From the NCBI RefSeq assembly GCF_023955655.1, contig NZ_JAMXHT010000002.1:1-64000 (forward strand): DNA of 64,000 bases, written 5' to 3'. Each line of letters opens with the position of its first letter. Positions within the stretch are counted from its first letter, which is position 1. The position numbers were made by a program, and so were the translations under genes. The stretch comes from Ralstonia soli (GTDB taxonomy: Bacteria; Pseudomonadota; Gammaproteobacteria; Burkholderiales; Burkholderiaceae). Positions 1 through 64,000 of this stretch are shown here, one piece after another. The notes below the pieces were generated by a model, which saw nothing but the letters and a program-made list of their open reading frames with translations, was not told the DNA's origin and ran no database searches.

Positions 1-1
1 C

Positions 2-64
2 AGCACCACCCAGCCCAAGAAGGAGAAACGCACCGCCAAACAACCCGCACAAAGCGACACCTAA
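2..64 (+). CDS. C-terminal tail of an IS21 gene, probably the IstB-like ATPase (partial)
   Basis: Frame 2 is open from the window edge to a TAA at 62-64 and encodes a lysine-rich tail ending KQPAQSDT. It stops just before the terminal repeats of the IS21-type end, where the second gene of these elements, the AAA+ helper IstB, normally ends. The body of the gene is outside the window, so the assignment rests on position alone. Confidence 0.4.
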   Translation, partial: STTQPKKEKRTAKQPAQSDT

Positions 65-76
65 CAGCCTTTGGGG

Positions 77-123
77 TGGGTCAGTTTTCGATGCAAATCC
101 TGGGTCAGAATTCGGTGCAAATC
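77..123 (+). repeat. Two tandem IS21-type terminal repeats
   Basis: Copies at 77-99 and 101-123 are 23 bp long with a 24-bp period and differ at three positions (TT/AA and A/G). They are probably transposase-binding repeats of the IS right end. Confidence 0.6.
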
Positions 124-127
124 AACA

Positions 128-526
128 GTCTCGCCACGCTGCGCCTTGAACTAGGTGGCGGCTCCTCTCTGTATCCTTCTCTTCGAAGATGAGGCATATC
201 CAGAAAACTTCTGGGTCACCGGCCATGGTCTGTCACGCTGGTCTCACTAATTAGCGCGATATGTCCATGCATTCGCAATTATTCTGTCAAACCGATTCAC
301 TAGCACCGACACAATAAGTGGGAAAACGCTGAAGAATCAGTGGCGCAAGTTCCATGTATTGTGTCTCCCGACAACTTGTCGATCGACAGAATCCCCCGAG
401 CGCAGTCACAACGGGGCGGGCGGAGGGAGCGCTTCGACCCGGAATCGTGGCGCCCCTGAGTGCCATCTTCAGTTACCGGCTGGATCTTCTTGCAAATGCA
501 TCGTGAGATGTATTAGGGAATCCCAG
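128..526. other. Non-coding region between the IS end and the steroid locus
   Basis: No convincing gene is visible. The short open frames here lack a ribosome-binding site and any recognisable protein features. The stretch is visibly more AT-rich than the rest of the window. It carries no hairpin or repeat that I could identify; the promoter signals for the next gene lie downstream, at 527-571. Confidence 0.5.
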
Positions 527-571
527 TACTCCAAGCAGACGATTCGGCAGCGACACCCGATTGCCTACGCT
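527..571 (+). promoter_or_regulatory. Regulatory dyad (site A) and -10-like hexamer upstream of the DUF1302 gene
   Basis: TACTC-caagca-GACGAT lies at 527-543 and matches the recurrent dyad TAGTC-N6-GACGATG at all but one left-arm position. A TACGCT hexamer at 566-571 starts 31.5 bp from the dyad centre, close to the 30.5-bp spacing seen at other sites. The DUF1302 start codon is 69 bp downstream of the dyad. Confidence 0.55.
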
Positions 572-611
572 TCGCCGGCTATCTGACAGGTAGTCACACA
601 TAGGAGGAGCG

Positions 612-2174
612 ATGTACACGCAGCAACTTGGGTTGGGCGGGCCACGCGGACAGTGGTGCAGAACGGCGTTAGCGGCAGCATGCGCGGCAGTGATGATGCC
701 GGCGTGGGCGGGCAATACCATCGATCTGGGAGCGGACACCACGCTCGACTACCAGGCAACGGTGGGCTACGGGCTTGGCATGCGCACGCGTTCGCCGAGC
801 GGTACGTTGCTCTCGCCCGACAACATCAACGGCGACGATGGCGACCGCAACTTCAAGAAGGGGAGCCTGATTCAGAACCAGGTCAACTTCCTGGGCGAGG
901 GGGATCTCAAGCACGGCGACATGGGTTTCTTCCTGCGCTTCAGTGCGTTCTACGACCAGGCCTATCACCGGCCGAACGACAACAACGCGCCCGATACCGT
1001 CAACAAGGATGGCGCTTACAACGCATTCACCTCGGACGCACAGCATTTTCTTGGCGGACCCCGCGCGAAGCTGCTGTCGGCCTATGCGTACAACACTTTC
1101 AAATTTGCGGACACGGAGCTGAACGTCAAGCTGGGTAGCCAGGTCGTGCAATGGGGCGAGAGCCTGTATTTCGCCAACATTGCTGCCGCACAGGCCCCGG
1201 TGGATGCGGTCAAGGGCTATGTTGCCGGTGCCGAAGTCAAGGACATCCTGTTGCCGACACCGCAGTTGTCGATGCAGTGGAACCTGACGCCCAGCATCAG
1301 CTTGCTGGGCTACAAGCAGTTCCAGTTCCGGGAGAACCAGCTGGTGCCGCCGGGCGGCTACTTCAGCTATTCCGACGTGACCGGCCCGGGCTCGCAGTTC
1401 ATCACGGGTGACGGCTTTCAGATTCCGCGCGGCCCGGACATCAAGCCGAGCAGCCGCAATCAGTGGGGGGTAGGCGGCCGCTGGCGCGCCGAGCAGGGCA
1501 CGGAGTTCGGCCTGTATCACCTGCACTACAACGACACGAATCCCAACGTCGTCTTCAGTGTCTTTCCGACACTGCAATACCAGCAGACGTACTTCGACAA
1601 CATCAAGCTGACCGGGGCGAGCTTTTCGACGGATCTCTTCGGTGTGAATGTTGCCGGCGAAGCCTCGTACCGTCAGGGTGCGGCCGTGCTCGTCAACACC
1701 GCGGACGGCCCGCTGCCCACGCGAGGCAACGTCTGGCAAACCAATCTGTCGGCCATCTACACGATTGGCCCGACGCCGCTGGCGGCATCGCAGACGCTGG
1801 TTGGCGAAGTCTCTTACGTGCGCGTTGCCAGCGTGAAGCCGCTGGAGGGGTCGACCGAGTTGACCAACACGCGCGGCGCCCTGGCCGCAGAGGTGGGGTG
1901 GACGCTGAGCTACAAGAACGTGTTCGACGGCTGGGATCTGGATGTCCCGCTGACTTACGCCCACCAGTTCTCGGGCAACACGTCGCTGGCTGGGGCGCTC
2001 GGTGCATTGACCGGGGTAGGCGATACGCAGGTCTCGGCCGGCTTGACGTTCACGTACCACAGCAATCTGAAGCTCGGGATCGTGTACGCGAAGTTCCTCG
2101 GCACACCGAACGCGGTCACGCGCCCGCTGGCGGACCGCGACTACGTACTCGCCACCGCAACGTATTCGTTCTGA
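612..2174 (+). CDS. DUF1302 family outer-membrane protein
   Basis: This is a 520-residue protein with an N-terminal signal peptide (cleavage likely after PAWA, about residue 33) and a long body rich in Gly, aromatic and polar residues that ends in an aromatic (ATYSF), as expected of a beta-barrel outer-membrane protein of the DUF1302 family. AGGAGG at 602-607 is well placed before the ATG. It is followed 50 bp later by a DUF1329 gene, a pairing common in proteobacteria that degrade hydrophobic compounds. No biochemical role can be read from the sequence. The shared regulatory dyad suggests a role in moving steroid or lipid substrates across the outer membrane (inference). The other member of this putative system, an RND permease, lies at 47335. 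Confidence 0.8.
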   Translation: MYTQQLGLGGPRGQWCRTALAAACAAVMMPAWAGNTIDLGADTTLDYQATVGYGLGMRTRSPSGTLLSPDNINGDDGDRNFKKGSLIQNQVNFLGEGDLKHGDMGFFLRFSAFYDQAYHRPNDNNAPDTVNKDGAYNAFTSDAQHFLGGPRAKLLSAYAYNTFKFADTELNVKLGSQVVQWGESLYFANIAAAQAPVDAVKGYVAGAEVKDILLPTPQLSMQWNLTPSISLLGYKQFQFRENQLVPPGGYFSYSDVTGPGSQFITGDGFQIPRGPDIKPSSRNQWGVGGRWRAEQGTEFGLYHLHYNDTNPNVVFSVFPTLQYQQTYFDNIKLTGASFSTDLFGVNVAGEASYRQGAAVLVNTADGPLPTRGNVWQTNLSAIYTIGPTPLAASQTLVGEVSYVRVASVKPLEGSTELTNTRGALAAEVGWTLSYKNVFDGWDLDVPLTYAHQFSGNTSLAGALGALTGVGDTQVSAGLTFTYHSNLKLGIVYAKFLGTPNAVTRPLADRDYVLATATYSF

Positions 2175-2224
2175 TCGCGTTCTGACTTCTGACGCGTCTT
2201 TACCCTGACACAAGGAAATTGGAA

Positions 2225-3604
2225 ATGAAACGCAAACTTCGCCCCGCGCTGCGCGCCCTGGCATGGGTTGCCGGTACGACCCTCGCGCTGTCGGCATTCG
2301 CCAAGCTCACGCCTGAGGAGCTCAAGAAACTGGACGGCCCCCTCACGCCGATGGGCGCTGAGCGCGCCGGCAATGCCGATGGGTCCATTCCCGCCTGGAC
2401 GGGCAAGGTGCTCGGCGCACCGGCCGGCGTCGACTACAAGCCCGGCGAGCGCTACCCAGACCCGTACGCCAACGAGAAGCCCATCGCCGTGATCACGGCA
2501 AAGAACATGGCGCAGTACGAGTCGAAACTGACCGAAGGCACCAAGGCCATGTTCAAGCGCTATCCGGAGACGTTCAAGATCCCGGTGTACCCGAGCCATC
2601 GCGATTTCCGCTTGCCCGACGCCAAATACAAGGCCATTCACATGCAAGCCGCGCGCACGACCATGAACGAGAGCCAGAACGGGCTGCGCGACTTCCCGCC
2701 GATGGCGCCGTTCCCGATTCCGAAGTCGGGCGTGGAGTTGATGTGGAACCTGCGCCTGGCCGCCAGCCTCGTGGCGGAGGACGCGATCTACGACCAGGCG
2801 GTGGTGTATCCGAACGGCAACCTGGTGTGGGGCAAGACGACTTACACGATCTACGCTCCCGCGAGTTCGGACGTGTTCGACCCGAAGAATCCGCTGAACA
2901 GCAAGAGCTTCTTCCGGAACACCACGATCCTGCCGTTATCCGATCGCGGCACCATCATCACCGGATATGAAATGTGGGATCAGGACAGCGTCGACAACCG
3001 GCGCACGTGGGTCTACAACCCCGGGACGCGACGTGTGCGGCAGGCGCCCGAATTCGGCTTCGACCAGCCGCAGGGCCCCGGCGGCTTTCGCACCGTCGAT
3101 GACGATCGCCTGTTCAACGGCTCGGGGCTGCGCTACGACTGGAAGATCGTCGGCAAGCACGAGATGTACATCCCCTACGACAACTACAAGCTGATGGACC
3201 CGAACATCAAGTACGCGGCCATGCTGACGAAGGGGCATGAAAACATGGACTACATGCGCTTCGAGCTGCATCGCGTGTGGGTGCTGCAGGCCACGCTGAA
3301 GGAAGGCTACCGCCATCAGTACGCGAAGCGGGTGCTGTACATCGACGAAGACACCTGGAATGCAGTCGCCGCCGACAACTTCGATGCACGCGGCACGCTC
3401 TGGCGCACGAACTACATGGGCACGCTCTATGCCTTCGACGCCAAGGATTTTTATGCGACGGCGACTTTCTACCATGACCTGATCTCGGGCACGTACTACG
3501 CGGACCGCCTGACCAATGAAGGCCCGATGCCCGCTCTCACGCCAAACGCCAAATCGGTGGAGGGGTACTACACCGCTGACGCGATTCGCGGCGCCGGCAA
3601 GTAA
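2225..3604 (+). CDS. DUF1329 family periplasmic/outer-membrane-associated protein
   Basis: This is a protein of about 459 residues with a signal peptide (Arg/Lys-rich start, then ALAWVAGTTLALSAFA). The mature part begins KLTPEELKKL and matches the DUF1329 family in length and style (GAERAGN, GSIPAWTG and many WxY/FF motifs). I choose ATG 2225 because AAGGA at 2213-2217 is about 7 bp before it; an in-frame TTG at 2219 would be too close. It forms a two-gene unit with the DUF1302 gene and is followed by a strong hairpin at 3617-3646. By context it is a periplasmic or outer-membrane partner in a hydrophobic-substrate transport system, which is inference; the molecular function is unknown. Confidence 0.8.
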   Translation: MKRKLRPALRALAWVAGTTLALSAFAKLTPEELKKLDGPLTPMGAERAGNADGSIPAWTGKVLGAPAGVDYKPGERYPDPYANEKPIAVITAKNMAQYESKLTEGTKAMFKRYPETFKIPVYPSHRDFRLPDAKYKAIHMQAARTTMNESQNGLRDFPPMAPFPIPKSGVELMWNLRLAASLVAEDAIYDQAVVYPNGNLVWGKTTYTIYAPASSDVFDPKNPLNSKSFFRNTTILPLSDRGTIITGYEMWDQDSVDNRRTWVYNPGTRRVRQAPEFGFDQPQGPGGFRTVDDDRLFNGSGLRYDWKIVGKHEMYIPYDNYKLMDPNIKYAAMLTKGHENMDYMRFELHRVWVLQATLKEGYRHQYAKRVLYIDEDTWNAVAADNFDARGTLWRTNYMGTLYAFDAKDFYATATFYHDLISGTYYADRLTNEGPMPALTPNAKSVEGYYTADAIRGAGK

Positions 3605-3616
3605 CCGTGCAACGGC

Positions 3617-3646
3617 CCGGCCCGCCGCGCGGGTGCGGCGGGCCGG
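3617..3646 (+). terminator. Hairpin terminator after the DUF1302-DUF1329 pair
   Basis: A perfect 12-bp GC-only stem (3617-3628 with 3635-3646) and a 6-base loop lie 13 bp after the stop codon. The following tract is only moderately T-rich, so termination strength is uncertain. Confidence 0.55.
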
Positions 3647-3691
3647 TCGCGCTTCTCGTCGCCCGTGCCCGCTTGAATCTCATTTGAAAGC

Positions 3692-4933
3692 ATGCAGACA
3701 TCCACTTCTCTTCACCCCCATGCACGTCGTGGCTGGATTGTCGTTGTTGGCCTGGCCCTTGTGTTGTGCGTCGCCTTCGGTACCACGCTGAATGCCCTGA
3801 GCGTGCTCACTCCGCCTATCACGCAGGCATTCCAGTGCTCGAACGAGCAGGCGGCGCGGGTGGCGACGGTATTCCTCATCACCATGACGCTGGCGATGCC
3901 CGCCGCGGGCTGGTTGCTGGATCGCATTGCACCGTGCCCTGTCATGACGGCCGGCGCGGTCTTGACCGTGATCGGATATTTCGTCGCCGCGCGCAGCCTC
4001 GACATCGACGTGTTCACCGTCGCGATGGGCATCGCCGGCATTGGTGTGGGGGCTTCGACCTATGTCCCTGCCATCACACTCGCCTCACACTGGATCGCAC
4101 CACACCGGCAGGGATTGGCTTACGGGATCCTGCTTGCCGGGGGCGCGATCGGCGCCATCATCTTTCCGGTGCTGATCACCCATCTCACCAATGCTTTTGG
4201 CTGGCGTTATGCGATGCAGTCGATCGGTTGGTGCATCGCGCTCACCTGCGTGCCATTGCTGCTCTGGGTGGCTCGCCTGCCGAATGCGGAGGAAGTGACG
4301 CACGTCGCCGCGCCGGGCATGACACCACTTGCCGGCTACGGCATTGGCGAAGCGCTGCGCATGCCGCGCTACTGGTTGTGGATCGTGATGATGCTGCTTG
4401 TCACGCTGAGCAGTCTGGGCGTGTACATCGCGCTGGTGCCTTACCTGGTCGCCAGCGGCTATTCTGCAGAGCGCGCGGCGGCCATCTACGCTGCGGTCGG
4501 TGCGGCAACCTTCATCGGCAATTTTCTGTTCGGTGCGCTCAGCGAGCGCTGGGGGGCGAGGGCCGTGCTGCTGGTCGGCACGGCTGCCAGCGCCGCCGGC
4601 ATCCTCTGCCTGCTTGCCGTGCGCGACCGCACGCTGGGCATGATGGCGATTGCCTCGTTCTCGTTGATCTGGGGCAGCACGTTCAATCTGGCCAACCAGC
4701 TCTCACCGCTGCTGCTGGCCGAAGCGGTGGGGCAGCGCAACTTCGGCAGCCTGCTCGGCATCGGCAACCTGATCTCGGGCCTGGGTTCTGCCATCAGTCC
4801 GGAAGCGCTTGGGTATCTGGTCGACGTCACGCACACCTACACGCACGCGCTCGTGCTGTGCACTGCGCTGATGGCTGCCGCGCTGGTGCCCATCGCGCTG
4901 ATGCGTGGCGCGCCGCGGGAGGGCATCGCATGA
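3692..4933 (+). CDS. MFS transporter
   Basis: This 413-residue inner-membrane protein has about 12 hydrophobic segments. The first is at about residues 10-30, a DR motif (WLLDRIAP) follows TM2, and a central hydrophilic stretch lies near residue 200, all typical of the major facilitator superfamily; it resembles the oxalate/formate antiporter-like subgroup. Its stop codon overlaps the start of the next gene (ATGA at 4930-4933), so it is translationally coupled to an FAD amine-oxidase-like enzyme and then to a RidA protein. The substrate is not recognisable; an amine or amino acid would fit the neighbours. No copy of the steroid-locus dyad precedes it. Confidence 0.8.
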   Translation: MQTSTSLHPHARRGWIVVVGLALVLCVAFGTTLNALSVLTPPITQAFQCSNEQAARVATVFLITMTLAMPAAGWLLDRIAPCPVMTAGAVLTVIGYFVAARSLDIDVFTVAMGIAGIGVGASTYVPAITLASHWIAPHRQGLAYGILLAGGAIGAIIFPVLITHLTNAFGWRYAMQSIGWCIALTCVPLLLWVARLPNAEEVTHVAAPGMTPLAGYGIGEALRMPRYWLWIVMMLLVTLSSLGVYIALVPYLVASGYSAERAAAIYAAVGAATFIGNFLFGALSERWGARAVLLVGTAASAAGILCLLAVRDRTLGMMAIASFSLIWGSTFNLANQLSPLLLAEAVGQRNFGSLLGIGNLISGLGSAISPEALGYLVDVTHTYTHALVLCTALMAAALVPIALMRGAPREGIA

Positions 4934-6267
4934 TGTCGCTTGCACCAATGAGCACAAGCGAGGCGTACGAAGCGGGCGCGATCGACATCGCATACAGCGG
5001 ATGGCGGCCGCAGGAGCCCCTGGCCACCTATGCACCGCTGGCCGGCGATATCGATACAGACGTCGTCGTCATTGGCGCCGGTCTGGCGGGGGCGTCCCTC
5101 ACGCTCCATCTTGCCGAGCGTGGCGTACGGGCCGTCACGTTGGAGGCGCGGCAGCCGGGCAATGGCGCATCGGGGCGCAACGCCGGACACGTGCAGACGT
5201 TTCTGGACGACCTTGAGCCGCTGCGCGCCTGGGGCGATCGGGCCACGCGCTTTGTCGACTTCTTCATCGAGCATCGCAACATCGTGTTCGATCTTTGCGC
5301 CAAGTACGGCATCGATGGGGATGCGGCCAAGTGCGGCATGGTGGAAGCTGCACTGCGTCCGCAACGCGCGCTCGAACGCAAAGCGGCGCAATGGAAGGCA
5401 TACGGCTATGACGTGGATGTCGTCGGTACGCCGGAACTGCGCGCGCTGCTCGGCACCGAGCATTACCGCTACGGGCTCCATTGGCGTGAGGGCGGGCGGG
5501 TCAATCCGTTCCTGTTCACCAACGGGATGGTGTCGGCTGCGGTGCGGATGGGCGCCCGGGTATACGGCGACTCACCGGTGCTTGCGTGCACCCGCGAAGG
5601 GCAGCGCTGGCGGGTTCGGACCGCAGCGGGCTCCGTGCTCACGCAGCGTGTTGTGATCTGCACGAACGGCCACGCCGGCAACCCCTTCTTTCCGGATCTT
5701 GCCCGCACGCAGTACCCGCTGGTGGCCTGCGCGATGGCGACCCGGCCGCTACCGGCGCACGTGCTGGATGCGATCAACCCGAGCCGAGCGGCCGTCACGC
5801 AATTTCCGACGGGGCTGTATCCGATGGTCATCGATGGGCGCAACCGCCTGATCACGGCCACGATTCCGCATCCGGGGCGGGCGCACGAAGCACAGGCTTA
5901 CTTCAGCTATTTCCTGCAGCACCTCCATCGGGCTCATCCGCAGACGCGCGATGCCAACATCGAAATGGAGGCGTATTGGACCGGCATCACGGCGAATTCG
6001 TCGTCGGTGTACCACGCCGACTTTCCAAAGCTCTACCGTGTGGAAGATGGCGTGCTGGCCCTGATGAACCTCGGCACGTGGGGCAATGTCATGGGGCCGT
6101 TGCTCGGCATGAGCCTGGCGCATGCACTGGCGAGCAACCGTACCGATGCGTGCGTGCTCCCTGTCGAGAAGCCAGAACGCGTGCGTGTGCCCCGGCTGTT
6201 CGAATTCAAGACCCGTCACCTCATGATCCCTGCCGCGAGAATCATCGACCGGCTCAACCTTGCTTAA
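4930..6267 (+). CDS. FAD-dependent oxidoreductase of the DAO / OrdL type
   Basis: This is a protein of about 445 residues. A Rossmann motif (VVVIGAGLAGASLTLHLAERG, from about residue 38) is followed by the flavin-contacting GNGASGRNAG, matching gamma-glutamylputrescine oxidase-like members of the DAO family. The ATG at 4930 overlaps the preceding MFS stop; a second ATG directly follows at 4933. The same frame is open far upstream, but that part is only a shadow of the MFS gene. The expected activity is oxidation of an amine or amino acid to an imine, which fits the RidA enamine/imine deaminase encoded next. The exact substrate is unknown, and a direct link to steroid breakdown is not evident. 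Confidence 0.75.
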   Translation: MMSLAPMSTSEAYEAGAIDIAYSGWRPQEPLATYAPLAGDIDTDVVVIGAGLAGASLTLHLAERGVRAVTLEARQPGNGASGRNAGHVQTFLDDLEPLRAWGDRATRFVDFFIEHRNIVFDLCAKYGIDGDAAKCGMVEAALRPQRALERKAAQWKAYGYDVDVVGTPELRALLGTEHYRYGLHWREGGRVNPFLFTNGMVSAAVRMGARVYGDSPVLACTREGQRWRVRTAAGSVLTQRVVICTNGHAGNPFFPDLARTQYPLVACAMATRPLPAHVLDAINPSRAAVTQFPTGLYPMVIDGRNRLITATIPHPGRAHEAQAYFSYFLQHLHRAHPQTRDANIEMEAYWTGITANSSSVYHADFPKLYRVEDGVLALMNLGTWGNVMGPLLGMSLAHALASNRTDACVLPVEKPERVRVPRLFEFKTRHLMIPAARIIDRLNLA

Positions 6268-6281
6268 AGGAAAGCACCCTG

Positions 6282-6689
6282 ATGACCATTGAACATCTGA
6301 ACCCCAGCGGTTTGCTCAGCTTCCCGCCGCTCACCCAGGTCGTCGTCACGGCGAGCCGCCGGTTGGCCTTCGTCGCTGGTCAGACGGCTTGCAACGCTCA
6401 GTACGAGGTGCTGGGTGGCAACGACTATCGTGCCCAATCGGAGCAGGCCCTGCGGCATCTGAAGATCGCCGTGGAGGCCGCCGGCGCGACCGTGCACCAG
6501 ATCGTCAGCAGCACGGTGTATTTGAAGGCACTGACACCCGAGGTGGCCGAGCAGTTCGTGGCTGCCCTGTCCACCGCATTGGACGGAGGACCGTTCCCGC
6601 CTCACGCCTTTACGATGGTTGGGGTCCAGGCGCTGGCTAGCCCAGAGGTGCTGGTTGAAATTTCGGCGGTGGTCGCGATCGACGACTGA
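6282..6689 (+). CDS. RidA/YjgF family protein (enamine/imine deaminase-like)
   Basis: This 135-residue protein starts 14 bp after the oxidoreductase stop, behind AAAGGAAA. The pattern (FVAGQTACNAQYEVLG near the N-terminus, QSEQALRHLKIAVEAAGAT in the middle, PPHAFTMVGVQALASPEVLVEISAVV at the end) is that of the Rid/YjgF/YER057c fold. The usual catalytic Arg of archetypal RidA (Asn/Pro-Arg before the last strands) is not obvious; the equivalent stretch reads HAFTMVGV. It may therefore belong to one of the Rid1-7 subgroups without deaminase activity. It probably handles reactive imines made by the upstream FAD oxidase. Confidence 0.75.
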   Translation: MTIEHLNPSGLLSFPPLTQVVVTASRRLAFVAGQTACNAQYEVLGGNDYRAQSEQALRHLKIAVEAAGATVHQIVSSTVYLKALTPEVAEQFVAALSTALDGGPFPPHAFTMVGVQALASPEVLVEISAVVAIDD

Positions 6690-6897
6690 TCGATCCGCGT
6701 TGGCGATGCGCCGGCGTCACGACCCAGTGATCGCGGTGGTGGCCGGCTTTCGGCCAACGCACCGCGGCCGGTGGACTGCGTACCCGCTGCGTACTGGCCA
6801 TGGTGAGGTCACCGCCATGATGTTCGATGTCTTGATTGGCCCATATCTGCCTCGCGCTATGATGCTGCGAACGAAGAAACGACCGAGTACAAGCAAG

Positions 6898-7476
6898 ATG
6901 ACAGTCAAGGCGGGGCCTGGGCGGAGCAGGCCGGGAGGTAGAACGGAGCAGGTGCGCAACGCCGTGACAGCGGCCGTGCTGCAGTTGATCGAGGCGGGGC
7001 AGATCGATTTTGAATTGCAGGAGGTGGCTCGCCTGTCAGGCGTGCATCGGACCACCATCCATCGCCGTTGGCCCGACAGAGCATCGCTGATTGCCGAGGC
7101 GCTAAGCGAACACACCTCGCACATCGACGTGCAGTTCACCGGCGACTGGCGTGCCGACATCCGGCACGTGGCCTTCGCGCTGCGGGACTTCCTGAGCAAT
7201 CCGGCCGAGGTCGCCATGAACACGCTTCTGGCCTCGACGGACAACGCGGAGTTCCGCGAAATGATGACGGGGCACTGGGGCACCGTGATGGCGGTCTTCC
7301 AGACGCCCATCCTCCAGGCACAGGCGCGCGGCGAGATCGATGCGCGGCATGATGCCGAGATGCTCGTTTCGATGATGATTGCGCCGATCGTGTCGAACAT
7401 CATCTTCATCAAGCAGACGCCGGATGACCGCTTTATGGAGCGCCTGGTGGCGCAACTGATCAACGCCTGTTCGTGA
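6898..7476 (+). CDS. TetR family transcriptional regulator
   Basis: This is a protein of about 192 residues with an N-terminal helix-turn-helix (DFELQEVARLSGVHRTTIHRRW, about residues 38-60) typical of TetR repressors, followed by an all-helical ligand-binding domain ending FMERLVAQLINACS. The start is uncertain. ATGs at 6817, 6859, 6862 and 6898 are in frame; 6898 is preferred because the protein then begins just before the basic arm (GRSRPGGRTEQVRNAV), but its SD sequence is weak. It follows the MFS-FAD-RidA genes and may control them. It converges tail-to-tail with LuxR regulator 1, leaving an 8-bp gap. Confidence 0.75.
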   Translation: MTVKAGPGRSRPGGRTEQVRNAVTAAVLQLIEAGQIDFELQEVARLSGVHRTTIHRRWPDRASLIAEALSEHTSHIDVQFTGDWRADIRHVAFALRDFLSNPAEVAMNTLLASTDNAEFREMMTGHWGTVMAVFQTPILQAQARGEIDARHDAEMLVSMMIAPIVSNIIFIKQTPDDRFMERLVAQLINACS

Positions 7477-7484
7477 CGCTGCGA

Positions 7485-8639
7485 TCAATGCTGCGGGATG
7501 ACGCTGTTGAAGATCGTCTGGATCAGCGCAGTCTGTCGTGTTACGCCCGCCTTTGAAAAGATCGTACGCAGATGCGCGCGCGCGGTGTTGCGGCTGATGT
7601 CCAGCGCTTGCGATGCCTCATCGAGGGAGAGGCCTTCCACCAGCAGCAGGACCAGTGAAGCCTCGGCGCGCGTGAAGTCGAACATGCTTCGCAGCAGTTC
7701 GGCGGAGGCCACGGCTTTCTGGTCAGGGTCTCGAATCAGCACCAGCGCCGCGGGACGGTGCTTGCTGCCGGACCAATCGACGGCGGAAACCGCGCGTACC
7801 AGGATGCCAAGCTTGGACCGGCCCGGGCTTCTGGTGATGGACAGGCCATTCGCAATGCCGGGCTGGGCGGCGCCAAACGTGCCGCTTGTAATCGCTTGCT
7901 GGATCAGCCCCTGCAGCTTGCGGTTTTCCACCGAGTGATCGCTGACCAAACGGCCGTTCATGAGGGCGATGCCATCCTGTTCCGCCAGCAGCGCCTCCGC
8001 GATCGAGTTGGTGCTCAGCACGTTGCCGCTTTCGTCGAGTGCCACGGAGCCGATGAGCAGACGGTCCACCGTCCCTTCGTAAAGCCGGCGCTGTGATTCG
8101 GTTGTGTTGAGGCCGTCGCGAATGCGCACCGCACGCCGCAGGTGCGGCAATAACAGCTTGCATAGCGCCTTGTCGGCGTCGGAGAACGGGGCAGCCGCGT
8201 GCGACCGGCAGACCCGCAGACGGCATTCGATACCGTGATCGGTACGAATATCGGCCCCCATGATGTGGAGCACATCGTAGGGCTTGTTGAAGAAGCGGTA
8301 GATCTCGCTCTCCAGCCACTGCTGCTGGCCGATCAACTCCTGCACGGTGACGACCTCATCGCGCGGCAAGTTGACGAAGGGATCGAGGGCATAGAAGTGT
8401 TGGGCATACGCGCCCGTTCCCACCGTTGTGTCGACAGCGCTGGAGGTCACCAGCAACCCGGCTGAGCCATCGGTCGGCGGGCGCAACACCAGCGTCACGT
8501 AGGTCGCTGAAAACTGGTGCCGCAGGGCATCGAGGAGCGTGCGCCACGGAATGTCGATGAGCACGCCCTCGTAGACCATGCCGATCAGTTCGGAGAGCGC
8601 GTCCATGTCGGGCGTCGGCTGATCGAGGTGGACGGTCAT
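7485..8639 (-). CDS. LuxR-type transcriptional regulator 1 (TeiR-like)
   Basis: This is a protein of about 384 residues with a C-terminal LuxR/GerE helix-turn-helix (FDFTRAEASLVLLLVEGLSL, then DISRNTARAHLRTIFSKAGV) and a long N-terminal sensory region. It is clearly paralogous to the regulator at 22529: both share WRTLLDALR/WARALELIR, the YALDPFV block, GADI-T-D-G-ECRLR and the HTH. The size and layout match TeiR, the LuxR-type testosterone-inducible activator of Comamonas testosteroni. The start is uncertain: ATG 8639 (MTVHLDQ) is chosen by comparison with the paralogue, but an upstream ATG at 8693 is in frame, and neither has a strong SD. It is divergent from KshA1, with dyad site B between them. 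It is a candidate activator of the regulon. Confidence 0.75.
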   Translation of the reverse strand: MTVHLDQPTPDMDALSELIGMVYEGVLIDIPWRTLLDALRHQFSATYVTLVLRPPTDGSAGLLVTSSAVDTTVGTGAYAQHFYALDPFVNLPRDEVVTVQELIGQQQWLESEIYRFFNKPYDVLHIMGADIRTDHGIECRLRVCRSHAAAPFSDADKALCKLLLPHLRRAVRIRDGLNTTESQRRLYEGTVDRLLIGSVALDESGNVLSTNSIAEALLAEQDGIALMNGRLVSDHSVENRKLQGLIQQAITSGTFGAAQPGIANGLSITRSPGRSKLGILVRAVSAVDWSGSKHRPAALVLIRDPDQKAVASAELLRSMFDFTRAEASLVLLLVEGLSLDEASQALDISRNTARAHLRTIFSKAGVTRQTALIQTIFNSVIPQH

Positions 8640-8968
8640 GATCGTTTCTGTGAGGGGTATGGAGCCATGTGTGTCCGGTACTGCATTGAGCACGGCCGTC
8701 TTGGTGCGCTGCTCGCTATGGGCAGAACATCATAGCGGCTTCCCCCAGCCGCTTCCATGGCCTCCAGTGGCGTTTGAGTGGCTTGCGCGCGCAATCTGTA
8801 TGCCCATGCATTCAATCTAATTGAAACGGACGATATTTTCGCCGTCGCGATATCGAAATCCGGCAGCAACCCGGCAGTCCGCTCACGCTTAGTCCGTATG
8901 CAGGATGTAGCCGCTTGTCCGCCAGCCAAACAATGTGCTCATCCAAGCAGGCATAACGGAGGAGCAAC
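8640..8968. other. Divergent intergenic region between LuxR 1 and KshA1
   Basis: This stretch of about 330 bp holds no gene. Its notable contents are dyad site B at 8818-8834 and the GGAGGAG ribosome-binding site just before 8969. The part nearest the LuxR gene shows no dyad that I can recognise. Confidence 0.5.
8818..8834 (+). promoter_or_regulatory. Regulatory dyad (site B) upstream of the KshA1 operon
   Basis: TAATT-gaaacg-GACGAT has a perfect right arm of the TAGTC-N6-GACGATG motif and a degenerate left arm (3 of 5). It lies 135 bp before KshA1, the longest distance of the set, and the -10-like hexamer at the standard spacing is poor. It is the weakest site. Confidence 0.4.
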
Positions 8969-10057
8969 ATGGCATCGCGGCCTCAAGTCGACACACATCG
9001 CACGGAAGATCGGTACGCACGCGGCTGGCACTGTCTCGGACTGGCATCCGGGTATAAGGACGGCAAGCCCCACAGTCTCAATATTTTCGGAACACGTCTG
9101 GTTGCCTTTGCGGGCGAGGACGGGCAGATCCACGTGCTCGACGCCTGGTGTCCGCACATGGGTGCAGATCTGGCGCTCGGAGAGGTGAAGGGCAATTCCA
9201 TCGTCTGCCGGTTTCACGCCTGGAGCTGGGGCGCGGACGGCGTCTGCAACGATATTCCTTGCGCCAAACGCATTCCGCCCAAGGCACGGACCCGGTCTTG
9301 GCAGACCTGCGAGCAGAACCACCTTCTGTTTATCTGGAACGACCCCGAAGGCTTGCCGCCGCCGCCCGCGGTGGCCATTCCGCGCATCAACGCCTGCTTC
9401 GCCGGCGAATGGACGGAGTGGGCGGTCCGCAAGATGGTGATCCACAACAACTGCCGCGAGCTTGTCGACAACCTTGCCGACGTGGCGCATTTCGGCCCCG
9501 TTCATGGTTCGCCGGCCAGCTATTTCTGCAACACCTTCGTCGGCCACGTCGGCTACCAGATGTTCCGCGGTATCCAGAGCGAACTGCTCGGGGATGGCCT
9601 GATCGCCGACAGTGCGTATTTCGGCCCGGCCTACCACATCACGCGGATGACGGCGGAGGTTGACGGCCAGCCGGTGCACACCATCCTGCTCAATTGCCAC
9701 GTGCCGATCGACCAGAACAGCTTCGAGCTGCGCTACGGCGTCATGGTCAAGAAGGTCGCCGGGCTGTCCGATGCGCAGAACGAACAGATCGCCCAGGCCT
9801 ACGTGGAACAGGCGCACAAATCCTTCTTCCAGGACGTCGAGATCTGGCACAACAAGGTCCGCATCGACCACCCCGTGCTCTCCGAAGTGGACGGCCCGAT
9901 CTATCAACTACGCGAGTGGTATCGGCAGTTCTATACGGATGCGGCAGACCTGCCGGCCGATCTGCACAAAGCGAAGGTGTTCGAACGCCGCGAGGGCGTC
10001 TGGCACACGCTCTCCGAGGTGCCCGCGGACGCGGTCAGCCAGTTGTCGTCCATCTGA
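8969..10057 (+). CDS. kshA: Rieske oxygenase, KshA-like (3-ketosteroid 9alpha-hydroxylase oxygenase), copy 1
   Basis: This is a 362-residue Rieske non-heme iron oxygenase. The Rieske cluster ligands are Cys61-x-His63 and Cys80-x2-His83. The mononuclear iron site follows in NLADVAHFGPVH (His174 and His179, with a distal Asp in FFQDVEIW). It is strikingly similar in layout to the second copy at 52212, and both match KshA, which 9alpha-hydroxylates 3-ketosteroids so that ring B opens after delta1-dehydrogenation. GGAGGAG precedes the ATG. It heads a seven-gene operon of reductive and ligase genes. Partner electrons would come from the KshB-like reductase at 30116. The precise steroid substrate, and why two copies exist, are unknown. 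Confidence 0.8.
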   Translation: MASRPQVDTHRTEDRYARGWHCLGLASGYKDGKPHSLNIFGTRLVAFAGEDGQIHVLDAWCPHMGADLALGEVKGNSIVCRFHAWSWGADGVCNDIPCAKRIPPKARTRSWQTCEQNHLLFIWNDPEGLPPPPAVAIPRINACFAGEWTEWAVRKMVIHNNCRELVDNLADVAHFGPVHGSPASYFCNTFVGHVGYQMFRGIQSELLGDGLIADSAYFGPAYHITRMTAEVDGQPVHTILLNCHVPIDQNSFELRYGVMVKKVAGLSDAQNEQIAQAYVEQAHKSFFQDVEIWHNKVRIDHPVLSEVDGPIYQLREWYRQFYTDAADLPADLHKAKVFERREGVWHTLSEVPADAVSQLSSI

Positions 10058-10070
10058 TGGCGAGGCAGGC

Positions 10071-10898
10071 ATGAGACTCGCAAACAAGGTGGCGGTGGTG
10101 ACCGGCGCCGGGTCGGGCATGGGGCGCGCCATGGCCGAACTCTTCGCGGCGCAGGGCGCGACGGTCGTGGTGGCGGATGTGAACGAGGCGGCTGCCCAAG
10201 AAACCCTGAGCCGGCTCGGCCCGGATCATGCCGGGCTGGCGCGCGCCTGCGATATCTCCCGCAGCGATGCCGTGACGCAGCTGTTTGATGCCATCGAGAG
10301 CCGGTATGGTCGCCTGGATGTTCTGGTCAACAACGCGGGCGTTGGCCAGGTACCGGGAGACGGTTTCGACAAATGCCAGGAGCGGGTGGCCGCGCGCGCG
10401 TCGCAGCTGGCCGCAGGGGAAACCCCGACGGTGTTCAGCGACATGGTCGTCGATCTCACCGATGCGGGGTGGCAGCGTGTGGTCGACATCAACCTGAACG
10501 GCACATTCTTCTGCTCGCGCGCAGCCGTGCGTCTGATGATCAAGGCCGGCGTGCGCGGGTCGATCGTCAATATCGCCAGCGTCTCGGCACTGACCGGCGA
10601 AGGGCCGCTGAGCTACTGCGCTTCCAAGGCGGCCATGCTTGGTTTGACGAAATGCCTGGCGCGCGATCTTGGGCCGCGTGGGATTCGCGTCAACGCCATC
10701 TGCCCGGGCCCGACACGGACGCCAATGATGGCGTCGATACCCGATGAATGGGCTCGCAGCCTCGAGCGTGCGATTCCCCTGGGCCACATGGCGTTGCCGG
10801 AGGAGATCGCCAAGGCGGCGCTGTTCCTGGCAACCGACGAAGCCAGCCAGTTCACGGGCCAGACGCTGTCCGTAAGCGGCGGCATGACCATGATCTAG
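10071..10898 (+). CDS. Short-chain dehydrogenase/reductase with an insertion after the NNAG motif
   Basis: This is a 275-residue classical SDR with TGAGSGMG (residues 11-18), Asp36 after the second strand (NAD preference), NNAG at 87-90 and YCASK as the catalytic Tyr-x3-Lys. Between NNAG and the helix DLTDAGWQRVVDINL there are about 30 extra residues (GQVPGDGFDKCQERVAARAS and onward), an insertion usual SDRs lack that could form a lid over a bulky substrate. The ATG is 13 bp after the KshA1 stop; the same frame is open upstream, but that is a shadow of KshA1. It is probably a hydroxysteroid or hydroxyacyl dehydrogenase; substrate not determined. Confidence 0.8.
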   Translation: MRLANKVAVVTGAGSGMGRAMAELFAAQGATVVVADVNEAAAQETLSRLGPDHAGLARACDISRSDAVTQLFDAIESRYGRLDVLVNNAGVGQVPGDGFDKCQERVAARASQLAAGETPTVFSDMVVDLTDAGWQRVVDINLNGTFFCSRAAVRLMIKAGVRGSIVNIASVSALTGEGPLSYCASKAAMLGLTKCLARDLGPRGIRVNAICPGPTRTPMMASIPDEWARSLERAIPLGHMALPEEIAKAALFLATDEASQFTGQTLSVSGGMTMI

Positions 10899-10908
10899 GA
10901 GAACGAAA

Positions 10909-11736
10909 TTGACGGGACGTTTGCAAGGAAAAATCGCTCTGGTGAGCGGTGCGGGCACGGGCATTGGCGCTGCAACGGCCAAGCGCTTTGCCGCCGAAGG
11001 GGCGAAGGTGATGATCTGCGGCCGGCGCCGCGAACCGCTGGAGGCCGTCGTCAACGAAATCACGGCAGCAGGTGGCGGTGCGGCGTGGGTCCAGGCCGAT
11101 GTCACCGATGAGCGGGCTGTGGAACAGGCCGTCCAGGCGACGGTCAAGCGTTTCGGCGGCCTCGACATCATCGTCAACAACGCAGTGAACTACACCTGGG
11201 GCCTCGTCGATCAGGTCGGCACGGACGATTGGCGCAAGTGCCTGCGCGGCAGTCTGGACGTCGCGTTCTTCGGCACCCGGGCCGCCATGCGCGTGATGAA
11301 GGCGCGCGGTGCGGGCGGCGCCATCATCAACCTCGGCTCAGTGGTGGGCCTGCTCGGCAGTCCGGGGTTGTCGGCTTATGGCGCGGCCAAAGCCGGCGTA
11401 TTGAATTTCAGCCGCGCGGTGGCGCTGGAAGGGGCGAGCGAGAACATTCGCGTCAATGTCGTGATTCCGGGCGTGGTCTGGAGCGAGGGTACGCGTGAAG
11501 CGCTCAACAGCGACGAAGTGGCGGACGGCACCGCCCGGTCCGTTCCCATGAAGCGCATCGGCAATCCGCAGGAAGTCGCCAACGCCATCCTGTTCCTCGC
11601 GTCTGACGAAGCCTCCTACATCACCGGCCAAAGCCTGGTGGTGGATGGCGGCAAGACATGCCGGCTGGATGTCGGCGCAACCGACTATGTCAGTGAGAGC
11701 TCGACGGAGCGACGTGGTGCAGCAGCTTCGAACTGA
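10909..11736 (+). CDS. Short-chain dehydrogenase/reductase
   Basis: This 275-residue SDR starts at a TTG. AGGAG at 10897-10901 sits 7 bp before TTG 10909, the reading frame matches the conserved N-terminus (GRLQGKIALVSGAGTGIG), and no ATG is available nearby. The catalytic motif is YGAAK, with Ser in NLGSVVG. The NNAG motif is changed to NNAV. An arginine after the second strand (CGRRRE) suggests NADP(H). The C-terminal tail after the DGG strand is extended by about 30 residues (CRLDVGATDYV and onward). It is part of the KshA1 operon; the substrate is unknown. Confidence 0.8.
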   Translation: MTGRLQGKIALVSGAGTGIGAATAKRFAAEGAKVMICGRRREPLEAVVNEITAAGGGAAWVQADVTDERAVEQAVQATVKRFGGLDIIVNNAVNYTWGLVDQVGTDDWRKCLRGSLDVAFFGTRAAMRVMKARGAGGAIINLGSVVGLLGSPGLSAYGAAKAGVLNFSRAVALEGASENIRVNVVIPGVVWSEGTREALNSDEVADGTARSVPMKRIGNPQEVANAILFLASDEASYITGQSLVVDGGKTCRLDVGATDYVSESSTERRGAAASN

Positions 11737-11787
11737 GCCGCGCCATACGTCACGCAGCACGCACGTACAAAGATAGGCCCCACATCA

Positions 11788-12414
11788 ATGCACGACGAAA
11801 CCTTGCTACAACGCATCGACCGCCTCGAATCGATGGAAGCGATCCGCATGTTGCCCGCCAAGTACGCGCTGGCCCTGGACATGCGAGACCTTGACGCCTG
11901 GACCGGACTCTTCCCCGAAGACGTCGTGGTCGGCAAGAACCAGAGCGGGCGCGCGCACCTGAAACGCTGGATCGACGAGACCTTGCGCAACCAGTTCACG
12001 GTGACGTCGCATCACATCGGCGGACACATCATCGAGTTCAAGGACGCCGACCACGCCAGCGGTGTCGTCTACTCGAAGAACGAGCACGAGACCGGCCCCG
12101 AATGGGTCATCATGCAGATGCTCTATTGGGACGACTACGAGCGCATTGACGGCCGCTGGTATTTCCGGCGGCGGTTGCCCTGCTACCTCTATGCCACCGA
12201 CCTCAACAAGCCGCCGATCGGCGACAAGAAGATGCGCTGGCCCGGGCGCGAGAGTTACGACGGCTCATGGCACGAGCTGTGGCCGTCGTGGAAGGATTTC
12301 TGGAACAACAAGCCGGAGGACGGCTTGCCCGACGTCGCGCATCCGGCGCCGCTGGATGCGTTTCTCGAAACCATGCGGCGCGGCTCGTCTGTTCCGAAGA
12401 TCCGCACACGCTGA
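11788..12414 (+). CDS. SnoaL-like / NTF2-fold protein (possible isomerase or dehydratase)
   Basis: This 208-residue protein begins LLQRIDRLESMEAIRMLPAKYALALDMRDLDAWTGLFPEDVVV, the typical start of SnoaL-like, NTF2-fold enzymes (ketosteroid isomerase, scytalone dehydratase, BaiE 7alpha-dehydratase). A His pair (TSHHIGGHIIEF) and an aromatic-rich WVIMQMLYWDDYERIDGRWYF strand follow. It is longer than a ketosteroid isomerase (about 125-130 residues), with a C-terminal extension (SWHELWPSWKDFWNNKPEDG). In a steroid operon, a hydroxysteroid dehydratase or double-bond isomerase role is attractive, but this is inference; no specific catalytic Asp/His pair can be confirmed by eye. Confidence 0.65.
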   Translation: MHDETLLQRIDRLESMEAIRMLPAKYALALDMRDLDAWTGLFPEDVVVGKNQSGRAHLKRWIDETLRNQFTVTSHHIGGHIIEFKDADHASGVVYSKNEHETGPEWVIMQMLYWDDYERIDGRWYFRRRLPCYLYATDLNKPPIGDKKMRWPGRESYDGSWHELWPSWKDFWNNKPEDGLPDVAHPAPLDAFLETMRRGSSVPKIRTR

Positions 12415-12430
12415 ATGCACGAGAGACGAC

Positions 12431-13546
12431 ATGACGGCGAACCTGTTTGAACCTGTTCAGCTGGGTGATCTGGCACTTGCCAACCGCATCGTCATGGCAC
12501 CGATGACGCGCAGCCGTGCCGATGCCGATGACGCGCCCACTGCCTTGCACGTGGCGTACTACGCCCAGCGCGCCAGTGCTGGGCTGATCGTTGCCGAGGG
12601 CACCTACCCAAGCAAGCACGGCAAGGGATACTGCCGGACGCCCGGCATCGCCACGGCCTTGCAAATCAACGCATGGCGACAGGTCACCGATGCGGTGCAC
12701 CGGCAGGGCGGCAAGATCGTGCTGCAGCTCATGCACGTTGGGCGCGTCGCCTCGCGCTACAACAAGGCACCGGACGCGCAAACCGTTGCGCCATCGGCCA
12801 TCCGTGCGCGCGGCACGCTGTATTCGGATGCGCAAGGTATGGTCGAGATGGACATGCCTCGCGCACTGGGCAGCGAAGAGATCGCGGTTGTAATCGACGA
12901 ATACCGCCAGGCCGCGGTGAACGCGATGGCAGCGGGGTTCGACGGCGTTGAACTGCACTGCAGCAGCGGCTATTTGCCGATGCAGTTCCTGCTGGCGTGT
13001 TCGAATCAGCGCACCGATGGCTATGGGCAGTCGTTGATGGGGCGCATCCGCTTTACCGTCGAGACGCTCGAAGCGATGGCCGCGGCAATCGGTGCCGCGC
13101 GGGTCGGGCTGCGTATCTGCCCCGGCAATCCTTACAACGATATGCGCGATGACGACCCCGCAGCCACGTACGGAGCGCTGCTCGATGCGGTATCGCCGCT
13201 GGGGCTGGCCTATCTGCATGTCAGCCGCTCACCCGATCCTGCCTTGGACGCCATGGCACTGGTCCGTCGCCATTTTTGCGGGCCGCTGATCGTCAATGAC
13301 GGTTTTGACGGCCCGACCGCCGCGCAGGCCGTGGCTAGCGGAGCCGGCCATGCCGTGTCGTTTGCCCGCCATTTCATCGCCAATCCGGACTTGGTCTCGC
13401 GCTTGAGAGAAGGCGCGCCCCTGGCCGCATTCGACCGGTCGCTGCTCTATACGCCTGGCGCACACGGCTATTCAGACTACCCCTCGCTGCAGCCGTCGGA
13501 GCTCCAACTGCAGGCGGTCGCGGCGACCGGGAGTGCCTCCGCATGA
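12431..13546 (+). CDS. Old Yellow Enzyme-family FMN ene-reductase with altered active site
   Basis: This is a 371-residue TIM-barrel flavoprotein of the OYE family (starts [43 protein letters not shown]). In typical members the hydride-acceptor site is His-x2-Asn or His-x2-His. Here it reads H176-C-S-S179, so the second residue is Ser. The motif around it ([19 protein letters not shown]) also differs from the usual HGYLL-QFLSP. ATG 12431 follows a weak SD (GAGAGACGAC). Its stop overlaps the next start (ATGA). In this operon it could reduce or isomerise a ring double bond of a 3-keto-enone steroid; that is inference. Confidence 0.75.
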
Positions 13547-15126
13547 GCAACGCACTAACAGGCGTGTCCACCATCCCCGACATGCTGGCCCGCTCTGCGC
13601 AGCGTTATGCGCAGGTGACGGCGATCGAGGAAGCGGGCAACAAACTCAGCTACGCAGACCTGTATCGCGCGTCGCAGACCGCAGCACGCGCGCTCATGGC
13701 GCTGGGGGTGCAGCGCGGAGACCGGGTCGCGATCTGGGCCCCCAATATTCACGAGTGGATCGTCGCGGCGCTGGGCATCCATTGCGCGGGCGCTGTGCTG
13801 GTGCCGATCAACACGCGGCTCAAGGGAGGCGAGGCGGCAGACATCCTGCGGCGCAGCGGGGCACGGGTGCTTTTCTGCGTTGGCGACTTTCTGGATATCC
13901 GGTATCCGCACATGCTCGACGGGCATGCGATTCCGCAGTTGGAACACCGGGTCATCTTGCGCGGGGCACGCGCGGGCGAAACGCGTTGGGAAGATTTCCT
14001 GGCGCAGGCAGATGGCACGTCTGAAGCGCAATGGAGGGCGCGTGCCGGCGCGATTACCGGCGACATGCCCTCCGACGTGCTGTTCACGTCGGGCACCACC
14101 GGTCAGCCGAAAGGGGGCATCACCGCGCACGCGCAGAACCTGCGTGCGTTTGCGCAATGGTCGGACATCGTCGGGCTGCGCGAGGGCGATCGGTATCTGA
14201 TCGTCAACCCCTTCTTCCATGCGTTTGGCTACAAGGCCGGCTGGCTTGCCGCACTGATGCGCGGCGCAACCATCCTGCCGCATCTCGTGTTTGACGCCGA
14301 AGCCGTACTCCGCCGCATCGAGGTGGACCGGGTCAGCTTCTTGCCCGGATCGCCGACCCTGTACCTGAGTCTGCTCGCGCATCCACTGGTGGGCCGCTTC
14401 GATCTGTCTTCGCTGCGCGTGGCGGTGACGGGGGCGGCGAGCGTGGCGCCCGAACTGATCCGCCGCATGCAGCAGCAACTGGGCTTCCAGACAGTGCTCA
14501 CCGCCTACGGGCTCACCGAATGCTGCGGGCTGGCGACGGTCTGTCACCCGGGTGACGACGTGGAAACCATCGCCACCACCTGCGGGCGCGCACTGCCCGG
14601 CACGGAACTGCGATGTATCGACGAGGCTGGCAACGACGTTGCCGCCGGCGCGGTGGGTGAAGTGCTGATCCGCGGCTACAACGTCATGCAGGGATACCTG
14701 GATGACGAGGGCGCAACACGCGACGCCATCGACAGCGAGGGCTGGCTGCACACCGGAGACGTCGGCTCCATTGATGAACGCGGCAACCTGCGCATCACCG
14801 GCCGGCTCAAGGACATGTACATCGTCGGCGGATTCAACTGCTATCCGGCGGAGGTGGAAAACCTCATCACGGAGCATCCTGCCATTGCCCAGGTGGCGGT
14901 GGTCGGCATGCCCGACGAACGGCAAGGTGAAGTCGGCCGGGCGTATGTCGTACTGCGCGAGGGTATGCGCCTGGGTGCGGGCGAATTGATTGACTGGTGC
15001 CGCGAGCGCATGGCCAACTACAAGGTGCCGCGCGTCGTCGATGTGGTGGACGCGCTGCCGCTCAATGCCTCGGGCAAGGTGATGAAGAACATGCTGCGGG
15101 ATCTTTCCGGGAAGGTGCAACCATGA
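13543..15126 (+). CDS. AMP-forming acyl-CoA synthetase, FadD3-like, copy 1
   Basis: This 527-residue ANL-superfamily ligase has the ATP-binding loop at about 180-192 ([13 protein letters not shown]), [15 protein letters not shown] and the C-terminal catalytic Lys in NASGKVMK. It is very similar to the ligase at 31164 over its whole length. It adenylates a carboxylic acid and transfers it to CoA. The likely substrates are steroid side-chain or HIP-type acids, but the sequence cannot say which. It is coupled to the Old Yellow Enzyme gene by ATGA at 13543. A long antisense open frame opposite it is a GC-rich shadow. Confidence 0.85.
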
Positions 15127-15199
15127 GCCGCCCTTGCGCCCGCATGCATGCCCAAGCCATCGGACGATGGCCAATGAAATCAAGACAAGGAGACCTCGT

Positions 15200-16003
15200 G
15201 TGACGACCCCTAACCCACGTTCGCAAGCGGATGATTTTTCCGTTGCGCTGCACACCCCCGCCAGCGCGGTGGTGGTCACTGGCGGTGCATCGGGTATTGG
15301 CGAGGCTTCGGCCGCCGCCCTGGCGGCGGTCGGCCGCCCCGTTGCCATCTGGGATATCCAGGAAGACAAGGCGCAGGCCGTTGCGGCGTCGCTGGCCGAG
15401 CGCTACGGCGTGCCTACCTTCGGGCTGGGCATCGACCTGCGCGAGGTGAGCGGCCTGGAGGCCGCGTTGGCAAGAACGCGTGCCGCCTTGCCCGCCCTTG
15501 GCGGCATGGTCCACGCCGCCGGTGTGGTCGATCAAAGCGGTGTCGACGGGCTGACGGAGGCCCGCTGGGACGCCGTGCTCAACGTCAACCTGCGCGCCAT
15601 GGCCATGCTCGTGCAGGCGATGCTGCCGGACTTGCGGGCCAACGCGGGCTCGGCGGTCGTGGGCATCGCGTCGATCAATGCAACGCTGGGCAATGGGTTG
15701 ATTCCTGCCTACACAGCTTCCAAGGGCGGGCTGCTGTCGCTCGTGCGCTCGCTGGCCGATGGTCTGGCCAACGATGGCATTCGTGTGAACTCGGTCTCGC
15801 CGGGGCAGATCCTCACGCCCATGGTGCAGCCTGTTGTGAGCAACTTGCCCAAGGGCACCTTCGAGCGGCGAATCATGCTCGGCCGCCTCGGCGACCCGGC
15901 CGAAGTCGGGCGGGTCGTCCGCTTCCTGCTCTCGGCCGAAGCCAGCTATATCAACGGCACCGAGATCGTCGTGGACGGCGGCAATATTCCGTCGCAGCGC
16001 TGA
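15200..16003 (+). CDS. Short-chain dehydrogenase/reductase
   Basis: This 267-residue SDR starts at GTG 15200, with AAGGAGA at 15187-15193 correctly spaced; upstream ATGs at 15134 and 15167 would add a non-conserved, proline/arginine-rich leader. Motifs: VVVTGGASGIG, Asp in IWDIQED for NAD, YTASK catalytic pair and VDGG near the end. The canonical NNAG is replaced by HAAG (GGMVHAAGVV). It is the last gene of the KshA1 operon, facing the convergent minus-strand operon across a hairpin at 16017-16051. Substrate unknown. Confidence 0.8.
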   Translation: MTTPNPRSQADDFSVALHTPASAVVVTGGASGIGEASAAALAAVGRPVAIWDIQEDKAQAVAASLAERYGVPTFGLGIDLREVSGLEAALARTRAALPALGGMVHAAGVVDQSGVDGLTEARWDAVLNVNLRAMAMLVQAMLPDLRANAGSAVVGIASINATLGNGLIPAYTASKGGLLSLVRSLADGLANDGIRVNSVSPGQILTPMVQPVVSNLPKGTFERRIMLGRLGDPAEVGRVVRFLLSAEASYINGTEIVVDGGNIPSQR

Positions 16004-16016
16004 GGCAGGCGTCCCA

Positions 16017-16051
16017 CCGGCGCGGCCAGCACATCCTGCCGGCCGCGCCGG
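16017..16051. terminator. Bidirectional hairpin between convergent operons
   Basis: An 11-bp perfect GC-rich stem (16017-16027 with 16041-16051) with a 13-base loop lies in the 52-bp gap between the plus-strand SDR and the minus-strand SnoaL-like gene. There is no strong T tract on either side. Confidence 0.5.
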
Positions 16052-16055
16052 ATCG

Positions 16056-16607
16056 TCATCCCGTCCCGTTCGCGGACGAGGCCGATGGCCGGAGCAATGC
16101 CTGCGCCTCTGCGCTGCCGTCGAGCAGCCGATTGACGCGGCGCGCGATGCGCCAGCCAGGCACGTTCGCTGACCCATCCGGTGGTACCGCGCTGGGCTCG
16201 CGCACGAGCTCCCAGCGATTGGCCGAGACACGCCACACCGTGAAACCCTCGGCCGTATGCCGATACACGCGCGAGTACGAAAGTACCAACGCGCGGTCGC
16301 CATCGAGTTCAACGAGCGGCAATCCCATGACGTGCGCGCTGCCATCCCGAATCAATTGCTGGTGCACGTCATGCATGAATAGCGCCGCAATGGCCGCACG
16401 GCCTTGCGCTACCAGGTCCGGCCCCAAATCATAGATGCCGTCTTCGGTCCACAGCGCGGCCGCTTCGTGACTGCGCGCGGCATCGACGGCGCTGTCGACC
16501 AGCGGGCCATAGCTGGCAATCAACCGATGAATGGCGAGCTGGTCGCCCAGCGCGCGTACCTGCGCTTCGAGCGCCAGCAGGCGGGAGGTCGGGTCTGTGG
16601 CGTCCAT
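16056..16607 (-). CDS. SnoaL-like / NTF2-fold protein, second family member
   Basis: This 183-residue protein begins with a helix LLALEAQVRALGDQLAIHRLIASYGPLVDSA, then AALWTEDGIYDLG and IAALFMHDVHQQLIRDGSAHVMGLP, the NTF2/SnoaL pattern with a candidate catalytic Asp and His. It is the last gene of a six-gene minus-strand operon behind the acyl-CoA dehydrogenase pair. The gap to that pair (110 bp) and the lack of a clear SD before ATG 16607 leave the start less certain. Size and position fit a dehydratase or isomerase acting on a steroid or its CoA ester, but no reaction is established. Confidence 0.6.
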   Translation of the reverse strand: MDATDPTSRLLALEAQVRALGDQLAIHRLIASYGPLVDSAVDAARSHEAAALWTEDGIYDLGPDLVAQGRAAIAALFMHDVHQQLIRDGSAHVMGLPLVELDGDRALVLSYSRVYRHTAEGFTVWRVSANRWELVREPSAVPPDGSANVPGWRIARRVNRLLDGSAEAQALLRPSASSANGTG

Positions 16608-16717
16608 GATCGCGTTTGTTGCGTGGTGCGCGCTGCGCGGCAGGCCACGGTGCGGCGCGCCGTCACTCGCGGGGAGTTCGGCAATTGCCGCACGTGGTTT
16701 GCGCAGCCGTCAGCGCG

Positions 16718-17926
16718 TTAGAGCATCAGAGCGGTCTTGGCGATGATGCCCAGCTGCACTTCCGCTGCACCGCCGAAGATCGTATAGGCGCGGCTGTTCA
16801 GGAACTCCGGCAGCAGGGTGCCAACCAGGGCGCTGTCGGCATGATCGGCGTAGGGCGTCACGCTGGCTTCGTCTCGCCAGCGCAGGCCTTCCAGGCCAAG
16901 CAGTTCCACGCCGAGTTCTGCCACCGCCTGCTTGAGCCGGCTGGCGCGCAGCTTGAGGATGGATGAGACCGGGCCCGGGCTCTGGCCGGGCGCCAGCCTG
17001 CCGAAGGTCTTGAGTTCCAGCATTTCGAAGGCATCGAGGTCGGCACAGACTTCGCCGAAGCGCGCTTCGAGATGGGGGTCCAGGCGCGCGCCGTCATCGC
17101 ACGTGCTGCCGGCGCGAACCGCCGCCATCGCATCGCCCACGCGCTTGAGCTGGCTGCGCAGGCGAGGGCTGAAGATGCCGGCGCCGCGCTCGAACTCGAG
17201 CAGGTACTTGGCGCAGTTCCAGCCCGCGTTTTCGGCGCCGATGCGGTTGGCCTGCGGCACGCGTACGTTGTCGAAAAAGACCTCGTTGACGTCGTGATCG
17301 CCGCCGATGGTGTCGATCGGCCGCACCGTAATGCCAGGGCTGTTCATGTCGATCAGCAGGAAGCTGATGCCGTCCTGCTTCTTGCCTTCGGTGCTGGTGC
17401 GGACCAGCGCGAACATGCGGTTGGCGTGGTGCGCGTGGGTGGTCCAGAGCTTGGAGCCGTTGAGCACGTAGTCGTCGCCATCGGCCACGGCGCGCATCTT
17501 CAGCGATGCCAGGTCGGAGCCGGCGCCGGGTTCAGAGAAGCCCTGGCACCAGTAGTCTTCGCTCGACAGGATGCGGGGCAGGTGCTCCTGCTTCTGCGCC
17601 TCGGTGCCGAACTTGAGGATGACGGGGCCGACCAGGCGCACGCCCATCGGGTGCACGAGCGGCGCGCCTGCCAGTGCGCACTCCGTCTCGAAGATGAAGC
17701 GTTGCACCGGGCTCCAGCCGGTGCCGCCCCATTCCTTCGGCCAGAGCGGGACGAGCCAGCCGCGCCGCTGCAGGGCCTGCTGCCACGGGCCGGAGATTTC
17801 TGGCTCGGGGTACATGGAGCTCGTCAGGCGCTGGCCCAGACGCAACTCCGGTGTGAGGTGTTCGTTCAGGAAGGCTCGGACTTCGTCGCGGAAGGCGGCC
17901 AGATCGGGCGTGAGTTCGAGATTCAT
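16718..17926 (-). CDS. Acyl-CoA dehydrogenase, FAD-binding partner of a heteromeric pair
   Basis: This 402-residue ACAD has CQGFSEPGAGSDLASLKMRA (flavin/substrate loop, about residues 125-145), KLWTTHAHHANRMF and a C-terminal TIFGGAAEVQLGIIAK. It lies 8 bp after a second, divergent ACAD (17935-19116) that lacks the GAGSDL loop. Such adjacent pairs form alpha2-beta2 enzymes in steroid catabolism of Mycobacterium (FadE26-27, FadE28-29 type), oxidising steroid side-chain or ring-derived CoA esters. It is probably one half of such an enzyme. Which chain it oxidises cannot be told from sequence alone. Confidence 0.8.
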   Translation of the reverse strand: MNLELTPDLAAFRDEVRAFLNEHLTPELRLGQRLTSSMYPEPEISGPWQQALQRRGWLVPLWPKEWGGTGWSPVQRFIFETECALAGAPLVHPMGVRLVGPVILKFGTEAQKQEHLPRILSSEDYWCQGFSEPGAGSDLASLKMRAVADGDDYVLNGSKLWTTHAHHANRMFALVRTSTEGKKQDGISFLLIDMNSPGITVRPIDTIGGDHDVNEVFFDNVRVPQANRIGAENAGWNCAKYLLEFERGAGIFSPRLRSQLKRVGDAMAAVRAGSTCDDGARLDPHLEARFGEVCADLDAFEMLELKTFGRLAPGQSPGPVSSILKLRASRLKQAVAELGVELLGLEGLRWRDEASVTPYADHADSALVGTLLPEFLNSRAYTIFGGAAEVQLGIIAKTALML

Positions 17927-17934
17927 GGCAAGCC

Positions 17935-19116
17935 TTACGCGGTAACCAGGGAGTCAGAAGAGGCGGGTGCGTGATGATGGCCAGGCAAGAGCGTCTGGCT
18001 CTCGCGCCACGCATTGCTTTCCAGCAGGCGGCGGCCGAGCTCTGCGCTGTGCCAGGCGGTGGCGCCCCCGTGTTGCTGGAACGCAGTCAGCCTGCGGAAC
18101 AGGCCGGCCACCGGCGTCTCTTCGGAAACGCCCATGGCGCCGTGCAATTGCACCGATTCCTGTGCGACATAGCGTGCCGCACGGCCCACCTTGGATTTCG
18201 CCATGGAGGCTGCGGCCAGCACATCCGCGGTACCACCGTTCACACGCAGCGCCGCCAGTTCGGTGGCGGCCAGCGCTTCTTCACAGCACACGGCCATTTC
18301 CGCCAGGCGGTGTTGTACGACCTGGAACTTGGCGATGGCTTGGCCAAACTGCTCACGCTGGGTCGTGTAAGACACGGTTTGCTCCAGCGCGGCCTGCATG
18401 GCGCCGCAGGCTTCCCAGCACAGGGCAATCAGGCCTTCGGCCAGAACCCGGTGGAGGACGGGCGTGGCGTCGTCGGCGGTACCGAGCCGCGCGTCGTTGC
18501 TCACACGCACGCCTTCAAGGTAGACGTCGGCAGCCGCGCCGCCGTCTGCGGTCCGGCAGGCGTGCATGCTGAGGCCAACGCTTTGTGGCGAGACCAGGAA
18601 CACCGCGTGCGCAGCCGTATCGGGCAGCCTGGCGGAGACCAGCAGCGCATCGGCGCCATCCGCGCCCGCTGCCAGCGCCTTCACGCCGGTCAGGCGCCAG
18701 CCGTCTCCGTCACGCACGGCGCAGGTCTGTCGTGGTGCCCAGGGTGTGTGGCGGTGCGGTTCGTCGTGGGCCAGGGCGATGCGCTGCTCGCCGGCCATCA
18801 CGGCGGCCAGCCATGGCTCACGCTGGTCAGCGGTACCCAGCTCAGCCAGCAGGCGCGCGGCCAATAGCACGCAGCCGTAGTACGGCGCGTTGACCTGATG
18901 GCGGCCGAATGCGCGCATCAGCACGCCGGTGTCCACCGCGCCGCCGGCAAAGCCGCCATCGGCTTCCGGCAGCGGCAATGCGAGCCAGCCCATGTCGGCA
19001 AAGTGTTGCCAGAGTTCCGGCGCGGCCATGGGGGCTTGCGCGTCGTATTCCTTCGCCAGGAAGGCGAGGGCGCTGCTCTCCAGAAGCTGCTGCTCTTCGG
19101 TCAGGGAAAAATGCAT
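17935..19116 (-). CDS. Acyl-CoA dehydrogenase, second subunit of a heteromeric pair
   Basis: This 393-residue ACAD homologue starts MHFSLTEEQQLLESSALAFL; ATG 19116 is chosen because AAGGAAG sits about 7 bp before it, while the longer open frame upstream encodes only an unconserved leader. It lacks the usual GAGSDL loop (the stretch reads LAHDEPHRHTPWAPRQT) but keeps QESVQLHGAMGVSEETP in the C-terminal helical domain, the feature that completes the FAD site of a partner subunit. It therefore probably needs the downstream protein (16718-17926) for activity. It follows the RibBA-like gene by 79 bp. Confidence 0.8.
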   Translation of the reverse strand: MHFSLTEEQQLLESSALAFLAKEYDAQAPMAAPELWQHFADMGWLALPLPEADGGFAGGAVDTGVLMRAFGRHQVNAPYYGCVLLAARLLAELGTADQREPWLAAVMAGEQRIALAHDEPHRHTPWAPRQTCAVRDGDGWRLTGVKALAAGADGADALLVSARLPDTAAHAVFLVSPQSVGLSMHACRTADGGAAADVYLEGVRVSNDARLGTADDATPVLHRVLAEGLIALCWEACGAMQAALEQTVSYTTQREQFGQAIAKFQVVQHRLAEMAVCCEEALAATELAALRVNGGTADVLAAASMAKSKVGRAARYVAQESVQLHGAMGVSEETPVAGLFRRLTAFQQHGGATAWHSAELGRRLLESNAWRESQTLLPGHHHAPASSDSLVTA

Positions 19117-19195
19117 GGTCTCTTCCTTGTCTGCCTGCGCGCCCGGGTGGTGTCGGCCGCAGGCGGGATATGCGCGATCGGCAAGATCGGCGGGA

Positions 19196-20344
19196 TCATT
19201 CCGTGGGGGCCGCGGGCTGCCTCGTCCCGTCTGGCGGCAGGAACTCAACCGTTTCGAGGTCGAAGCCGGTGATGTTGCGGTAGGCCACCGGGTGGCTCAG
19301 CAGGCGCAGCTTGCGTGCGCCGACATCGCGCAGGATCTGCGCACCCACGCCAAGTGCCCGTTGTGCAAAGGCCGGGGGTGACGGCGGGGCTGAAGTCCCG
19401 AGCCGCGCGAGCTGGGCCAGCACATGCCCGGAGGTTTCGCGTTCGGCCAGCAGTACGACCACGCCGCGGCCTTCCGCGCCAATGCGTGCCAGTGAACGGC
19501 TCAGGTTCCAACTGGGAGGCTGGCTGTTGGCGGTGGCGTCTGCCATGTTGCCGCCGCCCAGGATCACATCACGCAGCACCTCCACGACCTGCACGCGGGT
19601 CAGCACCGGCTCGTCCGGGTCGATCTCTCCCATCACCAGGGCCAGGTGCACCGCATCGAGCGGTTCGTCGTAGTACGCGTGCAGCGCAAACCGCCCGTGG
19701 GGCGTCACCAGCTCGCTGGTGGTCGTGCGCCGCAAGGTGCGTTCGGCCAGCAGGCGGTGGTGGATCAACTCGCTGATGGCGGCGACGCGCAGCCCGTGCT
19801 GCCGTGCAAACGCGATCAGGTGCTGGCCGCGCAGCAGCTCGCCGGCATCGTCGAGCAGCATGGCATAGGCACCAGCGGCCTCGCGTCCAGCCAGCTTGGG
19901 CAGATCGGAGCAGGCCTCGGCAAAGCCGGCTCGCCTGAGCACGCCATCCGGCTGGGCCACCACCGGGAAAACGTGGCCTGGCTGCACCAAGTCTTCCGCT
20001 CGGCAATGGCGCGCCGATGCCACGCGCGTGGTCAGGGCACGATCCGCAGCGGAGATGCCCGTGCTGACGCCTTCGACGGCTTCGATCGAGACGGTATAGG
20101 CCTCGCGCTCGCGGCTGCCGGTGGCCATCCAGGGCAGCTTGAGCGCCTTGCGTTTGTCTTCGGTGATGGCCAGGCACACCAGCCCGCGTGCCTGCGCCGC
20201 CATGAAGTTGATATCGGCTTCCGACACGTGGTCGGCAGCCACCAGAACGCAGCCGGTTGCTTCATCGCTGTCTTCTTCGATCACGACCACGCGTTGCCCG
20301 CCACCGAGCGCGTGCAGTACCTCTGCGATGGGATCGGACTTCAT
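19196..20344 (-). CDS. RibBA-like protein with degenerate active sites (probable pseudoenzyme)
   Basis: This protein of about 382 residues shows the two-domain layout of riboflavin enzyme RibBA. The first half resembles 3,4-dihydroxy-2-butanone-4-phosphate synthase (INFMAAQARGLVCLAIT; GVSTGISAADRALT; PGHVFPV). Yet the catalytic acidic motif, normally DRENEGD, reads SDEATGC; the conserved GHTEA reads GFAEA; and the Glu of CEIMN is missing. The second half resembles GTP cyclohydrolase II but lacks the zinc-binding Cys-rich segment (normally near HSECLTGD and CDCG). It sits between an esterase and an acyl-CoA dehydrogenase, with an ATGA overlap to the esterase. Riboflavin synthesis is unlikely; a new role in steroid metabolism is possible but unknown. 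An ATG at 20350 is an alternative start. Confidence 0.7.
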   Translation of the reverse strand: MKSDPIAEVLHALGGGQRVVVIEEDSDEATGCVLVAADHVSEADINFMAAQARGLVCLAITEDKRKALKLPWMATGSREREAYTVSIEAVEGVSTGISAADRALTTRVASARHCRAEDLVQPGHVFPVVAQPDGVLRRAGFAEACSDLPKLAGREAAGAYAMLLDDAGELLRGQHLIAFARQHGLRVAAISELIHHRLLAERTLRRTTTSELVTPHGRFALHAYYDEPLDAVHLALVMGEIDPDEPVLTRVQVVEVLRDVILGGGNMADATANSQPPSWNLSRSLARIGAEGRGVVVLLAERETSGHVLAQLARLGTSAPPSPPAFAQRALGVGAQILRDVGARKLRLLSHPVAYRNITGFDLETVEFLPPDGTRQPAAPTE

Positions 20345-21279
20345 ACACATGCCTGATGCGCCGCAAACGCGTCGCGCAAGGCGGCAGCCGCGGTATTGAC
20401 GGCGGCTTCCGCGCCATCGAGCAGCCCGAGCATGCTCATGAAGCCATGAATCTGCCCGGGCCAGCGGCGCACCGTTACCGGCACGCCGGCCTGCTGCAGG
20501 CGCTGGCCATAGCGCTCGCCCTGATCGCGCAGCGGGTCGTATTCCGCCGTGATGATGGTGGCGGGGGCAACACCGGCCAGGTCGGGGTTGCGCAGCGGGC
20601 TCGCACGCACGTCACTGGCGTGTTGCGCATCACTGAGGTAATGCCGGCTGTACCAGCGCAGCATGTCGAGGGTGAGGAAGTTGTCTTGGGCAAACGTCTG
20701 CACGCTGCCGGATTCATCGGCGCAGTCCAGGTACGGATAGAGCAGCAACTGATGGCACAGCGCGACCGTGCCCCGCAACTGCTGGGCAGCCACGGCTGCC
20801 AGGTTGGCGCCTGCGCTATCACCGGCAACGGCCAAGGCGCCGCTGCGTGCACCCAGTTCTTCAGCATGGGTGGCGGCCCAGCGCACGGCGGCGCACGCGT
20901 CGTCGGCGGCGGCGGGAAACGGCGCCTCCGGGGCCAGGCGGTAGGCCACGGAAAGCACGATCGTGCCGGCGCGCTGTGCAAGCGAGCGGCAGAGGTTGTG
21001 GTGGGTTTCGATGCCGCAGGTGACAAAGCCGCCGCCGTGGAAGAACACCGTCAGCGGCCACGGGCCATCGCCGTGCGGAACATACAGATGCGCAGGCAGC
21101 GGACCGGCCGCACCGGGCATGGTCAGCGCGCGTTCTTGCGCCATGGCATCGCCGGGCGCGAATGGCGGCATCTGCGCCAGCATGGCGCGGTAGACCTCCG
21201 GCGACAGCGTGTCGAAATCGGGTTGCGGCATATGCGCCATGTTGTCGAGCAGCGCGCGGACTTGCGGATCGTGCGACAT
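20341..21279 (-). CDS. Alpha/beta hydrolase of the hormone-sensitive-lipase (Aes-like) family
   Basis: This 312-residue esterase has the oxyanion motif HGGGF (81-85), the nucleophile elbow GDSAG with Ser155, Asp248 in AEYDPLRD and His278 in GQIHGF. ATG 21279 follows AGGAAC at a good distance. Family members hydrolyse acyl esters and some lactones. It is not the HsaD/TesD carbon-carbon hydrolase, which lacks the HGGG signature. In this operon, removal of an ester or opening of a steroid lactone (for example after the Baeyer-Villiger enzyme) would fit, as inference. Its stop codon overlaps the start of the RibBA-like gene. Confidence 0.75.
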   Translation of the reverse strand: MSHDPQVRALLDNMAHMPQPDFDTLSPEVYRAMLAQMPPFAPGDAMAQERALTMPGAAGPLPAHLYVPHGDGPWPLTVFFHGGGFVTCGIETHHNLCRSLAQRAGTIVLSVAYRLAPEAPFPAAADDACAAVRWAATHAEELGARSGALAVAGDSAGANLAAVAAQQLRGTVALCHQLLLYPYLDCADESGSVQTFAQDNFLTLDMLRWYSRHYLSDAQHASDVRASPLRNPDLAGVAPATIITAEYDPLRDQGERYGQRLQQAGVPVTVRRWPGQIHGFMSMLGLLDGAEAAVNTAAAALRDAFAAHQACV

Positions 21280-21358
21280 CTTCGGTTCCTGATGAAGGTG
21301 TGGGGCGCAAACAAGCCGTCGCTCATGGCGCGGCTGGTCTGCCTGTGGACGGTGGAAG

Positions 21359-22177
21359 TCAGACGGCGAAGCTCGGTGCTTCGCCTTGCACGATGCGCTC
21401 GACGCGTGCCTTTGCGGCGGCCCGCGCTTCGTCGTGCGGCATGATCCAGAAGTCCCCCGCGGCAACGCCCGCGAGGATGTGTTGCGCCATCTCGTCGGCA
21501 GTCATCCCCTGTGCGATGCCGGTGCGCAGGGCGTGATTCATGTGGCTCACGCTGCCTGGCGCCTCGGTCGACAAGTTCTGTGCAATGCCAGTGGCTACCG
21601 GGCCGGGGCAGACCACCGACACCTTGAGCGGCAGGCCCGACGCCTGCACTTCCATCGCCAGCCCTTCGGTCAGGGCAACGACGCCCTGCTTGGAAATCGT
21701 GTACGGCGCCAGCCACGGACCGACTGCGAGCCCCGCCATCGAGGCGACGTTGACGATGTGGCCATGGCCTTGCGCGCTCATGCGCGGAACGAAGGCACGC
21801 AGCGCATGGATGACGCTCCACAGGTTGACGTTGAGCACACGTTCGTACACCCGCGTCTCCAGATCCCAGCACGGGCCGGTCGCCAGCACGCCAGCGTTGT
21901 TCACCAGCAGATCGACGTGGCCGAGGGTTTCGAAGCTGAAGGCGCAGAGTTGTTCGATCTGCGACGCATCCGCCACATCGGTGCGCAGGCATGCCACGGG
22001 GTGGCCGTAGCCCGCAGCTTCCGCTTGGACGCGCTCAAGTGCGGCAGCGTCCACGTCGGCCAGTACCAGGGCCCGACCCTGTTTGGCGAGGGCGAGTGCG
22101 AGCGCGCGCCCGATGCCGCCTGCCGCGCCGGTAATGACCGCTGTCGGAAGGGCTGCGTTGGCTTGGCTGGGTGGCAT
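21359..22177 (-). CDS. Short-chain dehydrogenase/reductase
   Basis: This 272-residue SDR has AVITGAAGGIG, Asp at the end of strand 2 (VLADVD, NAD type), NNAG, Ser in NVASMAG, YTISK as catalytic pair and VCPGPVATG. The C-terminal region lacks the usual DGG strand and instead ends with MTADEMAQHILAGVAAGDFWIMPHDEARA, a form found in SDRs acting on large hydrophobic substrates. AAGGAGA precedes ATG 22177. It is first in the six-gene minus-strand operon, with dyad site C about 96 bp upstream. Substrate unknown. Confidence 0.8.
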   Translation of the reverse strand: MPPSQANAALPTAVITGAAGGIGRALALALAKQGRALVLADVDAAALERVQAEAAGYGHPVACLRTDVADASQIEQLCAFSFETLGHVDLLVNNAGVLATGPCWDLETRVYERVLNVNLWSVIHALRAFVPRMSAQGHGHIVNVASMAGLAVGPWLAPYTISKQGVVALTEGLAMEVQASGLPLKVSVVCPGPVATGIAQNLSTEAPGSVSHMNHALRTGIAQGMTADEMAQHILAGVAAGDFWIMPHDEARAAAKARVERIVQGEAPSFAV

Positions 22178-22245
22178 ATGGGTCTCCTTTGTGATGTGCC
22201 GAGCATGAAGTGGCGCCGGATTGCATGACCGGCGCGCATGGCTTC

Positions 22246-22289
22246 TTTCTATCGGCGGACCCCATGCGAGACATCGTCCGTTTGAACGA
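22246..22289 (-). promoter_or_regulatory. Regulatory dyad (site C) and -10-like hexamer for the minus-strand operon
   Basis: On the minus strand the site reads TCGTT-caaacg-GACGAT (22273-22289), with the right arm perfect. A TAGAAA hexamer (minus strand, plus positions 22246-22251) begins 30.5 bp from the dyad centre, the spacing seen at other sites. The SDR start at 22177 is 96 bp away. Confidence 0.5.
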
Positions 22290-22437
22290 GGTGCATGCTG
22301 CTGCGCTGGACCACATTAGGGGCCAGGCCCCTGCAGAACGCGCGCGCGTTCCGCAGTTGAAAAGCGCGGGTATTGGAGTGAGGAGGATTCGGGCAAACCA
22401 CTAGCCTTCCCGTGCTGCCCTGCACAAGCACGACTTC

Positions 22438-22443
22438 TATAAT
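22438..22443 (+). promoter_or_regulatory. Putative -10 box of LuxR regulator 2
   Basis: A perfect TATAAT lies 86 bp before the chosen ATG of the LuxR gene. No good -35 hexamer is visible at 16-18 bp upstream, which would suit an activator-dependent or weak promoter. Confidence 0.4.
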
Positions 22444-22528
22444 GGCTCCAAAAAAATTGGGGAAGCGTGTCGCAAAAATAAAGAACGCCCTGCCACGTAG
22501 CACGGCGCAAATCTTGGAGACTACAAAT

Positions 22529-23716
22529 ATGTTGATGGAGGCCACCCACACCGATGGGCGGAGCGTCCGCGCCCAGTCGACGCCGCTGTCATTGACGGAG
22601 TTCGGCACACTGCTGGGGTCGATCTATCAAGGGGCAATGGACCCGGTGCCATGGGCCCGTGCGCTTGAGCTGATCCGCACGTATCTGTGCGCGAACTATG
22701 TATCGCTGATCCTGCGCCCGCCCGGGGCCGATCGGCTCTCGCTGGCGGTGCATGCCTCGCCTGAAGGCTATTCCACGCTGGAAGGGGACGCGATCTACAA
22801 CAGCTACTACTACGCGCTCGATCCGTTTGTCGGATTGCCCACGGACCGGCTGATCACGGTGGACGAGCACATCGGCGTCAACCAGTGGTGCAACAGCGAC
22901 TTCTATCAGCAGTTCGCCAAGCCGTCTGATGTGCGCTTCATTCTGGGTGCCGATATCACGACCGACGACGGCGCGGAATGCCGCTTGCGCATCTGCCGCG
23001 GACATGACGGCCCCGACTTCAGCGCCGAAGACAAGCTGTTCTGCAGCATGATCGTGCCGCATCTGCGGCGCGCGGTGGACTTGCATTCGCGCATGGACGT
23101 GGTGGAAACGGAGCGCACGCTCTACGCCTCGGCCATCGATCGGATGCTGGTCGGCATGGCCATCCTCGACCAGAACGGCGCCATCATCCGCACCAACTCG
23201 GCGGCCGATGAGATCCTGGCCGAGAAAGACGGCATCAGCCTCGTCAAGGGTGCGCTTGAAGTGAACTACGCGCAGGAGAACCGGCGCTTCCAGCGCGTGT
23301 TGCGCGAGGCCGTCTCCGGCTACTGCAGTTCAGCGCTGCCGGTGGTGGAGGCGATGTCGATCACGCGGCCTTCGGGCAAGGCGCGCTTTGGCGTGCTGAT
23401 CCGCTCGATTCCGCTGGGCGAGTGGTCGGAAGACAGCAAGAGCCGGCCGGCCTGCGTGATTTTCATTCGCGATCCGGAGCGCAAGTCGCAAGCCTCGCAG
23501 GAGGTCGTGCGCAAGCTGTTCGATTTCACGCCGGCCGAAACGCAGCTTGCGCTGCAGCTGGCTGACGGCCTCACGCTTGAAGAGGCGGCCGATGAACTCT
23601 GCATTGCCAAGAACACGGCGCGTGCCCATTTGCGGGCCATCTTTGCCAAGACCGGCGTGACGCGGCAAGCGACGCTGGTGCGCATGCTGCTGAGCAGCGT
23701 GGTGTCGCTGGGCTAG
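22529..23716 (+). CDS. LuxR-type transcriptional regulator 2 (TeiR-like)
   Basis: This 395-residue protein is paralogous to LuxR 1 at 7485-8639. The N-terminal sensing part includes WARALELIRTYLCANYVSLILRPPG and the block YYALDPFVGLPTDRLITVDEH; the C-terminal HTH is FDFTPAETQLALQLADGLTL followed by CIAKNTARAHLRAIFAKTGV. ATG 22529 is preferred because TTGGAGA at 22514-22520 is well spaced; the longer open frame upstream has no SD. Known LuxR-type steroid regulators such as TeiR activate steroid genes in C. testosteroni. I infer that this one, or its paralogue, binds the TAGTC-N6-GACGATG sites. It is followed by a strong terminator. Confidence 0.75.
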   Translation: MLMEATHTDGRSVRAQSTPLSLTEFGTLLGSIYQGAMDPVPWARALELIRTYLCANYVSLILRPPGADRLSLAVHASPEGYSTLEGDAIYNSYYYALDPFVGLPTDRLITVDEHIGVNQWCNSDFYQQFAKPSDVRFILGADITTDDGAECRLRICRGHDGPDFSAEDKLFCSMIVPHLRRAVDLHSRMDVVETERTLYASAIDRMLVGMAILDQNGAIIRTNSAADEILAEKDGISLVKGALEVNYAQENRRFQRVLREAVSGYCSSALPVVEAMSITRPSGKARFGVLIRSIPLGEWSEDSKSRPACVIFIRDPERKSQASQEVVRKLFDFTPAETQLALQLADGLTLEEAADELCIAKNTARAHLRAIFAKTGVTRQATLVRMLLSSVVSLG

Positions 23717-23745
23717 CGTCCTTTCTTTTTTTTGCCGTTCCAGAC

Positions 23746-23780
23746 GGCCACAGGCATGACGTGCCTGTGGCCTTTTATTT
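23746..23780 (+). terminator. Rho-independent terminator after LuxR 2
   Basis: An 11-bp perfect stem (23746-23756 with 23762-23772), a 5-base loop and TTTTATTT directly afterwards. It may also serve the convergent VOC gene ending at 23788. Confidence 0.8.
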
Positions 23781-23787
23781 TGCGCGC

Positions 23788-24141
23788 CTACTTGTTGTCC
23801 AACTTGGCGCTGACCACCAGCGGAAAACCCTGTGGTGTGGTCACCACCGCGCGCCACTCGTGTGGCCCCTTGGCCAGCGGTTCTGCCAATTGCGCACCTT
23901 GCGCCAGCAGACGCTCCAGCGCCTCTCGGATGTCCTCACCAGGCGCTACCGCAAAGGCCGGCGCCGGCTGCGCATGTAGCCGTTCTTCGCCCGCTACGAG
24001 ACCAATCGTCAGCGGACCGGCGTCCAGCGCGCAATAGCGCTCACCGTCTCTGAACTTCACGCTCAGCCCAAGGCCTTGCTCAAAGAACGGCAACGCGGCC
24101 GAGATGCTGTCAACCGGGTACAGCAGAAGCTTGCACTGCAT
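23788..24141 (-). CDS. VOC-fold (glyoxalase/dioxygenase superfamily) protein
   Basis: This 117-residue protein with a single beta-alpha-beta-beta-beta repeat pair starts MQCKLLLYPVDSISAALPFFEQGLGLSVKFRDGERYCALDAG and ends TTPQGFPLVVSAKLDNK, the usual VOC/glyoxalase arrangement. ATG 24141 is preceded by GAGGAAG. The metal ligands of glyoxalase I or bleomycin resistance proteins are not obvious, so catalysis is unproven. It is divergent from the luciferase-like gene. Function unknown; an epimerase, isomerase or ligand-binding role is possible. Confidence 0.65.
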   Translation of the reverse strand: MQCKLLLYPVDSISAALPFFEQGLGLSVKFRDGERYCALDAGPLTIGLVAGEERLHAQPAPAFAVAPGEDIREALERLLAQGAQLAEPLAKGPHEWRAVVTTPQGFPLVVSAKLDNK

Positions 24142-24462
24142 TTGAGTCTTCCTCACAGATAAGGCGCACGGGCGCCGCAATGACGAGGCACACGTGCCTG
24201 CCCGGCATGCCGCGTGCAGCAAGGCTCTGGCGATGGCACGTATGCAAAGGCGGTACGCCGTGCATGGCTTGCTGCGCTTTGGCGCACCACGGCACATGTT
24301 ATGGATCGCGCGCCGCTTCGCATAATCCAATCAGACGATGTTGCGAGCCTGTCTCCCGAACACACTGCTTGCATGCAGGCCCATGTCACTGCACCGCCGG
24401 CATCGCCAGAGGCGACGCGCCGGACGACGGCCTGGCTGAACAAATCCATCGGAGACACAGCA
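24142..24462. other. Divergent intergenic region, VOC gene / luciferase-like gene
   Basis: This 321-bp stretch has no supported gene; the plus frame leading into the luciferase-like gene is open but lacks a start with an SD. It contains dyad site D at 24323-24339. Confidence 0.45.
24323..24366 (+). promoter_or_regulatory. Regulatory dyad (site D) upstream of the luciferase-like oxidoreductase
   Basis: TAATC-caatca-GACGATG at 24323-24340 matches the consensus at all but one left-arm position. CACACT at 24361-24366 (fits xAxxxT) begins 30.5 bp from the centre. The gene starts 124 bp after the dyad. Confidence 0.6.
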
Positions 24463-25611
24463 ATGCGTTTTTCACTGATCTATGAAGCACAAACCGTTGA
24501 CGCATCGCGCGCCGGTGATCACAAGGTATTCGACGAAATCATGGAGCAGGTCGAGCTTGCGGAGGCGCAAGGCTTCGACGTGATCTGGGCTGTGGAGCAC
24601 ACTGCCCTGACCAACTACGCGCACATGAGCGCGCCCGAGACCTTCCTGTCGTTCGTGGCGGGTCGCACGCGCCGCATTGGCATTGGCCACGGCGTGGTCT
24701 GCCTGCCGCCGGCCATGAACCACCCCGTCAAGGTGGCCGAGCGCATTGCCACGCTCGACATCCTCTCCGGCGGCCGTGTGCACTTTGGCGTGGGCAAGGG
24801 CGGCACGCAGCAGGAGGCCGGCACCTTCGGCTACGACCTGAATACGCTGCACCCGATGATCGACGAGTCGATGTACCTGATTCCGAAGATCCTCACGCAG
24901 GATGAGATCGAGCACGACGGCGAGTTCATCAAGATCCCGCGCCGCCCGATTCATCCGAAGCCGCGCCAGGACCCGCACCCGCTGATGTACCTCGCGTGTA
25001 CCAACGCCGACACGCTGCAGCGCGCGGGCGCACGCGGCATGGGCGCGCTGGTGCTCGGCTTCGGTGGCCCGGAAGACGTGGCCAAGAAGAACGCCATCTA
25101 CCGCGATGCCTGGAATGCGCGCAAGCCGGAAGACCAGGTGGGTTTCCGTCCGCATCAGCATCTGGCCGCACTGTGCCCGACCATCGTGCTGGAAGACGGC
25201 CTGGCCGCCCGCAAGATCGGTATCAAGGGGCAGCGTTACTTCATGGAGTCGCTGGCCTACTGGTATTCGGGCGGCGCTCGTCCGGACCCGGATTCGTGGG
25301 ACATCGAGCATGGTCTGGCAGAAGACGCGCAAGGCAAGACCGTCATCAAGACGAGCTTCGCTTCCGAGAAGGTGTCGGTCGACTTCAGCGACCCGAGCAT
25401 GATGATGCTCAACCCCAACCACGCCTACGGCACGGTCGAGGACTGCATCAACTACGTGCAGCGCCTGATCGACGCCGGCGCCGATGAAATCCTCTTCATC
25501 TGCCAGATGGGCACGGTGCCGCAATGGGCGCAGCTGGAAACCATCCGCAATATCGGTGAGCACGTGATCCCGCATTTCCGCGCGAAAGGCCACGCGCTGC
25601 GCGTCGCCTGA
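24463..25611 (+). CDS. Luciferase-like (LLM class) flavin-dependent oxidoreductase
   Basis: This is a 382-residue TIM-barrel protein of the bacterial luciferase superfamily: MRFSLIYEAQ start, FDVIWAVEHTALTNYAHMSAPETFLSFVAGRTRRIGIGHGVVCLP, KVAERIATLDILSGGRVHFGVGKGGT. These enzymes use reduced flavin from a separate reductase, or coenzyme F420 in other taxa, to oxygenate or reduce substrates. ATG 24463 is placed by GGAGAC about 8 bp upstream. It stands alone between dyad D and dyad E, so it is probably its own transcription unit in the regulon. A monooxygenase for a steroid ring or side chain is plausible; the sequence does not show the reaction. Confidence 0.75.
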   Translation: MRFSLIYEAQTVDASRAGDHKVFDEIMEQVELAEAQGFDVIWAVEHTALTNYAHMSAPETFLSFVAGRTRRIGIGHGVVCLPPAMNHPVKVAERIATLDILSGGRVHFGVGKGGTQQEAGTFGYDLNTLHPMIDESMYLIPKILTQDEIEHDGEFIKIPRRPIHPKPRQDPHPLMYLACTNADTLQRAGARGMGALVLGFGGPEDVAKKNAIYRDAWNARKPEDQVGFRPHQHLAALCPTIVLEDGLAARKIGIKGQRYFMESLAYWYSGGARPDPDSWDIEHGLAEDAQGKTVIKTSFASEKVSVDFSDPSMMMLNPNHAYGTVEDCINYVQRLIDAGADEILFICQMGTVPQWAQLETIRNIGEHVIPHFRAKGHALRVA

Positions 25612-25636
25612 GGCGGCTGCCCGCTGCCGGTTTGCC

Positions 25637-25680
25637 TAGTCCCGTCAGACGATGGCAGCCGGCGGCGGCAGTGCGAGCAT
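25637..25680 (+). promoter_or_regulatory. Regulatory dyad (site E) upstream of hsaA
   Basis: TAGTC-ccgtca-GACGATG at 25637-25654 is a full consensus match. GAGCAT at 25675-25680 lies at the standard 30.5-bp spacing but is a weak -10. The hsaA start is 79 bp after the dyad. Confidence 0.65.
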
Positions 25681-25731
25681 CAACTCACGATAAGACATGC
25701 CGACGCAGGCATCAGCAAGAGGAGACAAGCG

Positions 25732-26925
25732 GTGCACCGAGACTTCGATTCCCAGGCTCTGGCAGCAGAACTGATCGGGCGCGCTCACGCCCTGGCGCCG
25801 ACCCTGGCGCAACGTGCCGAGCAAGCCGAACAGGGCGCGCGTGTGCCCGAGCAAACCGTGGCCGACATGCAGGCCGCGGGCTTCTTCAAGGTGCTGCAGC
25901 CGCGCCGCTATGGCGGCTACGAGCTGGAGCCGCAGACCTTCTTCGACATCCAGATGGCGCTGGCCAAGGGCTGCATGTCCACTGCCTGGGTCTACGGGGT
26001 GATCGGGGTCCACAACTGGCAGCTCGCGCTGTTTGACGAGCGCGCCCAGCAGGAAGTCTGGGGCGACGATCCCACGACGCTGATCGCGTCTTCCTACATG
26101 CCGGTGGCCAAGGTCACGACGGTCGAAGGCGGGTTTCGCGTGTCCGGGCATTGGAAATTTTCGAGCGGCAGCGAGCTGTGCGAGTGGATCTTCCTCGGTG
26201 GGCTGGTGCCGCCGTCGGCGCCGGGCAACCCGCCGGAGTACCGCACGTTCCTGCTGCCGCGCGCCGACTACACCATCAACCGCAACTGGGATGTGATGGG
26301 CCTGCGCGGCACCGGCAGCCACGACATCGTGGTGGACGACGTGTTCGTGCCCGAGTACCGCACGCACCGCGCCACCGATGGCGCCATGGGCACGAGCCCG
26401 GGGCTGGCCTTGAACGATTCGCCGCTGTACCGCCTGCCGTTCGCGCAGATTTTCGTGCGTGCCGTCTGCACCGCGTGCATCGGTGCGCTGGAGGGCGGTC
26501 TGGAAGACTTCCGCGACTACGCCAGCGGCCGCGTGAGCGCCAACAGCGGCGGCAAGACGGCCGATGACGGCGGTGCGCAGCTGGCCTACGCCGATGCCAC
26601 CGTGGGCATCGACGAGATGCGCCTCATCCTGCAGCGCAATTTCAATGAACTGATGGACGCCGCACGCACCGGAAAGCAGGTCGAACTGGAGCGTCGGCTG
26701 CATTTCCGCTACCAGTCGTCGCAGGTGGCAGAGCGTTGCGCCCGGCTGGCCAACGGCCTGCTGCGCTACTCGGGCGGCAACGGCATCTACAACAGCAACC
26801 CGCTGGTCCGCCGCTTCCTGGATCTGCACGCCGCACGTGCGCACTATGCGAACAACGTCGACCGCTTCGGCCAGAACTTTGGCGGCGTGATGATGGGGCG
26901 CACCAACACCGACTTCTTCATCTGA
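25732..26925 (+). CDS. hsaA: 3-HSA hydroxylase oxygenase component, HsaA/TesA2-like
   Basis: This is a 397-residue flavin monooxygenase of the acyl-CoA-dehydrogenase fold. It shows ARVPEQTVADMQAAGFFKVLQPRRYGGYE, GHWKFSSGSELCEWIFLGG, RGTGSHDIVVDDVFVPEYRT and an end ANNVDRFGQNFGGVMMGRTNTDFF, as in HsaA (TesA2), which hydroxylates the phenolic seco-steroid 3-HSA to the catechol 3,4-DHSA using FMNH2. The start is GTG 25732 with GAGGAGA about 7 bp upstream. It heads the operon with kstD, the reductase hsaB and kshB. The cognate ring-cleavage dioxygenase is at 33541. Confidence 0.8.
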   Translation: MHRDFDSQALAAELIGRAHALAPTLAQRAEQAEQGARVPEQTVADMQAAGFFKVLQPRRYGGYELEPQTFFDIQMALAKGCMSTAWVYGVIGVHNWQLALFDERAQQEVWGDDPTTLIASSYMPVAKVTTVEGGFRVSGHWKFSSGSELCEWIFLGGLVPPSAPGNPPEYRTFLLPRADYTINRNWDVMGLRGTGSHDIVVDDVFVPEYRTHRATDGAMGTSPGLALNDSPLYRLPFAQIFVRAVCTACIGALEGGLEDFRDYASGRVSANSGGKTADDGGAQLAYADATVGIDEMRLILQRNFNELMDAARTGKQVELERRLHFRYQSSQVAERCARLANGLLRYSGGNGIYNSNPLVRRFLDLHAARAHYANNVDRFGQNFGGVMMGRTNTDFFI

Positions 26926-26943
26926 GGCGGCCAGGAGCGAAGC

Positions 26944-28707
26944 ATGAGCGAGAACGCGATGCAGAACGCCGGGCAGGCGCAGGCCGCTCAGGTGGTGGAG
27001 TTCGATGTGGTGGTGGTGGGGTCGGGCGGCGGCGGCATGCTGGCTGCGTGCCGAGCGGCCGATCAGGGGCTGTCGGTGCTGGTGCTGGAGAAGAGCGGCC
27101 AGTATGGCGGCACCACCGCCATATCGGGTGGGGGCATCTGGATCCCGCTCAATCATCACATCGAAGAGGCGGGCGGCAAGGACAGCTACGACACCGCGCT
27201 GACCTACCTGGAAGCCTGCACGCAAGGCCTGTCCTCACCGCAACGTTTGCGTGCCTACCTTGAGCAAGCGCCGCGCATGCTGCGCTACCTGGAAGAGCGC
27301 ACGCGCGTGCGTTACTACTCGCTGCCGCTCTACGCCGACTACTTCCAGCGCCTGCCTGGCGCCATGCCGGGCTATCGCGCATTGGACCCGATGCCGTTCG
27401 ACGGTGCTGCGCTGGGTGACGAGTTCAAACGGCTGCGCGAGCCGTCGCCGGCTACCCTGGTCGGTGGCCGCGTCTCGGTGACATCGCGCGAAGCCCACAC
27501 CATGTGGACGCGCTCCCGCGGCTGGCTTGGCTTGACGGTACGGCAGTTTGCGCGTTACTGGCTCGACTTTGGCTGGCGCCGCAAGACGTCGCGCGACAGG
27601 CGGCTGACGCTGGGCAACGCGCTGGCCGGCGGCTTGCGGCACGCCCTGCTTGAGCGCCGCATTCCGCTGTGGCTCGACACGGCACTGAGCGACCTGATTG
27701 TGGAAGAGGGCCGCGTTGCCGGTGTTGAGGTGATGCGTGAAGGCCGCCGCGTGAGCGTGCGAGCCAGACGTGGGGTGATTCTTGCCGCGGGCGGGTTTGA
27801 ACGTAACCAGGCCATGCGGGAGAAGTATCTGCCGCAACCCACTCGGGCCGAATGGAGTGCCACACCGCCCAACAATACGGGGGACACCATTCTCGCCGCA
27901 CAGCGCATCGGCGCTGCGCTGGATCTGATGTCGCACGTCTGGGGCGCTCCCACTGTGCGCGTTGCCGGGGAAGAAAAGCAGCGTCCGATCTTCATCGAGC
28001 GTGCCGCGCCCGGCTGCATGGTGGTCAACGGCAAGGGCCGGCGTTTCGTCAACGAAGCCGCGCCGTACTCCGAGTTCGTGCCGGCCATGTACCGGGACCA
28101 CGAGCAAACGGGCTGCAGCGTGCCGGCCTGGATGGTGTTCGATGCGACATTCCGGCAGAAGTTTGCGTGCGGGCCGATCCTGCCTGCCTCGGTGATGCCG
28201 GATCACCGCATTCCCGCGGCGTTCCGGGACGTGCTCGTGCGCGCTGACACGCTGGAAGCGCTTGCGGCCAAGACGGGCATCGACGGTGCAGGCCTGGCCG
28301 CCAGCGCGGCGCGCATGAATGACTATGCGGCAACCGGCGTGGACGCCGAGTTCGGCAAGGGCGACAACGTGTTTGACACCTACTACGGTGACCCGAGCGT
28401 GAAGCCCAACCCCTGCCTCGCACCGATCGACCGGGCACCGTTCTATGCGGTGCGGCTGGACGCCGGAGACATCGGCACCAAGGGCGGTCTGCTGACGGAC
28501 GAGCGAGCACGCGTGCTGCGGGAAGACGGTTCGTGCATCGCCGGTCTGTTCGCCATCGGCAACAACAGTGCGTCGATGATGGGCACCAGCTATCCGGGCG
28601 CGGGCGCGACGATCGGCCCTGCCATGACATTCGGTTTCATCGCGGCCGACACGCTGGCCAGCGAGAGCACTGCCCGAAACGAAGGGCGCGCCACGGCAGT
28701 GGCGTAA
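26944..28707 (+). CDS. kstD: 3-ketosteroid delta1-dehydrogenase (KstD-like)
   Basis: This is a 587-residue flavoprotein. The dinucleotide-binding motif is FDVVVVGSGGGGMLAACRAA (about 18-38), followed by GGTTAISGGGIWIP, and the C-terminus has APFYAVRLDAGDIGTKGGLLTDERARVL and GTSYPGAGATIGPAMTFGF. The Tyr and Gly of PFY....G and the GTKGG stretch are the substrate-binding features of delta1-KSTDs, which introduce the 1,2 double bond that, with KshA 9alpha-hydroxylation, triggers ring B opening. Length is normal for the family. A second, shorter FAD dehydrogenase at 54216 is more divergent. Confidence 0.8.
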   Translation: MSENAMQNAGQAQAAQVVEFDVVVVGSGGGGMLAACRAADQGLSVLVLEKSGQYGGTTAISGGGIWIPLNHHIEEAGGKDSYDTALTYLEACTQGLSSPQRLRAYLEQAPRMLRYLEERTRVRYYSLPLYADYFQRLPGAMPGYRALDPMPFDGAALGDEFKRLREPSPATLVGGRVSVTSREAHTMWTRSRGWLGLTVRQFARYWLDFGWRRKTSRDRRLTLGNALAGGLRHALLERRIPLWLDTALSDLIVEEGRVAGVEVMREGRRVSVRARRGVILAAGGFERNQAMREKYLPQPTRAEWSATPPNNTGDTILAAQRIGAALDLMSHVWGAPTVRVAGEEKQRPIFIERAAPGCMVVNGKGRRFVNEAAPYSEFVPAMYRDHEQTGCSVPAWMVFDATFRQKFACGPILPASVMPDHRIPAAFRDVLVRADTLEALAAKTGIDGAGLAASAARMNDYAATGVDAEFGKGDNVFDTYYGDPSVKPNPCLAPIDRAPFYAVRLDAGDIGTKGGLLTDERARVLREDGSCIAGLFAIGNNSASMMGTSYPGAGATIGPAMTFGFIAADTLASESTARNEGRATAVA

Positions 28708-28779
28708 GCAGCCGAACGCAGAACACGCTTTTTTTTGGGGCGCACGCAGGCGCGGCGCCCTTGTATATGGAGACGCATC

Positions 28780-29298
28780 ATGAGCCAAGACATTTCCACC
28801 AAGCTGCGCGAAGACATGTTGTCGGCCATGCGGCGCATGGCCCGTTCGGTAGCAGTCGTCAGCTGCCGCGACAGCGAGCGGCGCTATTCGATGTCGGTGA
28901 CCGCCGTCGATTCCCTGTCGGCCGACCCGCCGTCGCTGCTCATCTGCATCAACCGCAACTCGTCGATCTATCCGCCGTTGGATGCGGGTGCGGATTTCTG
29001 CGTGAACCTGCTGGCGGTCGACCATCGCGAAATCGCCGTCGATTGCAGCGGCCGCCTCAAGGGCGAGGACCGCTTCACCACCGCAGCGTGGGATGCCGAC
29101 CAACAGGGCGTGCCTTATCTGCAGGATGCGCAGGCGGCGCTGATCTGCGAACAGGATGGGCGATTCGACTACGGCACGCACGCCGTCTTCATCGGCCGCT
29201 TGCGTGAAGTGCGCCTGTCGGGCGAGGTGGCGCCGCTGGTGTATGTGGACGGCCAGTACTCCAAGTCGGCGCCGCTGATGGGGATGTGCGCGGCCTGA
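28780..29298 (+). CDS. hsaB: Flavin reductase, HsaB/TesA1-like
   Basis: This 172-residue protein of the FMN-binding flavin-reductase-like family begins DISTKLREDMLSAMRRMARSVAVVSCRD, with the pattern SVTAVDSLSADPPSLLICINRNSS and FCVNLLAVDHREIA. It would supply reduced flavin to HsaA. ATG 28780 follows GGAGA at a good distance; the upstream ATG-like extension carries no SD. It lies 73 bp after kstD behind an AT-rich spacer with an octa-T run, while other genes in the operon are nearly contiguous. Assignment to HsaB rests on family and neighbourhood; other two-component monooxygenases could also use it, including the luciferase-like enzyme at 24463. Confidence 0.75.
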   Translation: MSQDISTKLREDMLSAMRRMARSVAVVSCRDSERRYSMSVTAVDSLSADPPSLLICINRNSSIYPPLDAGADFCVNLLAVDHREIAVDCSGRLKGEDRFTTAAWDADQQGVPYLQDAQAALICEQDGRFDYGTHAVFIGRLREVRLSGEVAPLVYVDGQYSKSAPLMGMCAA

Positions 29299-29337
29299 AG
29301 TCCGCAGGAATTGGGGCAGGAAGGAAGGGGTAAAACT

Positions 29338-30105
29338 ATGAGCCATCGTGTTGAAGGCAAGATTGCCATCGTGACCGGCGCCGCGAGCGGCGTGGGCAAG
29401 GAAGACGCGCTGCTGCTGGCGCGCCATGGCGCACGCGTGGTGTTGACCGACCGCGACGAGGACAGCGGAAATGCCGTGGCACGCGAGATTGGCGATGCCG
29501 CCCTGTTCGTGAAGCACGACATCAGCAGCGAGGCAGACTGGGAACACGTGATGGCCACGGCGCAAGCGCGCTTCGGTGCGCCGGACGTGCTCGTCAACAA
29601 CGCTGGCATCCTCGCCTTGGGCACGGTGGAAGACACCACGCTCGATCTATGGCAACGCATCATGCGCGTGAATGCCGACGGCTATTTCCTCGGCTGCAAA
29701 TACGGCGTGACCGCCATGAAGGCGCGCGGCGGCACGATCATCAATATGTCGTCGGTGGCAGCGCTGGGCGGCATGGCGCACTTCTGCGCCTACAGCGCCA
29801 GCAAGGGCGCGGTGACGGCGCTCACGCGCAGCGTGGCGGCGCACTGCAAACAGCAGGGTTACAAGATCCGCTGCAACTCGGTCCACCCCGACGGCATCCT
29901 GACGCCGATGACCGCGGCGCTGCTGCCGCCGGACAGTGGTGCGGGCACGGAGGATGCTGCTCGCAGGCAGGCTGCTCTGCAGCGGATGGCGGACCCGCGC
30001 GACATTGCCAATCTCGTGCTGTTCCTGGCGTCCGACGAGTCGCGCTTCATCAATGGCGCCGAATTGCGCATCGATAACGCGCAAACCATCATGGGCCTGG
30101 CCTGA
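29338..30105 (+). CDS. 3beta/17beta-hydroxysteroid dehydrogenase (SDR)
   Basis: This 255-residue SDR is strikingly like the 3(17)beta-hydroxysteroid dehydrogenase of Comamonas testosteroni. Shared features are GKxAxVTGxASGVG (8-20), the stretch FVxHDxSSEADW, VLVNNAGIL (84-92), INMxSV, AYSASKxAVxALTR (Tyr152, Lys156, with Ser139 and Asn112), HPDGIxTPM and VLFLASDES. It would interconvert hydroxyl and keto groups at C3 or C17 with NAD(H). ATG 29338 lies behind GGAAGGGG; the longer open frame upstream is unneeded. A close match I can name, although I worked from memory of the reference protein. Confidence 0.8.
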   Translation: MSHRVEGKIAIVTGAASGVGKEDALLLARHGARVVLTDRDEDSGNAVAREIGDAALFVKHDISSEADWEHVMATAQARFGAPDVLVNNAGILALGTVEDTTLDLWQRIMRVNADGYFLGCKYGVTAMKARGGTIINMSSVAALGGMAHFCAYSASKGAVTALTRSVAAHCKQQGYKIRCNSVHPDGILTPMTAALLPPDSGAGTEDAARRQAALQRMADPRDIANLVLFLASDESRFINGAELRIDNAQTIMGLA

Positions 30106-30115
30106 GGCGCTGATC

Positions 30116-31162
30116 ATGGTGCAACCGCAATTTCATCGGCTCCAGATTGCCGAGGTCGTGGCCGAGACTGAAGACGCCCGGTCGCTGGTGTTCGACCTGC
30201 CCGAATCGCTGCGCGACGTCTTTGCGTACCGGCCGGGCCAGTTTCTGACGCTCCGGGTGCCGGTCAACGGCACGGTCCAGCAACGTTGCTATTCGCTCTC
30301 TAGCTCACCACAGGTGGACGAGGCGCTGCGCGTGACCATCAAGCGCGTGCGCAGCGGCCAGGTTTCGAACTGGATCTGCGACCACCTTGGCGCGGGCGAC
30401 ACGATCGAGGTCATGCCGCCGGCGGGCGTGTTCACGCCGCGCGCGCTGCATGGCGATTTCCTGCTCCTGGCCGGCGGCAGCGGCATCACCCCGGTGCTGT
30501 CGATTGCCAAGGCCGCGCTGCGGCATGGGCGCGGCAACATCACGCTCGTGTACGCCAACCGGGACGAGAACGCCATCATCTTCCGCGATGCGCTGCGCGA
30601 ACTGGCAGCGCAGCACCCGGGGCGGCTGCGCGTGATCCACTGGCTCGACAGCGTGCTCGGGCCGCCTTCCTCGCGTCAGCTTGAAGAGCTGGTGCGTCCG
30701 TGGAGCCTGGCCGATTGCTTCATCTGCGGCCCCGCGCCGTTCATGGACTGCGCGCAGGCGGCGCTGCAGGCGCTGGGTGTGCCGCCGGGCCAGATCCATC
30801 TGGAGCGGTTTGGCGCCGCGCCCGTGCAGCCGGCAACCGAAGCGCCGCATGCGGCATCGGAAGTCGAAGCCCTTGGCGCCTGCGCGCCCGTGCCGATGAC
30901 GGTGGAGCTGGATGGCACCGCGCATCGGGTCACGGCGCAGGCCGGTGAAACCGTGCTCGATGCCCTGCTGCGCGCCGACATCGCTGCGCCAAACTCGTGC
31001 CGCACCGGTTTATGCGGGGCCTGCATGTGCCGCGTTGAAGGCGGCAATGTCAGGCTGGGCGAAAACCATGTACTCGATGCAGCCGACCTGGAGGCCGGCT
31101 GGACCCTGGCCTGCCAGGCCGTACCTGTCGGCGATGAAGTTCACCTGAAATTTCCGGACTGA
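30116..31162 (+). CDS. kshB: KshB-like ferredoxin reductase (Rieske oxygenase partner)
   Basis: This 348-residue reductase has three parts: an FAD domain (RCYSLSSSP, about 61-69), an NAD(P)H domain (LLLAGGSGITPVLSI, about residues 119-133) and a C-terminal plant-type [2Fe-2S] domain with NSCRTGLCGACMCRV followed by a distal Cys in TLACQA. This order is that of KshB, the electron donor of KshA. It starts 10 bp after the HSD gene. It is the only such reductase in the window although two KshA-like oxygenases are present, so it may serve both; the related HsaAB pair does not need it. Confidence 0.8.
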   Translation: MVQPQFHRLQIAEVVAETEDARSLVFDLPESLRDVFAYRPGQFLTLRVPVNGTVQQRCYSLSSSPQVDEALRVTIKRVRSGQVSNWICDHLGAGDTIEVMPPAGVFTPRALHGDFLLLAGGSGITPVLSIAKAALRHGRGNITLVYANRDENAIIFRDALRELAAQHPGRLRVIHWLDSVLGPPSSRQLEELVRPWSLADCFICGPAPFMDCAQAALQALGVPPGQIHLERFGAAPVQPATEAPHAASEVEALGACAPVPMTVELDGTAHRVTAQAGETVLDALLRADIAAPNSCRTGLCGACMCRVEGGNVRLGENHVLDAADLEAGWTLACQAVPVGDEVHLKFPD

Positions 31163-31163
31163 C

Positions 31164-32792
31164 ATGACCACTTCCGACACCATCGAAAACGCCGCCATGA
31201 CGCGCGATTCCGGGCAGGAGCGCACGCAGCCCGCGAGCACCATTCCCGAGTTGCTGTGCCGTGCCGCGAAGCAGTACGACCAACGCGTCGCCATTCAGGA
31301 GGACGGCTTGCGGCTGACCTACGCCGCGCTCAATGCGCAGCGTGTCGAGGTCGCCCGCGCGCTGCTGGGGCTAGGAGTCGAACCCGGTGACCGGGTGGCC
31401 GTGTGGGCGCCGAACCTGTCCGAGTGGATTCTGACCACGCTGGCTGCGCAAAGCATTGGCGCGGTACTGGTGCCGATCAACACCCGCATGAAGGGGGTGG
31501 AGGTGGCGACCACCCTGGCCGATAGCGGCGCCCGCGTGCTGTTCTGCATCGACCACTTCCTTGGCGAGACCTATCCGGAACTGCTGGCGCCGCACAAGCC
31601 GGCCAGCCTGGAGCGTGTAGTGGTGCTGCGCCCGCGTGCGGAGCGGCCCATGGTTGACGGCGAACTGCTGTGGGCGGATTTCCTGAGCCTGGCCGCCAAG
31701 GTGGACGACGCGCAATTCCGCGCCTGCGAGCAGCGCGTGACCGGCGACACCGTGATGGACATCATGTTTACCTCGGGCACGACCGGCCGCCCGAAAGGCG
31801 TGATGACATCGCAGGCGCAGAACCTGCGTGCGGCCGACGGTTGGGCGTCGATCACCGGGCTCGAAGCGGGTGACCGTTACCTCATCGTCAACCCGTTCTT
31901 CCACACCTTTGGCTACAAGGCCGGCTGGCTCGCGGCGCTCACGCGCGGTGCCACCGTCCTGCCGCATCTGGTGTTCGACGCCGATGCGGTGATGACGCGT
32001 ATCGAGAACGAACGCGTGACCGTGTTGCCCGGCCCGCCGACGCTGTATCAATCGCTGCTGAACAGCCCGCGCCTGCGCGAGTTCGATCTGTCGTCGCTGC
32101 GCTTGGCTGTGACGGGGGCGTCGGCGATTCCGCCCGTGCTGATCGAGCGCATGCGCACCGAGTTGGGCTTGCGCGATATCCACACCGGCTACGGTCTGAC
32201 GGAATCGTGCGGCTTTGCCACGCTCACCCGCACCGGCGACAGTGCTGAAACCGTGGCGCTGACCTCCGGCTGCGCCATGCCCGGCATCGAACTGCGCTGC
32301 GTGGATACCAAGGGCCAGCCGGTGCCGCCCGACGAGCCGGGTGAGGTGCTGGTGCGCGGCTACAACGTCATGCGCGGGTACTTCAACCAGGCCGACGCCA
32401 CCGCCGCGACCATCGATGCCGATGGCTGGCTGCATACGGGCGACATTGGGGTACTGGATAGCCGCGGCTATCTGCGCATCACCGATCGCATCAAGGACAT
32501 GTTCATCGTCGGCGGCTTCAATTGCTATCCGGCCGAGATCGAGAAGCTGCTGGCATCGCACCCGGCCATCGCGCAGTGCGCCGTGGTGGGCATGCCGCAC
32601 GAACGGCTCGGAGAGGTGGGCAAGGCGTACGTCGTGCTGCGCCATGGCGCCCGCCTCACTGCGGATGACCTGATCGGCTGGGCGCGGCGCTGCATGTCCA
32701 ACTACAAGGTGCCGCGCGAGATTGCCTTCGTGCAGACGCTGCCGATCAGCGCGGCGGGCAAGATTCTCAAGTACCGGTTGCGCGAATCCTGA
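31164..32792 (+). CDS. fadD3: AMP-forming acyl-CoA synthetase, FadD3-like, copy 2
   Basis: This 542-residue ANL ligase has IMFTSGTTGRPKGVM (ATP loop), YGLTESCG, GWLHTGD and a C-terminal SAAGKILKYRLRES with the catalytic Lys. It is strongly similar to the ligase at 13543. In actinobacteria FadD3 activates HIP, the ring C/D remnant left after ring A/B removal, and starts its beta-oxidation; here the ipdA-ipdB-ipdC genes for later HIP steps lie just downstream, which supports the name. The FadD3 identity of this copy rather than the other is inferred from position. ATG 31164 follows KshB directly (TGACATGA); ATG 31197 is a shorter alternative. Confidence 0.65.
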   Translation: MTTSDTIENAAMTRDSGQERTQPASTIPELLCRAAKQYDQRVAIQEDGLRLTYAALNAQRVEVARALLGLGVEPGDRVAVWAPNLSEWILTTLAAQSIGAVLVPINTRMKGVEVATTLADSGARVLFCIDHFLGETYPELLAPHKPASLERVVVLRPRAERPMVDGELLWADFLSLAAKVDDAQFRACEQRVTGDTVMDIMFTSGTTGRPKGVMTSQAQNLRAADGWASITGLEAGDRYLIVNPFFHTFGYKAGWLAALTRGATVLPHLVFDADAVMTRIENERVTVLPGPPTLYQSLLNSPRLREFDLSSLRLAVTGASAIPPVLIERMRTELGLRDIHTGYGLTESCGFATLTRTGDSAETVALTSGCAMPGIELRCVDTKGQPVPPDEPGEVLVRGYNVMRGYFNQADATAATIDADGWLHTGDIGVLDSRGYLRITDRIKDMFIVGGFNCYPAEIEKLLASHPAIAQCAVVGMPHERLGEVGKAYVVLRHGARLTADDLIGWARRCMSNYKVPREIAFVQTLPISAAGKILKYRLRES

Positions 32793-32801
32793 GCGCTGTC
32801 C

Positions 32802-33398
32802 ATGGTGAAAGTCTATGCACTCGGCGGGATCACCCCCGTCGTGCATCCGGATGCGTTTGTGCATCCGGATGCGGTTCTGATTGGTGACGTGATCGTGGGG
32901 CCGGATTGCTATGTCGGCCCCTGCGCATGTTTGCGCGGCGATTTCGGCCGTATCCGCCTGGAGCGCGGCGCGAACATTCAGGACACCTGCGTTGCGCACT
33001 CGTATCCGGGCGTCGAAGTGCTGGTCGAAGAGGACGGGCACGTCGGCCACGGCGCTGTTCTGCATGGTTGCCGCGTGGGGCGCAATGCCTTGGTCGGCAT
33101 GAACTCGATCATCATGGACGGCGCCGTGGTGGGGGCCGATGCCATGGTCGCCGCCGGTGCCTTCGTCAAGGCCGGCATGGCTGTTCCGCCAGGAACGCTG
33201 GTGGCGGGCATGCCGGCTCGCGTGGTGCGCACACTGAGCCCACAAGACATCGCAAAGAAGTCGGCGGGCACGCGCATGTATCAGGAGCTCGCACGCCGGT
33301 CGCTGGCCGGCATGCGCCTTGTTGACGCGTTGACGAGCGAACAGGACCGGCACACCTCGCACGCCGGAAAGGGCGCGCCCGCGCACACGCAAGACTGA
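32802..33398 (+). CDS. Hexapeptide-repeat protein, PaaY / gamma-carbonic-anhydrase-like
   Basis: This 198-residue left-handed beta-helix protein has repeated hexapeptides (HPDAFVHPDAVLIGDVIVGPDCYVG). The metal-site histidines lie in CVAHSYPG and GHVGHGAVLHG, as in gamma-carbonic anhydrases and PaaY. PaaY removes stalled hydroxylated CoA thioesters in phenylacetate degradation, so a similar CoA-ester salvage role is plausible for a pathway running on bulky steroid CoA esters (inference). The gene contains an 18-bp unit repeated exactly (15 of 18 bp; 32841-32855 and 32859-32873) that encodes consecutive hexapeptides. It is last in the hsaA operon. Confidence 0.75.
   Translation: MVKVYALGGITPVVHPDAFVHPDAVLIGDVIVGPDCYVGPCACLRGDFGRIRLERGANIQDTCVAHSYPGVEVLVEEDGHVGHGAVLHGCRVGRNALVGMNSIIMDGAVVGADAMVAAGAFVKAGMAVPPGTLVAGMPARVVRTLSPQDIAKKSAGTRMYQELARRSLAGMRLVDALTSEQDRHTSHAGKGAPAHTQD
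32841..32873 (+). repeat. Direct repeat inside the PaaY-like gene (hexapeptide unit)
   Basis: A 15-bp sequence (GTGCATCCGGATGCG) occurs at 32841-32855 and 32859-32873 with an 18-bp period, encoding two successive HPDA-type hexapeptides. It looks like a recent codon-level duplication of one beta-helix turn. Confidence 0.7.
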
Positions 33399-33418
33399 GT
33401 ACCGCGCACTCGCGCGGT

Positions 33419-33462
33419 TAGTCTCAATAGACGATGTAGGAAGCTGTCTTCAGCCGAACAAT
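33419..33462 (+). promoter_or_regulatory. Regulatory dyad (site F) upstream of hsaC/tesB
   Basis: TAGTC-tcaata-GACGATG at 33419-33436 is a full consensus match. AACAAT at 33457-33462 begins 30.5 bp from the centre. The tesB start is 106 bp after the dyad. This promoter would drive the longest predicted operon in the window, reaching to 50996. Confidence 0.7.
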
Positions 33463-33540
33463 GGCTCCATCGAAGCCGCATTGCCGCATGTTCCAAGCGG
33501 TGCGGCAGGCAAGGAACCAGACCCGCCAGGAGACAGCAAG

Positions 33541-34434
33541 ATGGATATCCGCGCGCTCGGCTACATCGTCGTCGAGTCCACCGACATTGAACAATGGCGG
33601 AAGTATGCCGAGCAGGTGCTCGGCATGGCTTGCACCGACGCACCAGGCGAAGCGCTCTACATCAAGATGGACGAGCGCGATTTCCGCTACCTGATCGTGC
33701 CCGGCAAGGAAGACCGCTACGGCGCATCGGGCTGGGAGCTGGCCGATGAGGCCGCCTTCCAGCAGGCGCTGCAGGCATTGCGCGAGGCCAAGATCGACGT
33801 GGTACAGGCCAACGCGCAGGAGCTTGCGCAGCGGCGCGTACAGGCGGCCGCGTGGTTTCGCGATCCGTCGGGCAACCGGCACGAAATCTACTGGGGACCG
33901 CGCGCGGATTTCCTGCGCTTTGTCTCGCCGGTGGGTGTGCCGCGTTTCATTACCGATCCGATGGGCCTGGGCCACACCGTGCTGCCGGCACCGGCCTTTG
34001 ACGAGACCTACGCCTTCCTGCGCGACGTGATGGGCTTTGGCCTGTCCGATATTTACCGTGTGCGCTTTACGCCGGACCCGGCGGAGCCCGAGAAGCGCAT
34101 CCACTTCCTGCATTGCGGCAACGCACGCCACCACAGCCTGGCCATCTTCGAGATGGCGATTCCGTCGGGCTGCGTGCACGTGATGGCCGAAGTGCCCGAC
34201 ATGACCGAAGTGGGCCGCGCACTCGACCGCGCACAGCAGCACGGCACGCCGATGTCGGCCACGCTCGGCCAGCACTGCAACGACCGCATGGTCTCGTTTT
34301 ACATGCGTACGCCGGGCGGCTTCGACCTCGAATACGGCTATGGCGGCCTGGAGGTCGACTGGGCACAGCACAACGCCTACGAAGCCACGCGGGTCAGCCT
34401 GTGGGGCCACGATTTCAGCATTGGACGTCGTTAA
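33541..34434 (+). CDS. hsaC: Extradiol dioxygenase HsaC/TesB-like (3,4-DHSA meta-cleavage)
   Basis: This is a 297-residue type I extradiol dioxygenase (TesB in Comamonas nomenclature). The iron ligands are His145 (GLGHTVL), His197 or His198 (NARHHSLAIF) and Glu264 (FDLEYGYG); His245 and Tyr254 match the second-shell His/Tyr of the family. It cleaves the ring A catechol 3,4-DHSA to 4,9-DSHA. ATG 33541 follows CAGGAGACAGC. It opens an operon that goes straight on with ring C/D genes. The next pathway enzymes, HsaD and HsaE/F/G, are not in this window. Confidence 0.85.
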   Translation: MDIRALGYIVVESTDIEQWRKYAEQVLGMACTDAPGEALYIKMDERDFRYLIVPGKEDRYGASGWELADEAAFQQALQALREAKIDVVQANAQELAQRRVQAAAWFRDPSGNRHEIYWGPRADFLRFVSPVGVPRFITDPMGLGHTVLPAPAFDETYAFLRDVMGFGLSDIYRVRFTPDPAEPEKRIHFLHCGNARHHSLAIFEMAIPSGCVHVMAEVPDMTEVGRALDRAQQHGTPMSATLGQHCNDRMVSFYMRTPGGFDLEYGYGGLEVDWAQHNAYEATRVSLWGHDFSIGRR

Positions 34435-34449
34435 TTCGTCATCTATTCC

Positions 34450-35340
34450 ATGATCAAGACACTCGATAAAAGCATGAGCCCCGCCGATGTAGTGGCGCGG
34501 CTGACCGACGGCATGACGATCGGTATTGGTGGCTGGGGCCCGCGCCGCAAGCCGATGGCACTGGTGCGCGAAATCCTGCGCTCGCCGCTGAAGGACCTGA
34601 CCATCGTGTCCTACGGCGGCCCGGATGTCGGCATGCTGTGCGCTGCCGCCAAGGTGCGCAAGGTGATCTACGGTTTCGTGTCGCTCGACGTGATCCCGCT
34701 GGAGCCGCATTTCCGCAATGCGCGCGAGAGCGGTGCGATCGACGTGTGGGAAGTGGACGAAGGCATGCTGCAGCTCGGCCTGCGCGCCGCTGCCGCACGC
34801 CTGCCGTTCCTGCCAACGCGCGTTGGCCTGGGCACCGACCTGCTCACGCACAGCCCCGAGCTCAAGACGATCCGCTCGCCGTATGCGGATGGCGAAGTGC
34901 TGCTGGCCATGCCGGCCATTCCGCTGGACGTCGCACTGCTGCACGTGAACGAAAGCGACATAAAGGGCAACACGCGCATCGATGGTCCCGATCCGTTCTT
35001 TGACGAATGGTTCGCGCGGGCCGCCGCGCAGTGCTACGTCAGCTGCGAAACGCTGAGCACCTCGCTGGAAGAAGAAGACCTTACGCGTGCGCGCAACAAC
35101 CCGTTCGAGCGCTCACTGGTGACGGGCGTGGTGCATGCACCGGCCGGTGCGCACCCGACGTCGTGCGGGCCGCAATACGGCTTTGACGTGCCGCACCTGA
35201 AGACCTACTGCGCCAGCGCAGACGAGGACGCGGGTTTCGCCACCTATCGCCACGACGTGATCGGAAAGAGCGAAGCCGATTACCTCGCCAAGATCGGCGG
35301 CACAAGCCATGTGCTGGGCTTGCCGCTGCCCATTCTTTGA
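34450..35340 (+). CDS. ipdA: IpdA-like CoA-transferase-family subunit (ring-opening hydrolase alpha)
   Basis: This 296-residue protein of the CoA-transferase family I alpha type begins MSPADVVARLTDGMTIGIGGWGPRRKPMALVREILRS and has the GGPDVG loop, YGFVSLDVIPLEPHFRNARESG and DVALLHVNESDIKGNTRIDG. With the following gene it makes IpdAB, which in steroid degraders opens the last carbocycle (COCHEA-CoA) rather than transferring CoA. The ipdA-ipdB order followed by a crotonase and ipdC parallels actinobacterial HIP clusters and the CoA-transferase pair of C. testosteroni. The ATG at 34450 has a poor SD; an internal ATG at 34474 is possible. Confidence 0.8.
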   Translation: MIKTLDKSMSPADVVARLTDGMTIGIGGWGPRRKPMALVREILRSPLKDLTIVSYGGPDVGMLCAAAKVRKVIYGFVSLDVIPLEPHFRNARESGAIDVWEVDEGMLQLGLRAAAARLPFLPTRVGLGTDLLTHSPELKTIRSPYADGEVLLAMPAIPLDVALLHVNESDIKGNTRIDGPDPFFDEWFARAAAQCYVSCETLSTSLEEEDLTRARNNPFERSLVTGVVHAPAGAHPTSCGPQYGFDVPHLKTYCASADEDAGFATYRHDVIGKSEADYLAKIGGTSHVLGLPLPIL

Positions 35341-35374
35341 CACCGTCCGTTTGACACCGACCTCAGGAGCCACT

Positions 35375-36202
35375 GTGAGCGTCAATCACGAATTCACTCT
35401 TGCCGAACTGATGATCGCGGCCGCCGCCCGTGTCTGGAATGACGACGGCGAAGTCCTGGCCACCGGCATCGGCGCCGGCCCACGCATTGCCGCCGGCGTG
35501 TCGCGCCTGCTGCACAACCCGGGCCTGTTGATGACCGACGGCGAAGCCTACCTGGTGGAGCAACCCGTGCCGCTGGGCCGGCGCGAGCCGGGCTTCAAGG
35601 TGCGCGCCAGCGGCTGGATGGGCTACTCGCGCGTGTTCGATTGCCTGTGGGGCGGCCGTCGCCACGCCATGGTCATGCCCACCCAGATCGACCGCTTCGG
35701 CCAGGCCAACATCTCGCGCCTGGGCGGCACGCACACGCAGCCGAAGAAGCAGCTGCTGGGTGCGCGCGGCTTTCCGGGCAACAGCATCAACCACGCCAAT
35801 TCTTTCTTCGTGCCCGCGCACAGCACGCGCACGTTTGTGAAGGACGAGGTGGACATGGTCTGCAGCGTGGGCCACAACCCCGCGCGCCATATCGAAGGCA
35901 TGCGCAGCTTTGCAGACTTGCGCGTCATCGTGACCAACCTGTGCGTGATGGATTTCACCGGCCCGGACCACGCCATCCGTGTGCGTTCGCTGCACCCGGG
36001 CGTGAGCCTGGAAGAGGTGCGCGCCGCTACCGGCTTCGCACTGGCCAACGCCGCTGACGAAGCGCTGCCGGAGACCCCCGCGCCGAGCGCGGAAGAACTG
36101 GCCGTCATCGCCAAGCTGGACCCGCACAACCAGCGCGCCACCATCGTGCGCGACAACCCGCCCGGCCGCCGCGCAGCCGTGCAAGAGGCCACCGCCGCAT
36201 AA
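35375..36202 (+). CDS. ipdB: IpdB-like CoA-transferase-family subunit (ring-opening hydrolase beta)
   Basis: This 275-residue protein starts at GTG 35375, with AGGAG at 35365-35369; the upstream open frame only shadows ipdA. It begins FTLAELMIAAAARVWNDDGEVLATGIGAGPRIAAGVSRLLHNPGLLMTDGEAYL and contains KVRASGWMGYSRVFDCLWGGRRHAMVMPTQIDRFGQANISRLGG and NSINHANSFFVPAHSTRTFV, as in IpdB. It is the partner of the preceding IpdA. The C-terminal 40 residues are a polar tail. Confidence comes from the family match plus a gene order seen in unrelated steroid degraders. Confidence 0.8.
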   Translation: MSVNHEFTLAELMIAAAARVWNDDGEVLATGIGAGPRIAAGVSRLLHNPGLLMTDGEAYLVEQPVPLGRREPGFKVRASGWMGYSRVFDCLWGGRRHAMVMPTQIDRFGQANISRLGGTHTQPKKQLLGARGFPGNSINHANSFFVPAHSTRTFVKDEVDMVCSVGHNPARHIEGMRSFADLRVIVTNLCVMDFTGPDHAIRVRSLHPGVSLEEVRAATGFALANAADEALPETPAPSAEELAVIAKLDPHNQRATIVRDNPPGRRAAVQEATAA

Positions 36203-36257
36203 CGTCCCACAGGCGCGCCGAGCATGGCCGCACCGGCAGCCACGACGAGAACAGACC

Positions 36258-37166
36258 ATGTCAACAGAAGCCATCACCCCAGAAGAGCTCGGCCCGAACG
36301 CCGAGGTGCTGTATCAAGTCGCCGACGGTGTGGCCACGGTCACGATGAACCGGCCGCAGTACCACAACGCGCAGAACTCCAAGATGACGTACGCGCTGGA
36401 TGAGGCCTTCCGTCGCGCATCGTCCGACGATGCCGTCAAGGTCATCATCCTGCGCGGCGCCGGCAAGCATTTCTCCGCCGGCCACGACATCGGCACACCC
36501 GGCCGCGACATCGACGAGACTTTCGAGCGCGCCTCGCTCTGGTACGACCACGTCAACAAGCCGGGCGGGGAACTGCTCTACGCGCGTGAACAGGAGGTCT
36601 ACCTGGGCATGTGCCGCCGCTGGCGCGACCTGCCCAAGCCGACCATCGCCATGGTGCACGGCGCGTGCATTGCGGGCGGGCTGATGCTGGCGTGGGTGTG
36701 CGATCTGATCGTCGCCTCCGACGATGCATTCTTCTCGGACCCCGTGGTGCGCATGGGCATTCCGGGCGTGGAGTATTTCGCCCACGCGTATGAACTGAAC
36801 CCGCGCATCGCCAAGGAATTCCTTTTCACGGGCGATCGCATGGATGCCGCACGCGCCTACCAGATGGGCATGGTGAACCGCGTCACCACGCGCGACGCGC
36901 TGGAGAGCACCACGCTGGCGCTGGCGCAGAAGGTGGCCACGATGCCGCGCCTGGGCCTGACGCTCACCAAGCAGGCAATCAACCACGTTGAAGAGTTGCA
37001 AGGCAAGCGCGCGGCCATGGATGCGGCCTTTGCGTGGCACCACTTCGCCCATGCCCATAACGAACTGACCAGCGGCGACCGCCTGGGCGGCTACGACGCC
37101 CGCGCCATGGCCGCATCGCAGCGCACGGGTGGTGACGGCGGTGAGGGCAAGGAGCGCGCAGCATGA
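36258..37166 (+). CDS. Crotonase-fold enoyl-CoA hydratase/isomerase-like protein
   Basis: This 302-residue crotonase has GVATVTMNRPQYHNAQN, GAGKHFSAGHDI (oxyanion loop) and GACIAGGLMLAWVCDLIVAS. The position that holds a catalytic Glu in classic crotonases (the Glu of PE in FGQPEI) reads DPVVRMG, so that Glu is replaced by Val. It may thus be an isomerase, hydrolase or lyase rather than a plain hydratase. It sits between ipdB and ipdC, and its stop overlaps the ipdC start. The second crotonase at 38286 keeps that Glu and matches EchA20. Exact reaction unknown. Confidence 0.75.
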   Translation: MSTEAITPEELGPNAEVLYQVADGVATVTMNRPQYHNAQNSKMTYALDEAFRRASSDDAVKVIILRGAGKHFSAGHDIGTPGRDIDETFERASLWYDHVNKPGGELLYAREQEVYLGMCRRWRDLPKPTIAMVHGACIAGGLMLAWVCDLIVASDDAFFSDPVVRMGIPGVEYFAHAYELNPRIAKEFLFTGDRMDAARAYQMGMVNRVTTRDALESTTLALAQKVATMPRLGLTLTKQAINHVEELQGKRAAMDAAFAWHHFAHAHNELTSGDRLGGYDARAMAASQRTGGDGGEGKERAA

Positions 37167-38272
37167 GCGCAACAAGCTTGCATACGGTGCTGTGCGATCT
37201 GCTCGGCTGCCGGTACCCGATCGTCCAGACCGCGATGGGCTGGGTGGCCGATGCGCGTCTGGTGGCGGCCACGGGCAACGCGGGCGGCTTCGGCTTCCTG
37301 GCCGGCGCCACGCTGCTGCCGGGTGAGGTCGAACGCGAGATCCTGGCCGTCAAGGCGCTGAGCGGGCAGCCGTTCGGCATCAACTTCCACATGTTCCAGC
37401 CGAACGCCGACGAGGTGGTCGAGATGGCGATCCGCCACCGCCTGCGTGCCGTCAGCTACGGCCGTGGGCCGGATGCCCGCATGATCGGCCGGCTCAAGGC
37501 GGCGGGCATCGTCTGCATGCCTACCGTGGGCGCGGCCAAGCACGCCGCCAAGGCGGTCGAACTGGGTGCCGATGTGGTGACGGTGCAAGGTGGCGAAGGC
37601 GGCGGCCACACCGGCGGCACCCCGACAACGCTGCTGTTGCCGCAGGTGCTGGAGTCTGTGAGCGTGCCTGTGGTGGCGGCAGGCGGCTTTTTCGACGGGC
37701 GTGGCCTGGCGGCCGCGCTCGCTTACGGTGCGGCTGGTATCGCCATGGGCACGCGCTTTCTGATGTCGAGCGATTCCCCGGTGCCAGCGGCCACGCTGCA
37801 GCGCTACGTGGCGGTCAAGGACGCAGGAAAGATTCGCGTGTCGCTCGCCATCGACGGCCTGCCGCAACGCATGATCGACAACCCGCTGCTGCTGGAGCTG
37901 GAAGCGGCCGGCCCGCTGCGCCGCACGTGGCTGGCGCTGGCTGCGGCCTACAAATGGCGCCAGCGCACCGGCATGCGCACCTCGCAAATGCTCGCCACCG
38001 GGTGGCGCGCGATGCGCCAGCACGACTACAGCGCCGCGCAGGCCATGATGGCCGCCAACGCACCGGTGCTGATCCAGCGCGCGATGGTGGAAGGCCATCC
38101 GGACGAAGGCGTGCTGCCCAGCGGGCAGGCGGCGGCCGCCATCGGCGCACTCGACTCTTGCGAACAGATCATCACGCGCATCGCGGCCCAGGCGCAGGCG
38201 CGCCTCGATGCATTGCACGCAACGGCACAACCGGCGCAATCGGCACAAACCGTCGCCGCCGCCACTCTCTAA
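37163..38272 (+). CDS. ipdC: IpdC-like FMN-dependent reductase (nitronate monooxygenase family)
   Basis: This is a 369-residue TIM-barrel FMN protein of the nitronate monooxygenase / 2-nitropropane dioxygenase family: LGCRYPIVQTAMGWVADARLVAATGNAGGFGFLAG, GADVVTVQGGEGGGHTGG, VVAAGGFFDGRGLAAALAYGAAGIAMGTRFLMS. In HIP catabolism IpdC removes or reduces a double bond next to the C-ring hydroxyl. It begins at ATG 37163 inside the stop of the crotonase (ATGA). Its position after ipdA-ipdB supports the name, since many nitronate monooxygenases share the fold. Confidence 0.75.
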   Translation: MSATSLHTVLCDLLGCRYPIVQTAMGWVADARLVAATGNAGGFGFLAGATLLPGEVEREILAVKALSGQPFGINFHMFQPNADEVVEMAIRHRLRAVSYGRGPDARMIGRLKAAGIVCMPTVGAAKHAAKAVELGADVVTVQGGEGGGHTGGTPTTLLLPQVLESVSVPVVAAGGFFDGRGLAAALAYGAAGIAMGTRFLMSSDSPVPAATLQRYVAVKDAGKIRVSLAIDGLPQRMIDNPLLLELEAAGPLRRTWLALAAAYKWRQRTGMRTSQMLATGWRAMRQHDYSAAQAMMAANAPVLIQRAMVEGHPDEGVLPSGQAAAAIGALDSCEQIITRIAAQAQARLDALHATAQPAQSAQTVAAATL

Positions 38273-38285
38273 CGAGCCCGTTTCC

Positions 38286-39110
38286 ATGACCACACAGCAA
38301 AGCAACAGCGCGCGCGCCTCGGGTGCGGCGCCTTTCAAGATCGACGTGCAGGACGGCGTGGCCGAACTGGTGATCGACCATCCGCCCGTCAACGCGCTCA
38401 ACAGTGCCGGCTGGCACGCGCTGGCCAAGGCCATCGAGCAGCTTGGGCAACAACCGGACGTCCGTGTGATCGTGCTGCGCGGTGAAGGCCGTGGCTTCTG
38501 CGCAGGCGTGGACATCAAGGAACTGGCCGCGTATCCGCAGCGCATTGTTGACGTGAACGCTGGCAACTACGAAACGTTCCGCGCGGTGCACCGCAATCCG
38601 GTGCCGGTCATTGCAGCCGTACACGGCTTCGTGCTGGGCGGGGGCATCGGCATTTGCGGTGCGGCCGACATCATCGTTGCGTCCGAATGCGCCACCTTCG
38701 GCGTGCCCGAGATCGACCGTGGCGCCATGGGCGGCGGTGCTCACCTGCAGCGCATGTTTGGCGTGCAGAAGGTGCGCACCATGTACTTCACGGGCGACCC
38801 GATCGACGCGGCTGAAGCGTATCGCCTGGGCGCGGTGGAGAAGGTCGTGACGCGCGCCGAGCTGCGCGATGCCGCGTTGGAGATGGCCCGCAAGATCGCC
38901 GCCAAGAGCCCCGCCATGGTGCGTCTGGCCAAGGAAGCGCTCAACGGCGTGGAAGACGGCAACCTCGAAGACAAATACCGCTGGGAACAGGGCTTCACCC
39001 TGCAGGCCTACATGACCGCCGATTCCACCGAAGCGCGCGACGCGTTCGTGGAACGCCGCGAGGCGCGCTTCGACGGCGACGCATCGACGTCGACCAAAGC
39101 CGCCGCTTGA
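38286..39110 (+). CDS. echA20: EchA20-like crotonase of HIP degradation
   Basis: This 274-residue crotonase closely follows Mycobacterium EchA20 in pattern: DHPPVNALNSAGWHALAKAIEQLGQQPDVRVIVLRGEGRGFCAGVDIKEL, VNAGNYETFRAVHRNPVPVIAAVHGFVLGGGIGICG, TFGVPEIDRGAMGGGAHL and KSPAMVRLAKEALN. EchA20 hydrolyses the D-ring ketone of a HIP-derived CoA ester, opening that ring before IpdAB acts. The Glu in PEIDRG is intact, unlike in the crotonase at 36258. The ATG at 38286 lies 13 bp after the ipdC stop. The match is from memory of EchA20, so the symbol is tentative. Confidence 0.7.
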   Translation: MTTQQSNSARASGAAPFKIDVQDGVAELVIDHPPVNALNSAGWHALAKAIEQLGQQPDVRVIVLRGEGRGFCAGVDIKELAAYPQRIVDVNAGNYETFRAVHRNPVPVIAAVHGFVLGGGIGICGAADIIVASECATFGVPEIDRGAMGGGAHLQRMFGVQKVRTMYFTGDPIDAAEAYRLGAVEKVVTRAELRDAALEMARKIAAKSPAMVRLAKEALNGVEDGNLEDKYRWEQGFTLQAYMTADSTEARDAFVERREARFDGDASTSTKAAA

Positions 39111-39135
39111 GCGCATTCAGAACAAGGACATCGAC

Positions 39136-40287
39136 ATGAAACAAGCCTATATCGTCGACGCGCTGCGCACGCCCGTGGGGCGCCGCAAGGGCGGGCTGTC
39201 GCACGTGCACGGCGCCGACCTCGGTGCCTTCGTGCTGAAGGAACTGGTCGGCCGCAACGCCATTCCGGCCGAAGACTACGACGACGTGGTGTTCGGCTGC
39301 TGCGACACCATCGGGCCGCTGGCCGGCAACATCGGTCGCAGCTCGTGGCTGGCGGCCGGGCTGCCGCTGCAGGTGCCCGGCGTGACGGTGGACCGCCAGT
39401 GCGGTTCGTCGCAGCAGGCCGTGCATTTTGCCGCGCAAGCCGTGATGAGCGGCAACCAGGACGTGGTGATCGCCGGCGGCGTGCAGACCATGACGCAGAT
39501 CCCGATCTCGTCGGCCATGCTGGCCGGTCAGGCGCTGGGCTTCACCGATCCGTTCTCGGGTAGCGAGGGCTGGCGCGCGCGCTTTGGCGATGCGCCGGTG
39601 TCGCAATTCCATGCCGCGCAGATGATTGCCGACCACTGGAACCTCTCGCGCGAGGCGATGGAAGCCTTCGCGCTGGAGAGCCACCGCCGTGCCATGGTGG
39701 CCATCGAAGAGGGCCGCTTCAAACGCGAGATCGTGCCGTTCCAGGGCGTCTCGCGCGACGAGACGCCGCGCCCCGATACCACCCTGGCCAAGATGGCCAC
39801 ACTGGAACCGCTGATGCCGGGCGGCAAGCTGACCGCCGCCGTGTCGAGCCAGACCTGTGACGCCGCCGCCGCGCTGCTGGTGGTCTCGGAAGACGCGCTC
39901 AAGCGCTACAACCTCACGCCGCGTGCGCGCATCGTGCACATGAGCGTGATGGGCGACGACCCGGTCTGGATGCTGACCGCACCCATTCCCGCCACCAAGC
40001 GCGCGCTGGAGCGTGCGGGGTTGAGCATGAACGACATCGACGTGGTGGAGATCAACGAAGCCTTCGCCTCGGTGGTCATGGCGTGGCTGGCCGAGACTGG
40101 TTACTCGGCCGAGAAGACCAACCCGAACGGCGGTGCCATCGCGCTGGGCCATCCGCTGGGCGCAACCGGTGCGCGGCTGATGACCACGCTGCTGCACGAG
40201 CTGGAGCGCACCGGCGGCCGCTACGGCCTGCAGACCATGTGCGAAGGCGGCGGTGTCGCCAACGTGACGATCATCGAGCGCCTCTGA
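39136..40287 (+). CDS. fadA6: Thiolase, FadA6-like
   Basis: This is a 383-residue acetyl-CoA C-acyltransferase. The acylated Cys is in [17 protein letters not shown] (about residue 91), with [19 protein letters not shown] (catalytic His) and [12 protein letters not shown] (second Cys). It starts [22 protein letters not shown], as in thiolases of steroid clusters. It sits after echA20 and before an SDR, as FadA6 lies with HIP genes in actinobacteria, and would cleave a beta-keto CoA ester late in C/D ring breakdown. A different thiolase, with Met-Cys at the active site, is at 45039. Confidence 0.75.
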
Positions 40288-40325
40288 GCTACGCACAGGC
40301 GCTCACGCAAGAACAGGAGCAAGCA

Positions 40326-41201
40326 ATGGGAATCTGCGACGGACGTACCGTCATCATCACGGGCGCGGGCGGTGGCCTGGGGCGTGCGTATGCACTGGCC
40401 TTCGGTGCCGAAGGTGCCAACGTGGTGGTCAACGATATTCGGCGCGAGGCCGCCGAGGCGGTGAGCGAAGCCATTCGCGCGGCCGGCGGCAGCGCCATCG
40501 CCAACGACGACGACATCACGAAGCTGGCCACGGCGCAGCGCATCGTCGATGCAGCGGTTGAAGCATTTGGCGACGTGCACGTGCTGGTGAACAACGCTGG
40601 CATCTGCCGCGACCGCATGTTCGTCGGCCTGTCGGAAGAGGACTGGGACGAGGTGATGCGCGTGCACCTGCGCGGCCACTTCTGCCTGGCCAATCTGTTG
40701 GCCAAGCGCTGGCGCGATGCCTCCAAGGCGGGTGTCAAGGTGGATGCACGCATCATCAACACCAGTTCTGGCGCCGGGCTGCAGGGTTCGGTGGGACAGT
40801 CCAACTACGCCGCTGCCAAGGGTGGCATTGCGAGCCTCACGCTGGTGCAGGCCGCCGAGCTGGCGCGCTACGGCATCACCGCCAATGCGCTGGCGCCTGC
40901 CGCACGCACGGGCATGACCGAAGGCGTGTTCGGCGAGATGATGAAGGCGCCCGAAGACGGCTTTGACGCCTTCGACCCGGCCAACGTCGCACCGCTGGTG
41001 GTGTGGCTGGGCAGTGCCGAGTCGCGCCACGTGACCGGCCAGATGTTCGAGGCGGCCGGCGGCAAGATCTCCATTGCCGACGGCTGGCGCACGGGCCCGG
41101 AGCAGGACAAGGGCGCGCGCTGGGAGCCGCGCGAACTGGGGGCCGCGGTCGGCAAGTTGCTGGCGCAGGCCCAGCCGGCACAGAAGGTCTACGGCACCTG
41201 A
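40326..41201 (+). CDS. SDR of the 17beta-HSD type 4 / HIP-cluster type
   Basis: This 291-residue SDR has TVIITGAGGGLGRAYALAFGAEGANVVVNDIRREAA, an N-terminal pattern shared with multifunctional-enzyme-2 hydroxyacyl-CoA dehydrogenases, and NTSSGAGLQGSVGQSNYAAAKGG with catalytic YAAAK. The C-terminus extends by about 50 residues (ISIADGWRTGPEQDKGARWEPRELG), also seen in the SDRs next to actinobacterial HIP genes. It would oxidise a hydroxyacyl-CoA derived from the steroid rings or side chain. ATG 40326 is preceded by AACAGGAGCAAGCA; the longer open frame upstream is a shadow of the thiolase. It precedes the second ACAD pair by 13 bp. Confidence 0.8.
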   Translation: MGICDGRTVIITGAGGGLGRAYALAFGAEGANVVVNDIRREAAEAVSEAIRAAGGSAIANDDDITKLATAQRIVDAAVEAFGDVHVLVNNAGICRDRMFVGLSEEDWDEVMRVHLRGHFCLANLLAKRWRDASKAGVKVDARIINTSSGAGLQGSVGQSNYAAAKGGIASLTLVQAAELARYGITANALAPAARTGMTEGVFGEMMKAPEDGFDAFDPANVAPLVVWLGSAESRHVTGQMFEAAGGKISIADGWRTGPEQDKGARWEPRELGAAVGKLLAQAQPAQKVYGT

Positions 41202-41214
41202 GGCGGGCACGACG

Positions 41215-42435
41215 ATGGAACTCTCGCTTTCGCTCGAGCAGGAAATGATTCGCGACACCGCGCGGGAGTTTCTCGACGCGCGCAGCGATTCCGCCGCGGT
41301 GCGCCGAGTAGTGGATGCGGTGGATGCGGTGGATACCGAAGGACCGTCCGCCGGGCATGACCCCGAACTCTGGCGCGAGGTGGCCGAACTGGGCTGGTGC
41401 GGCATCGCCTTGCCTGAAGAGGTTGGCGGCGCGGGACTGGGCGCACCCGAGCTGGTGTTGCTGATGGAGCAAATGGGCCGCCGCCTGGCGTGCGTGCCTT
41501 ACTGGTCGAGCGTCTGCCTGGCGGCGCCGGCCTTGCAGGGGGCCCTGGCACCGGCGCAGGCGCAAGCGTGGCTGGAGCCGTTGGCGCTCGGCACAACGCG
41601 CGCCGCGCTGGTGCTGCCGGTCGGTACGTCGCCCGACCCGGCTGGGCAACTCGCGCCGGAATCGCTGTCTGTGTGGGCCGAGGCGGGTGAGGGCGGCTTC
41701 GTGCTGCACGGCCGAGTCGATCAGGTGTTCGATGCGGTGGGCGCGCATTGGCTGCTGGTGCCTGCGCGCATCCACGACGGCGCTGGCGGACTGGCGCTGT
41801 TCTGGCTGGACGTCGCGGCGCTGGCGAACAACCCGCAGCTGCGCGTGCAACCGCTCACCACGCTGGACCGCACCCGGGCCGTGGCCTCCGTCGTGTTCGA
41901 CGCGTTGCCAGTGGACGCAGGCGGCTGCCTTGCGCGCGGCGCCGAGGTGGCGCGCGGCATTGGCGGGGCCTTGTGGCACGGCACGCTGATGCTGGCGGCC
42001 GAGCAACTCGGCGGCGCGCAGCAGTGCCTGGACCTGACGGTGGCCTACGCGGCAGAGCGCATCCAGTTCGGCCGGGCCATCGCCTCATTCCAGGCGGTCA
42101 AGCACCGCTGCGCACAGATGATGGTGCTGACCGAAGCCGCGCGCTCCGCCATTCACGGCGCCGCGCATGCATGGCAAGCCGCCGTCGCGGCTGAAGAGGC
42201 AGGCGCAATGGATGCCGCGCGCCTCGATATCGCCGCAGCACGCCTTGCTGCTGAGGAGGCCTTCGCCTTCTGCACGCAGGAGGCGATCCAGCTGCACGGC
42301 GGCGTGGGCTTTACGTGGGAATACGACCCGCAGCTGTATTTCAAGCGCGCGCAGGCGGCGGCAGGCTGGCTGGGCGGTACGGCAGCGGCGCTCGATTGCG
42401 TTGCCGGCGCACTGGCCGCAGACCACGCGGAATGA
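41215..42435 (+). CDS. Acyl-CoA dehydrogenase, degenerate subunit of a heteromeric pair
   Basis: This 406-residue ACAD homologue begins MELSLSLEQEMIRDTAREFLDARS. It lacks the GAGSDL flavin loop but keeps QEAIQLHGGVGFTWEYDPQLYFKRAQ in the C-terminal domain. It is followed directly (ATGA overlap) by a full ACAD at 42432, so the two probably form an alpha2-beta2 enzyme like the first pair at 16718/17935. A 9-bp unit encoding VDA is repeated three times at 41311-41337. It is the second of two such pairs, probably for a different CoA ester (ring C/D rather than side chain, or the reverse). Confidence 0.8.
   Translation: MELSLSLEQEMIRDTAREFLDARSDSAAVRRVVDAVDAVDTEGPSAGHDPELWREVAELGWCGIALPEEVGGAGLGAPELVLLMEQMGRRLACVPYWSSVCLAAPALQGALAPAQAQAWLEPLALGTTRAALVLPVGTSPDPAGQLAPESLSVWAEAGEGGFVLHGRVDQVFDAVGAHWLLVPARIHDGAGGLALFWLDVAALANNPQLRVQPLTTLDRTRAVASVVFDALPVDAGGCLARGAEVARGIGGALWHGTLMLAAEQLGGAQQCLDLTVAYAAERIQFGRAIASFQAVKHRCAQMMVLTEAARSAIHGAAHAWQAAVAAEEAGAMDAARLDIAAARLAAEEAFAFCTQEAIQLHGGVGFTWEYDPQLYFKRAQAAAGWLGGTAAALDCVAGALAADHAE
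41311..41337 (+). repeat. Tandem 9-bp repeat inside the acyl-CoA dehydrogenase gene
   Basis: GTGGATGCG occurs twice in tandem, followed by GTGGATACC, encoding VDAVDAVDT near residue 33. It is a small in-frame repeat of the kind slippage creates. Confidence 0.6.
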
Positions 42436-43688
42436 CTGGCAAATCAAAGGTTGAGAAGAGCATGACTTCAGTCGATTGCAGCGCTCCGGAAACGAGCGAA
42501 GCCGCGCTGCGCGAAGCCGTGGCAGCGTGGATGGCGGAACATCTGACAGGTGAATTCGCCTGCCTGAAGCATCGCGGCGGGCCGGGAGATGAAGAAGCGT
42601 TTCCCGAGCTGCGCAAGGCCTGGGAGCGCAAGCTGGCCGAAGGCGGCTGGACCTGCGTGGGCTGGCCCGAGGCGCACGGCGGACGCAATCTCTCGGTGAT
42701 GGAGCAGGTGGCCTTCCAGGAGGAATACGCGCGTGCCGGCGGCCCGGGCCGCATGGGCCACATCGGCGAAGGCTTGATCGGCCCTACGCTCATCGCCTAC
42801 GGCACCGAAGACCAGAAGGCGCGCTTCCTGCCGGGCATCCGCAACGGCACCGAACTCTGGTGCCAGGGCTATTCGGAACCGGGCGCCGGTTCGGACCTCG
42901 CCAATGTACGCACCCGCGCCGAGCGCGATCCGGCCACGGGTGACTGGATCGTGACGGGCCAGAAGGTGTGGACGTCGCTCGCGCACGAATCGGAATGGAT
43001 CTTCGTGCTGGCGCGCAGCGAGGCGGGCTCCCAGGGCAACCGCGGGCTGATCTTCCTGCTGATGCCGCTGGACCAGCCGGGCATCGAGATCCGCCCGATC
43101 CGCCAGATGGGCGGCGGTGCCGAGTTCAACGAGGTCTTCTTTGATGGCGCGCGAGCCAAGGCCGCAGACGTGGTGGGCGCGCCGGGCGAGGGCTGGCGCA
43201 TTGCCATGGCGCTGCTGGGCTTCGAGCGCGGCATCTCCACGCTCGGCCAGCAGATGCAGTTTGCGCATGAACTCGGCTGGATCGTGGACGCTGCGCGCGA
43301 GAACGGCGCATGGCGCGACCCGGTACTGCGGCGGCGCATTGCACGCGCCTGGTCCGGCCTGCGGGTCATGCGCTACAACGCGCTGCGCATGCTGGCCGGC
43401 GCGCAGGGCGCAGACAGCGGCACAGGAAGTGGCGCATTACAGCGCGAAGCGCTGATCTACAAGTACTACTGGTCCAACTGGCATCGGGACCTGGGGCAGC
43501 TTGCACTGGATGTGCTCGGCCCCGAGGCCAACCTCATCGACGAGACCAACACGCGCCGCACCCGCCTGCAAGGCATGGCGCTGTTCTCCCGCGCCGACAC
43601 CATCTACGCCGGCACCAACGAAATCCAACTCAACATCATCGCCGAGCGCGGCCTGGGCATGCCGCGCGAAGCACGGGGACAAGCATGA
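42432..43688 (+). CDS. Acyl-CoA dehydrogenase, flavin-binding subunit of a heteromeric pair
   Basis: This ACAD of about 418 residues has CQGYSEPGAGSDLANVRTRAER (about 142-163), KVWTSLAHESEWIFVLARSE, IRQMGGGAEFNEVFFD and the C-terminal FSRADTIYAGTNEIQLNIIAERGLGMPR. It overlaps the preceding degenerate ACAD by ATGA (42432) and the following SDR by ATGA (43685). An alternative start, ATG 42462 (MTSVDCSAPE), has a GAGAAGAG SD-like sequence and would give 408 residues; I cannot decide firmly between the two. It is the FAD-containing half of the second heteromeric dehydrogenase. Confidence 0.8.
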   Translation: MTGKSKVEKSMTSVDCSAPETSEAALREAVAAWMAEHLTGEFACLKHRGGPGDEEAFPELRKAWERKLAEGGWTCVGWPEAHGGRNLSVMEQVAFQEEYARAGGPGRMGHIGEGLIGPTLIAYGTEDQKARFLPGIRNGTELWCQGYSEPGAGSDLANVRTRAERDPATGDWIVTGQKVWTSLAHESEWIFVLARSEAGSQGNRGLIFLLMPLDQPGIEIRPIRQMGGGAEFNEVFFDGARAKAADVVGAPGEGWRIAMALLGFERGISTLGQQMQFAHELGWIVDAARENGAWRDPVLRRRIARAWSGLRVMRYNALRMLAGAQGADSGTGSGALQREALIYKYYWSNWHRDLGQLALDVLGPEANLIDETNTRRTRLQGMALFSRADTIYAGTNEIQLNIIAERGLGMPREARGQA

Positions 43689-44518
43689 ACACCATTTCCG
43701 ATACCACGCATTCCAACGGCGCGGCACAGGGCGTGCGCGCTGCGCCCGCCTACGTTCCTGGCCATGGCCTGCTGAAGGGGCGCAGCGTGCTGATCACGGC
43801 GGCCGCCGGGGTCGGCATCGGCTTTGCGGCGGCGCGCCGGTGTGTTGAGGAAGGCGCACGCGCGCTGATGATCTCCGACATCCACCCCCGCCGCCTGGAA
43901 GAGGCCGTCGCCAAGCTGCGCGCCGAAACCGGCCTGGAGGCCATCTACGGCCAGTTGTGCGACGTCTCCAACGAAGAACAGGTCCAGGCACTGGTTGCCG
44001 CGGCAGAAGAAGCACTGGGCGGCACCGACGTGCTGATCAACAACGCGGGCCTCGGCGGGTCGCGCCGCATAGTCGAGATGGACGATGCCGAATGGCTCCG
44101 AGTGCTCGACATTACCCTCACCGGCACGTTCCGGATGACGCGGGCGATGTTGCCGCACATGCAGTCGCGCGGGCGCGGCGCCATCGTCAACAACGCGTCG
44201 GTGCTCGGGTGGCGCGCGCAGAAGGAGCAAGCGCACTACGCAGCGGCCAAGGCCGGCGTGATGGCGCTCACACGCTGCAGCGCGATGGAAGCCGCCGAGT
44301 TTGGCGTGCGCATCAATGCGGTGGCGCCCAGCATCGCCTTGCACGATTTCCTGAAGAAATCGGCGCCGGCGGAGCTGCTGGAGCAACTGGCCGCACGCGA
44401 GGCGTTCGGGCGTGCCGCCGAAGTGTGGGAAGTGGCCAATGTGATGGTGTTCCTGGCCAGCGACTACGCCTCGTACATGACAGGAGAAGTGCTCCCGGTG
44501 AGCAGCCAGCAGGCATGA
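43685..44518 (+). CDS. Short-chain dehydrogenase/reductase of the HIP operon
   Basis: This 277-residue SDR has a 27-residue N-terminal lead (APAYVPGHGLLKGRS) before VLITAAAGVGIG, where the usual TGxxxGxG reads TAAAGVGIG (first Gly is Ala). Catalytic motif: NNASVLGWRAQKEQAHYAAAKAG. NNAG is intact (LINNAGLGG). The end GEVLPVSSQQA lacks the typical DGG. It is translationally coupled to the ACAD upstream. Similar SDRs with an N-terminal lead occur in actinobacterial HIP clusters. The likely role is hydroxyacyl-CoA oxidation; substrate not shown. Confidence 0.75.
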   Translation: MNTISDTTHSNGAAQGVRAAPAYVPGHGLLKGRSVLITAAAGVGIGFAAARRCVEEGARALMISDIHPRRLEEAVAKLRAETGLEAIYGQLCDVSNEEQVQALVAAAEEALGGTDVLINNAGLGGSRRIVEMDDAEWLRVLDITLTGTFRMTRAMLPHMQSRGRGAIVNNASVLGWRAQKEQAHYAAAKAGVMALTRCSAMEAAEFGVRINAVAPSIALHDFLKKSAPAELLEQLAAREAFGRAAEVWEVANVMVFLASDYASYMTGEVLPVSSQQA

Positions 44519-44560
44519 GGCCCGCGGCGGCTTGGGGTAGGGGCCGCTAAGGAGATAGGC

Positions 44561-45016
44561 ATGGCAAGGGTGTTTGATTCTGCTCAGGCAATTCTGGATG
44601 CAGTCGGGCAGCGGCTGGGCGAGAGCGCCTGGACAGAGGTGACGCAGGCGCAGATCAACGGCTTTGCCGATGCCACGGGCGACCACCAGTGGCTGCACGT
44701 GGATCCGGAACGCGCGGCCAACGGCCCGTTTGGTGCCTGCATCGCGCATGGCTATCTGACGCTGTCGCTGGTCAACCAATTCCTGCCCGAAATCCTGACC
44801 GTGGAAAACATGAAGATGGGCGTGAACTACGGCTGCGACAAGGTGCGTTTTCCGGCGCCGGTGCGCGTCGGTTCGCGCCTGCGCGGCGTGGGCGAACTCG
44901 TCAAGGCCGAAGCGCTGCAAGGTGGTGTGCAGGCCGTGGTGCGCATGACCGTCGAGGTCGAGGGGCAGGACAAGCCCGGTTGCGTGGCCGACACCATCAG
45001 TCGCTACTACTTCTGA
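44561..45016 (+). CDS. MaoC-like (R)-enoyl-CoA hydratase
   Basis: This 151-residue single-hotdog hydratase has the motif [24 protein letters not shown], with the Asp-His pair of the catalytic dyad, and [15 protein letters not shown], as in Rv0130/HtdZ-type proteins. It hydrates an enoyl-CoA in the R sense, linking the ACAD pair with a dehydrogenase and the following thiolase. ATG 44561 lies behind AAGGAGATAGGC. The steroid intermediate it acts on cannot be inferred from sequence alone. Confidence 0.75.
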
Positions 45017-45038
45017 ATCCGAACTTTCGAGGACAAGC

Positions 45039-46244
45039 ATGAAAGAAGCCGTCATCGTAGCCGTGGCACGTACGCCCATCGGCAAGGCATTCCGCGGCGC
45101 ATTCAACGATACCGAGGCGCCGGTGCTGGGCGGCCACGTGGTACGCACCGTGGTTGAGCGCGCGGGCATCGACCCGGCTGAAGTGGACGACGTGCTGATC
45201 GGCGCGGCCGCGCAGCAGGGCACGCAGGGCTACAACCTGGGCCGCCTGTGCGCCACCGCAGCCGGCCTGCCCGACAGCGTGCCGGGCATGACGATGGACC
45301 GCATGTGTTCGTCGGGCCTGATGACCATTGCTACCGCCGCGAAGAGTATCCAGTGCGGCGAGGCCGACATCATCGTGGCGGGCGGCGTGGAGTCGATCTC
45401 GCTCACGCAGAACAAGCACAAGAACGCATATCGCGCGCAGTCCGAAGCCGTGCTCGCGCGCCAGCCGGCCGCCTACATGGCGATGATCGAGACCGCCGAA
45501 GTGGTGGCGCAGCGCTACGGCATCACACGCGCCGCGCAGGATGCCTATGCCCTGCGCAGCCAGCAGCGCACTGCGCAAGCGCAGAGCGAGGGCCGCTTCG
45601 ACGACGAGATTGTTTCGCTCGAAACCACGCGCGCGCTGTTCGACAAGACGGGCGCACAGACCGGCACCGAGCTCGTGCGCCTGATGCGCGATGAATGCAA
45701 CCGCGCAGACACCAGCGCGGAAAGCCTGGCCGGTCTCAAGCCGGTCTGGAGCGGCGGCCGCGTGATCGCGCAGGGTGAACACATCACCGCGGGCAATGCG
45801 TCGCAATTGTCGGATGGCGCGGCTGCGGTGCTGCTGATGAGTGCAGACGAAGCCAAGCGGCGCGGCCTGCGCCCGCTGGGGCGCTATCGCGGCATGGCGG
45901 TGGCCGGCTGCGCACCGGACGAAATGGGCATCGGCCCCGTGTTTGCCGTGCCCAAGCTGCTGGCGCGCCACGGCATGACCGTGAACGACATCGGCCTGTG
46001 GGAGCTGAACGAAGCCTTCGCCTGCCAGGTGCTGTATTGCCAGGACAAGCTCGGGATTCCGGATGACCGGCTCAACGTCAACGGCGGTGCAATCGCCATC
46101 GGCCATCCGTTCGGCATGTCGGGCGCGCGCATGAGCATGCACGCGCTGATCGAAGGCCGCCGGCGCGGGGTCGCGCATGCCGTGGTGACGATGTGTGTTG
46201 GCGGCGGCATGGGCGCAGCCGCGCTGTTTGACGTGCTGCCGTAA
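45039..46244 (+). CDS. Thiolase (acetyl-CoA acetyltransferase family), FadA5-like
   Basis: This 401-residue thiolase has [40 protein letters not shown] (active Cys), [23 protein letters not shown] and [12 protein letters not shown] (second Cys). It differs from the FadA6-like enzyme at 39136 in the active-site context (RMCSSGL against RQCGSSQ). With MaoC and the dehydrogenases it completes a beta-oxidation set, for side-chain or ring-remnant shortening. The FadA5 comparison is loose. The start is clear, with GAGGACAAGC before ATG 45039. Confidence 0.75.
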
Positions 46245-46334
46245 TCGGTACATCGCCGCAGGCACCGGAGGCACATGGGCCCGTCAGAGGCCGCCCCGGT
46301 TGTCCAGCAGCGGCACCCCTAGGAGGAGACAACG

Positions 46335-47303
46335 ATGAAGCAATGGATTGGCGTGGCCATGTCGGCAACCGTGCTGGCCACGGCTGCCTGGGCGTTCTCG
46401 CCCCGGCCCTTACCGGCGTTTGCGGCCACCACGCTGCGGCCGGATCAACTGCAGATCACCGGGCTTGCCCACGCAGGCAAGCGGCTGGTGGCCGTGGGCG
46501 AGCGCGGCAAGATTCTGCTGAGCGACGACCAAGGCGCCAGCTGGCGCACCGCCGCCGTGAGCATCGATCAGGGTTCGACCCTGACGCAGCTGGCCTTTGC
46601 CGATGACAAGAAAGGCGTTGCGGTGGGCCACAGCGGTTGGATCCTGCGCACCGAAGACGGCGGCGCCCACTGGCAGCAGGCCGCATTCGACGACAAGCAA
46701 TCGGACCCGCTGCTAGGCGTGTGGATGCAGCCCGGTGGCGCGTGGTTCGCCTTCGGCAGCTTTGGCCGCTTCCTGGTGTCGCGCGATCAGGGCGCCAGCT
46801 GGAAGGACGCAGCGGTAGACGCAATGCGCGACCGACATCTCAACGGCATGACGGGCGATGCCCAGGGCCGTCTGATGCTGGTGGGGGAGTCGGGCCTCGT
46901 ACTGCGTTCCGCAGACGGCGGCGCCCACTGGGAAACGATGCAGGTGCCGTACAAGGGCTCGCTGTACGGCGTGCTGGCACTGCACAACGGCACATGGCTG
47001 GCCTACGGGATGCTCGGCAACGTGTTGCGCAGCGATGACTTCGGGGCCACCTGGCAGGCGTCGGATGCCCAGGCCCATACGTCCTTCTTTGGCGGCGCGC
47101 AGCTGTCGGATGGTCGCATCGTGCTGGTGGGGCAGGGCGGCACGCTGGCCGTGTCGACAGACGACGGCCGCAGCTTCAAGCCGCAGACGGCGGACTCGCA
47201 GTCCCTCACCACGGTGGCCGATGTCGGCAATGCCCACCTGGTCATCGGCGGCGACGGCGGCATCAGCACGTTCGCACTCCCTCCTGGTGGCGTCAGCCGC
47301 TGA
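46335..47303 (+). CDS. Secreted YCF48/BNR-repeat beta-propeller protein
   Basis: This 322-residue protein has a signal peptide (MKQWIGVAMSATVLATAAWA, followed by FSPRPLPAFA). The mature part carries six Asp-box (BNR/YCF48-like) repeats: SDDQGASW, TEDGGAHW, SRDQGASW, SADGGAHW, SDDFGATW and STDDGRSF, forming a beta-propeller that should sit in the periplasm. AGGAGGAGACAACG precedes ATG 46335. It is followed 31 bp later by an RND/MMPL permease, and such pairs often accompany DUF1302/DUF1329 proteins in proteobacterial hydrocarbon or lipid degraders. The role, presumably assisting transport, is unproven. Confidence 0.75.
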   Translation: MKQWIGVAMSATVLATAAWAFSPRPLPAFAATTLRPDQLQITGLAHAGKRLVAVGERGKILLSDDQGASWRTAAVSIDQGSTLTQLAFADDKKGVAVGHSGWILRTEDGGAHWQQAAFDDKQSDPLLGVWMQPGGAWFAFGSFGRFLVSRDQGASWKDAAVDAMRDRHLNGMTGDAQGRLMLVGESGLVLRSADGGAHWETMQVPYKGSLYGVLALHNGTWLAYGMLGNVLRSDDFGATWQASDAQAHTSFFGGAQLSDGRIVLVGQGGTLAVSTDDGRSFKPQTADSQSLTTVADVGNAHLVIGGDGGISTFALPPGGVSR

Positions 47304-47334
47304 TCTTCCCTGATTCATTGCAAGCGAGCACGCC

Positions 47335-49809
47335 ATGACCCGCTCCCCTGATTTCCACCCTGCGGCTGCTGTCACCCCTGCGCTGACCCGCACGAGCCGC
47401 ATGGTCGCCTTCTTTGCACGCGCGCTGATCCAGTACCGCCGGTTGTTGCTGGTGCTGTGCCTGGCCATGACCGTGGCGATGGGCCTGTCGGCCACGCGCC
47501 TGCGGCTGGACCCGGGCTTCAACAAGATGATCCCGCTGCAGCACCCCTACATGCAGATCTTCACCAAGTACGCCAGCGCCTTTTCGGGTGCCAACACCGT
47601 ACTGGTCAGCCTGCGCTGGAAAGGTGAGGGCGACATCTACAACCGCGCCTTCATGGACAAGCTGCGGCACGCCACCGATGACGTGTTCTTCATCCAGGGC
47701 GTGGAGCGTCCGCGCGTGTATTCGCTGTTCACGCCCAACGTGCGCTACACCGAGGTGACCGAAGACGGCTTCCGCGGCGATGTGGTGCTGCCAGGCCGGT
47801 TCTCCGGCACGCCCGAAGAACTCGACCAGGTGCGCAGCAACGTGGCCCGCTCGGGCCAGATCGGCCGTCTGGTCAGCAACGACCTGAAGTCGGCTTTGAT
47901 CCGCGCCGAATTGAGCGAGGTAGATCCCGCCACCGGCCAGGTCATCGACTATTCGCGCGTGGCACGCGAGCTGGAAGCCATCCGCGCAAAGTTCTCCGGG
48001 CAGGACGTCGAGGTCAATATCGTCGGCTTTGCCAAACTGGTGGGCGATGTGGAAGAAGGCATCACCAGCGTGATGATCTTCTTCGCCATCGCGTTCCTCA
48101 TCACCACGTTGATGCTGTATTTCTACACGCGCTCGCGCAAGACGACGCTGCTGGCACTGCTGGTGGCGCTGCTGCCGGTGGGCTGGCTGCTGGGCCTGCT
48201 GCCGCTGCTGGGGTATGGCATCGATCCGATGTCGATCCTGGTGCCGTTCCTGATCTTCTCGATCGGCGTGTCGCATGCGGTGCAGATGACCAACGCCTGG
48301 CGCCAGGAGGTAGTGCGCGGGCATGACTCGGTGGAGAGCGCGCGCGCGGCATTCAGCAAGCTGTTCGTGCCCGGCACGGTGGCGCTGCTGACCAATGCGC
48401 TGGGGTTCATGGTCATCATGCAGATCAAGATCGATATCGTGCGCGAACTTGGCATTACCGCTTGCCTGGGCGTGCTGCTGATGATCGTGACCAACAAGAT
48501 CTTCCTGCCGATCCTGCTCTCTTATACGCAGCTTGAGCCGAAGGTAGTCGAGGCAGGCAAGCGCCAGGTACAGCGTGGCGATGCCGGCGCGTCGATGTGG
48601 TCGAGCTTTGGGCGCCTAGCGCGCCGCGGGCCGGCGATCGGGGTGTTTGTCGTCTCGCTGGCATTGCTCGTACTGGGTGCAGTGCAGTCGCGCGCGCTCA
48701 AGGTGGGCGACATCGGCAACGGTGCCCCGGAGCTGCGTGCCACGTCCCGCTACAACCTCGACAGTGAAGCCATCGTGCGCCAGTACAACATCGGCGTGGA
48801 CGTGTTGACGGTGATGGTGGAGCCCAAGGGCTTTGACGACGGCTGCCTGCACTACCCGGTGATGAGCGCGGTGGAGCGCTTCGAGATGCAGATGCGTGGC
48901 GTGTCGGGCGTGCAATCGGTGGTGAGCGTGGCCTCGATGGGCAAGGTGGTGATCGGCGCTTTCAACGAGGGCAATCCGCGCTGGGAAGCCCTGCCGCGCA
49001 GCAGCGATGGCCTGAGCCAGGGCGCCAAGGCGTTCGACCCCGACAACGGCATGAACACGTCGAACTGCCAAGCCATCCAGGTGCTGATCTATACCGCCAA
49101 CCACGAAGGCGCCACCATCGCGCACATCGTCAAGGAGATCAAGGCATTCACGGCCGCAGACCAGACCCCGAACGTCGCATTCCGCCTGGCCGGCGGCAAC
49201 GTGGGTGTCATGGCGGCCACCAACGAAGCCGTGGAAGAGGCCGAGGTGACGATGCTGCTGGCCATCTTCGGGGCCATCACGCTGCTGTGCCTGCTGACCT
49301 TCCGCTCGTGGCGCGCGGTGCTGTGCATCATCGTGCCGCTGACGCTGGTGTCGATCCTGTGCAATGCGCTGATGGCACGCCTGGGCATCGGCCTGAAGGT
49401 CTCGACGCTGCCGGTCATCACGCTGGGCGTGGGGGTGGGCGTGGACTACGGCATCTACCTGTACGAGCGCCTTCAGCATCAACTGCGCGAAACCGACCAG
49501 ACACTGCCGCAAGCCTTTGCCGAGGCAATGCGCCAGCGCGGCACGGCGGCGCTGTTCACCGCACTGACGATGTGCATCGGCGTGGGCACGTGGGCGTTTG
49601 CGGCGCTCAAGTTCCAGGCAGACATGGGGATCCTGCTGGCGTTCATGTTCCTGGTGAACCTGTTCGGCGCGGCGCTGCTGCTGCCGGCGCTGGCCGCGTG
49701 GCTCGGCGTGGAGCAGGAGGAGCGCGCACGCGGTGCCCGTTCTTCCGTACACTCGGGCCATGTTGTCGGCGAGCTCAAGGCCGGCAAGCTCAATTCGGAG
49801 GTGGCATGA
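47335..49809 (+). CDS. RND superfamily (MMPL / HAE3-type) permease
   Basis: This 824-residue inner-membrane protein has two RND repeats. TM1 is at about residues 38-55, followed by a large periplasmic loop to about 240, a cluster of five TM helices (about 243-400), then TM7 (about 433-455), a second loop and a last cluster from about 640 to the end. The hydrophobic stretches VMIFFAIAFLITTLMLYFY and VTMLLAIFGAITLLCLLTF lead the clusters. It belongs to the MMPL group that moves lipids and hydrophobic molecules without a TolC-type partner. It sits in the TesB operon, so steroid uptake, export or envelope lipid adaptation are possible (inference). The tail overlaps the next start by ATGA. Confidence 0.8.
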   Translation: MTRSPDFHPAAAVTPALTRTSRMVAFFARALIQYRRLLLVLCLAMTVAMGLSATRLRLDPGFNKMIPLQHPYMQIFTKYASAFSGANTVLVSLRWKGEGDIYNRAFMDKLRHATDDVFFIQGVERPRVYSLFTPNVRYTEVTEDGFRGDVVLPGRFSGTPEELDQVRSNVARSGQIGRLVSNDLKSALIRAELSEVDPATGQVIDYSRVARELEAIRAKFSGQDVEVNIVGFAKLVGDVEEGITSVMIFFAIAFLITTLMLYFYTRSRKTTLLALLVALLPVGWLLGLLPLLGYGIDPMSILVPFLIFSIGVSHAVQMTNAWRQEVVRGHDSVESARAAFSKLFVPGTVALLTNALGFMVIMQIKIDIVRELGITACLGVLLMIVTNKIFLPILLSYTQLEPKVVEAGKRQVQRGDAGASMWSSFGRLARRGPAIGVFVVSLALLVLGAVQSRALKVGDIGNGAPELRATSRYNLDSEAIVRQYNIGVDVLTVMVEPKGFDDGCLHYPVMSAVERFEMQMRGVSGVQSVVSVASMGKVVIGAFNEGNPRWEALPRSSDGLSQGAKAFDPDNGMNTSNCQAIQVLIYTANHEGATIAHIVKEIKAFTAADQTPNVAFRLAGGNVGVMAATNEAVEEAEVTMLLAIFGAITLLCLLTFRSWRAVLCIIVPLTLVSILCNALMARLGIGLKVSTLPVITLGVGVGVDYGIYLYERLQHQLRETDQTLPQAFAEAMRQRGTAALFTALTMCIGVGTWAFAALKFQADMGILLAFMFLVNLFGAALLLPALAAWLGVEQEERARGARSSVHSGHVVGELKAGKLNSEVA

Positions 49810-50996
49810 GCGCACGCGCATTCACGCCGTGGCAACTGGCTGGCCTGACGCTGCCCAACCGGTTCGTCAAGGCCGCAACGTTTGAGGGCCGCACGCGGGG
49901 CGGCGAGCCGAGCGAATCGCTGGCGGCATTTCATGCCGGCATCGCCCGGGGCGGTACCGCACTCACGACGGTGGCGTACTGCGCCGTCGCGCCGGGTGCG
50001 CGGACCTTTCCAGACCAGATCTGCGTAGACGAGTCGACCCTGCCTGGCTTGCGTCGGCTGGCCGATGCCGTGCATGGCGCGGGTGGGCTGGTGTCGGCGC
50101 AATTGGCCCATGCCGGTTCGTTTTCACGCCTCAAGCGCCCGCTCGGACAGCGCTCGCGCGGGCCGTCGGTCACGCTCAATGACTACGGTCTGCTGGCGGG
50201 TGAGCCGATTGCTGGAGCGATGCGGCAGAGCGATCTCGACGCAGTGGTCGCACAGTACGCCGAAACCGCAACGCGACTGAAGGCCGCTGGTTTCGACGCG
50301 CTCGAAATCCACATGGGTCATGGCTACTTGCTGAGCCAGTTCATCAGCCCCGCAACCAATCGCCGGACCGACGCCTACGGGGGCAACCTCGTGAACCGCA
50401 TGCGCTTGCCACTGCGCGTGCTGGAGGCGGTGCGCGCAGCCGTGGGCAACGACATGCCGCTGATCGCCAAGCTCAATCTGAATGACGGGCTTCCCGGTGG
50501 CGTCTGCGTGAACAACAGCATCGAAGCCTGCAGACTGCTGGCCGCAGGCGGCATCAACGCCATTGAGCTGAGCGGCGGCTTTGTCAGCCGCTCGCCGATG
50601 TACCTCTTCCGCGGCGAGAGCCCGTTGCCGGAAATGATCCGCAACGAACGCAGCGCGATCTTCCGCTTCTTCTTCCGCCTGGCCGGCCCGAAGCTGTTTC
50701 CGTCGATGCCGTTCGAGCCGCTGTATTTCCTCGAGCAGGCCCGCCGTGTGCGGCAAGCCGTGGATGTGCCGCTGATCTACCTCGGCGGAGTCAGCAGTGG
50801 TGACGATGTGCGGCGTGTGCTGGACGAAGAGGGCTTTGATGCCGTCGCGCTCGGCCGGCCGTTGCTGCACGACGCGGGTTTTGTTGAACGGCTGCGCGCC
50901 GATGCGCGAGCGGTCAGCGGCTGCACGCACTGCAACCGCTGCGTGGGCTTGCTGGATGCGCCGGGCGGGGTCCGCTGCGCGCTTGTGCAAGCGTAA
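49806..50996 (+). CDS. Old Yellow Enzyme-family oxidoreductase with C-terminal Cys cluster
   Basis: This is a 396-residue FMN TIM barrel of the NADH:flavin oxidoreductase family: FTPWQLAGLTLPNRFVKAATFEGR, SAQLAHAG, the active-site pair His169-x2-His172 in ALEIHMGHGYLLSQFISPATNRRTDAYGG, and a C-terminal CTHCNRC motif (about 376-382). The Cys motif resembles the start of the [4Fe-4S] site in 2,4-dienoyl-CoA reductases and BaiCD-type enzymes, but the extra domains are absent. Unlike the OYE at 12431, its active-site pair is conventional. It ends the TesB operon just before a strong terminator. Possible role: reduction of a ring enone or dienoyl-CoA. Confidence 0.75.
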   Translation: MSARAFTPWQLAGLTLPNRFVKAATFEGRTRGGEPSESLAAFHAGIARGGTALTTVAYCAVAPGARTFPDQICVDESTLPGLRRLADAVHGAGGLVSAQLAHAGSFSRLKRPLGQRSRGPSVTLNDYGLLAGEPIAGAMRQSDLDAVVAQYAETATRLKAAGFDALEIHMGHGYLLSQFISPATNRRTDAYGGNLVNRMRLPLRVLEAVRAAVGNDMPLIAKLNLNDGLPGGVCVNNSIEACRLLAAGGINAIELSGGFVSRSPMYLFRGESPLPEMIRNERSAIFRFFFRLAGPKLFPSMPFEPLYFLEQARRVRQAVDVPLIYLGGVSSGDDVRRVLDEEGFDAVALGRPLLHDAGFVERLRADARAVSGCTHCNRCVGLLDAPGGVRCALVQA

Positions 50997-51041
50997 TACG
51001 TGGGGACGGCGCTGCGGCGCTCATCCCTCCGGTCCAGCGTA

Positions 51042-51077
51042 AAAGGGCCGCTCCGACATCCATCGGAGCGGCCCTTT
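51042..51077. terminator. Strong bidirectional terminator between convergent genes
   Basis: A perfect 15-bp stem (51042-51056 with 51063-51077) with a 6-base loop, flanked by A on the left and T on the right, lies between the Old Yellow Enzyme gene (+) and the SDR (-). It can act in both directions and marks the end of the long TesB operon. Confidence 0.85.
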
Positions 51078-51108
51078 CTCCTTGGGCTCGACTCAGTGGG
51101 GACAGCGC

Positions 51109-51945
51109 TCAGAAGTTGAGTCCGTTCCCGGTGATGACCGGCATGTTGGTCCACACGCCGCGTGCGTCGCGATACCAGCCTGCAGCCGCCAGCGCGCCAC
51201 CGTCTACGTGCAGCGTGGTGCCGCTGACCCAACCGGCCAGCGGGCTGGCCAAGTACAGCGCGGCACCTGCCGCATCTTCAGGCGTGCCGAAGCGCCCCAG
51301 CGGAATCCATTGCGACATCCGCTCTCGATGTTCCGGCGCGATCATGACTGAGAGCGGCAACTGCGGCGTCTCGGTCGATTCCGGTGCGATCAGGTTGACG
51401 CGGATTCCGGCGGGACCGAGTTCCAATGCCAGGCTCTTGGTGAGCCCGCTCAATGCGGCTTTGCAGGCCGCATACACGCTGCAATTGGGAATGGCGCGGA
51501 ACCCCTCGATGGACGACAGGCTGATGATGCTGCCGCCTGGGCCGTTGTGCCGCAGCAGCGGAATCATGGCGCGCGTGACCAGGAAGACCTGCTTCAGATT
51601 GACGTCATACAGGCGCTGGATATCGCTGTCTGTATAGGCCTCGAACGGCTTGGCAATCATCAGCGAATCGCCCACGTTATTGATCAGCACATCCAGGCCG
51701 CCGAAGCGCTCGTCCACGGCTTTCACGAGGTGCGCAACCTGATCGCCCTGCGTCACATCGGCTTGCACGATGACGTGGTCGACGCCGGCGGCGTCAAGCC
51801 ACGCACTCACGTCGGCGGCGCGCTGCGCGTTGACCTCTGCGATTGCCAGGCGCGCGCCGGCGCGTGCGAACGCTTCCACGATGGCGCGCCCGATACCCGC
51901 GCCGCCGCCCGTCACGAGCACTGTCTTGCCATTGAAATCGAGCAT
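51109..51945 (-). CDS. Short-chain dehydrogenase/reductase
   Basis: This 278-residue SDR begins MLDFNGKTVLVTGGGAGIGRA; ATG 51945 is supported by GAGGAGAC just upstream on the minus strand, and the longer open frame is not needed. Motifs: LINNVG (a variant of NNAG), SLSSIEG and VYAACK as catalytic residues, and VDGG. The C-terminal tail (AAAGWYRDARGVWTNMPVITGNGLNF) is extended. It is transcribed divergently from KshA2, with its own dyad site G about 64 bp upstream. Single-gene unit; substrate unknown. Confidence 0.8.
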   Translation of the reverse strand: MLDFNGKTVLVTGGGAGIGRAIVEAFARAGARLAIAEVNAQRAADVSAWLDAAGVDHVIVQADVTQGDQVAHLVKAVDERFGGLDVLINNVGDSLMIAKPFEAYTDSDIQRLYDVNLKQVFLVTRAMIPLLRHNGPGGSIISLSSIEGFRAIPNCSVYAACKAALSGLTKSLALELGPAGIRVNLIAPESTETPQLPLSVMIAPEHRERMSQWIPLGRFGTPEDAAGAALYLASPLAGWVSGTTLHVDGGALAAAGWYRDARGVWTNMPVITGNGLNF

Positions 51946-51981
51946 GCCGTCTCCTCGTTTTGATTTGCGTTGATTTCGCTG

Positions 51982-52025
51982 ATTCTCGAGTCCGGGTGCG
52001 TGCGTCACATCGTCCAACGGGACTA
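51982..52025 (-). promoter_or_regulatory. Regulatory dyad (site G) upstream of the minus-strand SDR
   Basis: On the minus strand it reads TAGTC-ccgttg-GACGATG (plus 52008-52025), a full match. GAGAAT (plus 51982-51987) begins 30.5 bp from the centre. It lies back-to-back with site H, which serves the divergent KshA2 operon about 107 bp away. Confidence 0.7.
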
Positions 52026-52116
52026 ACGGTCAAAAAGGGGGGAAAGGCGGAAAAGGCGGGCAGAAGCGGTCGTGCAACCCAGCGCAATGCGTGGTCGCAG
52101 CCGTGGGGATGGCCCC

Positions 52117-52160
52117 TAGTCCGATGGGACGATGAGCGCGGCGTGTGCTGCAAGTAAGGT
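52117..52160 (+). promoter_or_regulatory. Regulatory dyad (site H) upstream of the KshA2 operon
   Basis: TAGTC-cgatgg-GACGATG at 52117-52134 is a full match. TAAGGT at 52155-52160 lies at the 30.5-bp spacing and is a fair -10. KshA2 starts 79 bp after the dyad. Confidence 0.7.
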
Positions 52161-52211
52161 CACTCTGGGCTGCCAAGACAGGCGGCATAAAGCCAACAAT
52201 CAGGAGACGAC

Positions 52212-53288
52212 ATGTCCACAACAGGCTATAGGATCGAAGCCAAGCCGCTCGGCGATCGCTTTGCACGCGGTTGGCATTGTCTGGGCCTGGCGGCCGACTA
52301 TCGCGACGGCAAGCCGCACACACTGAACATCTTCGGTCGCCGCCTGGCGGCCTTTGCCGATTCCACCGGCCAGATCCGTATTGTCGATTCGTTCTGCCCG
52401 CACATGGGTGGCGACCTCAGCACCGGCACCGTGCAGGGTGATGAACTGGTCTGCCCGTTCCACGGCTGGAAATGGGGCGGCGATGGCGCATGCAAGGAGA
52501 TCCCGTACTGCAAGCGCGTGCCGCCCAAGGCCCGCATCGGCAGCTGGATCACCAGCGAGCAGAACCACCTGCTGTTCGTCTGGCATGACCCGGAGGGCAA
52601 GGCACCGCCGCCCGAGGTGGCGATTCCGCGCATCGATGCCTGCTTCTCCGACGAGTGGCACGACTGGGCGATGGACAAGATGCTGATCAACACCAACTGC
52701 CGCGAGCTGGTGGACAACATCTCGGACATGGCGCACTTCGACACCGTGCATGGCACCGAGCTGCAGTACTTCGCCAACCTGTTCGAAGGGCACAAGGCCA
52801 CCCAGTTGATGATCGGGTGCAGCAAGCGGCTGTCGGGCGACGACCGCCTGACCGCGCTGTCCACGTATTTCGGACCGGCCTATCACATCACGCAGATGAC
52901 CGGCAGCGCAAACGGCCAGCCGATCGAATCGATCCTGCTGAACTGCCACGTGCCGATCGACCAGAACAGCTTCGAGTTGCGCTACGGCGTGCTGGTCAAG
53001 CGCATTCCAGGACTGCCGGAAGAGCAGAGTCAGGCCATTGCGCAGGCCTACGTGCAGCAGGCGCGCGAGGCGTTCTATGAAGACGTGCAGATCTGGGCCA
53101 ACAAGGCCCGCATCGACAACCCGGTGATGTGCGAGGCAGATGGCCCGATCTATCAGGCGCGCGAGTGGTACGGCCAGTTCTACGTGAACGCAGATGCCGT
53201 GACGCCCAACAGCGTGGCGCGTCGCGTGGTCGAACTCAACCCCGGTGGTATCGAGCCGAGCCCGTTGCATCACGTGTTTGAAGCCTAA
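52212..53288 (+). CDS. kshA: Rieske oxygenase, KshA-like, copy 2
   Basis: This is a 358-residue Rieske oxygenase with Cys62-x-His64 and Cys81-x2-His84 as cluster ligands and VDNISDMAHFDTVHG as iron site. It is collinear with copy 1 (8969), sharing HCLGLA, DGKPHxLNIFG, the PKAR stretch, NCRELVDN, FGPAYHIT and the end of the iron-binding core. It retains every ligand and has a normal length. GAGACGAC precedes the ATG. Two KshA copies in one locus suggest different steroid substrates (for example C19 androgens and C24 bile-acid intermediates), as reported in actinobacteria; which copy does what is unknown. Confidence 0.85.
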   Translation: MSTTGYRIEAKPLGDRFARGWHCLGLAADYRDGKPHTLNIFGRRLAAFADSTGQIRIVDSFCPHMGGDLSTGTVQGDELVCPFHGWKWGGDGACKEIPYCKRVPPKARIGSWITSEQNHLLFVWHDPEGKAPPPEVAIPRIDACFSDEWHDWAMDKMLINTNCRELVDNISDMAHFDTVHGTELQYFANLFEGHKATQLMIGCSKRLSGDDRLTALSTYFGPAYHITQMTGSANGQPIESILLNCHVPIDQNSFELRYGVLVKRIPGLPEEQSQAIAQAYVQQAREAFYEDVQIWANKARIDNPVMCEADGPIYQAREWYGQFYVNADAVTPNSVARRVVELNPGGIEPSPLHHVFEA

Positions 53289-53318
53289 TCTGCCAGATCA
53301 ATCAACGAGGGGAACGTT

Positions 53319-54185
53319 GTGTCTTCCAGCAATCAACCGCTTGTGGCTGTCGTCACAGGTGCTTCGCGTGGCGCCGGCAAGGGCATTGCCCTGGCGCTCG
53401 GCGCCGCCGGCGCTACGGTGTACGTCACCGGCCGTTCGCAGCAGGAAGGCGACGCCGCACTGCCCGGCACCATCTGGTCGACCGCAGACGAGATCGACAA
53501 GGCGGGCGGCAAGGGCATCGCCGTGCCGTGCGACCACAGCGACGATCGTCATGTCCAAACGCTGTTCGAGCGCGTGTCGCGCGAGCATGGCCGGTTGGAC
53601 ATCCTGGTCAATAACGCCACTTTCCTGCATGACGAACTGACCGTGCGCGGCGGGTTCTGGCAGAAGCCGCTCGACATGGTCGACATCCTCAATGTCGGCC
53701 TGCGATCGGGCTACGTGGCGAGCTGGTTTGCCGCGCCGTTGATGATCAAACAGCGTCGCGGGCTGATTGCCTTCACGTCGTCGTTTGGTTCGAGCTGCTA
53801 CATGCACGGGCCGGCCTACGGCGCGCAGAAGGCCGGCGTCGACAAGTTCGCCAAGGACATGGCCGTGGACCTGCGCGCGCACAACGTCGCGGCAGTGTCG
53901 ATCTGGATGGGCATGCTCAAGACCGAGCGCAGCATGCGTTCACTGGCACGCGCCCCGGATCAGTACGCCGAGTTTGCCGCGATGGCGGAAACGCCGGAGT
54001 TCACCGGCAAGGTCATCCATGCGCTGTATCGCGATCCGAATCTCATGAGCAAATCGGGCCAGGTGCTGATCGGCGCAGAAGTCGCGCAGGAATACGGCAT
54101 TCAGGATGCCGACGGCAAGCAGCCGCCGTCTCATCGCGAGATGCTGGGCAGCCCCGCCCAGGCACATCCGGCCATCGTGGATTGA
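53319..54185 (+). CDS. SDR related to DHRS1-type proteins
   Basis: This 288-residue SDR starts at GTG 53319 with GAGGGG about 7 bp upstream. Its layout, VAVVTGASRGAGKGIALALGAAGATVYVTGRS, then GTIWSTADEIDKAGGKGIAVPCDHSDD, and the motif AYGAQKAGVDKFAKDMAVDLR, is that of the eukaryote-like DHRS1 group; NNAG reads NNAT. Arg after the second strand (TGRS) suggests NADP(H). It lies between KshA2 and the FAD dehydrogenase. Possible role: steroid ketone reduction or alcohol oxidation; unproven. Confidence 0.75.
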   Translation: MSSSNQPLVAVVTGASRGAGKGIALALGAAGATVYVTGRSQQEGDAALPGTIWSTADEIDKAGGKGIAVPCDHSDDRHVQTLFERVSREHGRLDILVNNATFLHDELTVRGGFWQKPLDMVDILNVGLRSGYVASWFAAPLMIKQRRGLIAFTSSFGSSCYMHGPAYGAQKAGVDKFAKDMAVDLRAHNVAAVSIWMGMLKTERSMRSLARAPDQYAEFAAMAETPEFTGKVIHALYRDPNLMSKSGQVLIGAEVAQEYGIQDADGKQPPSHREMLGSPAQAHPAIVD

Positions 54186-54215
54186 TCGACACCTCTTTGC
54201 TTGCGAGCGCGCTTC

Positions 54216-55697
54216 ATGTCAGCTGAATTTTCTGTTACGCGTCCACATCGCTTGTCGAACGTTGAACGTTGGGACATCGAAACGGATGTCATCGTGGTGG
54301 GTTTTGGTGCGGCGGGTGCATGCGCGGCCATCGAAGCCGCACACGCCGGTGCCGCCGTCACGCTGTTCGAGGTGGCGTCTGGCAGTGGCGGCACCAGCGC
54401 CTTGTCGGGCGGTGAAATTTATATGGGCGGCAGCGGCGGCACGCCCGCGCAGCGGCAGGCAGGCTTTAACGATGACACGGAAGACCTGTACCGCTATCTG
54501 TTGATGGCGGGCGGGCCCGATGCCGACGAGGCAAAGGTCCGCCTGTATGCCGACAACAGCTGCGCCCACTACGACTGGCTGGTCGAGCAGGGCGTGGTCT
54601 ACAAGAACACCTATCTGCCCGAGCGGATGATGGAGCCCGAGACAGACGACTGTCTGATCTGGTCGGGAAGCGAAGAGGCGTGGCCCTTTGTGGAAACCGC
54701 AAAACCGTGCCCACGCGGGCACACGCCGCAATTTGTCGGCTGGGGTGGCGGGCGCATGTTGATGGACGCGCTGGCTGCGCGTGTCGTCAAGCTGGGCGTG
54801 GACGTACGCTACGACAGCCGCGTGCTCGCATTGATTGCCGACGAGGCCGGTGCCGTGCATGGCGTGGTCGTCCGCACCGATGGCCGCGTGCAGTACGCGC
54901 GTGCGCGCCGGGGTGTCGTGCTCTGCGCGGGCGGGTTCGCGATGAACCGCGACATGGTGCGGCGCCATGCGCCCAGCCTGTTGCGCGCCAACGAACCGAT
55001 TGGCAGCCCAGGCGATGACGGCTCGGGCATCCTGATGGGCATGAGCGTGGGCGGTGCCGCGATCCATATGGACCAGGGTTTCACCACCTTGCCGTTTTAC
55101 GCGCCGGAGTCGCTCATCAAAGGCATCTTCGTCAATGAACGCGGCCAGCGTTTCATCAACGAGGATTGCTACCACGGCCGCGTCGCGCACCACATCCTGC
55201 AGCAGCCCGGCAACCGCATTTATCTGTTGGTCGATAACGCAACCTACCAACCGCCGGCCGAGTTCGCACGCATCGGCATCGCCGCCGCGGGCGAGACGTG
55301 GGAGGAAGTCGAACACGACCTGGAAATGCCGCCGGGCACGCTCAGCGCCACGATGTCGGTCTATAACCGTTATGCGAGCAAAGGCACCGACCCGCTGTTC
55401 CACAAGGCCGCGAAGTGGCTCCAGCCATTGATCGAACCGCCGTTCGTTGCGCTGGATTGCCGCATGGACTACGCGTTCTATTCGTACTTCACGATGGGCG
55501 GGCTCGATACCTTGCCCACGGGGCAGGTAGTGTCAGAAAAGCGTGTGCCGATTCCTGGGCTGTACGCCGCGGGGCGCACGACGTGCGGCCTGCCGCGCTG
55601 GGGTGGTGGATACAGCTCGGGCATGTCGCTGGCCGACTCCACCTTCTTTGGTCGGCAGGCGGGGCGGCACGTTGCCCGTTCGGGTGCCGACGCCTAA
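54216..55697 (+). CDS. FAD-dependent steroid dehydrogenase-like protein (fumarate-reductase/KstD fold)
   Basis: This is a 493-residue flavoprotein with DVIVVGFGAAGACAAIEAAHAG (about 24-45), GGTSALSGGEIYMGGSGG and a C-terminal PRWGGGYSSGMSLADSTFFGRQAGRH, the FAD_binding_2 pattern. It is about 95 residues shorter than the KstD at 26944 and lacks its GTKGG substrate motif. It could be the delta4(5alpha)-3-ketosteroid dehydrogenase (TesI-type) or another ring desaturase. ATG 54216 is chosen over an upstream TTG (54201). It belongs to the KshA2 operon, so a steroid substrate is likely, but the specific desaturation cannot be named. Confidence 0.65.
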   Translation: MSAEFSVTRPHRLSNVERWDIETDVIVVGFGAAGACAAIEAAHAGAAVTLFEVASGSGGTSALSGGEIYMGGSGGTPAQRQAGFNDDTEDLYRYLLMAGGPDADEAKVRLYADNSCAHYDWLVEQGVVYKNTYLPERMMEPETDDCLIWSGSEEAWPFVETAKPCPRGHTPQFVGWGGGRMLMDALAARVVKLGVDVRYDSRVLALIADEAGAVHGVVVRTDGRVQYARARRGVVLCAGGFAMNRDMVRRHAPSLLRANEPIGSPGDDGSGILMGMSVGGAAIHMDQGFTTLPFYAPESLIKGIFVNERGQRFINEDCYHGRVAHHILQQPGNRIYLLVDNATYQPPAEFARIGIAAAGETWEEVEHDLEMPPGTLSATMSVYNRYASKGTDPLFHKAAKWLQPLIEPPFVALDCRMDYAFYSYFTMGGLDTLPTGQVVSEKRVPIPGLYAAGRTTCGLPRWGGGYSSGMSLADSTFFGRQAGRHVARSGADA

Positions 55698-55758
55698 TCT
55701 TTGATCGGACGCCTTCACGCGAAGGCCCAAGAGAACAAGAGGACAAGAGGAAATCACG

Positions 55759-56517
55759 ATGAAAGAATTCAACGACAAGGTGGTGCTCATCACCGGCGGG
55801 TCAACCGGCATCGGCCGCGCGGCTGCCGCGGCATTTGCACGTGACGGCGCCAAGCTGGTGCTGGCCGACGTGAATGCCGACGTGGGTGAAGCCTTTGCCG
55901 CCGAACTGCGCAAGGGCGGCAGTGATGCCCTCTTCGTGCGGACTGACGTGTCCCGCGCGGAAGACTGCGAAGCCATGGTGGCTCGGGCCCTGGAGACGTT
56001 CGGGCGGCTGGATGTCGCATTCAACAACGCGGGTATTTCGGATGCGCCGCAAACCGCCACGCCGGAGTATTCGCTCGATCTGTGGGAGAAGATCATCGGC
56101 ATCAACCTGTCGGGCGTCTTCTATTGCATGCGCTACGAGATTCCGGCGCTGCTCAAGTCGGGCGGCGGCGCCATCATCAACACGTCGTCGATTGCGGGGC
56201 AGATTGCATTCCCCGGCACGGCGGGCTACACGGCCAGCAAGCACGGTGTGGTGGGCCTGACCAAGGTGGTGGCCGCCGAATACGGCGCGCGCGGCATCCG
56301 CTGCAACGCGCTCGCGCCGGGCATGATCGAAACGCCCATGACCAAAGCCGCGCTGGACTCCGAACAGGCCCGCGCTGCGATGCTCCCGGGCATTCCGGCC
56401 AGGCGCTTCGGCAAGCCCGAGGAAATGGCCGACGTGGTCGTCTGGCTGGGGTCTTCGCGCGCGAGCTACGTCAACGGCGCCTATATCGCGGCCGACGGCG
56501 GTTATCTGATCCAGTAA
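55759..56517 (+). CDS. Short-chain dehydrogenase/reductase
   Basis: This 252-residue classical SDR has KVVLITGGSTGIGRAAAAAFARDGAKLVLADVNAD (Asp for NAD), NNAGISDAP, NTSSIAG, YTASK and AADGGYLIQ. It is complete and of normal length, with all motifs. It ends the KshA2 operon and is followed by a strong palindromic terminator. It could be a hydroxysteroid dehydrogenase for the 3-, 7-, 12- or 17-position. Nothing in the sequence separates these. Confidence 0.8.
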   Translation: MKEFNDKVVLITGGSTGIGRAAAAAFARDGAKLVLADVNADVGEAFAAELRKGGSDALFVRTDVSRAEDCEAMVARALETFGRLDVAFNNAGISDAPQTATPEYSLDLWEKIIGINLSGVFYCMRYEIPALLKSGGGAIINTSSIAGQIAFPGTAGYTASKHGVVGLTKVVAAEYGARGIRCNALAPGMIETPMTKAALDSEQARAAMLPGIPARRFGKPEEMADVVVWLGSSRASYVNGAYIAADGGYLIQ

Positions 56518-56562
56518 CGGCCTCGTCGCACTGGATGCGATCAAGTCGTGTCTTCAAGCATT

Positions 56563-56588
56563 GGCCCCGCATATGCGGGGCCTTTTTT
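56563..56588 (+). terminator. Palindromic Rho-independent terminator after the KshA2 operon
   Basis: GGCCCCGCATATGCGGGGCC (56563-56582) is a perfect 20-bp palindrome (8-bp GC stem, ATAT loop) followed by TTTTTT (56583-56588), a canonical terminator. Confidence 0.9.
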
Positions 56589-56616
56589 CATTCAGCCGTC
56601 GGGCAACGCCGCCTCG

Positions 56617-56660
56617 TAGTCTGTAAAGACGATTCGGCACGCGCACGCAAAACGTAGCGT
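56617..56660 (+). promoter_or_regulatory. Regulatory dyad (site I) upstream of the SDR pair
   Basis: TAGTC-tgtaaa-GACGAT at 56617-56633 matches the consensus. TAGCGT at 56655-56660 begins 30.5 bp from the centre. The first SDR starts 72 bp after the dyad, just downstream of a terminator, so it opens a new unit. Confidence 0.65.
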
Positions 56661-56704
56661 AGCGAAAGCGCTGGTTGGTTGTGACCGGTGAACAGGAGAC
56701 AGAC

Positions 56705-57460
56705 ATGACCCGGCTGAAGGGGAAAGTGGCATTGATTACCGGCGCGGGCCAGGGCGTGGGGCAAGGTATTGCTTACGCCTTGGCGGCCGAGGGCGCGCGT
56801 GTTGCCGTGGTCGGCCGTACGGCAGGCAAGCTCGATGAAACGTGCGCAGAGATTCGTCGCCGTGGCGGCGAGGCGCAGCCCTTTGTGGCTGACGTGATGG
56901 TGAAAGACGACATCGAGCGCTGCGTCGCGCAGGTGGCGGCGCACTTCGGCGGCATCAACGTGCTCGTCAACAACGCACAGGTGGTGCCGCTGGGGCGCCT
57001 GCTGGACGTGACGGACGAGGCGTTCATGCAAGGCATCGATTCCGGCCCGCTTGCGACCATGCGCCTGATGCGCGCGTGCTATCCGCATCTGCGCGGCGAC
57101 GGCGCGGTGGTGAACTGTGTGTCATCCGCTGCGGTGCGCTGGGACGCCTCGGGCTATGGCCACTACGCGGCCGTCAAGGAAGCCATCCGTTCACTCACCC
57201 GCGCTGCGGCCTGCGAATGGGGCGTGGATGGCATTCGCGTCAACGCCATTGCACCGCACGCCATGTCGCCCGGCATGGCCGGATGGGTGGCCGAGCGGCC
57301 GGAAGAGGCGGCCGCCTTCTTCAAGACCATTCCGCTGCAGCGCGTGGGCGACTGCGAGAAAGACATCGGCCGCGCCGTTGCAATGATCGTCAGTGCCGAT
57401 GCCGGCTACCTGACCGGCGCGACGATCCCCCTCGACGGCGGGCAAGCCTATTGGGGATAA
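56705..57460 (+). CDS. Short-chain dehydrogenase/reductase with an NNAQ variant
   Basis: This 251-residue SDR begins MTRLKGKVALITGAGQGVGQG; ATG 56705 follows CAGGAGACAG. NNAG reads NNAQ, and the catalytic region is NCVSSAAVRWDASGYGHYAAVKEA with Tyr-x3-Lys intact. The region HAMSPGMAGWVAERPEEAAAFFKTIPL replaces the usual TPM lid. Arg after the second strand (VGRT) fits NADP(H). First gene of a two-SDR unit behind dyad I. Substrate unknown. Confidence 0.8.
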   Translation: MTRLKGKVALITGAGQGVGQGIAYALAAEGARVAVVGRTAGKLDETCAEIRRRGGEAQPFVADVMVKDDIERCVAQVAAHFGGINVLVNNAQVVPLGRLLDVTDEAFMQGIDSGPLATMRLMRACYPHLRGDGAVVNCVSSAAVRWDASGYGHYAAVKEAIRSLTRAAACEWGVDGIRVNAIAPHAMSPGMAGWVAERPEEAAAFFKTIPLQRVGDCEKDIGRAVAMIVSADAGYLTGATIPLDGGQAYWG

Positions 57461-57521
57461 GCGCACCACACGTGCCGGTGCGTGACGAAATGAATCTCAA
57501 AACGACATCAGAGGTTGAAAC

Positions 57522-58298
57522 ATGAATCGATTGCTCAACAAGGTCGCGATCGTGACCGGTGGCGCCCGTGGCATGGGCGCGCACACCTGCAGGTTGTTCG
57601 TGCAGGAAGGCGCGCGCGTCGTCATTACAGACGTGCTGGAAGCCGAGGGCGAAGCGCTGGCGCGTGAGCTGGGCGACGCGGCACGCTTTCGCAAGCTCGA
57701 TGTGAGCGATGAATCCGCGTGGGCGAGCCTGGTGGCAGAAACGGTCGAGGATTTCGGCCGCGTCGATGTGCTGGTCAACAACGCCGCAGTGCTGGCGTTC
57801 GGCAGTATCACGGAGTTGTCCAAAGCCGCGTTCGAGCGCGTGGTCGCCATCAACCTGGTCGGCACGTTCCTGGGTATCCGCACGGTGGCGCCGTTCATGA
57901 AGCAGCAGGGCGCTGGTTCCATCGTCAACATTTCGTCGGTCGATGGGCTGCGCGGCGTCAACGCGCTCGCCGCCTACGTGTCGAGCAAGTGGGGCGTGCG
58001 GGGGCTGACCAAGGCTGCAGCGCTGGAACTGGGCCATCACGGCGTGCGGGTCAACTCGATCCACCCGGGCGGCGTGAACACGGTGATGTCCAACCCGACC
58101 GGCGCGCCGGTGGACGAGGTCAACAAGGGCTACCGCAACGTACCCGCGCAACGCGTTGGCGATCCGGATGAAGTGGCCCGGGCCACGCTGTTCCTCGCCA
58201 GCGACGAGGCATCGTACTGTCACGGCAGCGAGCTGGCTGTGGATGGCGGGATGGCTGCCGGCAGCTACTACCCGGGCTTGCCCGGTTCGCCAATCTGA
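57522..58298 (+). CDS. SDR resembling 3alpha,20beta-hydroxysteroid dehydrogenase (FabG3-like)
   Basis: This 258-residue SDR has KVAIVTGGARGMGAHTCRLFVQEGARVVITDVLEAEGEALARELG, a start shared with 3alpha,20beta-HSD of Streptomyces and mycobacterial FabG3. NNAG is NNAA. The catalytic part is NISSVDGLRGVNALAAYVSSKWG (Tyr-x3-Lys), followed by NSIHPGGVNTVM and VDGGMAAG. ATG 57522 follows GAGGTTGAAAC. A hydroxysteroid dehydrogenase role is probable from family and locus; the position acted on is unknown. A weak hairpin lies at 58308-58329. Confidence 0.75.
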   Translation: MNRLLNKVAIVTGGARGMGAHTCRLFVQEGARVVITDVLEAEGEALARELGDAARFRKLDVSDESAWASLVAETVEDFGRVDVLVNNAAVLAFGSITELSKAAFERVVAINLVGTFLGIRTVAPFMKQQGAGSIVNISSVDGLRGVNALAAYVSSKWGVRGLTKAAALELGHHGVRVNSIHPGGVNTVMSNPTGAPVDEVNKGYRNVPAQRVGDPDEVARATLFLASDEASYCHGSELAVDGGMAAGSYYPGLPGSPI

Positions 58299-58307
58299 AC
58301 GGTCGGC

Positions 58308-58329
58308 GACGGCAGCGGAGGCTGCCGTC
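58308..58329 (+). terminator. Possible hairpin terminator after the SDR pair
   Basis: A 9-bp perfect stem (58308-58316 with 58321-58329) with a GGAG loop follows the stop codon by 9 bp. There is no T tract, so this may be a structural or Rho-dependent end. Confidence 0.35.
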
Positions 58330-58475
58330 TGCGCTGTGACCGGCGCGGTAGCCCACGCAAACGCTGTCGCGTGGGTAACCGGGCTGTTCATAGGGTAAAT
58401 GACCGATGGCCTGGCCATTGACTTGATGCAAGCATGCACCAGCGGTGTCCGGAAATGCTTACAGGAGTCAGGCAG

Positions 58476-59387
58476 ATGCTCAACAAGCTGGTGATGGCCG
58501 CCTTGGTGGCCCAGGCGTTCTCTGGATTGGCGATGGCCCGCGGCGAGGGTGCTGTCGAAGATCTGAACATTCCCGGTCAACCGCCCATGCTCGGCCTGCA
58601 TTGGGAGCGGGGCCAGGCCACAGCCCATCAGGCGCGCCCCGGCACCAGCCCGCTCATGACCTATCAGGGCGGGAAGATCATGCCGACAGCGGTCACCCAA
58701 GCGATCTTCTGGGGCACGAGCTGGAGCAACAGCAGTTTCATCGGCGACAAGATTTCCGGCATTGACGACTGGTACACCGGCTTCAGCAATGCCAACTACG
58801 CCAAGACCAGCGACGAGTACACCGGGACGAACGGCCGGGTTGGTGCGGCCACGTCGTATCTGGGCCACATCATCGACACGAGTGCGGCGTCCGGCGGCGG
58901 CTCCACCTCGGCCATCCTGGCGGAGGTCTGCAAGGTGATCAAAAACCCCGACCCCTCGGGCAACGGCTACTACGCCGTCTACACCGACCGGCCGCGCGGC
59001 AATGCGGGCTATTGCGCGTATCACAGCTATGGCCAATGCGGCGGCACGCCAGTGCAGTTCGCCTTCTTCTGGAGCCTCGATGGCGACCCCGGTTGCGATC
59101 CGCAAGACACCTCGGGCCTGCATTCGCAAGGCTTGGCGGCGCTGGCGAATGTGTCCGGCCATGAGTTGTCGGAGGCGCGCACCGATCCGGCCTCGCCTGG
59201 CGGCTGGTATGACCGCAACGGCCAGGAGAACGGCGACAAATGCGCCTGGACCTTCGGCGCACCGCTGGTGACGTTCAGCAATGGCGTGCAATGGAAGATC
59301 CAGGGCGAGTGGTCGAATGCCGCGTACACCGCAGGCACAGGCTATCCGAACAGCTCGGGACAGAAAGGCTGCCTGTCGGGGCTTTGA
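58476..59387 (+). CDS. Secreted EXORDIUM/phi-1-like protein with HELSE motif
   Basis: This 303-residue exported protein has a signal peptide (MLNKLVMAALVAQAFSGLAMA), and ATG 58476 is chosen because AGGAG at 58463-58467 is correctly spaced. The body has VTQAIFWGTSW, SNYAKTS-type repeats, a Cys-rich middle (GYCAYHSYGQCGG) and a motif near residue 230, SGHELSEARTDP-GGWYDRNGQENGDKC, shared with phosphate-induced protein 1 (EXORDIUM) relatives. The HExxE sequence suggests a metal site, but enzymatic activity is unproven. It has no visible link to steroid breakdown and no dyad upstream. Confidence 0.6.
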   Translation: MLNKLVMAALVAQAFSGLAMARGEGAVEDLNIPGQPPMLGLHWERGQATAHQARPGTSPLMTYQGGKIMPTAVTQAIFWGTSWSNSSFIGDKISGIDDWYTGFSNANYAKTSDEYTGTNGRVGAATSYLGHIIDTSAASGGGSTSAILAEVCKVIKNPDPSGNGYYAVYTDRPRGNAGYCAYHSYGQCGGTPVQFAFFWSLDGDPGCDPQDTSGLHSQGLAALANVSGHELSEARTDPASPGGWYDRNGQENGDKCAWTFGAPLVTFSNGVQWKIQGEWSNAAYTAGTGYPNSSGQKGCLSGL

Positions 59388-59405
59388 TCAGCGACGCGTG
59401 AACGG

Positions 59406-59434
59406 CGCCGGCCCGAGTGCGAATCCGGCCGGCG
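59406..59434 (+). terminator. Possible terminator after the EXORDIUM-like gene
   Basis: An 8-bp stem (59406-59413 with 59427-59434) with a 13-base loop, followed by TTGTCATTTT. Modest support. Confidence 0.4.
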
Positions 59435-59492
59435 TTGTCATTTTCGCTTCGGACGCGCCGTCTTCGCTCACTCACAACACAAGGCGTGCCGC

Positions 59493-60005
59493 ATGTGTTT
59501 CGCCCCAACCCTGTTGCTCTTAGCGGCACTCGCCGGTCCGGCCTTGTCTCAACCGGTGTTGCCGCCAGGCACCGGTGGCTCGCCCTTGGGCCTGGCAACC
59601 CGCAGTGTGTCGGTCTATCTGGGCCTGGAGCGCACCCTGGTCGATTCGCTCAAGCAAGGGAATCGCGATGCCGTGCTCAAACAACTGGCCGAAGGCTTTG
59701 CCGCCTACGCGCCTGATACAAACGACCAGGGACTGCCGGCGCAGGCTTGGGTGGACGGCGAACTGCATCGCCAGATCATCGACGCGCAGGTGCGCGATCT
59801 GAACGTGCGCGAGCTCGACGACCTGGCAATCGTGAGCTTTCTGCTGGAACAACAGCTCCACCGCAGCGGCAAGACGCGCACAACGGTCGTGTACGTGGTC
59901 GACATCTGGCGCCGGACATCACACCAGCTGTGGGCGCGCTACGTATCGTGGCCGGCGCATGTCGGGCTCACGCCTGCCAGGCGCAGGCCGACCGGAAAGG
60001 AGTAG
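59493..60005 (+). CDS. Secreted small protein, DUF4440/NTF2-like (hypothetical)
   Basis: This 170-residue protein has a signal peptide (CFAPTLLLLAALAGPALSQP). The mature region, ERTLVDSLKQGNRDAVLKQLAEGFAAY, then ELDDLAIVSFLLEQQLHR and TTVVYVVDIWRR, resembles NTF2-like domains (DUF4440) in strand order but matches none well enough for a firm family call. The tail (HVGLTPARRRPTGKE) is basic. There is no clear SD before ATG 59493. It lies beside the EXORDIUM-like gene. Function unknown. Confidence 0.5.
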   Translation: MCFAPTLLLLAALAGPALSQPVLPPGTGGSPLGLATRSVSVYLGLERTLVDSLKQGNRDAVLKQLAEGFAAYAPDTNDQGLPAQAWVDGELHRQIIDAQVRDLNVRELDDLAIVSFLLEQQLHRSGKTRTTVVYVVDIWRRTSHQLWARYVSWPAHVGLTPARRRPTGKE

Positions 60006-60061
60006 GGCGCTTTCGCCGCCACCCGTCGCGCTCGCCGGCCCGCAGCGGCCTCACGTCGACA

Positions 60062-61561
60062 TCAACCGGCCACCCCCTGCACAGCGCGGCTGACCGTCTG
60101 CTCGAACGCAGACAAGTCCGGTGTGGCCATCACATCGCGGAAGCGCGCATAGTTCCAAGGCCAGCTTGCCGGCACACCTTCGCCGTCGAGGTACCAGCTG
60201 TTGCAGCCCGACGCGAAGATGGTGTTCTTCGCAGCCGCCAGGCGTGCCGCCTCGTAGGCGTCGAGCGCTTGCTGCGTGGCGGCAATCTCCGTGCACGCAC
60301 CGCTGCGCAGCAGGTTCAGCAACTGCGCGATGTAATCCCATTGCTTCTCTGCCACGTCGATCAGCGAGAAGTTGCCGACCGGGCTGGTCGGGCCATTGAG
60401 CATGAAGAAGTTCGGGAACTCGGGAATGGAGATCGCCAGATAGGCGTGCGGCCGCTTGGCCCACACGTCGTCCAGCCGGCGGCCGTCGCGGCCGGTGATC
60501 TGCATCGGGCGCATGAAGCGGTCTGCGTGGAAGCCGGTGGCCAGCACCAGCACGTCCAACTCGTGCTCGACGCCGTCGCGTGTGCGCACGCCTCTCTCCG
60601 TCAGCGTCTCGATGTCGTCGACGACCAGTTCGGCATTGGGGTGCTGAATCGCTTGGTAATAGTCGGGCGAGAAGATCAGGCGCTTGCACGCCGCACGATA
60701 GTTCGGGCGCAGCTTCTCGCGCAGTACCGGGTCTTGCACGCTGCGTTCGAGGTTGTCCAGCACGATGGCCTCGATCATGGCGATCTCGGGCGACGACGCA
60801 TCGGCCACGGCCGTGGTGAAGCGCTCCACGTTGGCCAGGTAGGTCTCGTCGTTCTGCATGCGCTTGAGCAGCGCCGGATCGTCGCGGAAGGCCTGCTTTT
60901 GTTCTTCGGTGAAGAAGGGGTTCTCCACCGGCATGACCCATTGCGCGGTGCGCTGGAAATGCTTGAGCTTGCCGGCGCGGCTGGCCAGTGCCGACACCAG
61001 CTGCACGCCGGTCGACCCATTGCCGATGATGCCGATGCGCTTGCCGTCCAGCGGCACGGTGTGGTCCCAGCGTGCGCTGTGCAGCAGGTCACCGCGGAAG
61101 TCTTTCAGGCCCGGGAGGTTCGGCGTGCGCGGGTGGTGCAGCACGCCCGTGGCGGCGATGACCACGTCGGCTTCATCGCGCACGCCGCTGGCCGTTTCCA
61201 GATGCCAGCGCCCGCCCACGAACTCACAGCGCTTCGCTTCCTGGTTGAAGCGGATCAATTCGTCGATCTTGTACTTGCGGGTGGTCTGCTCGAAGTAGCC
61301 TTGCACTTCCGCGCCCGGCGGCAGCTGGCGGCTCCACTCGGCATTGGGCTCGAACGAATACGTATACGCGTGCGAGGGCACGTCGCACGTCAGGCCCGGA
61401 TACGTGTTCTCGCGCCAGGTGCCGCCCACGCGTGAGGCCTTCTCGTAGATCGTCACGTTCCGGTAGCCGGCTTCGAGCAGCTTGATGCCGCTCAAGATGC
61501 CCGACATGCCTGCGCCGAGCACAACGACGCGCAGGTCTGGATTGAGGTTGGGTTGCGTCAT
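60062..61561 (-). CDS. Flavin-containing / Baeyer-Villiger-type monooxygenase
   Basis: This 499-residue flavoprotein has two Rossmann motifs (GAGMSG at 16-21 and GNGSTG near residue 185). A sequence FRGDLLHSARWD near residue 155 fits the Baeyer-Villiger fingerprint FxGxxxHxxxW(P/D). Baeyer-Villiger enzymes insert oxygen next to a ketone, making esters or lactones, and steroid-degrading bacteria use such enzymes on C17 ketones or side chains. ATG 61561 (MTQPNLNPDLRVVVLG) is chosen; the upstream open frame has no useful start. No dyad lies upstream. The esterase at 20341 could open a lactone product; a speculative link. Confidence 0.75.
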   Translation of the reverse strand: MTQPNLNPDLRVVVLGAGMSGILSGIKLLEAGYRNVTIYEKASRVGGTWRENTYPGLTCDVPSHAYTYSFEPNAEWSRQLPPGAEVQGYFEQTTRKYKIDELIRFNQEAKRCEFVGGRWHLETASGVRDEADVVIAATGVLHHPRTPNLPGLKDFRGDLLHSARWDHTVPLDGKRIGIIGNGSTGVQLVSALASRAGKLKHFQRTAQWVMPVENPFFTEEQKQAFRDDPALLKRMQNDETYLANVERFTTAVADASSPEIAMIEAIVLDNLERSVQDPVLREKLRPNYRAACKRLIFSPDYYQAIQHPNAELVVDDIETLTERGVRTRDGVEHELDVLVLATGFHADRFMRPMQITGRDGRRLDDVWAKRPHAYLAISIPEFPNFFMLNGPTSPVGNFSLIDVAEKQWDYIAQLLNLLRSGACTEIAATQQALDAYEAARLAAAKNTIFASGCNSWYLDGEGVPASWPWNYARFRDVMATPDLSAFEQTVSRAVQGVAG

Positions 61562-61652
61562 GATGAATGTCACTCTGGTAAGTCGTGTTGATGCGGATAT
61601 GCGACGCCAACCTGGGGCCGGAATGCACAATCTGTGGTGAGAAAAAGCGCGC

Positions 61653-63224
61653 CTAGTGGCCCATCGAGATACCACCCGGCGCAGGGCGCCTGAGCAGGCA
61701 CGCCAGTGGAATACACAGCAGCAGCGCGAGCGCCAGCAGGTGGAACGCCTCGGAATACGTCATGACCATCGCTTCACGCTGGATTTGCGCGGCCAACTGC
61801 CCCAGGGCTTGTAGCCGGGCATGGACCGCATCGCCGTGCTGCTCCACCAAGCCCTGTGCCGTGGCGGCAAGGTAGGCCTGGCCGATGGGGGCGTTCCCGC
61901 TCAACGATTCACGGATGACGGCGTCGTGAAAGGCGTAGCGCCGGTCGATCAGCACCCCGAGCAGCGCCAGCCCCACCGAGCCGCCCAGGTTGCGCGCCAT
62001 GTTGTACAGGCCCACGGCGTCCCCCGCGTCTTCCTTTGCCACGGCACCCAGAGAGGCCTGGTTCAGCGGCATCATCGCCATCATCTGGCCAACGCCGCGC
62101 AGCAACTGGGACTCGATGAAGTTGCCCCCGGCCGACTGCGCCGTCAGGGCAACGTCGAGCAGGCAACTGGCGCCAAAGCAAAGCAGCCCGCCGATCACCA
62201 GCACGCGCATGTCGATGCGGCCGAGCAACTGCGGCAGGACGGGCGCCATCAGGAACGCTGGAATGCCGTAGACCAGCATCACCGCCCCGGACTGCTCGGC
62301 GTTGTACCCCGCGATGCCGGCAAGGAATTGCGGCAGCAGATACGACATGCAGTACATGCCCGCGCCGATCGTGAAGACGATCACGATCACGCTGGCGTAG
62401 CGCGGGTTGCCCAGCAGCCGCAGCTTCACGATGGGCTTGCCGGCGCCGAACTGGCCGGCCGCCAGCAGGCCGATGCCCACCACGGCAATCACACCGAGCC
62501 AGACGATCATGGGCGATTCGAACCACTGTTCGCGCTGGCCTTCTTCCAGCAGCACGGTCAGCGAGCTGAGCCCGATCGAGAGCCCGCCGATGCCGAGCCA
62601 ATCGGCATGGAAGAAGCGCGACCAGTCCGTGCGCTCGGCGGGCAGGCCCACACGCAGCAGCACCATCAGCGCGATCGACACGGGCAGATTGAGGAAGAAG
62701 CACCAGCTCCAGTCCAGGTTCTCGGTCAGCCAGCCGCCGACGGTCGGCCCCAGCATGGGCCCGAGCAGGACGGTGAGCCCGAAGATGGTCATGCCGATCG
62801 GCATCTGCCGCCGCGGCAGGCGCGTGGCGACGATGGTCTGCGCGGTGGGGATCATGGCGCCGCCGGCGAATCCCTGGCCGATGCGACCGATGACCATCTG
62901 CGTGAGGCTATGCGATACGCCGCAGAGGATCGAGAAGGCGGTGAACAGCACTGCATTGCCCAGCAGGAACCGGCGCAGGCCAAAGACGCGCGTCAGCCAG
63001 GCGGCGAGCGGAATCATGACGATTTCCGACATCAGGTAGCCGGTGGAGATCCATGTGCCCTCGGTGCCGGTGGCGCCGATCCTGCCCTGGATCTGCGGCA
63101 ATGCTGAGTTGGTGATGGAGATGTCGAGGCTCGCCATCAGCGCGCCAAGGGCGCCCGCTGCCACGGCAATCCAGTCGACCGCGCGCGCGCGCGGTTCCGA
63201 TCCGCGCGCGTCGGGCCTAGCCAC
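61653..63224 (-). CDS. DHA2 family MFS drug-efflux transporter (EmrB-like)
   Basis: This 523-residue protein has about 14 hydrophobic segments and starts at GTG 63224, behind GGAAGCC, overlapping the end of the HlyD gene by 8 bp; a more upstream open frame is a shadow. TM1 reads IAVAAGALGALMASLDISITNSALPQIQ, with the DHA2 motif ASLDxxIxNxALP, and TM5 carries GPxxGPxxGGW. It pumps hydrophobic drugs, using the HlyD/EmrA protein encoded upstream as the periplasmic adaptor; an outer-membrane component would be upstream of the window. It may export toxic steroids or phenolic intermediates, but this is inference. Confidence 0.85.
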   Translation of the reverse strand: MARPDARGSEPRARAVDWIAVAAGALGALMASLDISITNSALPQIQGRIGATGTEGTWISTGYLMSEIVMIPLAAWLTRVFGLRRFLLGNAVLFTAFSILCGVSHSLTQMVIGRIGQGFAGGAMIPTAQTIVATRLPRRQMPIGMTIFGLTVLLGPMLGPTVGGWLTENLDWSWCFFLNLPVSIALMVLLRVGLPAERTDWSRFFHADWLGIGGLSIGLSSLTVLLEEGQREQWFESPMIVWLGVIAVVGIGLLAAGQFGAGKPIVKLRLLGNPRYASVIVIVFTIGAGMYCMSYLLPQFLAGIAGYNAEQSGAVMLVYGIPAFLMAPVLPQLLGRIDMRVLVIGGLLCFGASCLLDVALTAQSAGGNFIESQLLRGVGQMMAMMPLNQASLGAVAKEDAGDAVGLYNMARNLGGSVGLALLGVLIDRRYAFHDAVIRESLSGNAPIGQAYLAATAQGLVEQHGDAVHARLQALGQLAAQIQREAMVMTYSEAFHLLALALLLCIPLACLLRRPAPGGISMGH

Positions 63225-64000
63225 GCGAGGCTTCCAGCTCGATGCGCTCCCGCGCTGCCTGCGCGCCGCGCGTATCCACATGCACCGTCACCGACAAGCC
63301 GGGCACGAGCACGCTGCGCGCTTCCTTGCCGGCTTCCACACGGATGCGCACCGGCACACGCTGGACGATCTTGGTGAAGTTGCCCGTGGCGTTCTGTGGT
63401 GGCAGCAGCGCAAACTGCGCGCCGGTGCCGGGCGACAGGCTCTGCACGGTGCCGTGCAGCTCCGTGCCGCCGAGCGTGTCGACCAGAATGCGCGCGGGCT
63501 GGCCGGGGCGCATCATGCCGATCTGTGTTTCCTTGAAATTGGCTTCGAGATAAAGATCCTGCACCGGCACAAGCGTCAGCAGGCGGGAGCCGGGCTGCAC
63601 ATACTGGCCGACGCGCACGGCGCGGTCTCCCACGCGGCCGGCGGTGGCGCTGCGGATGACGGTGTCCTGGATGTCGAACTGGGCCTGCCGCGCGCTGGCT
63701 TGCGCCACGGCCAACTGGGCCTTGGCCTGCTCGATCTGCGCTTGCGTGGCAACCACCTGGCGCTGTGTGGACAGCAGGGCGGCGCGGTTGGATTCCACAT
63801 CGGCGGCGGCCTGCTTGCGTCCGGTGCGCAGCTCGGCCATGCGTTCGCCGCTTTCCGCGCCGATGGCTACCAGCGGCGCATGGCGTTGCGTTTGTTCGAC
63901 GACAAAGGCTTCGTGGGCGCGGGCCCCGTCCAGCGTTGCGCGAGCGCGCTCCACATCGGCCTGACGCTGGAGCAGCTCGGCCTCGCCGCGTGCAATGTCG
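63217..64000 (-). CDS. HlyD/EmrA-type membrane-fusion protein (C-terminal part; gene cut by window edge)
   Basis: At least 261 residues are visible and the frame is open through the right edge, so the N-terminus is missing. The visible part contains a coiled-coil hairpin (QTQRHAPLVAIG... with repeated heptads, e.g. VATQAQIEQAKAQLAVAQA), then DTVIRSATAGRVGDRAVRVGQYVQPGSRLLTLVPVQDLYLEANFKETQIG, the lipoyl/beta-barrel region of the EmrA/HlyD adaptor family. It stops at 63217 and overlaps the start of the MFS gene. It joins the MFS pump with an outer-membrane channel. Confidence 0.85.
   Translation of the reverse strand, partial: DIARGEAELLQRQADVERARATLDGARAHEAFVVEQTQRHAPLVAIGAESGERMAELRTGRKQAAADVESNRAALLSTQRQVVATQAQIEQAKAQLAVAQASARQAQFDIQDTVIRSATAGRVGDRAVRVGQYVQPGSRLLTLVPVQDLYLEANFKETQIGMMRPGQPARILVDTLGGTELHGTVQSLSPGTGAQFALLPPQNATGNFTKIVQRVPVRIRVEAGKEARSVLVPGLSVTVHVDTRGAQAARERIELEASRG

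Follow-up and report, generated by a model that had tools for sequence, protein, structure and literature searches.

LuxR, which carries a GerE-type helix-turn-helix (HTH), acts through the lux box, a dyad of about 20 bp that lies near -42 and overlaps the -35 hexamer. In Comamonas testosteroni, the steroid regulon is under another LuxR-type positive regulator, named TesR or TeiR. TesR is required to induce the steroid clusters, according to one report (PMC6895838). TeiR is presented as a polar membrane kinase in two others (PMC6678751, PMC8399759), an account that counts against reading it as a DNA-bound activator. No published operator for TesR/TeiR was found in the literature searched, beyond whose reach lie key TeiR papers, and a text search for the letters of the motif described below gave nothing on this subject among the matches listed. 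For EdcR, a palindrome, TnnCnnTACnAnTnGTAnnGnnA, overlapping the -10 is given in PMC8700777. The literature searched (PMC12239570, in its accessible part) holds no operator for the pdc cluster of Caenibius tardaugens.

The DNA analysed here, called the window, is a stretch of 64,000 nucleotides from Ralstonia soli (contig C12:1-64000), in a genome of 5.73 Mb. According to an original prediction, a recurring dyad listed at nine sites gathers the steroid units of this window into a single regulon. That reading is supported and is best amended on three points: the LuxR paralogues are three, one site (B) is relocated, and the element reads best as the operator of an activator, linked to a -10 at constant distance. 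Very probably, a LuxR-family activator of the TesR/TeiR type has its operator in this element and co-induces the units of the steroid island. The basis, at the sequence level, consists of the motif, the fixed -10, the confinement to the island, the conservation upstream of orthologous genes and the presence of the LuxR family in the same genomes. The start sites, the binding and activation, an inducer derived from steroids and the place of action of each of the three paralogues are what we infer.

Confinement of the element to the steroid island

The element can be refined to T[A/C]GTCY-N4-RGACGATG. Exact matches to TAGTCY-N4-RGACGAT (TAGTCYNNNNRGACGAT) number ten in 5,726,971 bases, every one in C12:25637-91451 and so inside 66 kb of the steroid island, which extends beyond the window to about 92 kb. 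The window accounts for five of these ten: E, F, G, H and I. For the looser TAGTC-N6-GACGATG of the original prediction, 12 exact matches were counted genome-wide, ten in the island and two elsewhere. Within C12:1-118000, a scoring model trained only on sites from the loci of other organisms detected 20 matches scoring over 14 bits, whereas 20 first-order Markov sequences averaged 0.1; the best score among these random sequences was 22.3 bits. Only exact matches, one-mismatch matches or the model combined with the -10 are discriminating. The count at up to two mismatches is uninformative, with 142+125 genome matches for TAGTCYNNNNRGACGAT versus 166+161 for the reversed pattern. Off-island matches are located on contigs C28, C31, C30, C26, C9 and C2 and at C12:177-184 kb; upon rescanning of seven off-island stretches, three contained a single one-mismatch site each.

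A -10-like hexamer at a constant distance

What is new here is the presence of a -10-like hexamer at a constant distance from the element. All ten exact sites of this genome have an A at motif position 40 and a T at position 44, and at any other offset (19 to 100) this A/T pair is found in at most one of them. The same -10 offset is shared by 48 of 77 non-redundant sites from other organisms, the next-best offset reaching 8. When the flanks were unconstrained, this -10 accompanied 80 of the 321 non-redundant core dyads of the LuxR loci, versus about 12 expected, and the core dyads with a -10 bear GATG on the promoter side. The -10 occupies motif positions 39-44, which places the operator constantly over the -35 position, as for class II activators. 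Transcription would start at position 51, which is an A in 51% of 94 sites, and the operator centre would lie near -41.5 if +1 is at this position. Such a centre, with the last operator bases over the -35 position, points to the geometry of a class II activator.

In the proposed mechanism, a LuxR dimer would bind the dyad CATCGTCC-N4-GGACGATG, the promoter-distal arm of which is in most cases degenerate (TAGTC), while the promoter-proximal ATG coincides with the place of the -35 hexamer, 17 bp ahead of the -10-like hexamer. With the centre near -41.5 and the ATG on the -35 position, RNA polymerase would be recruited by the bound activator as in class II activation, on promoters whose -35 is poor. 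A palindrome that lies between divergent units may act both ways.

A fixed spacing between a conserved upstream box and a -10-like hexamer could also mean that the element is not an activator operator but a promoter for an alternative sigma factor. Positions 16-21 match TTGACA at a mean of 2.7/6 versus 1.4 at random positions, although the matching TG belongs to the motif itself. However, the -10 is spaced as in sigma-70 promoters, the element co-occurs with the LuxR family, and the box is a dyad that is complete in some divergent promoters, part of these with -10s on both sides. A sigma-factor promoter is consequently regarded as highly improbable, and the class II operator is retained as the preferred reading.

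Sites in the window and the genes behind them

The nine strings of the original prediction are all present at their positions and on their strands, and eight of the sites stand, A weakly. Operator A (TACTCCAAGCAGACGATT, 527..544, + strand, 12.4 bits) is upstream of a DUF1302-DUF1329 pair, and its -10, TACGCT (566-571), is one base further than usual. The site first noted as B (8818) was dropped, as it scores below 9 bits and is devoid of a -10. In the same intergenic gap, it is replaced by TAGTCCGTATGCAGGATG (8890..8907, +, 20.9 bits), upstream of a KshA-type gene (8969-10057) and with its -10, AACAAT (8929-8934), also one base further than usual. A, 8890 and 77777 are degenerate sites. Operator C (22272..22291) is a near-palindrome with degenerate letters, directed both ways (24.0 bits on the - strand, 18.0 on the +), between an SDR gene (21359-22177, -) and the LuxR2 gene (+); a divergent site is found at the same place on a syntenic Caballeronia plasmid (L026). 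Operator D (TAATCCAATCAGACGATG, 24323..24340, +, 26.9 bits; -10 CACACT, 24361-24366) is upstream of a luciferase-like monooxygenase gene, and its TAATC variant recurs upstream of the orthologue at L026:21764.

Operator E is exact (25637..25654, +; -10 GAGCAT, 25675-25680) and stands before a unit of acyl-CoA-dehydrogenase-like, FAD (KstD-like), flavin reductase, KshB-like and ligase genes; relatives of its first gene have 27 sites upstream in other loci (redundancy kept). Operator F, also exact (33419..33436, +, 36.0 bits; -10 AACAAT, 33457-33462), precedes a TesB/HsaC-like dioxygenase gene, whose relatives have 11 sites upstream in other loci, and co-directional genes that would form a unit to about 50996. 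Two further exact sites are G (52008..52025, -, 34.3 bits; -10 GAGAAT, 51982-51987), upstream of an SDR gene (51109-51945), and H (52117..52134, +, 28.6 bits; -10 TAAGGT, 52155-52160), upstream of the second KshA-type gene; KshA relatives have 16 sites upstream in other loci. Operator I, exact over 17 bases (56617..56634, +, 21.6 bits; -10 TAGCGT, 56655-56660), precedes SDR genes (56705-58298). The nine listed sites are intergenic as had been claimed, but this does not extend to a candidate internal operator (44070..44087, +, one mismatch, 24.1 bits; -10 GACATT, 44108-44113), which lies within an SDR gene (43685-44518) and may be due to chance. The genes described as lacking the motif (MFS, FAD-oxidoreductase, RidA-like, 58476, flavin-monooxygenase and efflux genes) have no match above 9 bits upstream.

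Whole promoters might have been duplicated or transferred and the sites carried along with them, without selection as operators. Some promoters are indeed alike beyond the motif: that of A (527) resembles the one at C12:70406, upstream of a second DUF1302-DUF1329 pair, and 72555 resembles 82116. Nevertheless, 94 sites remain once those at least 60% identical (177 bases) are removed, and the stretch from the motif to the -10 holds at most 0.26 bits per position, compared with maxima of 2.4 (motif) and 1.25 (-10). Such passive spread is hardly credible, and conservation as an activator operator is preferred.

LuxR-family genes and other steroid degraders

Two TesR-like genes, 45% identical, are found in the window, LuxR1 (7485..8639, -), with a C-terminal GerE HTH (PF00196 just above the cut-off), and LuxR2 (22529..23716, +), also with PF00196; the third paralogue, LuxR3, lies outside (C12:73600-74742). 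GerE is the only domain above the cut-off in LuxR1 and LuxR2 (Pfam, E 0.001), at which neither has the autoinducer-binding domain of quorum-sensing LuxR proteins. LuxR2, the favoured putative binder of the operators, shares 37-41% identity with the LuxR-family member that closes the tesB-like cluster of a Comamonas MAG and of genome G224.

Two genome samples allow co-occurrence to be tested free of the bias of picking loci by their LuxR gene; the distinct positives are three in all, namely the genome of the window, G224 and G608. In 3 of 250 genomes of the order, the window's own included, a LuxR family similar to Comamonas TesR/TeiR is encoded (E up to 1e-40), and these have 9, 9 and 6 sites versus at most 5 in the remaining 247. 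In the class sample, it occurs in 2 of 369 genomes, with 9 sites each, versus at most 4 in the others. Exact sites are absent from three sampled genomes that encode a steroid CoA-transferase but lack such a LuxR.

Another regulator of the island, such as a TetR-family protein (frame 6619-7476), could instead bind the element as a repressor. The element is a dyad, the operator form typical of TetR repressors. Elsewhere, steroid genes are controlled by TetR repressors, EdcR and KstR (PMC8700777). This explanation is nonetheless very unlikely: the element follows the LuxR family across genomes and its constant place over the -35 position suits an activator better. Among the regulators proposed originally, the LuxR proteins are therefore favoured and TetR, whose gene belongs to a unit without a match, is not.

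The 80 LuxR-homologue loci, picked by their LuxR gene, contain 88 exact sites (near-copies kept) in 46 of them; shuffled-letter patterns (up to 200) averaged 0.135 and reached 7 at most, with one close to the real pattern. The same layout of element and -10 stands before steroid-gene orthologues in both Burkholderiales and Pseudomonas. Both outcomes on which the original prediction had been staked beforehand, restriction of exact refined-motif matches to the steroid island in a whole-genome scan and presence of the motif upstream of orthologous steroid genes in other genera, thus came out in its favour. Genes marked in other loci are TesB-like, HsaA-like, KshA-like and hydrolase genes, in agreement with the tesB-/tesA2-type units of the TesR/TeiR regulon. 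In the Comamonas MAG and G224, sites are upstream of TesB-like and HsaA-like genes; these sites, and the LuxR member in the tesB-like cluster, are expected because TesR is needed for induction. Against the preferred reading, a TNGTCYNNNNRGACGAT-form site is absent from 16 of the 80 loci, among them a Comamonas MAG locus (L085, 58% identical LuxR), which has nothing above 16 bits. For the distant sphingomonad LuxRs, three plasmids were checked among 303 records with a match. L122 has one good site, upstream of a gene annotated as KshA; in L124 (Novosphingobium), a luciferase-like gene next to a distant LuxR is preceded by a weak site (18.0 bits); L123, whose HTH reads ENTVRAHLR rather than NTARAHLR, has no site.

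The evidence tilts towards one TesR-type LuxR operator code across proteobacterial steroid degraders (Burkholderiales, Pseudomonas, Vibrio, perhaps sphingomonads), in which the dyad would be fixed 20 bp before the -10, the distal arm would depend on direction, with TAGTC at one-way promoters and the ATCGTC palindrome at two-way ones, and the proximal ATG would also be a -35 contact. If so, the steroid regulon becomes legible from sequence and TesR would be a DNA-bound class II activator. The operator with its fixed -10 yields testable promoters and lets the choice between kinase and DNA-bound activator be put directly to the test for TesR-type proteins. Among the regulon members it predicts are a small secreted-looking protein and two DUF1302-DUF1329 pairs, and steroid biosensors are a possible use.

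Compared with known systems, the element is like the lux box in being a dyad near -42 over the -35, with a GerE-type HTH in the regulator, and unlike it in sequence and in the lack of a Pfam autoinducer-binding domain in LuxR1 and LuxR2. As with KstR/KstR2 and EdcR (PMC8700777, PMC6678751), a single dyad operator would coordinate several steroid units, although those are TetR repressors with another sequence. The pdc cluster, where a LuxR gene is beside a luciferase-like monooxygenase gene, recalls LuxR2 near the luciferase-like gene of Operator D. The TesR/TeiR regulon is matched in the Comamonas MAG and G224, where a family member closes the tesB-like cluster and TesB-like and HsaA-like genes are marked; the three paralogues found here and the membrane-kinase account of TeiR are differences.

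A dyad and a -10 hexamer at fixed distance

The original prediction of a dyad shared by the transcription units of the steroid locus relied on nine strings, at 527 (A), 8818 (B), 22273 (C), 24323 (D), 25637 (E), 33419 (F), 52008 (G, minus strand), 52117 (H) and 56617 (I), and all nine are present at these positions. The whole genome of Ralstonia soli (5,726,971 bases in 31 contigs, the window being C12:1-64000) was searched with two forms of the motif. The looser TAGTC-N6-GACGATG has 12 exact matches, 10 within C12:25637-91452, on the contig carrying the steroid island, and two elsewhere; the tighter TAGTCY-N4-RGACGAT has 10, every one of them within C12:25637-91451. These 10 sites are all intergenic, though intergenic DNA represents only about 8.7% of C12:1-92000 by our own gene calls. 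One mismatch adds 15 places, five of them within C12:1-92000, and at up to two mismatches the 267 genome matches of the tighter form show no excess over the reversed control (327).

A second component was revealed by an alignment of 94 sites. These were left from 190, to which seven relaxed sites of this genome had been added by hand, once sites with 60% identity or more across 177 bases were removed. Outside the motif, a single strong block is found downstream, with A40 (67%), A42 (56%), A43 (57%) and T44 (78%), as well as A51 (51%), counting from the first motif base. A40 and T44 occur jointly in 10/10 exact sites of the island, any other offset from 19 to 100 giving at most one, and in 48 of the 77 non-redundant foreign sites (8 at the next best offset). 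With a hexamer at positions 39-44, the predicted +1 would fall near 51 and the centre of the motif near -41.5. At 17-bp spacing, a -35 hexamer would occupy positions 16-21, starting at the motif-terminal ATG; the match to TTGACA there averages 2.7 of 6, compared with 1.4 for random positions, the matching TG being part of the motif itself. The element is read here as a predicted class II activator operator.

A model of the motif plus -10 was trained on the 77 foreign sites and controlled with 20 first-order Markov sequences. In C12:1-118000, 20 hits scored more than 14 bits, the controls averaging 0.1 (best random hit, 22.3 bits); three of these hits (22274, 24322 and 71488) are the opposite direction of a place already counted. 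Sites C to I were recovered in this way, A reached 12.4 bits, and 8818 stayed unlisted (below 9 bits); the site at 8890, in the same intergenic gap, was also recovered. A hit of 24.1 bits with a -10, at 44070-44087, falls within the coding sequence of an SDR gene and may be a chance match or an internal promoter serving the long ring-degradation unit. In a Comamonas MAG and in genome G224, a site stands just before the gene orthologous to this SDR, at a position that differs from 44070.

The two arms of the dyad are not equivalent. When only the core GTCY-N4-RGAC is required, the -10 is present at 80 of 321 non-redundant places, against about 12 expected; on the promoter side these 80 carry G15 (71), A16 (69), T17 (54) and G18 (73); at position 2, A occurs in 51 and C in 26. 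Direction was examined on 84 non-redundant rows of 180, using a -10 score trained partly on the same sites. A good -10 was found forward in 93% and backward in 7% of the TAGTC rows (n=55; shifted control, 5%), in 94% and 35% of the TCGTC rows lacking a preceding A (n=17), and in 58% in each direction for TCGTC rows after A (12 rows, being six places taken from both sides). On these small numbers, dyad symmetry tends to go with two-way promoters.

Genes downstream of the element

Among 189 sites in 95 loci, redundancy kept, 37 have no island-matching gene within the set limits and the rest precede relatives of island genes. The commonest are an HsaA-like dehydrogenase (27), alpha/beta hydrolase g065 (21), hydrolase g019 (16) and KshA (16), followed by SDR g020 (15), DUF1302 (12), the KstD-like gene (11) and the TesB-like dioxygenase (11).

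Beyond the window, exact matches lie at C12:71489, 72555, 82116, 91435 and, on the minus strand, 91379. The site at 72555 seemed at first geneless; an 83-codon frame preceded by AAGGAG (C12:72674-72925, or L009:10674-10925) begins 119 bases downstream of this exact site and its -10. Its product is a small protein that looks secreted, judging from a signal-like N terminus, and is predicted to belong to the steroid regulon. A second DUF1302-DUF1329 pair (C12:67302-70315), resembling that at 612-3604, has its own predicted operator upstream at 70406 (-).

A regulator family accompanied by the element

The island encodes three TesR-like paralogues, the putative binders of the element: LuxR1 (7485-8639, minus strand) and LuxR2 (22529-23716, plus strand), in both of which a GerE domain was found, and LuxR3 (C12:73600-74742, minus strand), a paralogue of LuxR2. 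LuxR1 and LuxR3 are 43-48% identical to LuxR2, and the next relative in the genome 22-24%. A candidate site of 16.7 bits at C12:74822-74838 (-), in the 3'-terminal part of a cysNC-like gene and 80 bases before LuxR3, may point to autoregulation.

At least 552 relatives from named genomes were confirmed, and the loci of the best 80 were kept; these belong to Cupriavidus, Paraburkholderia, Burkholderia, Pandoraea, Pseudomonas, Pseudoduganella, a Comamonas MAG and a Binataceae MAG. Their 1.59 Mb, near-copies included, contain 88 exact occurrences in 46/80 loci, against a mean of 0.135 and a maximum of 7 for up to 200 shuffled-letter patterns; with position 2 left free, 16/80 are still without a site. 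Searched in 20 genomes or records to which the LuxR loci led, TMGTCYNNNNRGACGATG gave 125 matches against 3 for the reversed control, palindromes being counted on both strands. These are clustered in many cases (in G378, 12/13 fall in some 70 kb of a single contig, and in record W01, 6/6 in 45 kb) and scattered in others, G374 having 3/8 on another contig. The MAG named Candidatus Binataceae (JASHPB010000098.1) encodes a LuxR of 57% identity and has the same predicted operators, owing either to transfer between phyla or to misbinning of the contig.

Two plasmid loci belong to the training set of the model. The Caballeronia plasmid is collinear with the window from about 19 to 40 kb; its sites occupy the positions of C (in both directions), D, E and F, the D counterpart having the same TAATC variant. 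In the Vibrio plasmid, whose LuxR is 38% identical, four hits reach at least 26 bits in 41 kb, two being both directions of one place. Among three more distant sphingomonad plasmids, outside the training set, one has a site of 24.8 bits upstream of a KshA gene, another a site of 18.0 bits upstream of a luciferase-like gene, and the third no site. The first of these, from Sphingobium sp. TomTYG64 (AP027328.1), combines a distant LuxR with this good predicted operator, at 9720 (-); the gene that follows is annotated as a 3-ketosteroid-9-alpha-monooxygenase oxygenase subunit. In another Comamonas MAG locus, whose LuxR is 58% identical, no site in the 21 kb exceeded 16 bits.

In an order sample of 250 genomes, the LuxR (E <=1e-40) and an IpdA-type CoA-transferase (E <=1e-50) occur in the same three, R. 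soli, G224 and G608, which have 9, 9 and 6 sites; the other 247 peak at 5 (G436 and G618). In G608, 5/6 matches, two being one palindrome, lie within 22 kb on the contig of the LuxR and CoA-transferase. In a class sample of 369, the LuxR is found in R. soli and G224, with 9 sites each (best other genome, 4), and the CoA-transferase in five genomes. CoA-transferase genomes without the LuxR (G017, G161 and the 84% complete G244) have no exact site in 3/3. The element therefore tracks the LuxR regulator rather than the steroid pathway, on few positives: R. soli and G224 being common to both samples, three distinct genomes bear the LuxR, one of them the window's own.

Relation to TesR of Comamonas testosteroni

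A cluster starting with a TesB-like gene ends with a family member in both the Comamonas MAG (37% identity to LuxR2) and G224 (41%); sites of 34.4 and 35.8 bits precede the TesB-like gene, and the score before the HsaA-like gene is 33.4 bits. C. testosteroni TA441 has a steA-tesR cluster that contains tesB and whose last gene, tesR, is a positive regulator (PMC13101464); induction of tesB-tesR, tesA1-tesG and tesA2-ORF18 requires TesR (PMC6895838). The latter paper also repeats a report that tesR-like genes are confined to C. testosteroni; the relatives described here, if counted as TesR-like, speak against it. No TesR/TeiR operator was found in the portions of the literature searched, which is weak evidence of absence as the likeliest papers (Linares 2008, Goehler 2008, Horinouchi 2004, Pruneda-Paz 2004) were not covered.

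TeiR is reported to be a polar membrane kinase (PMC6678751, PMC8399759). This reported kinase role is superfluous for a model of direct class II activation. Class II operators of LuxR-family regulators are of a well-known kind; the operator code itself and its spread appear to be new.
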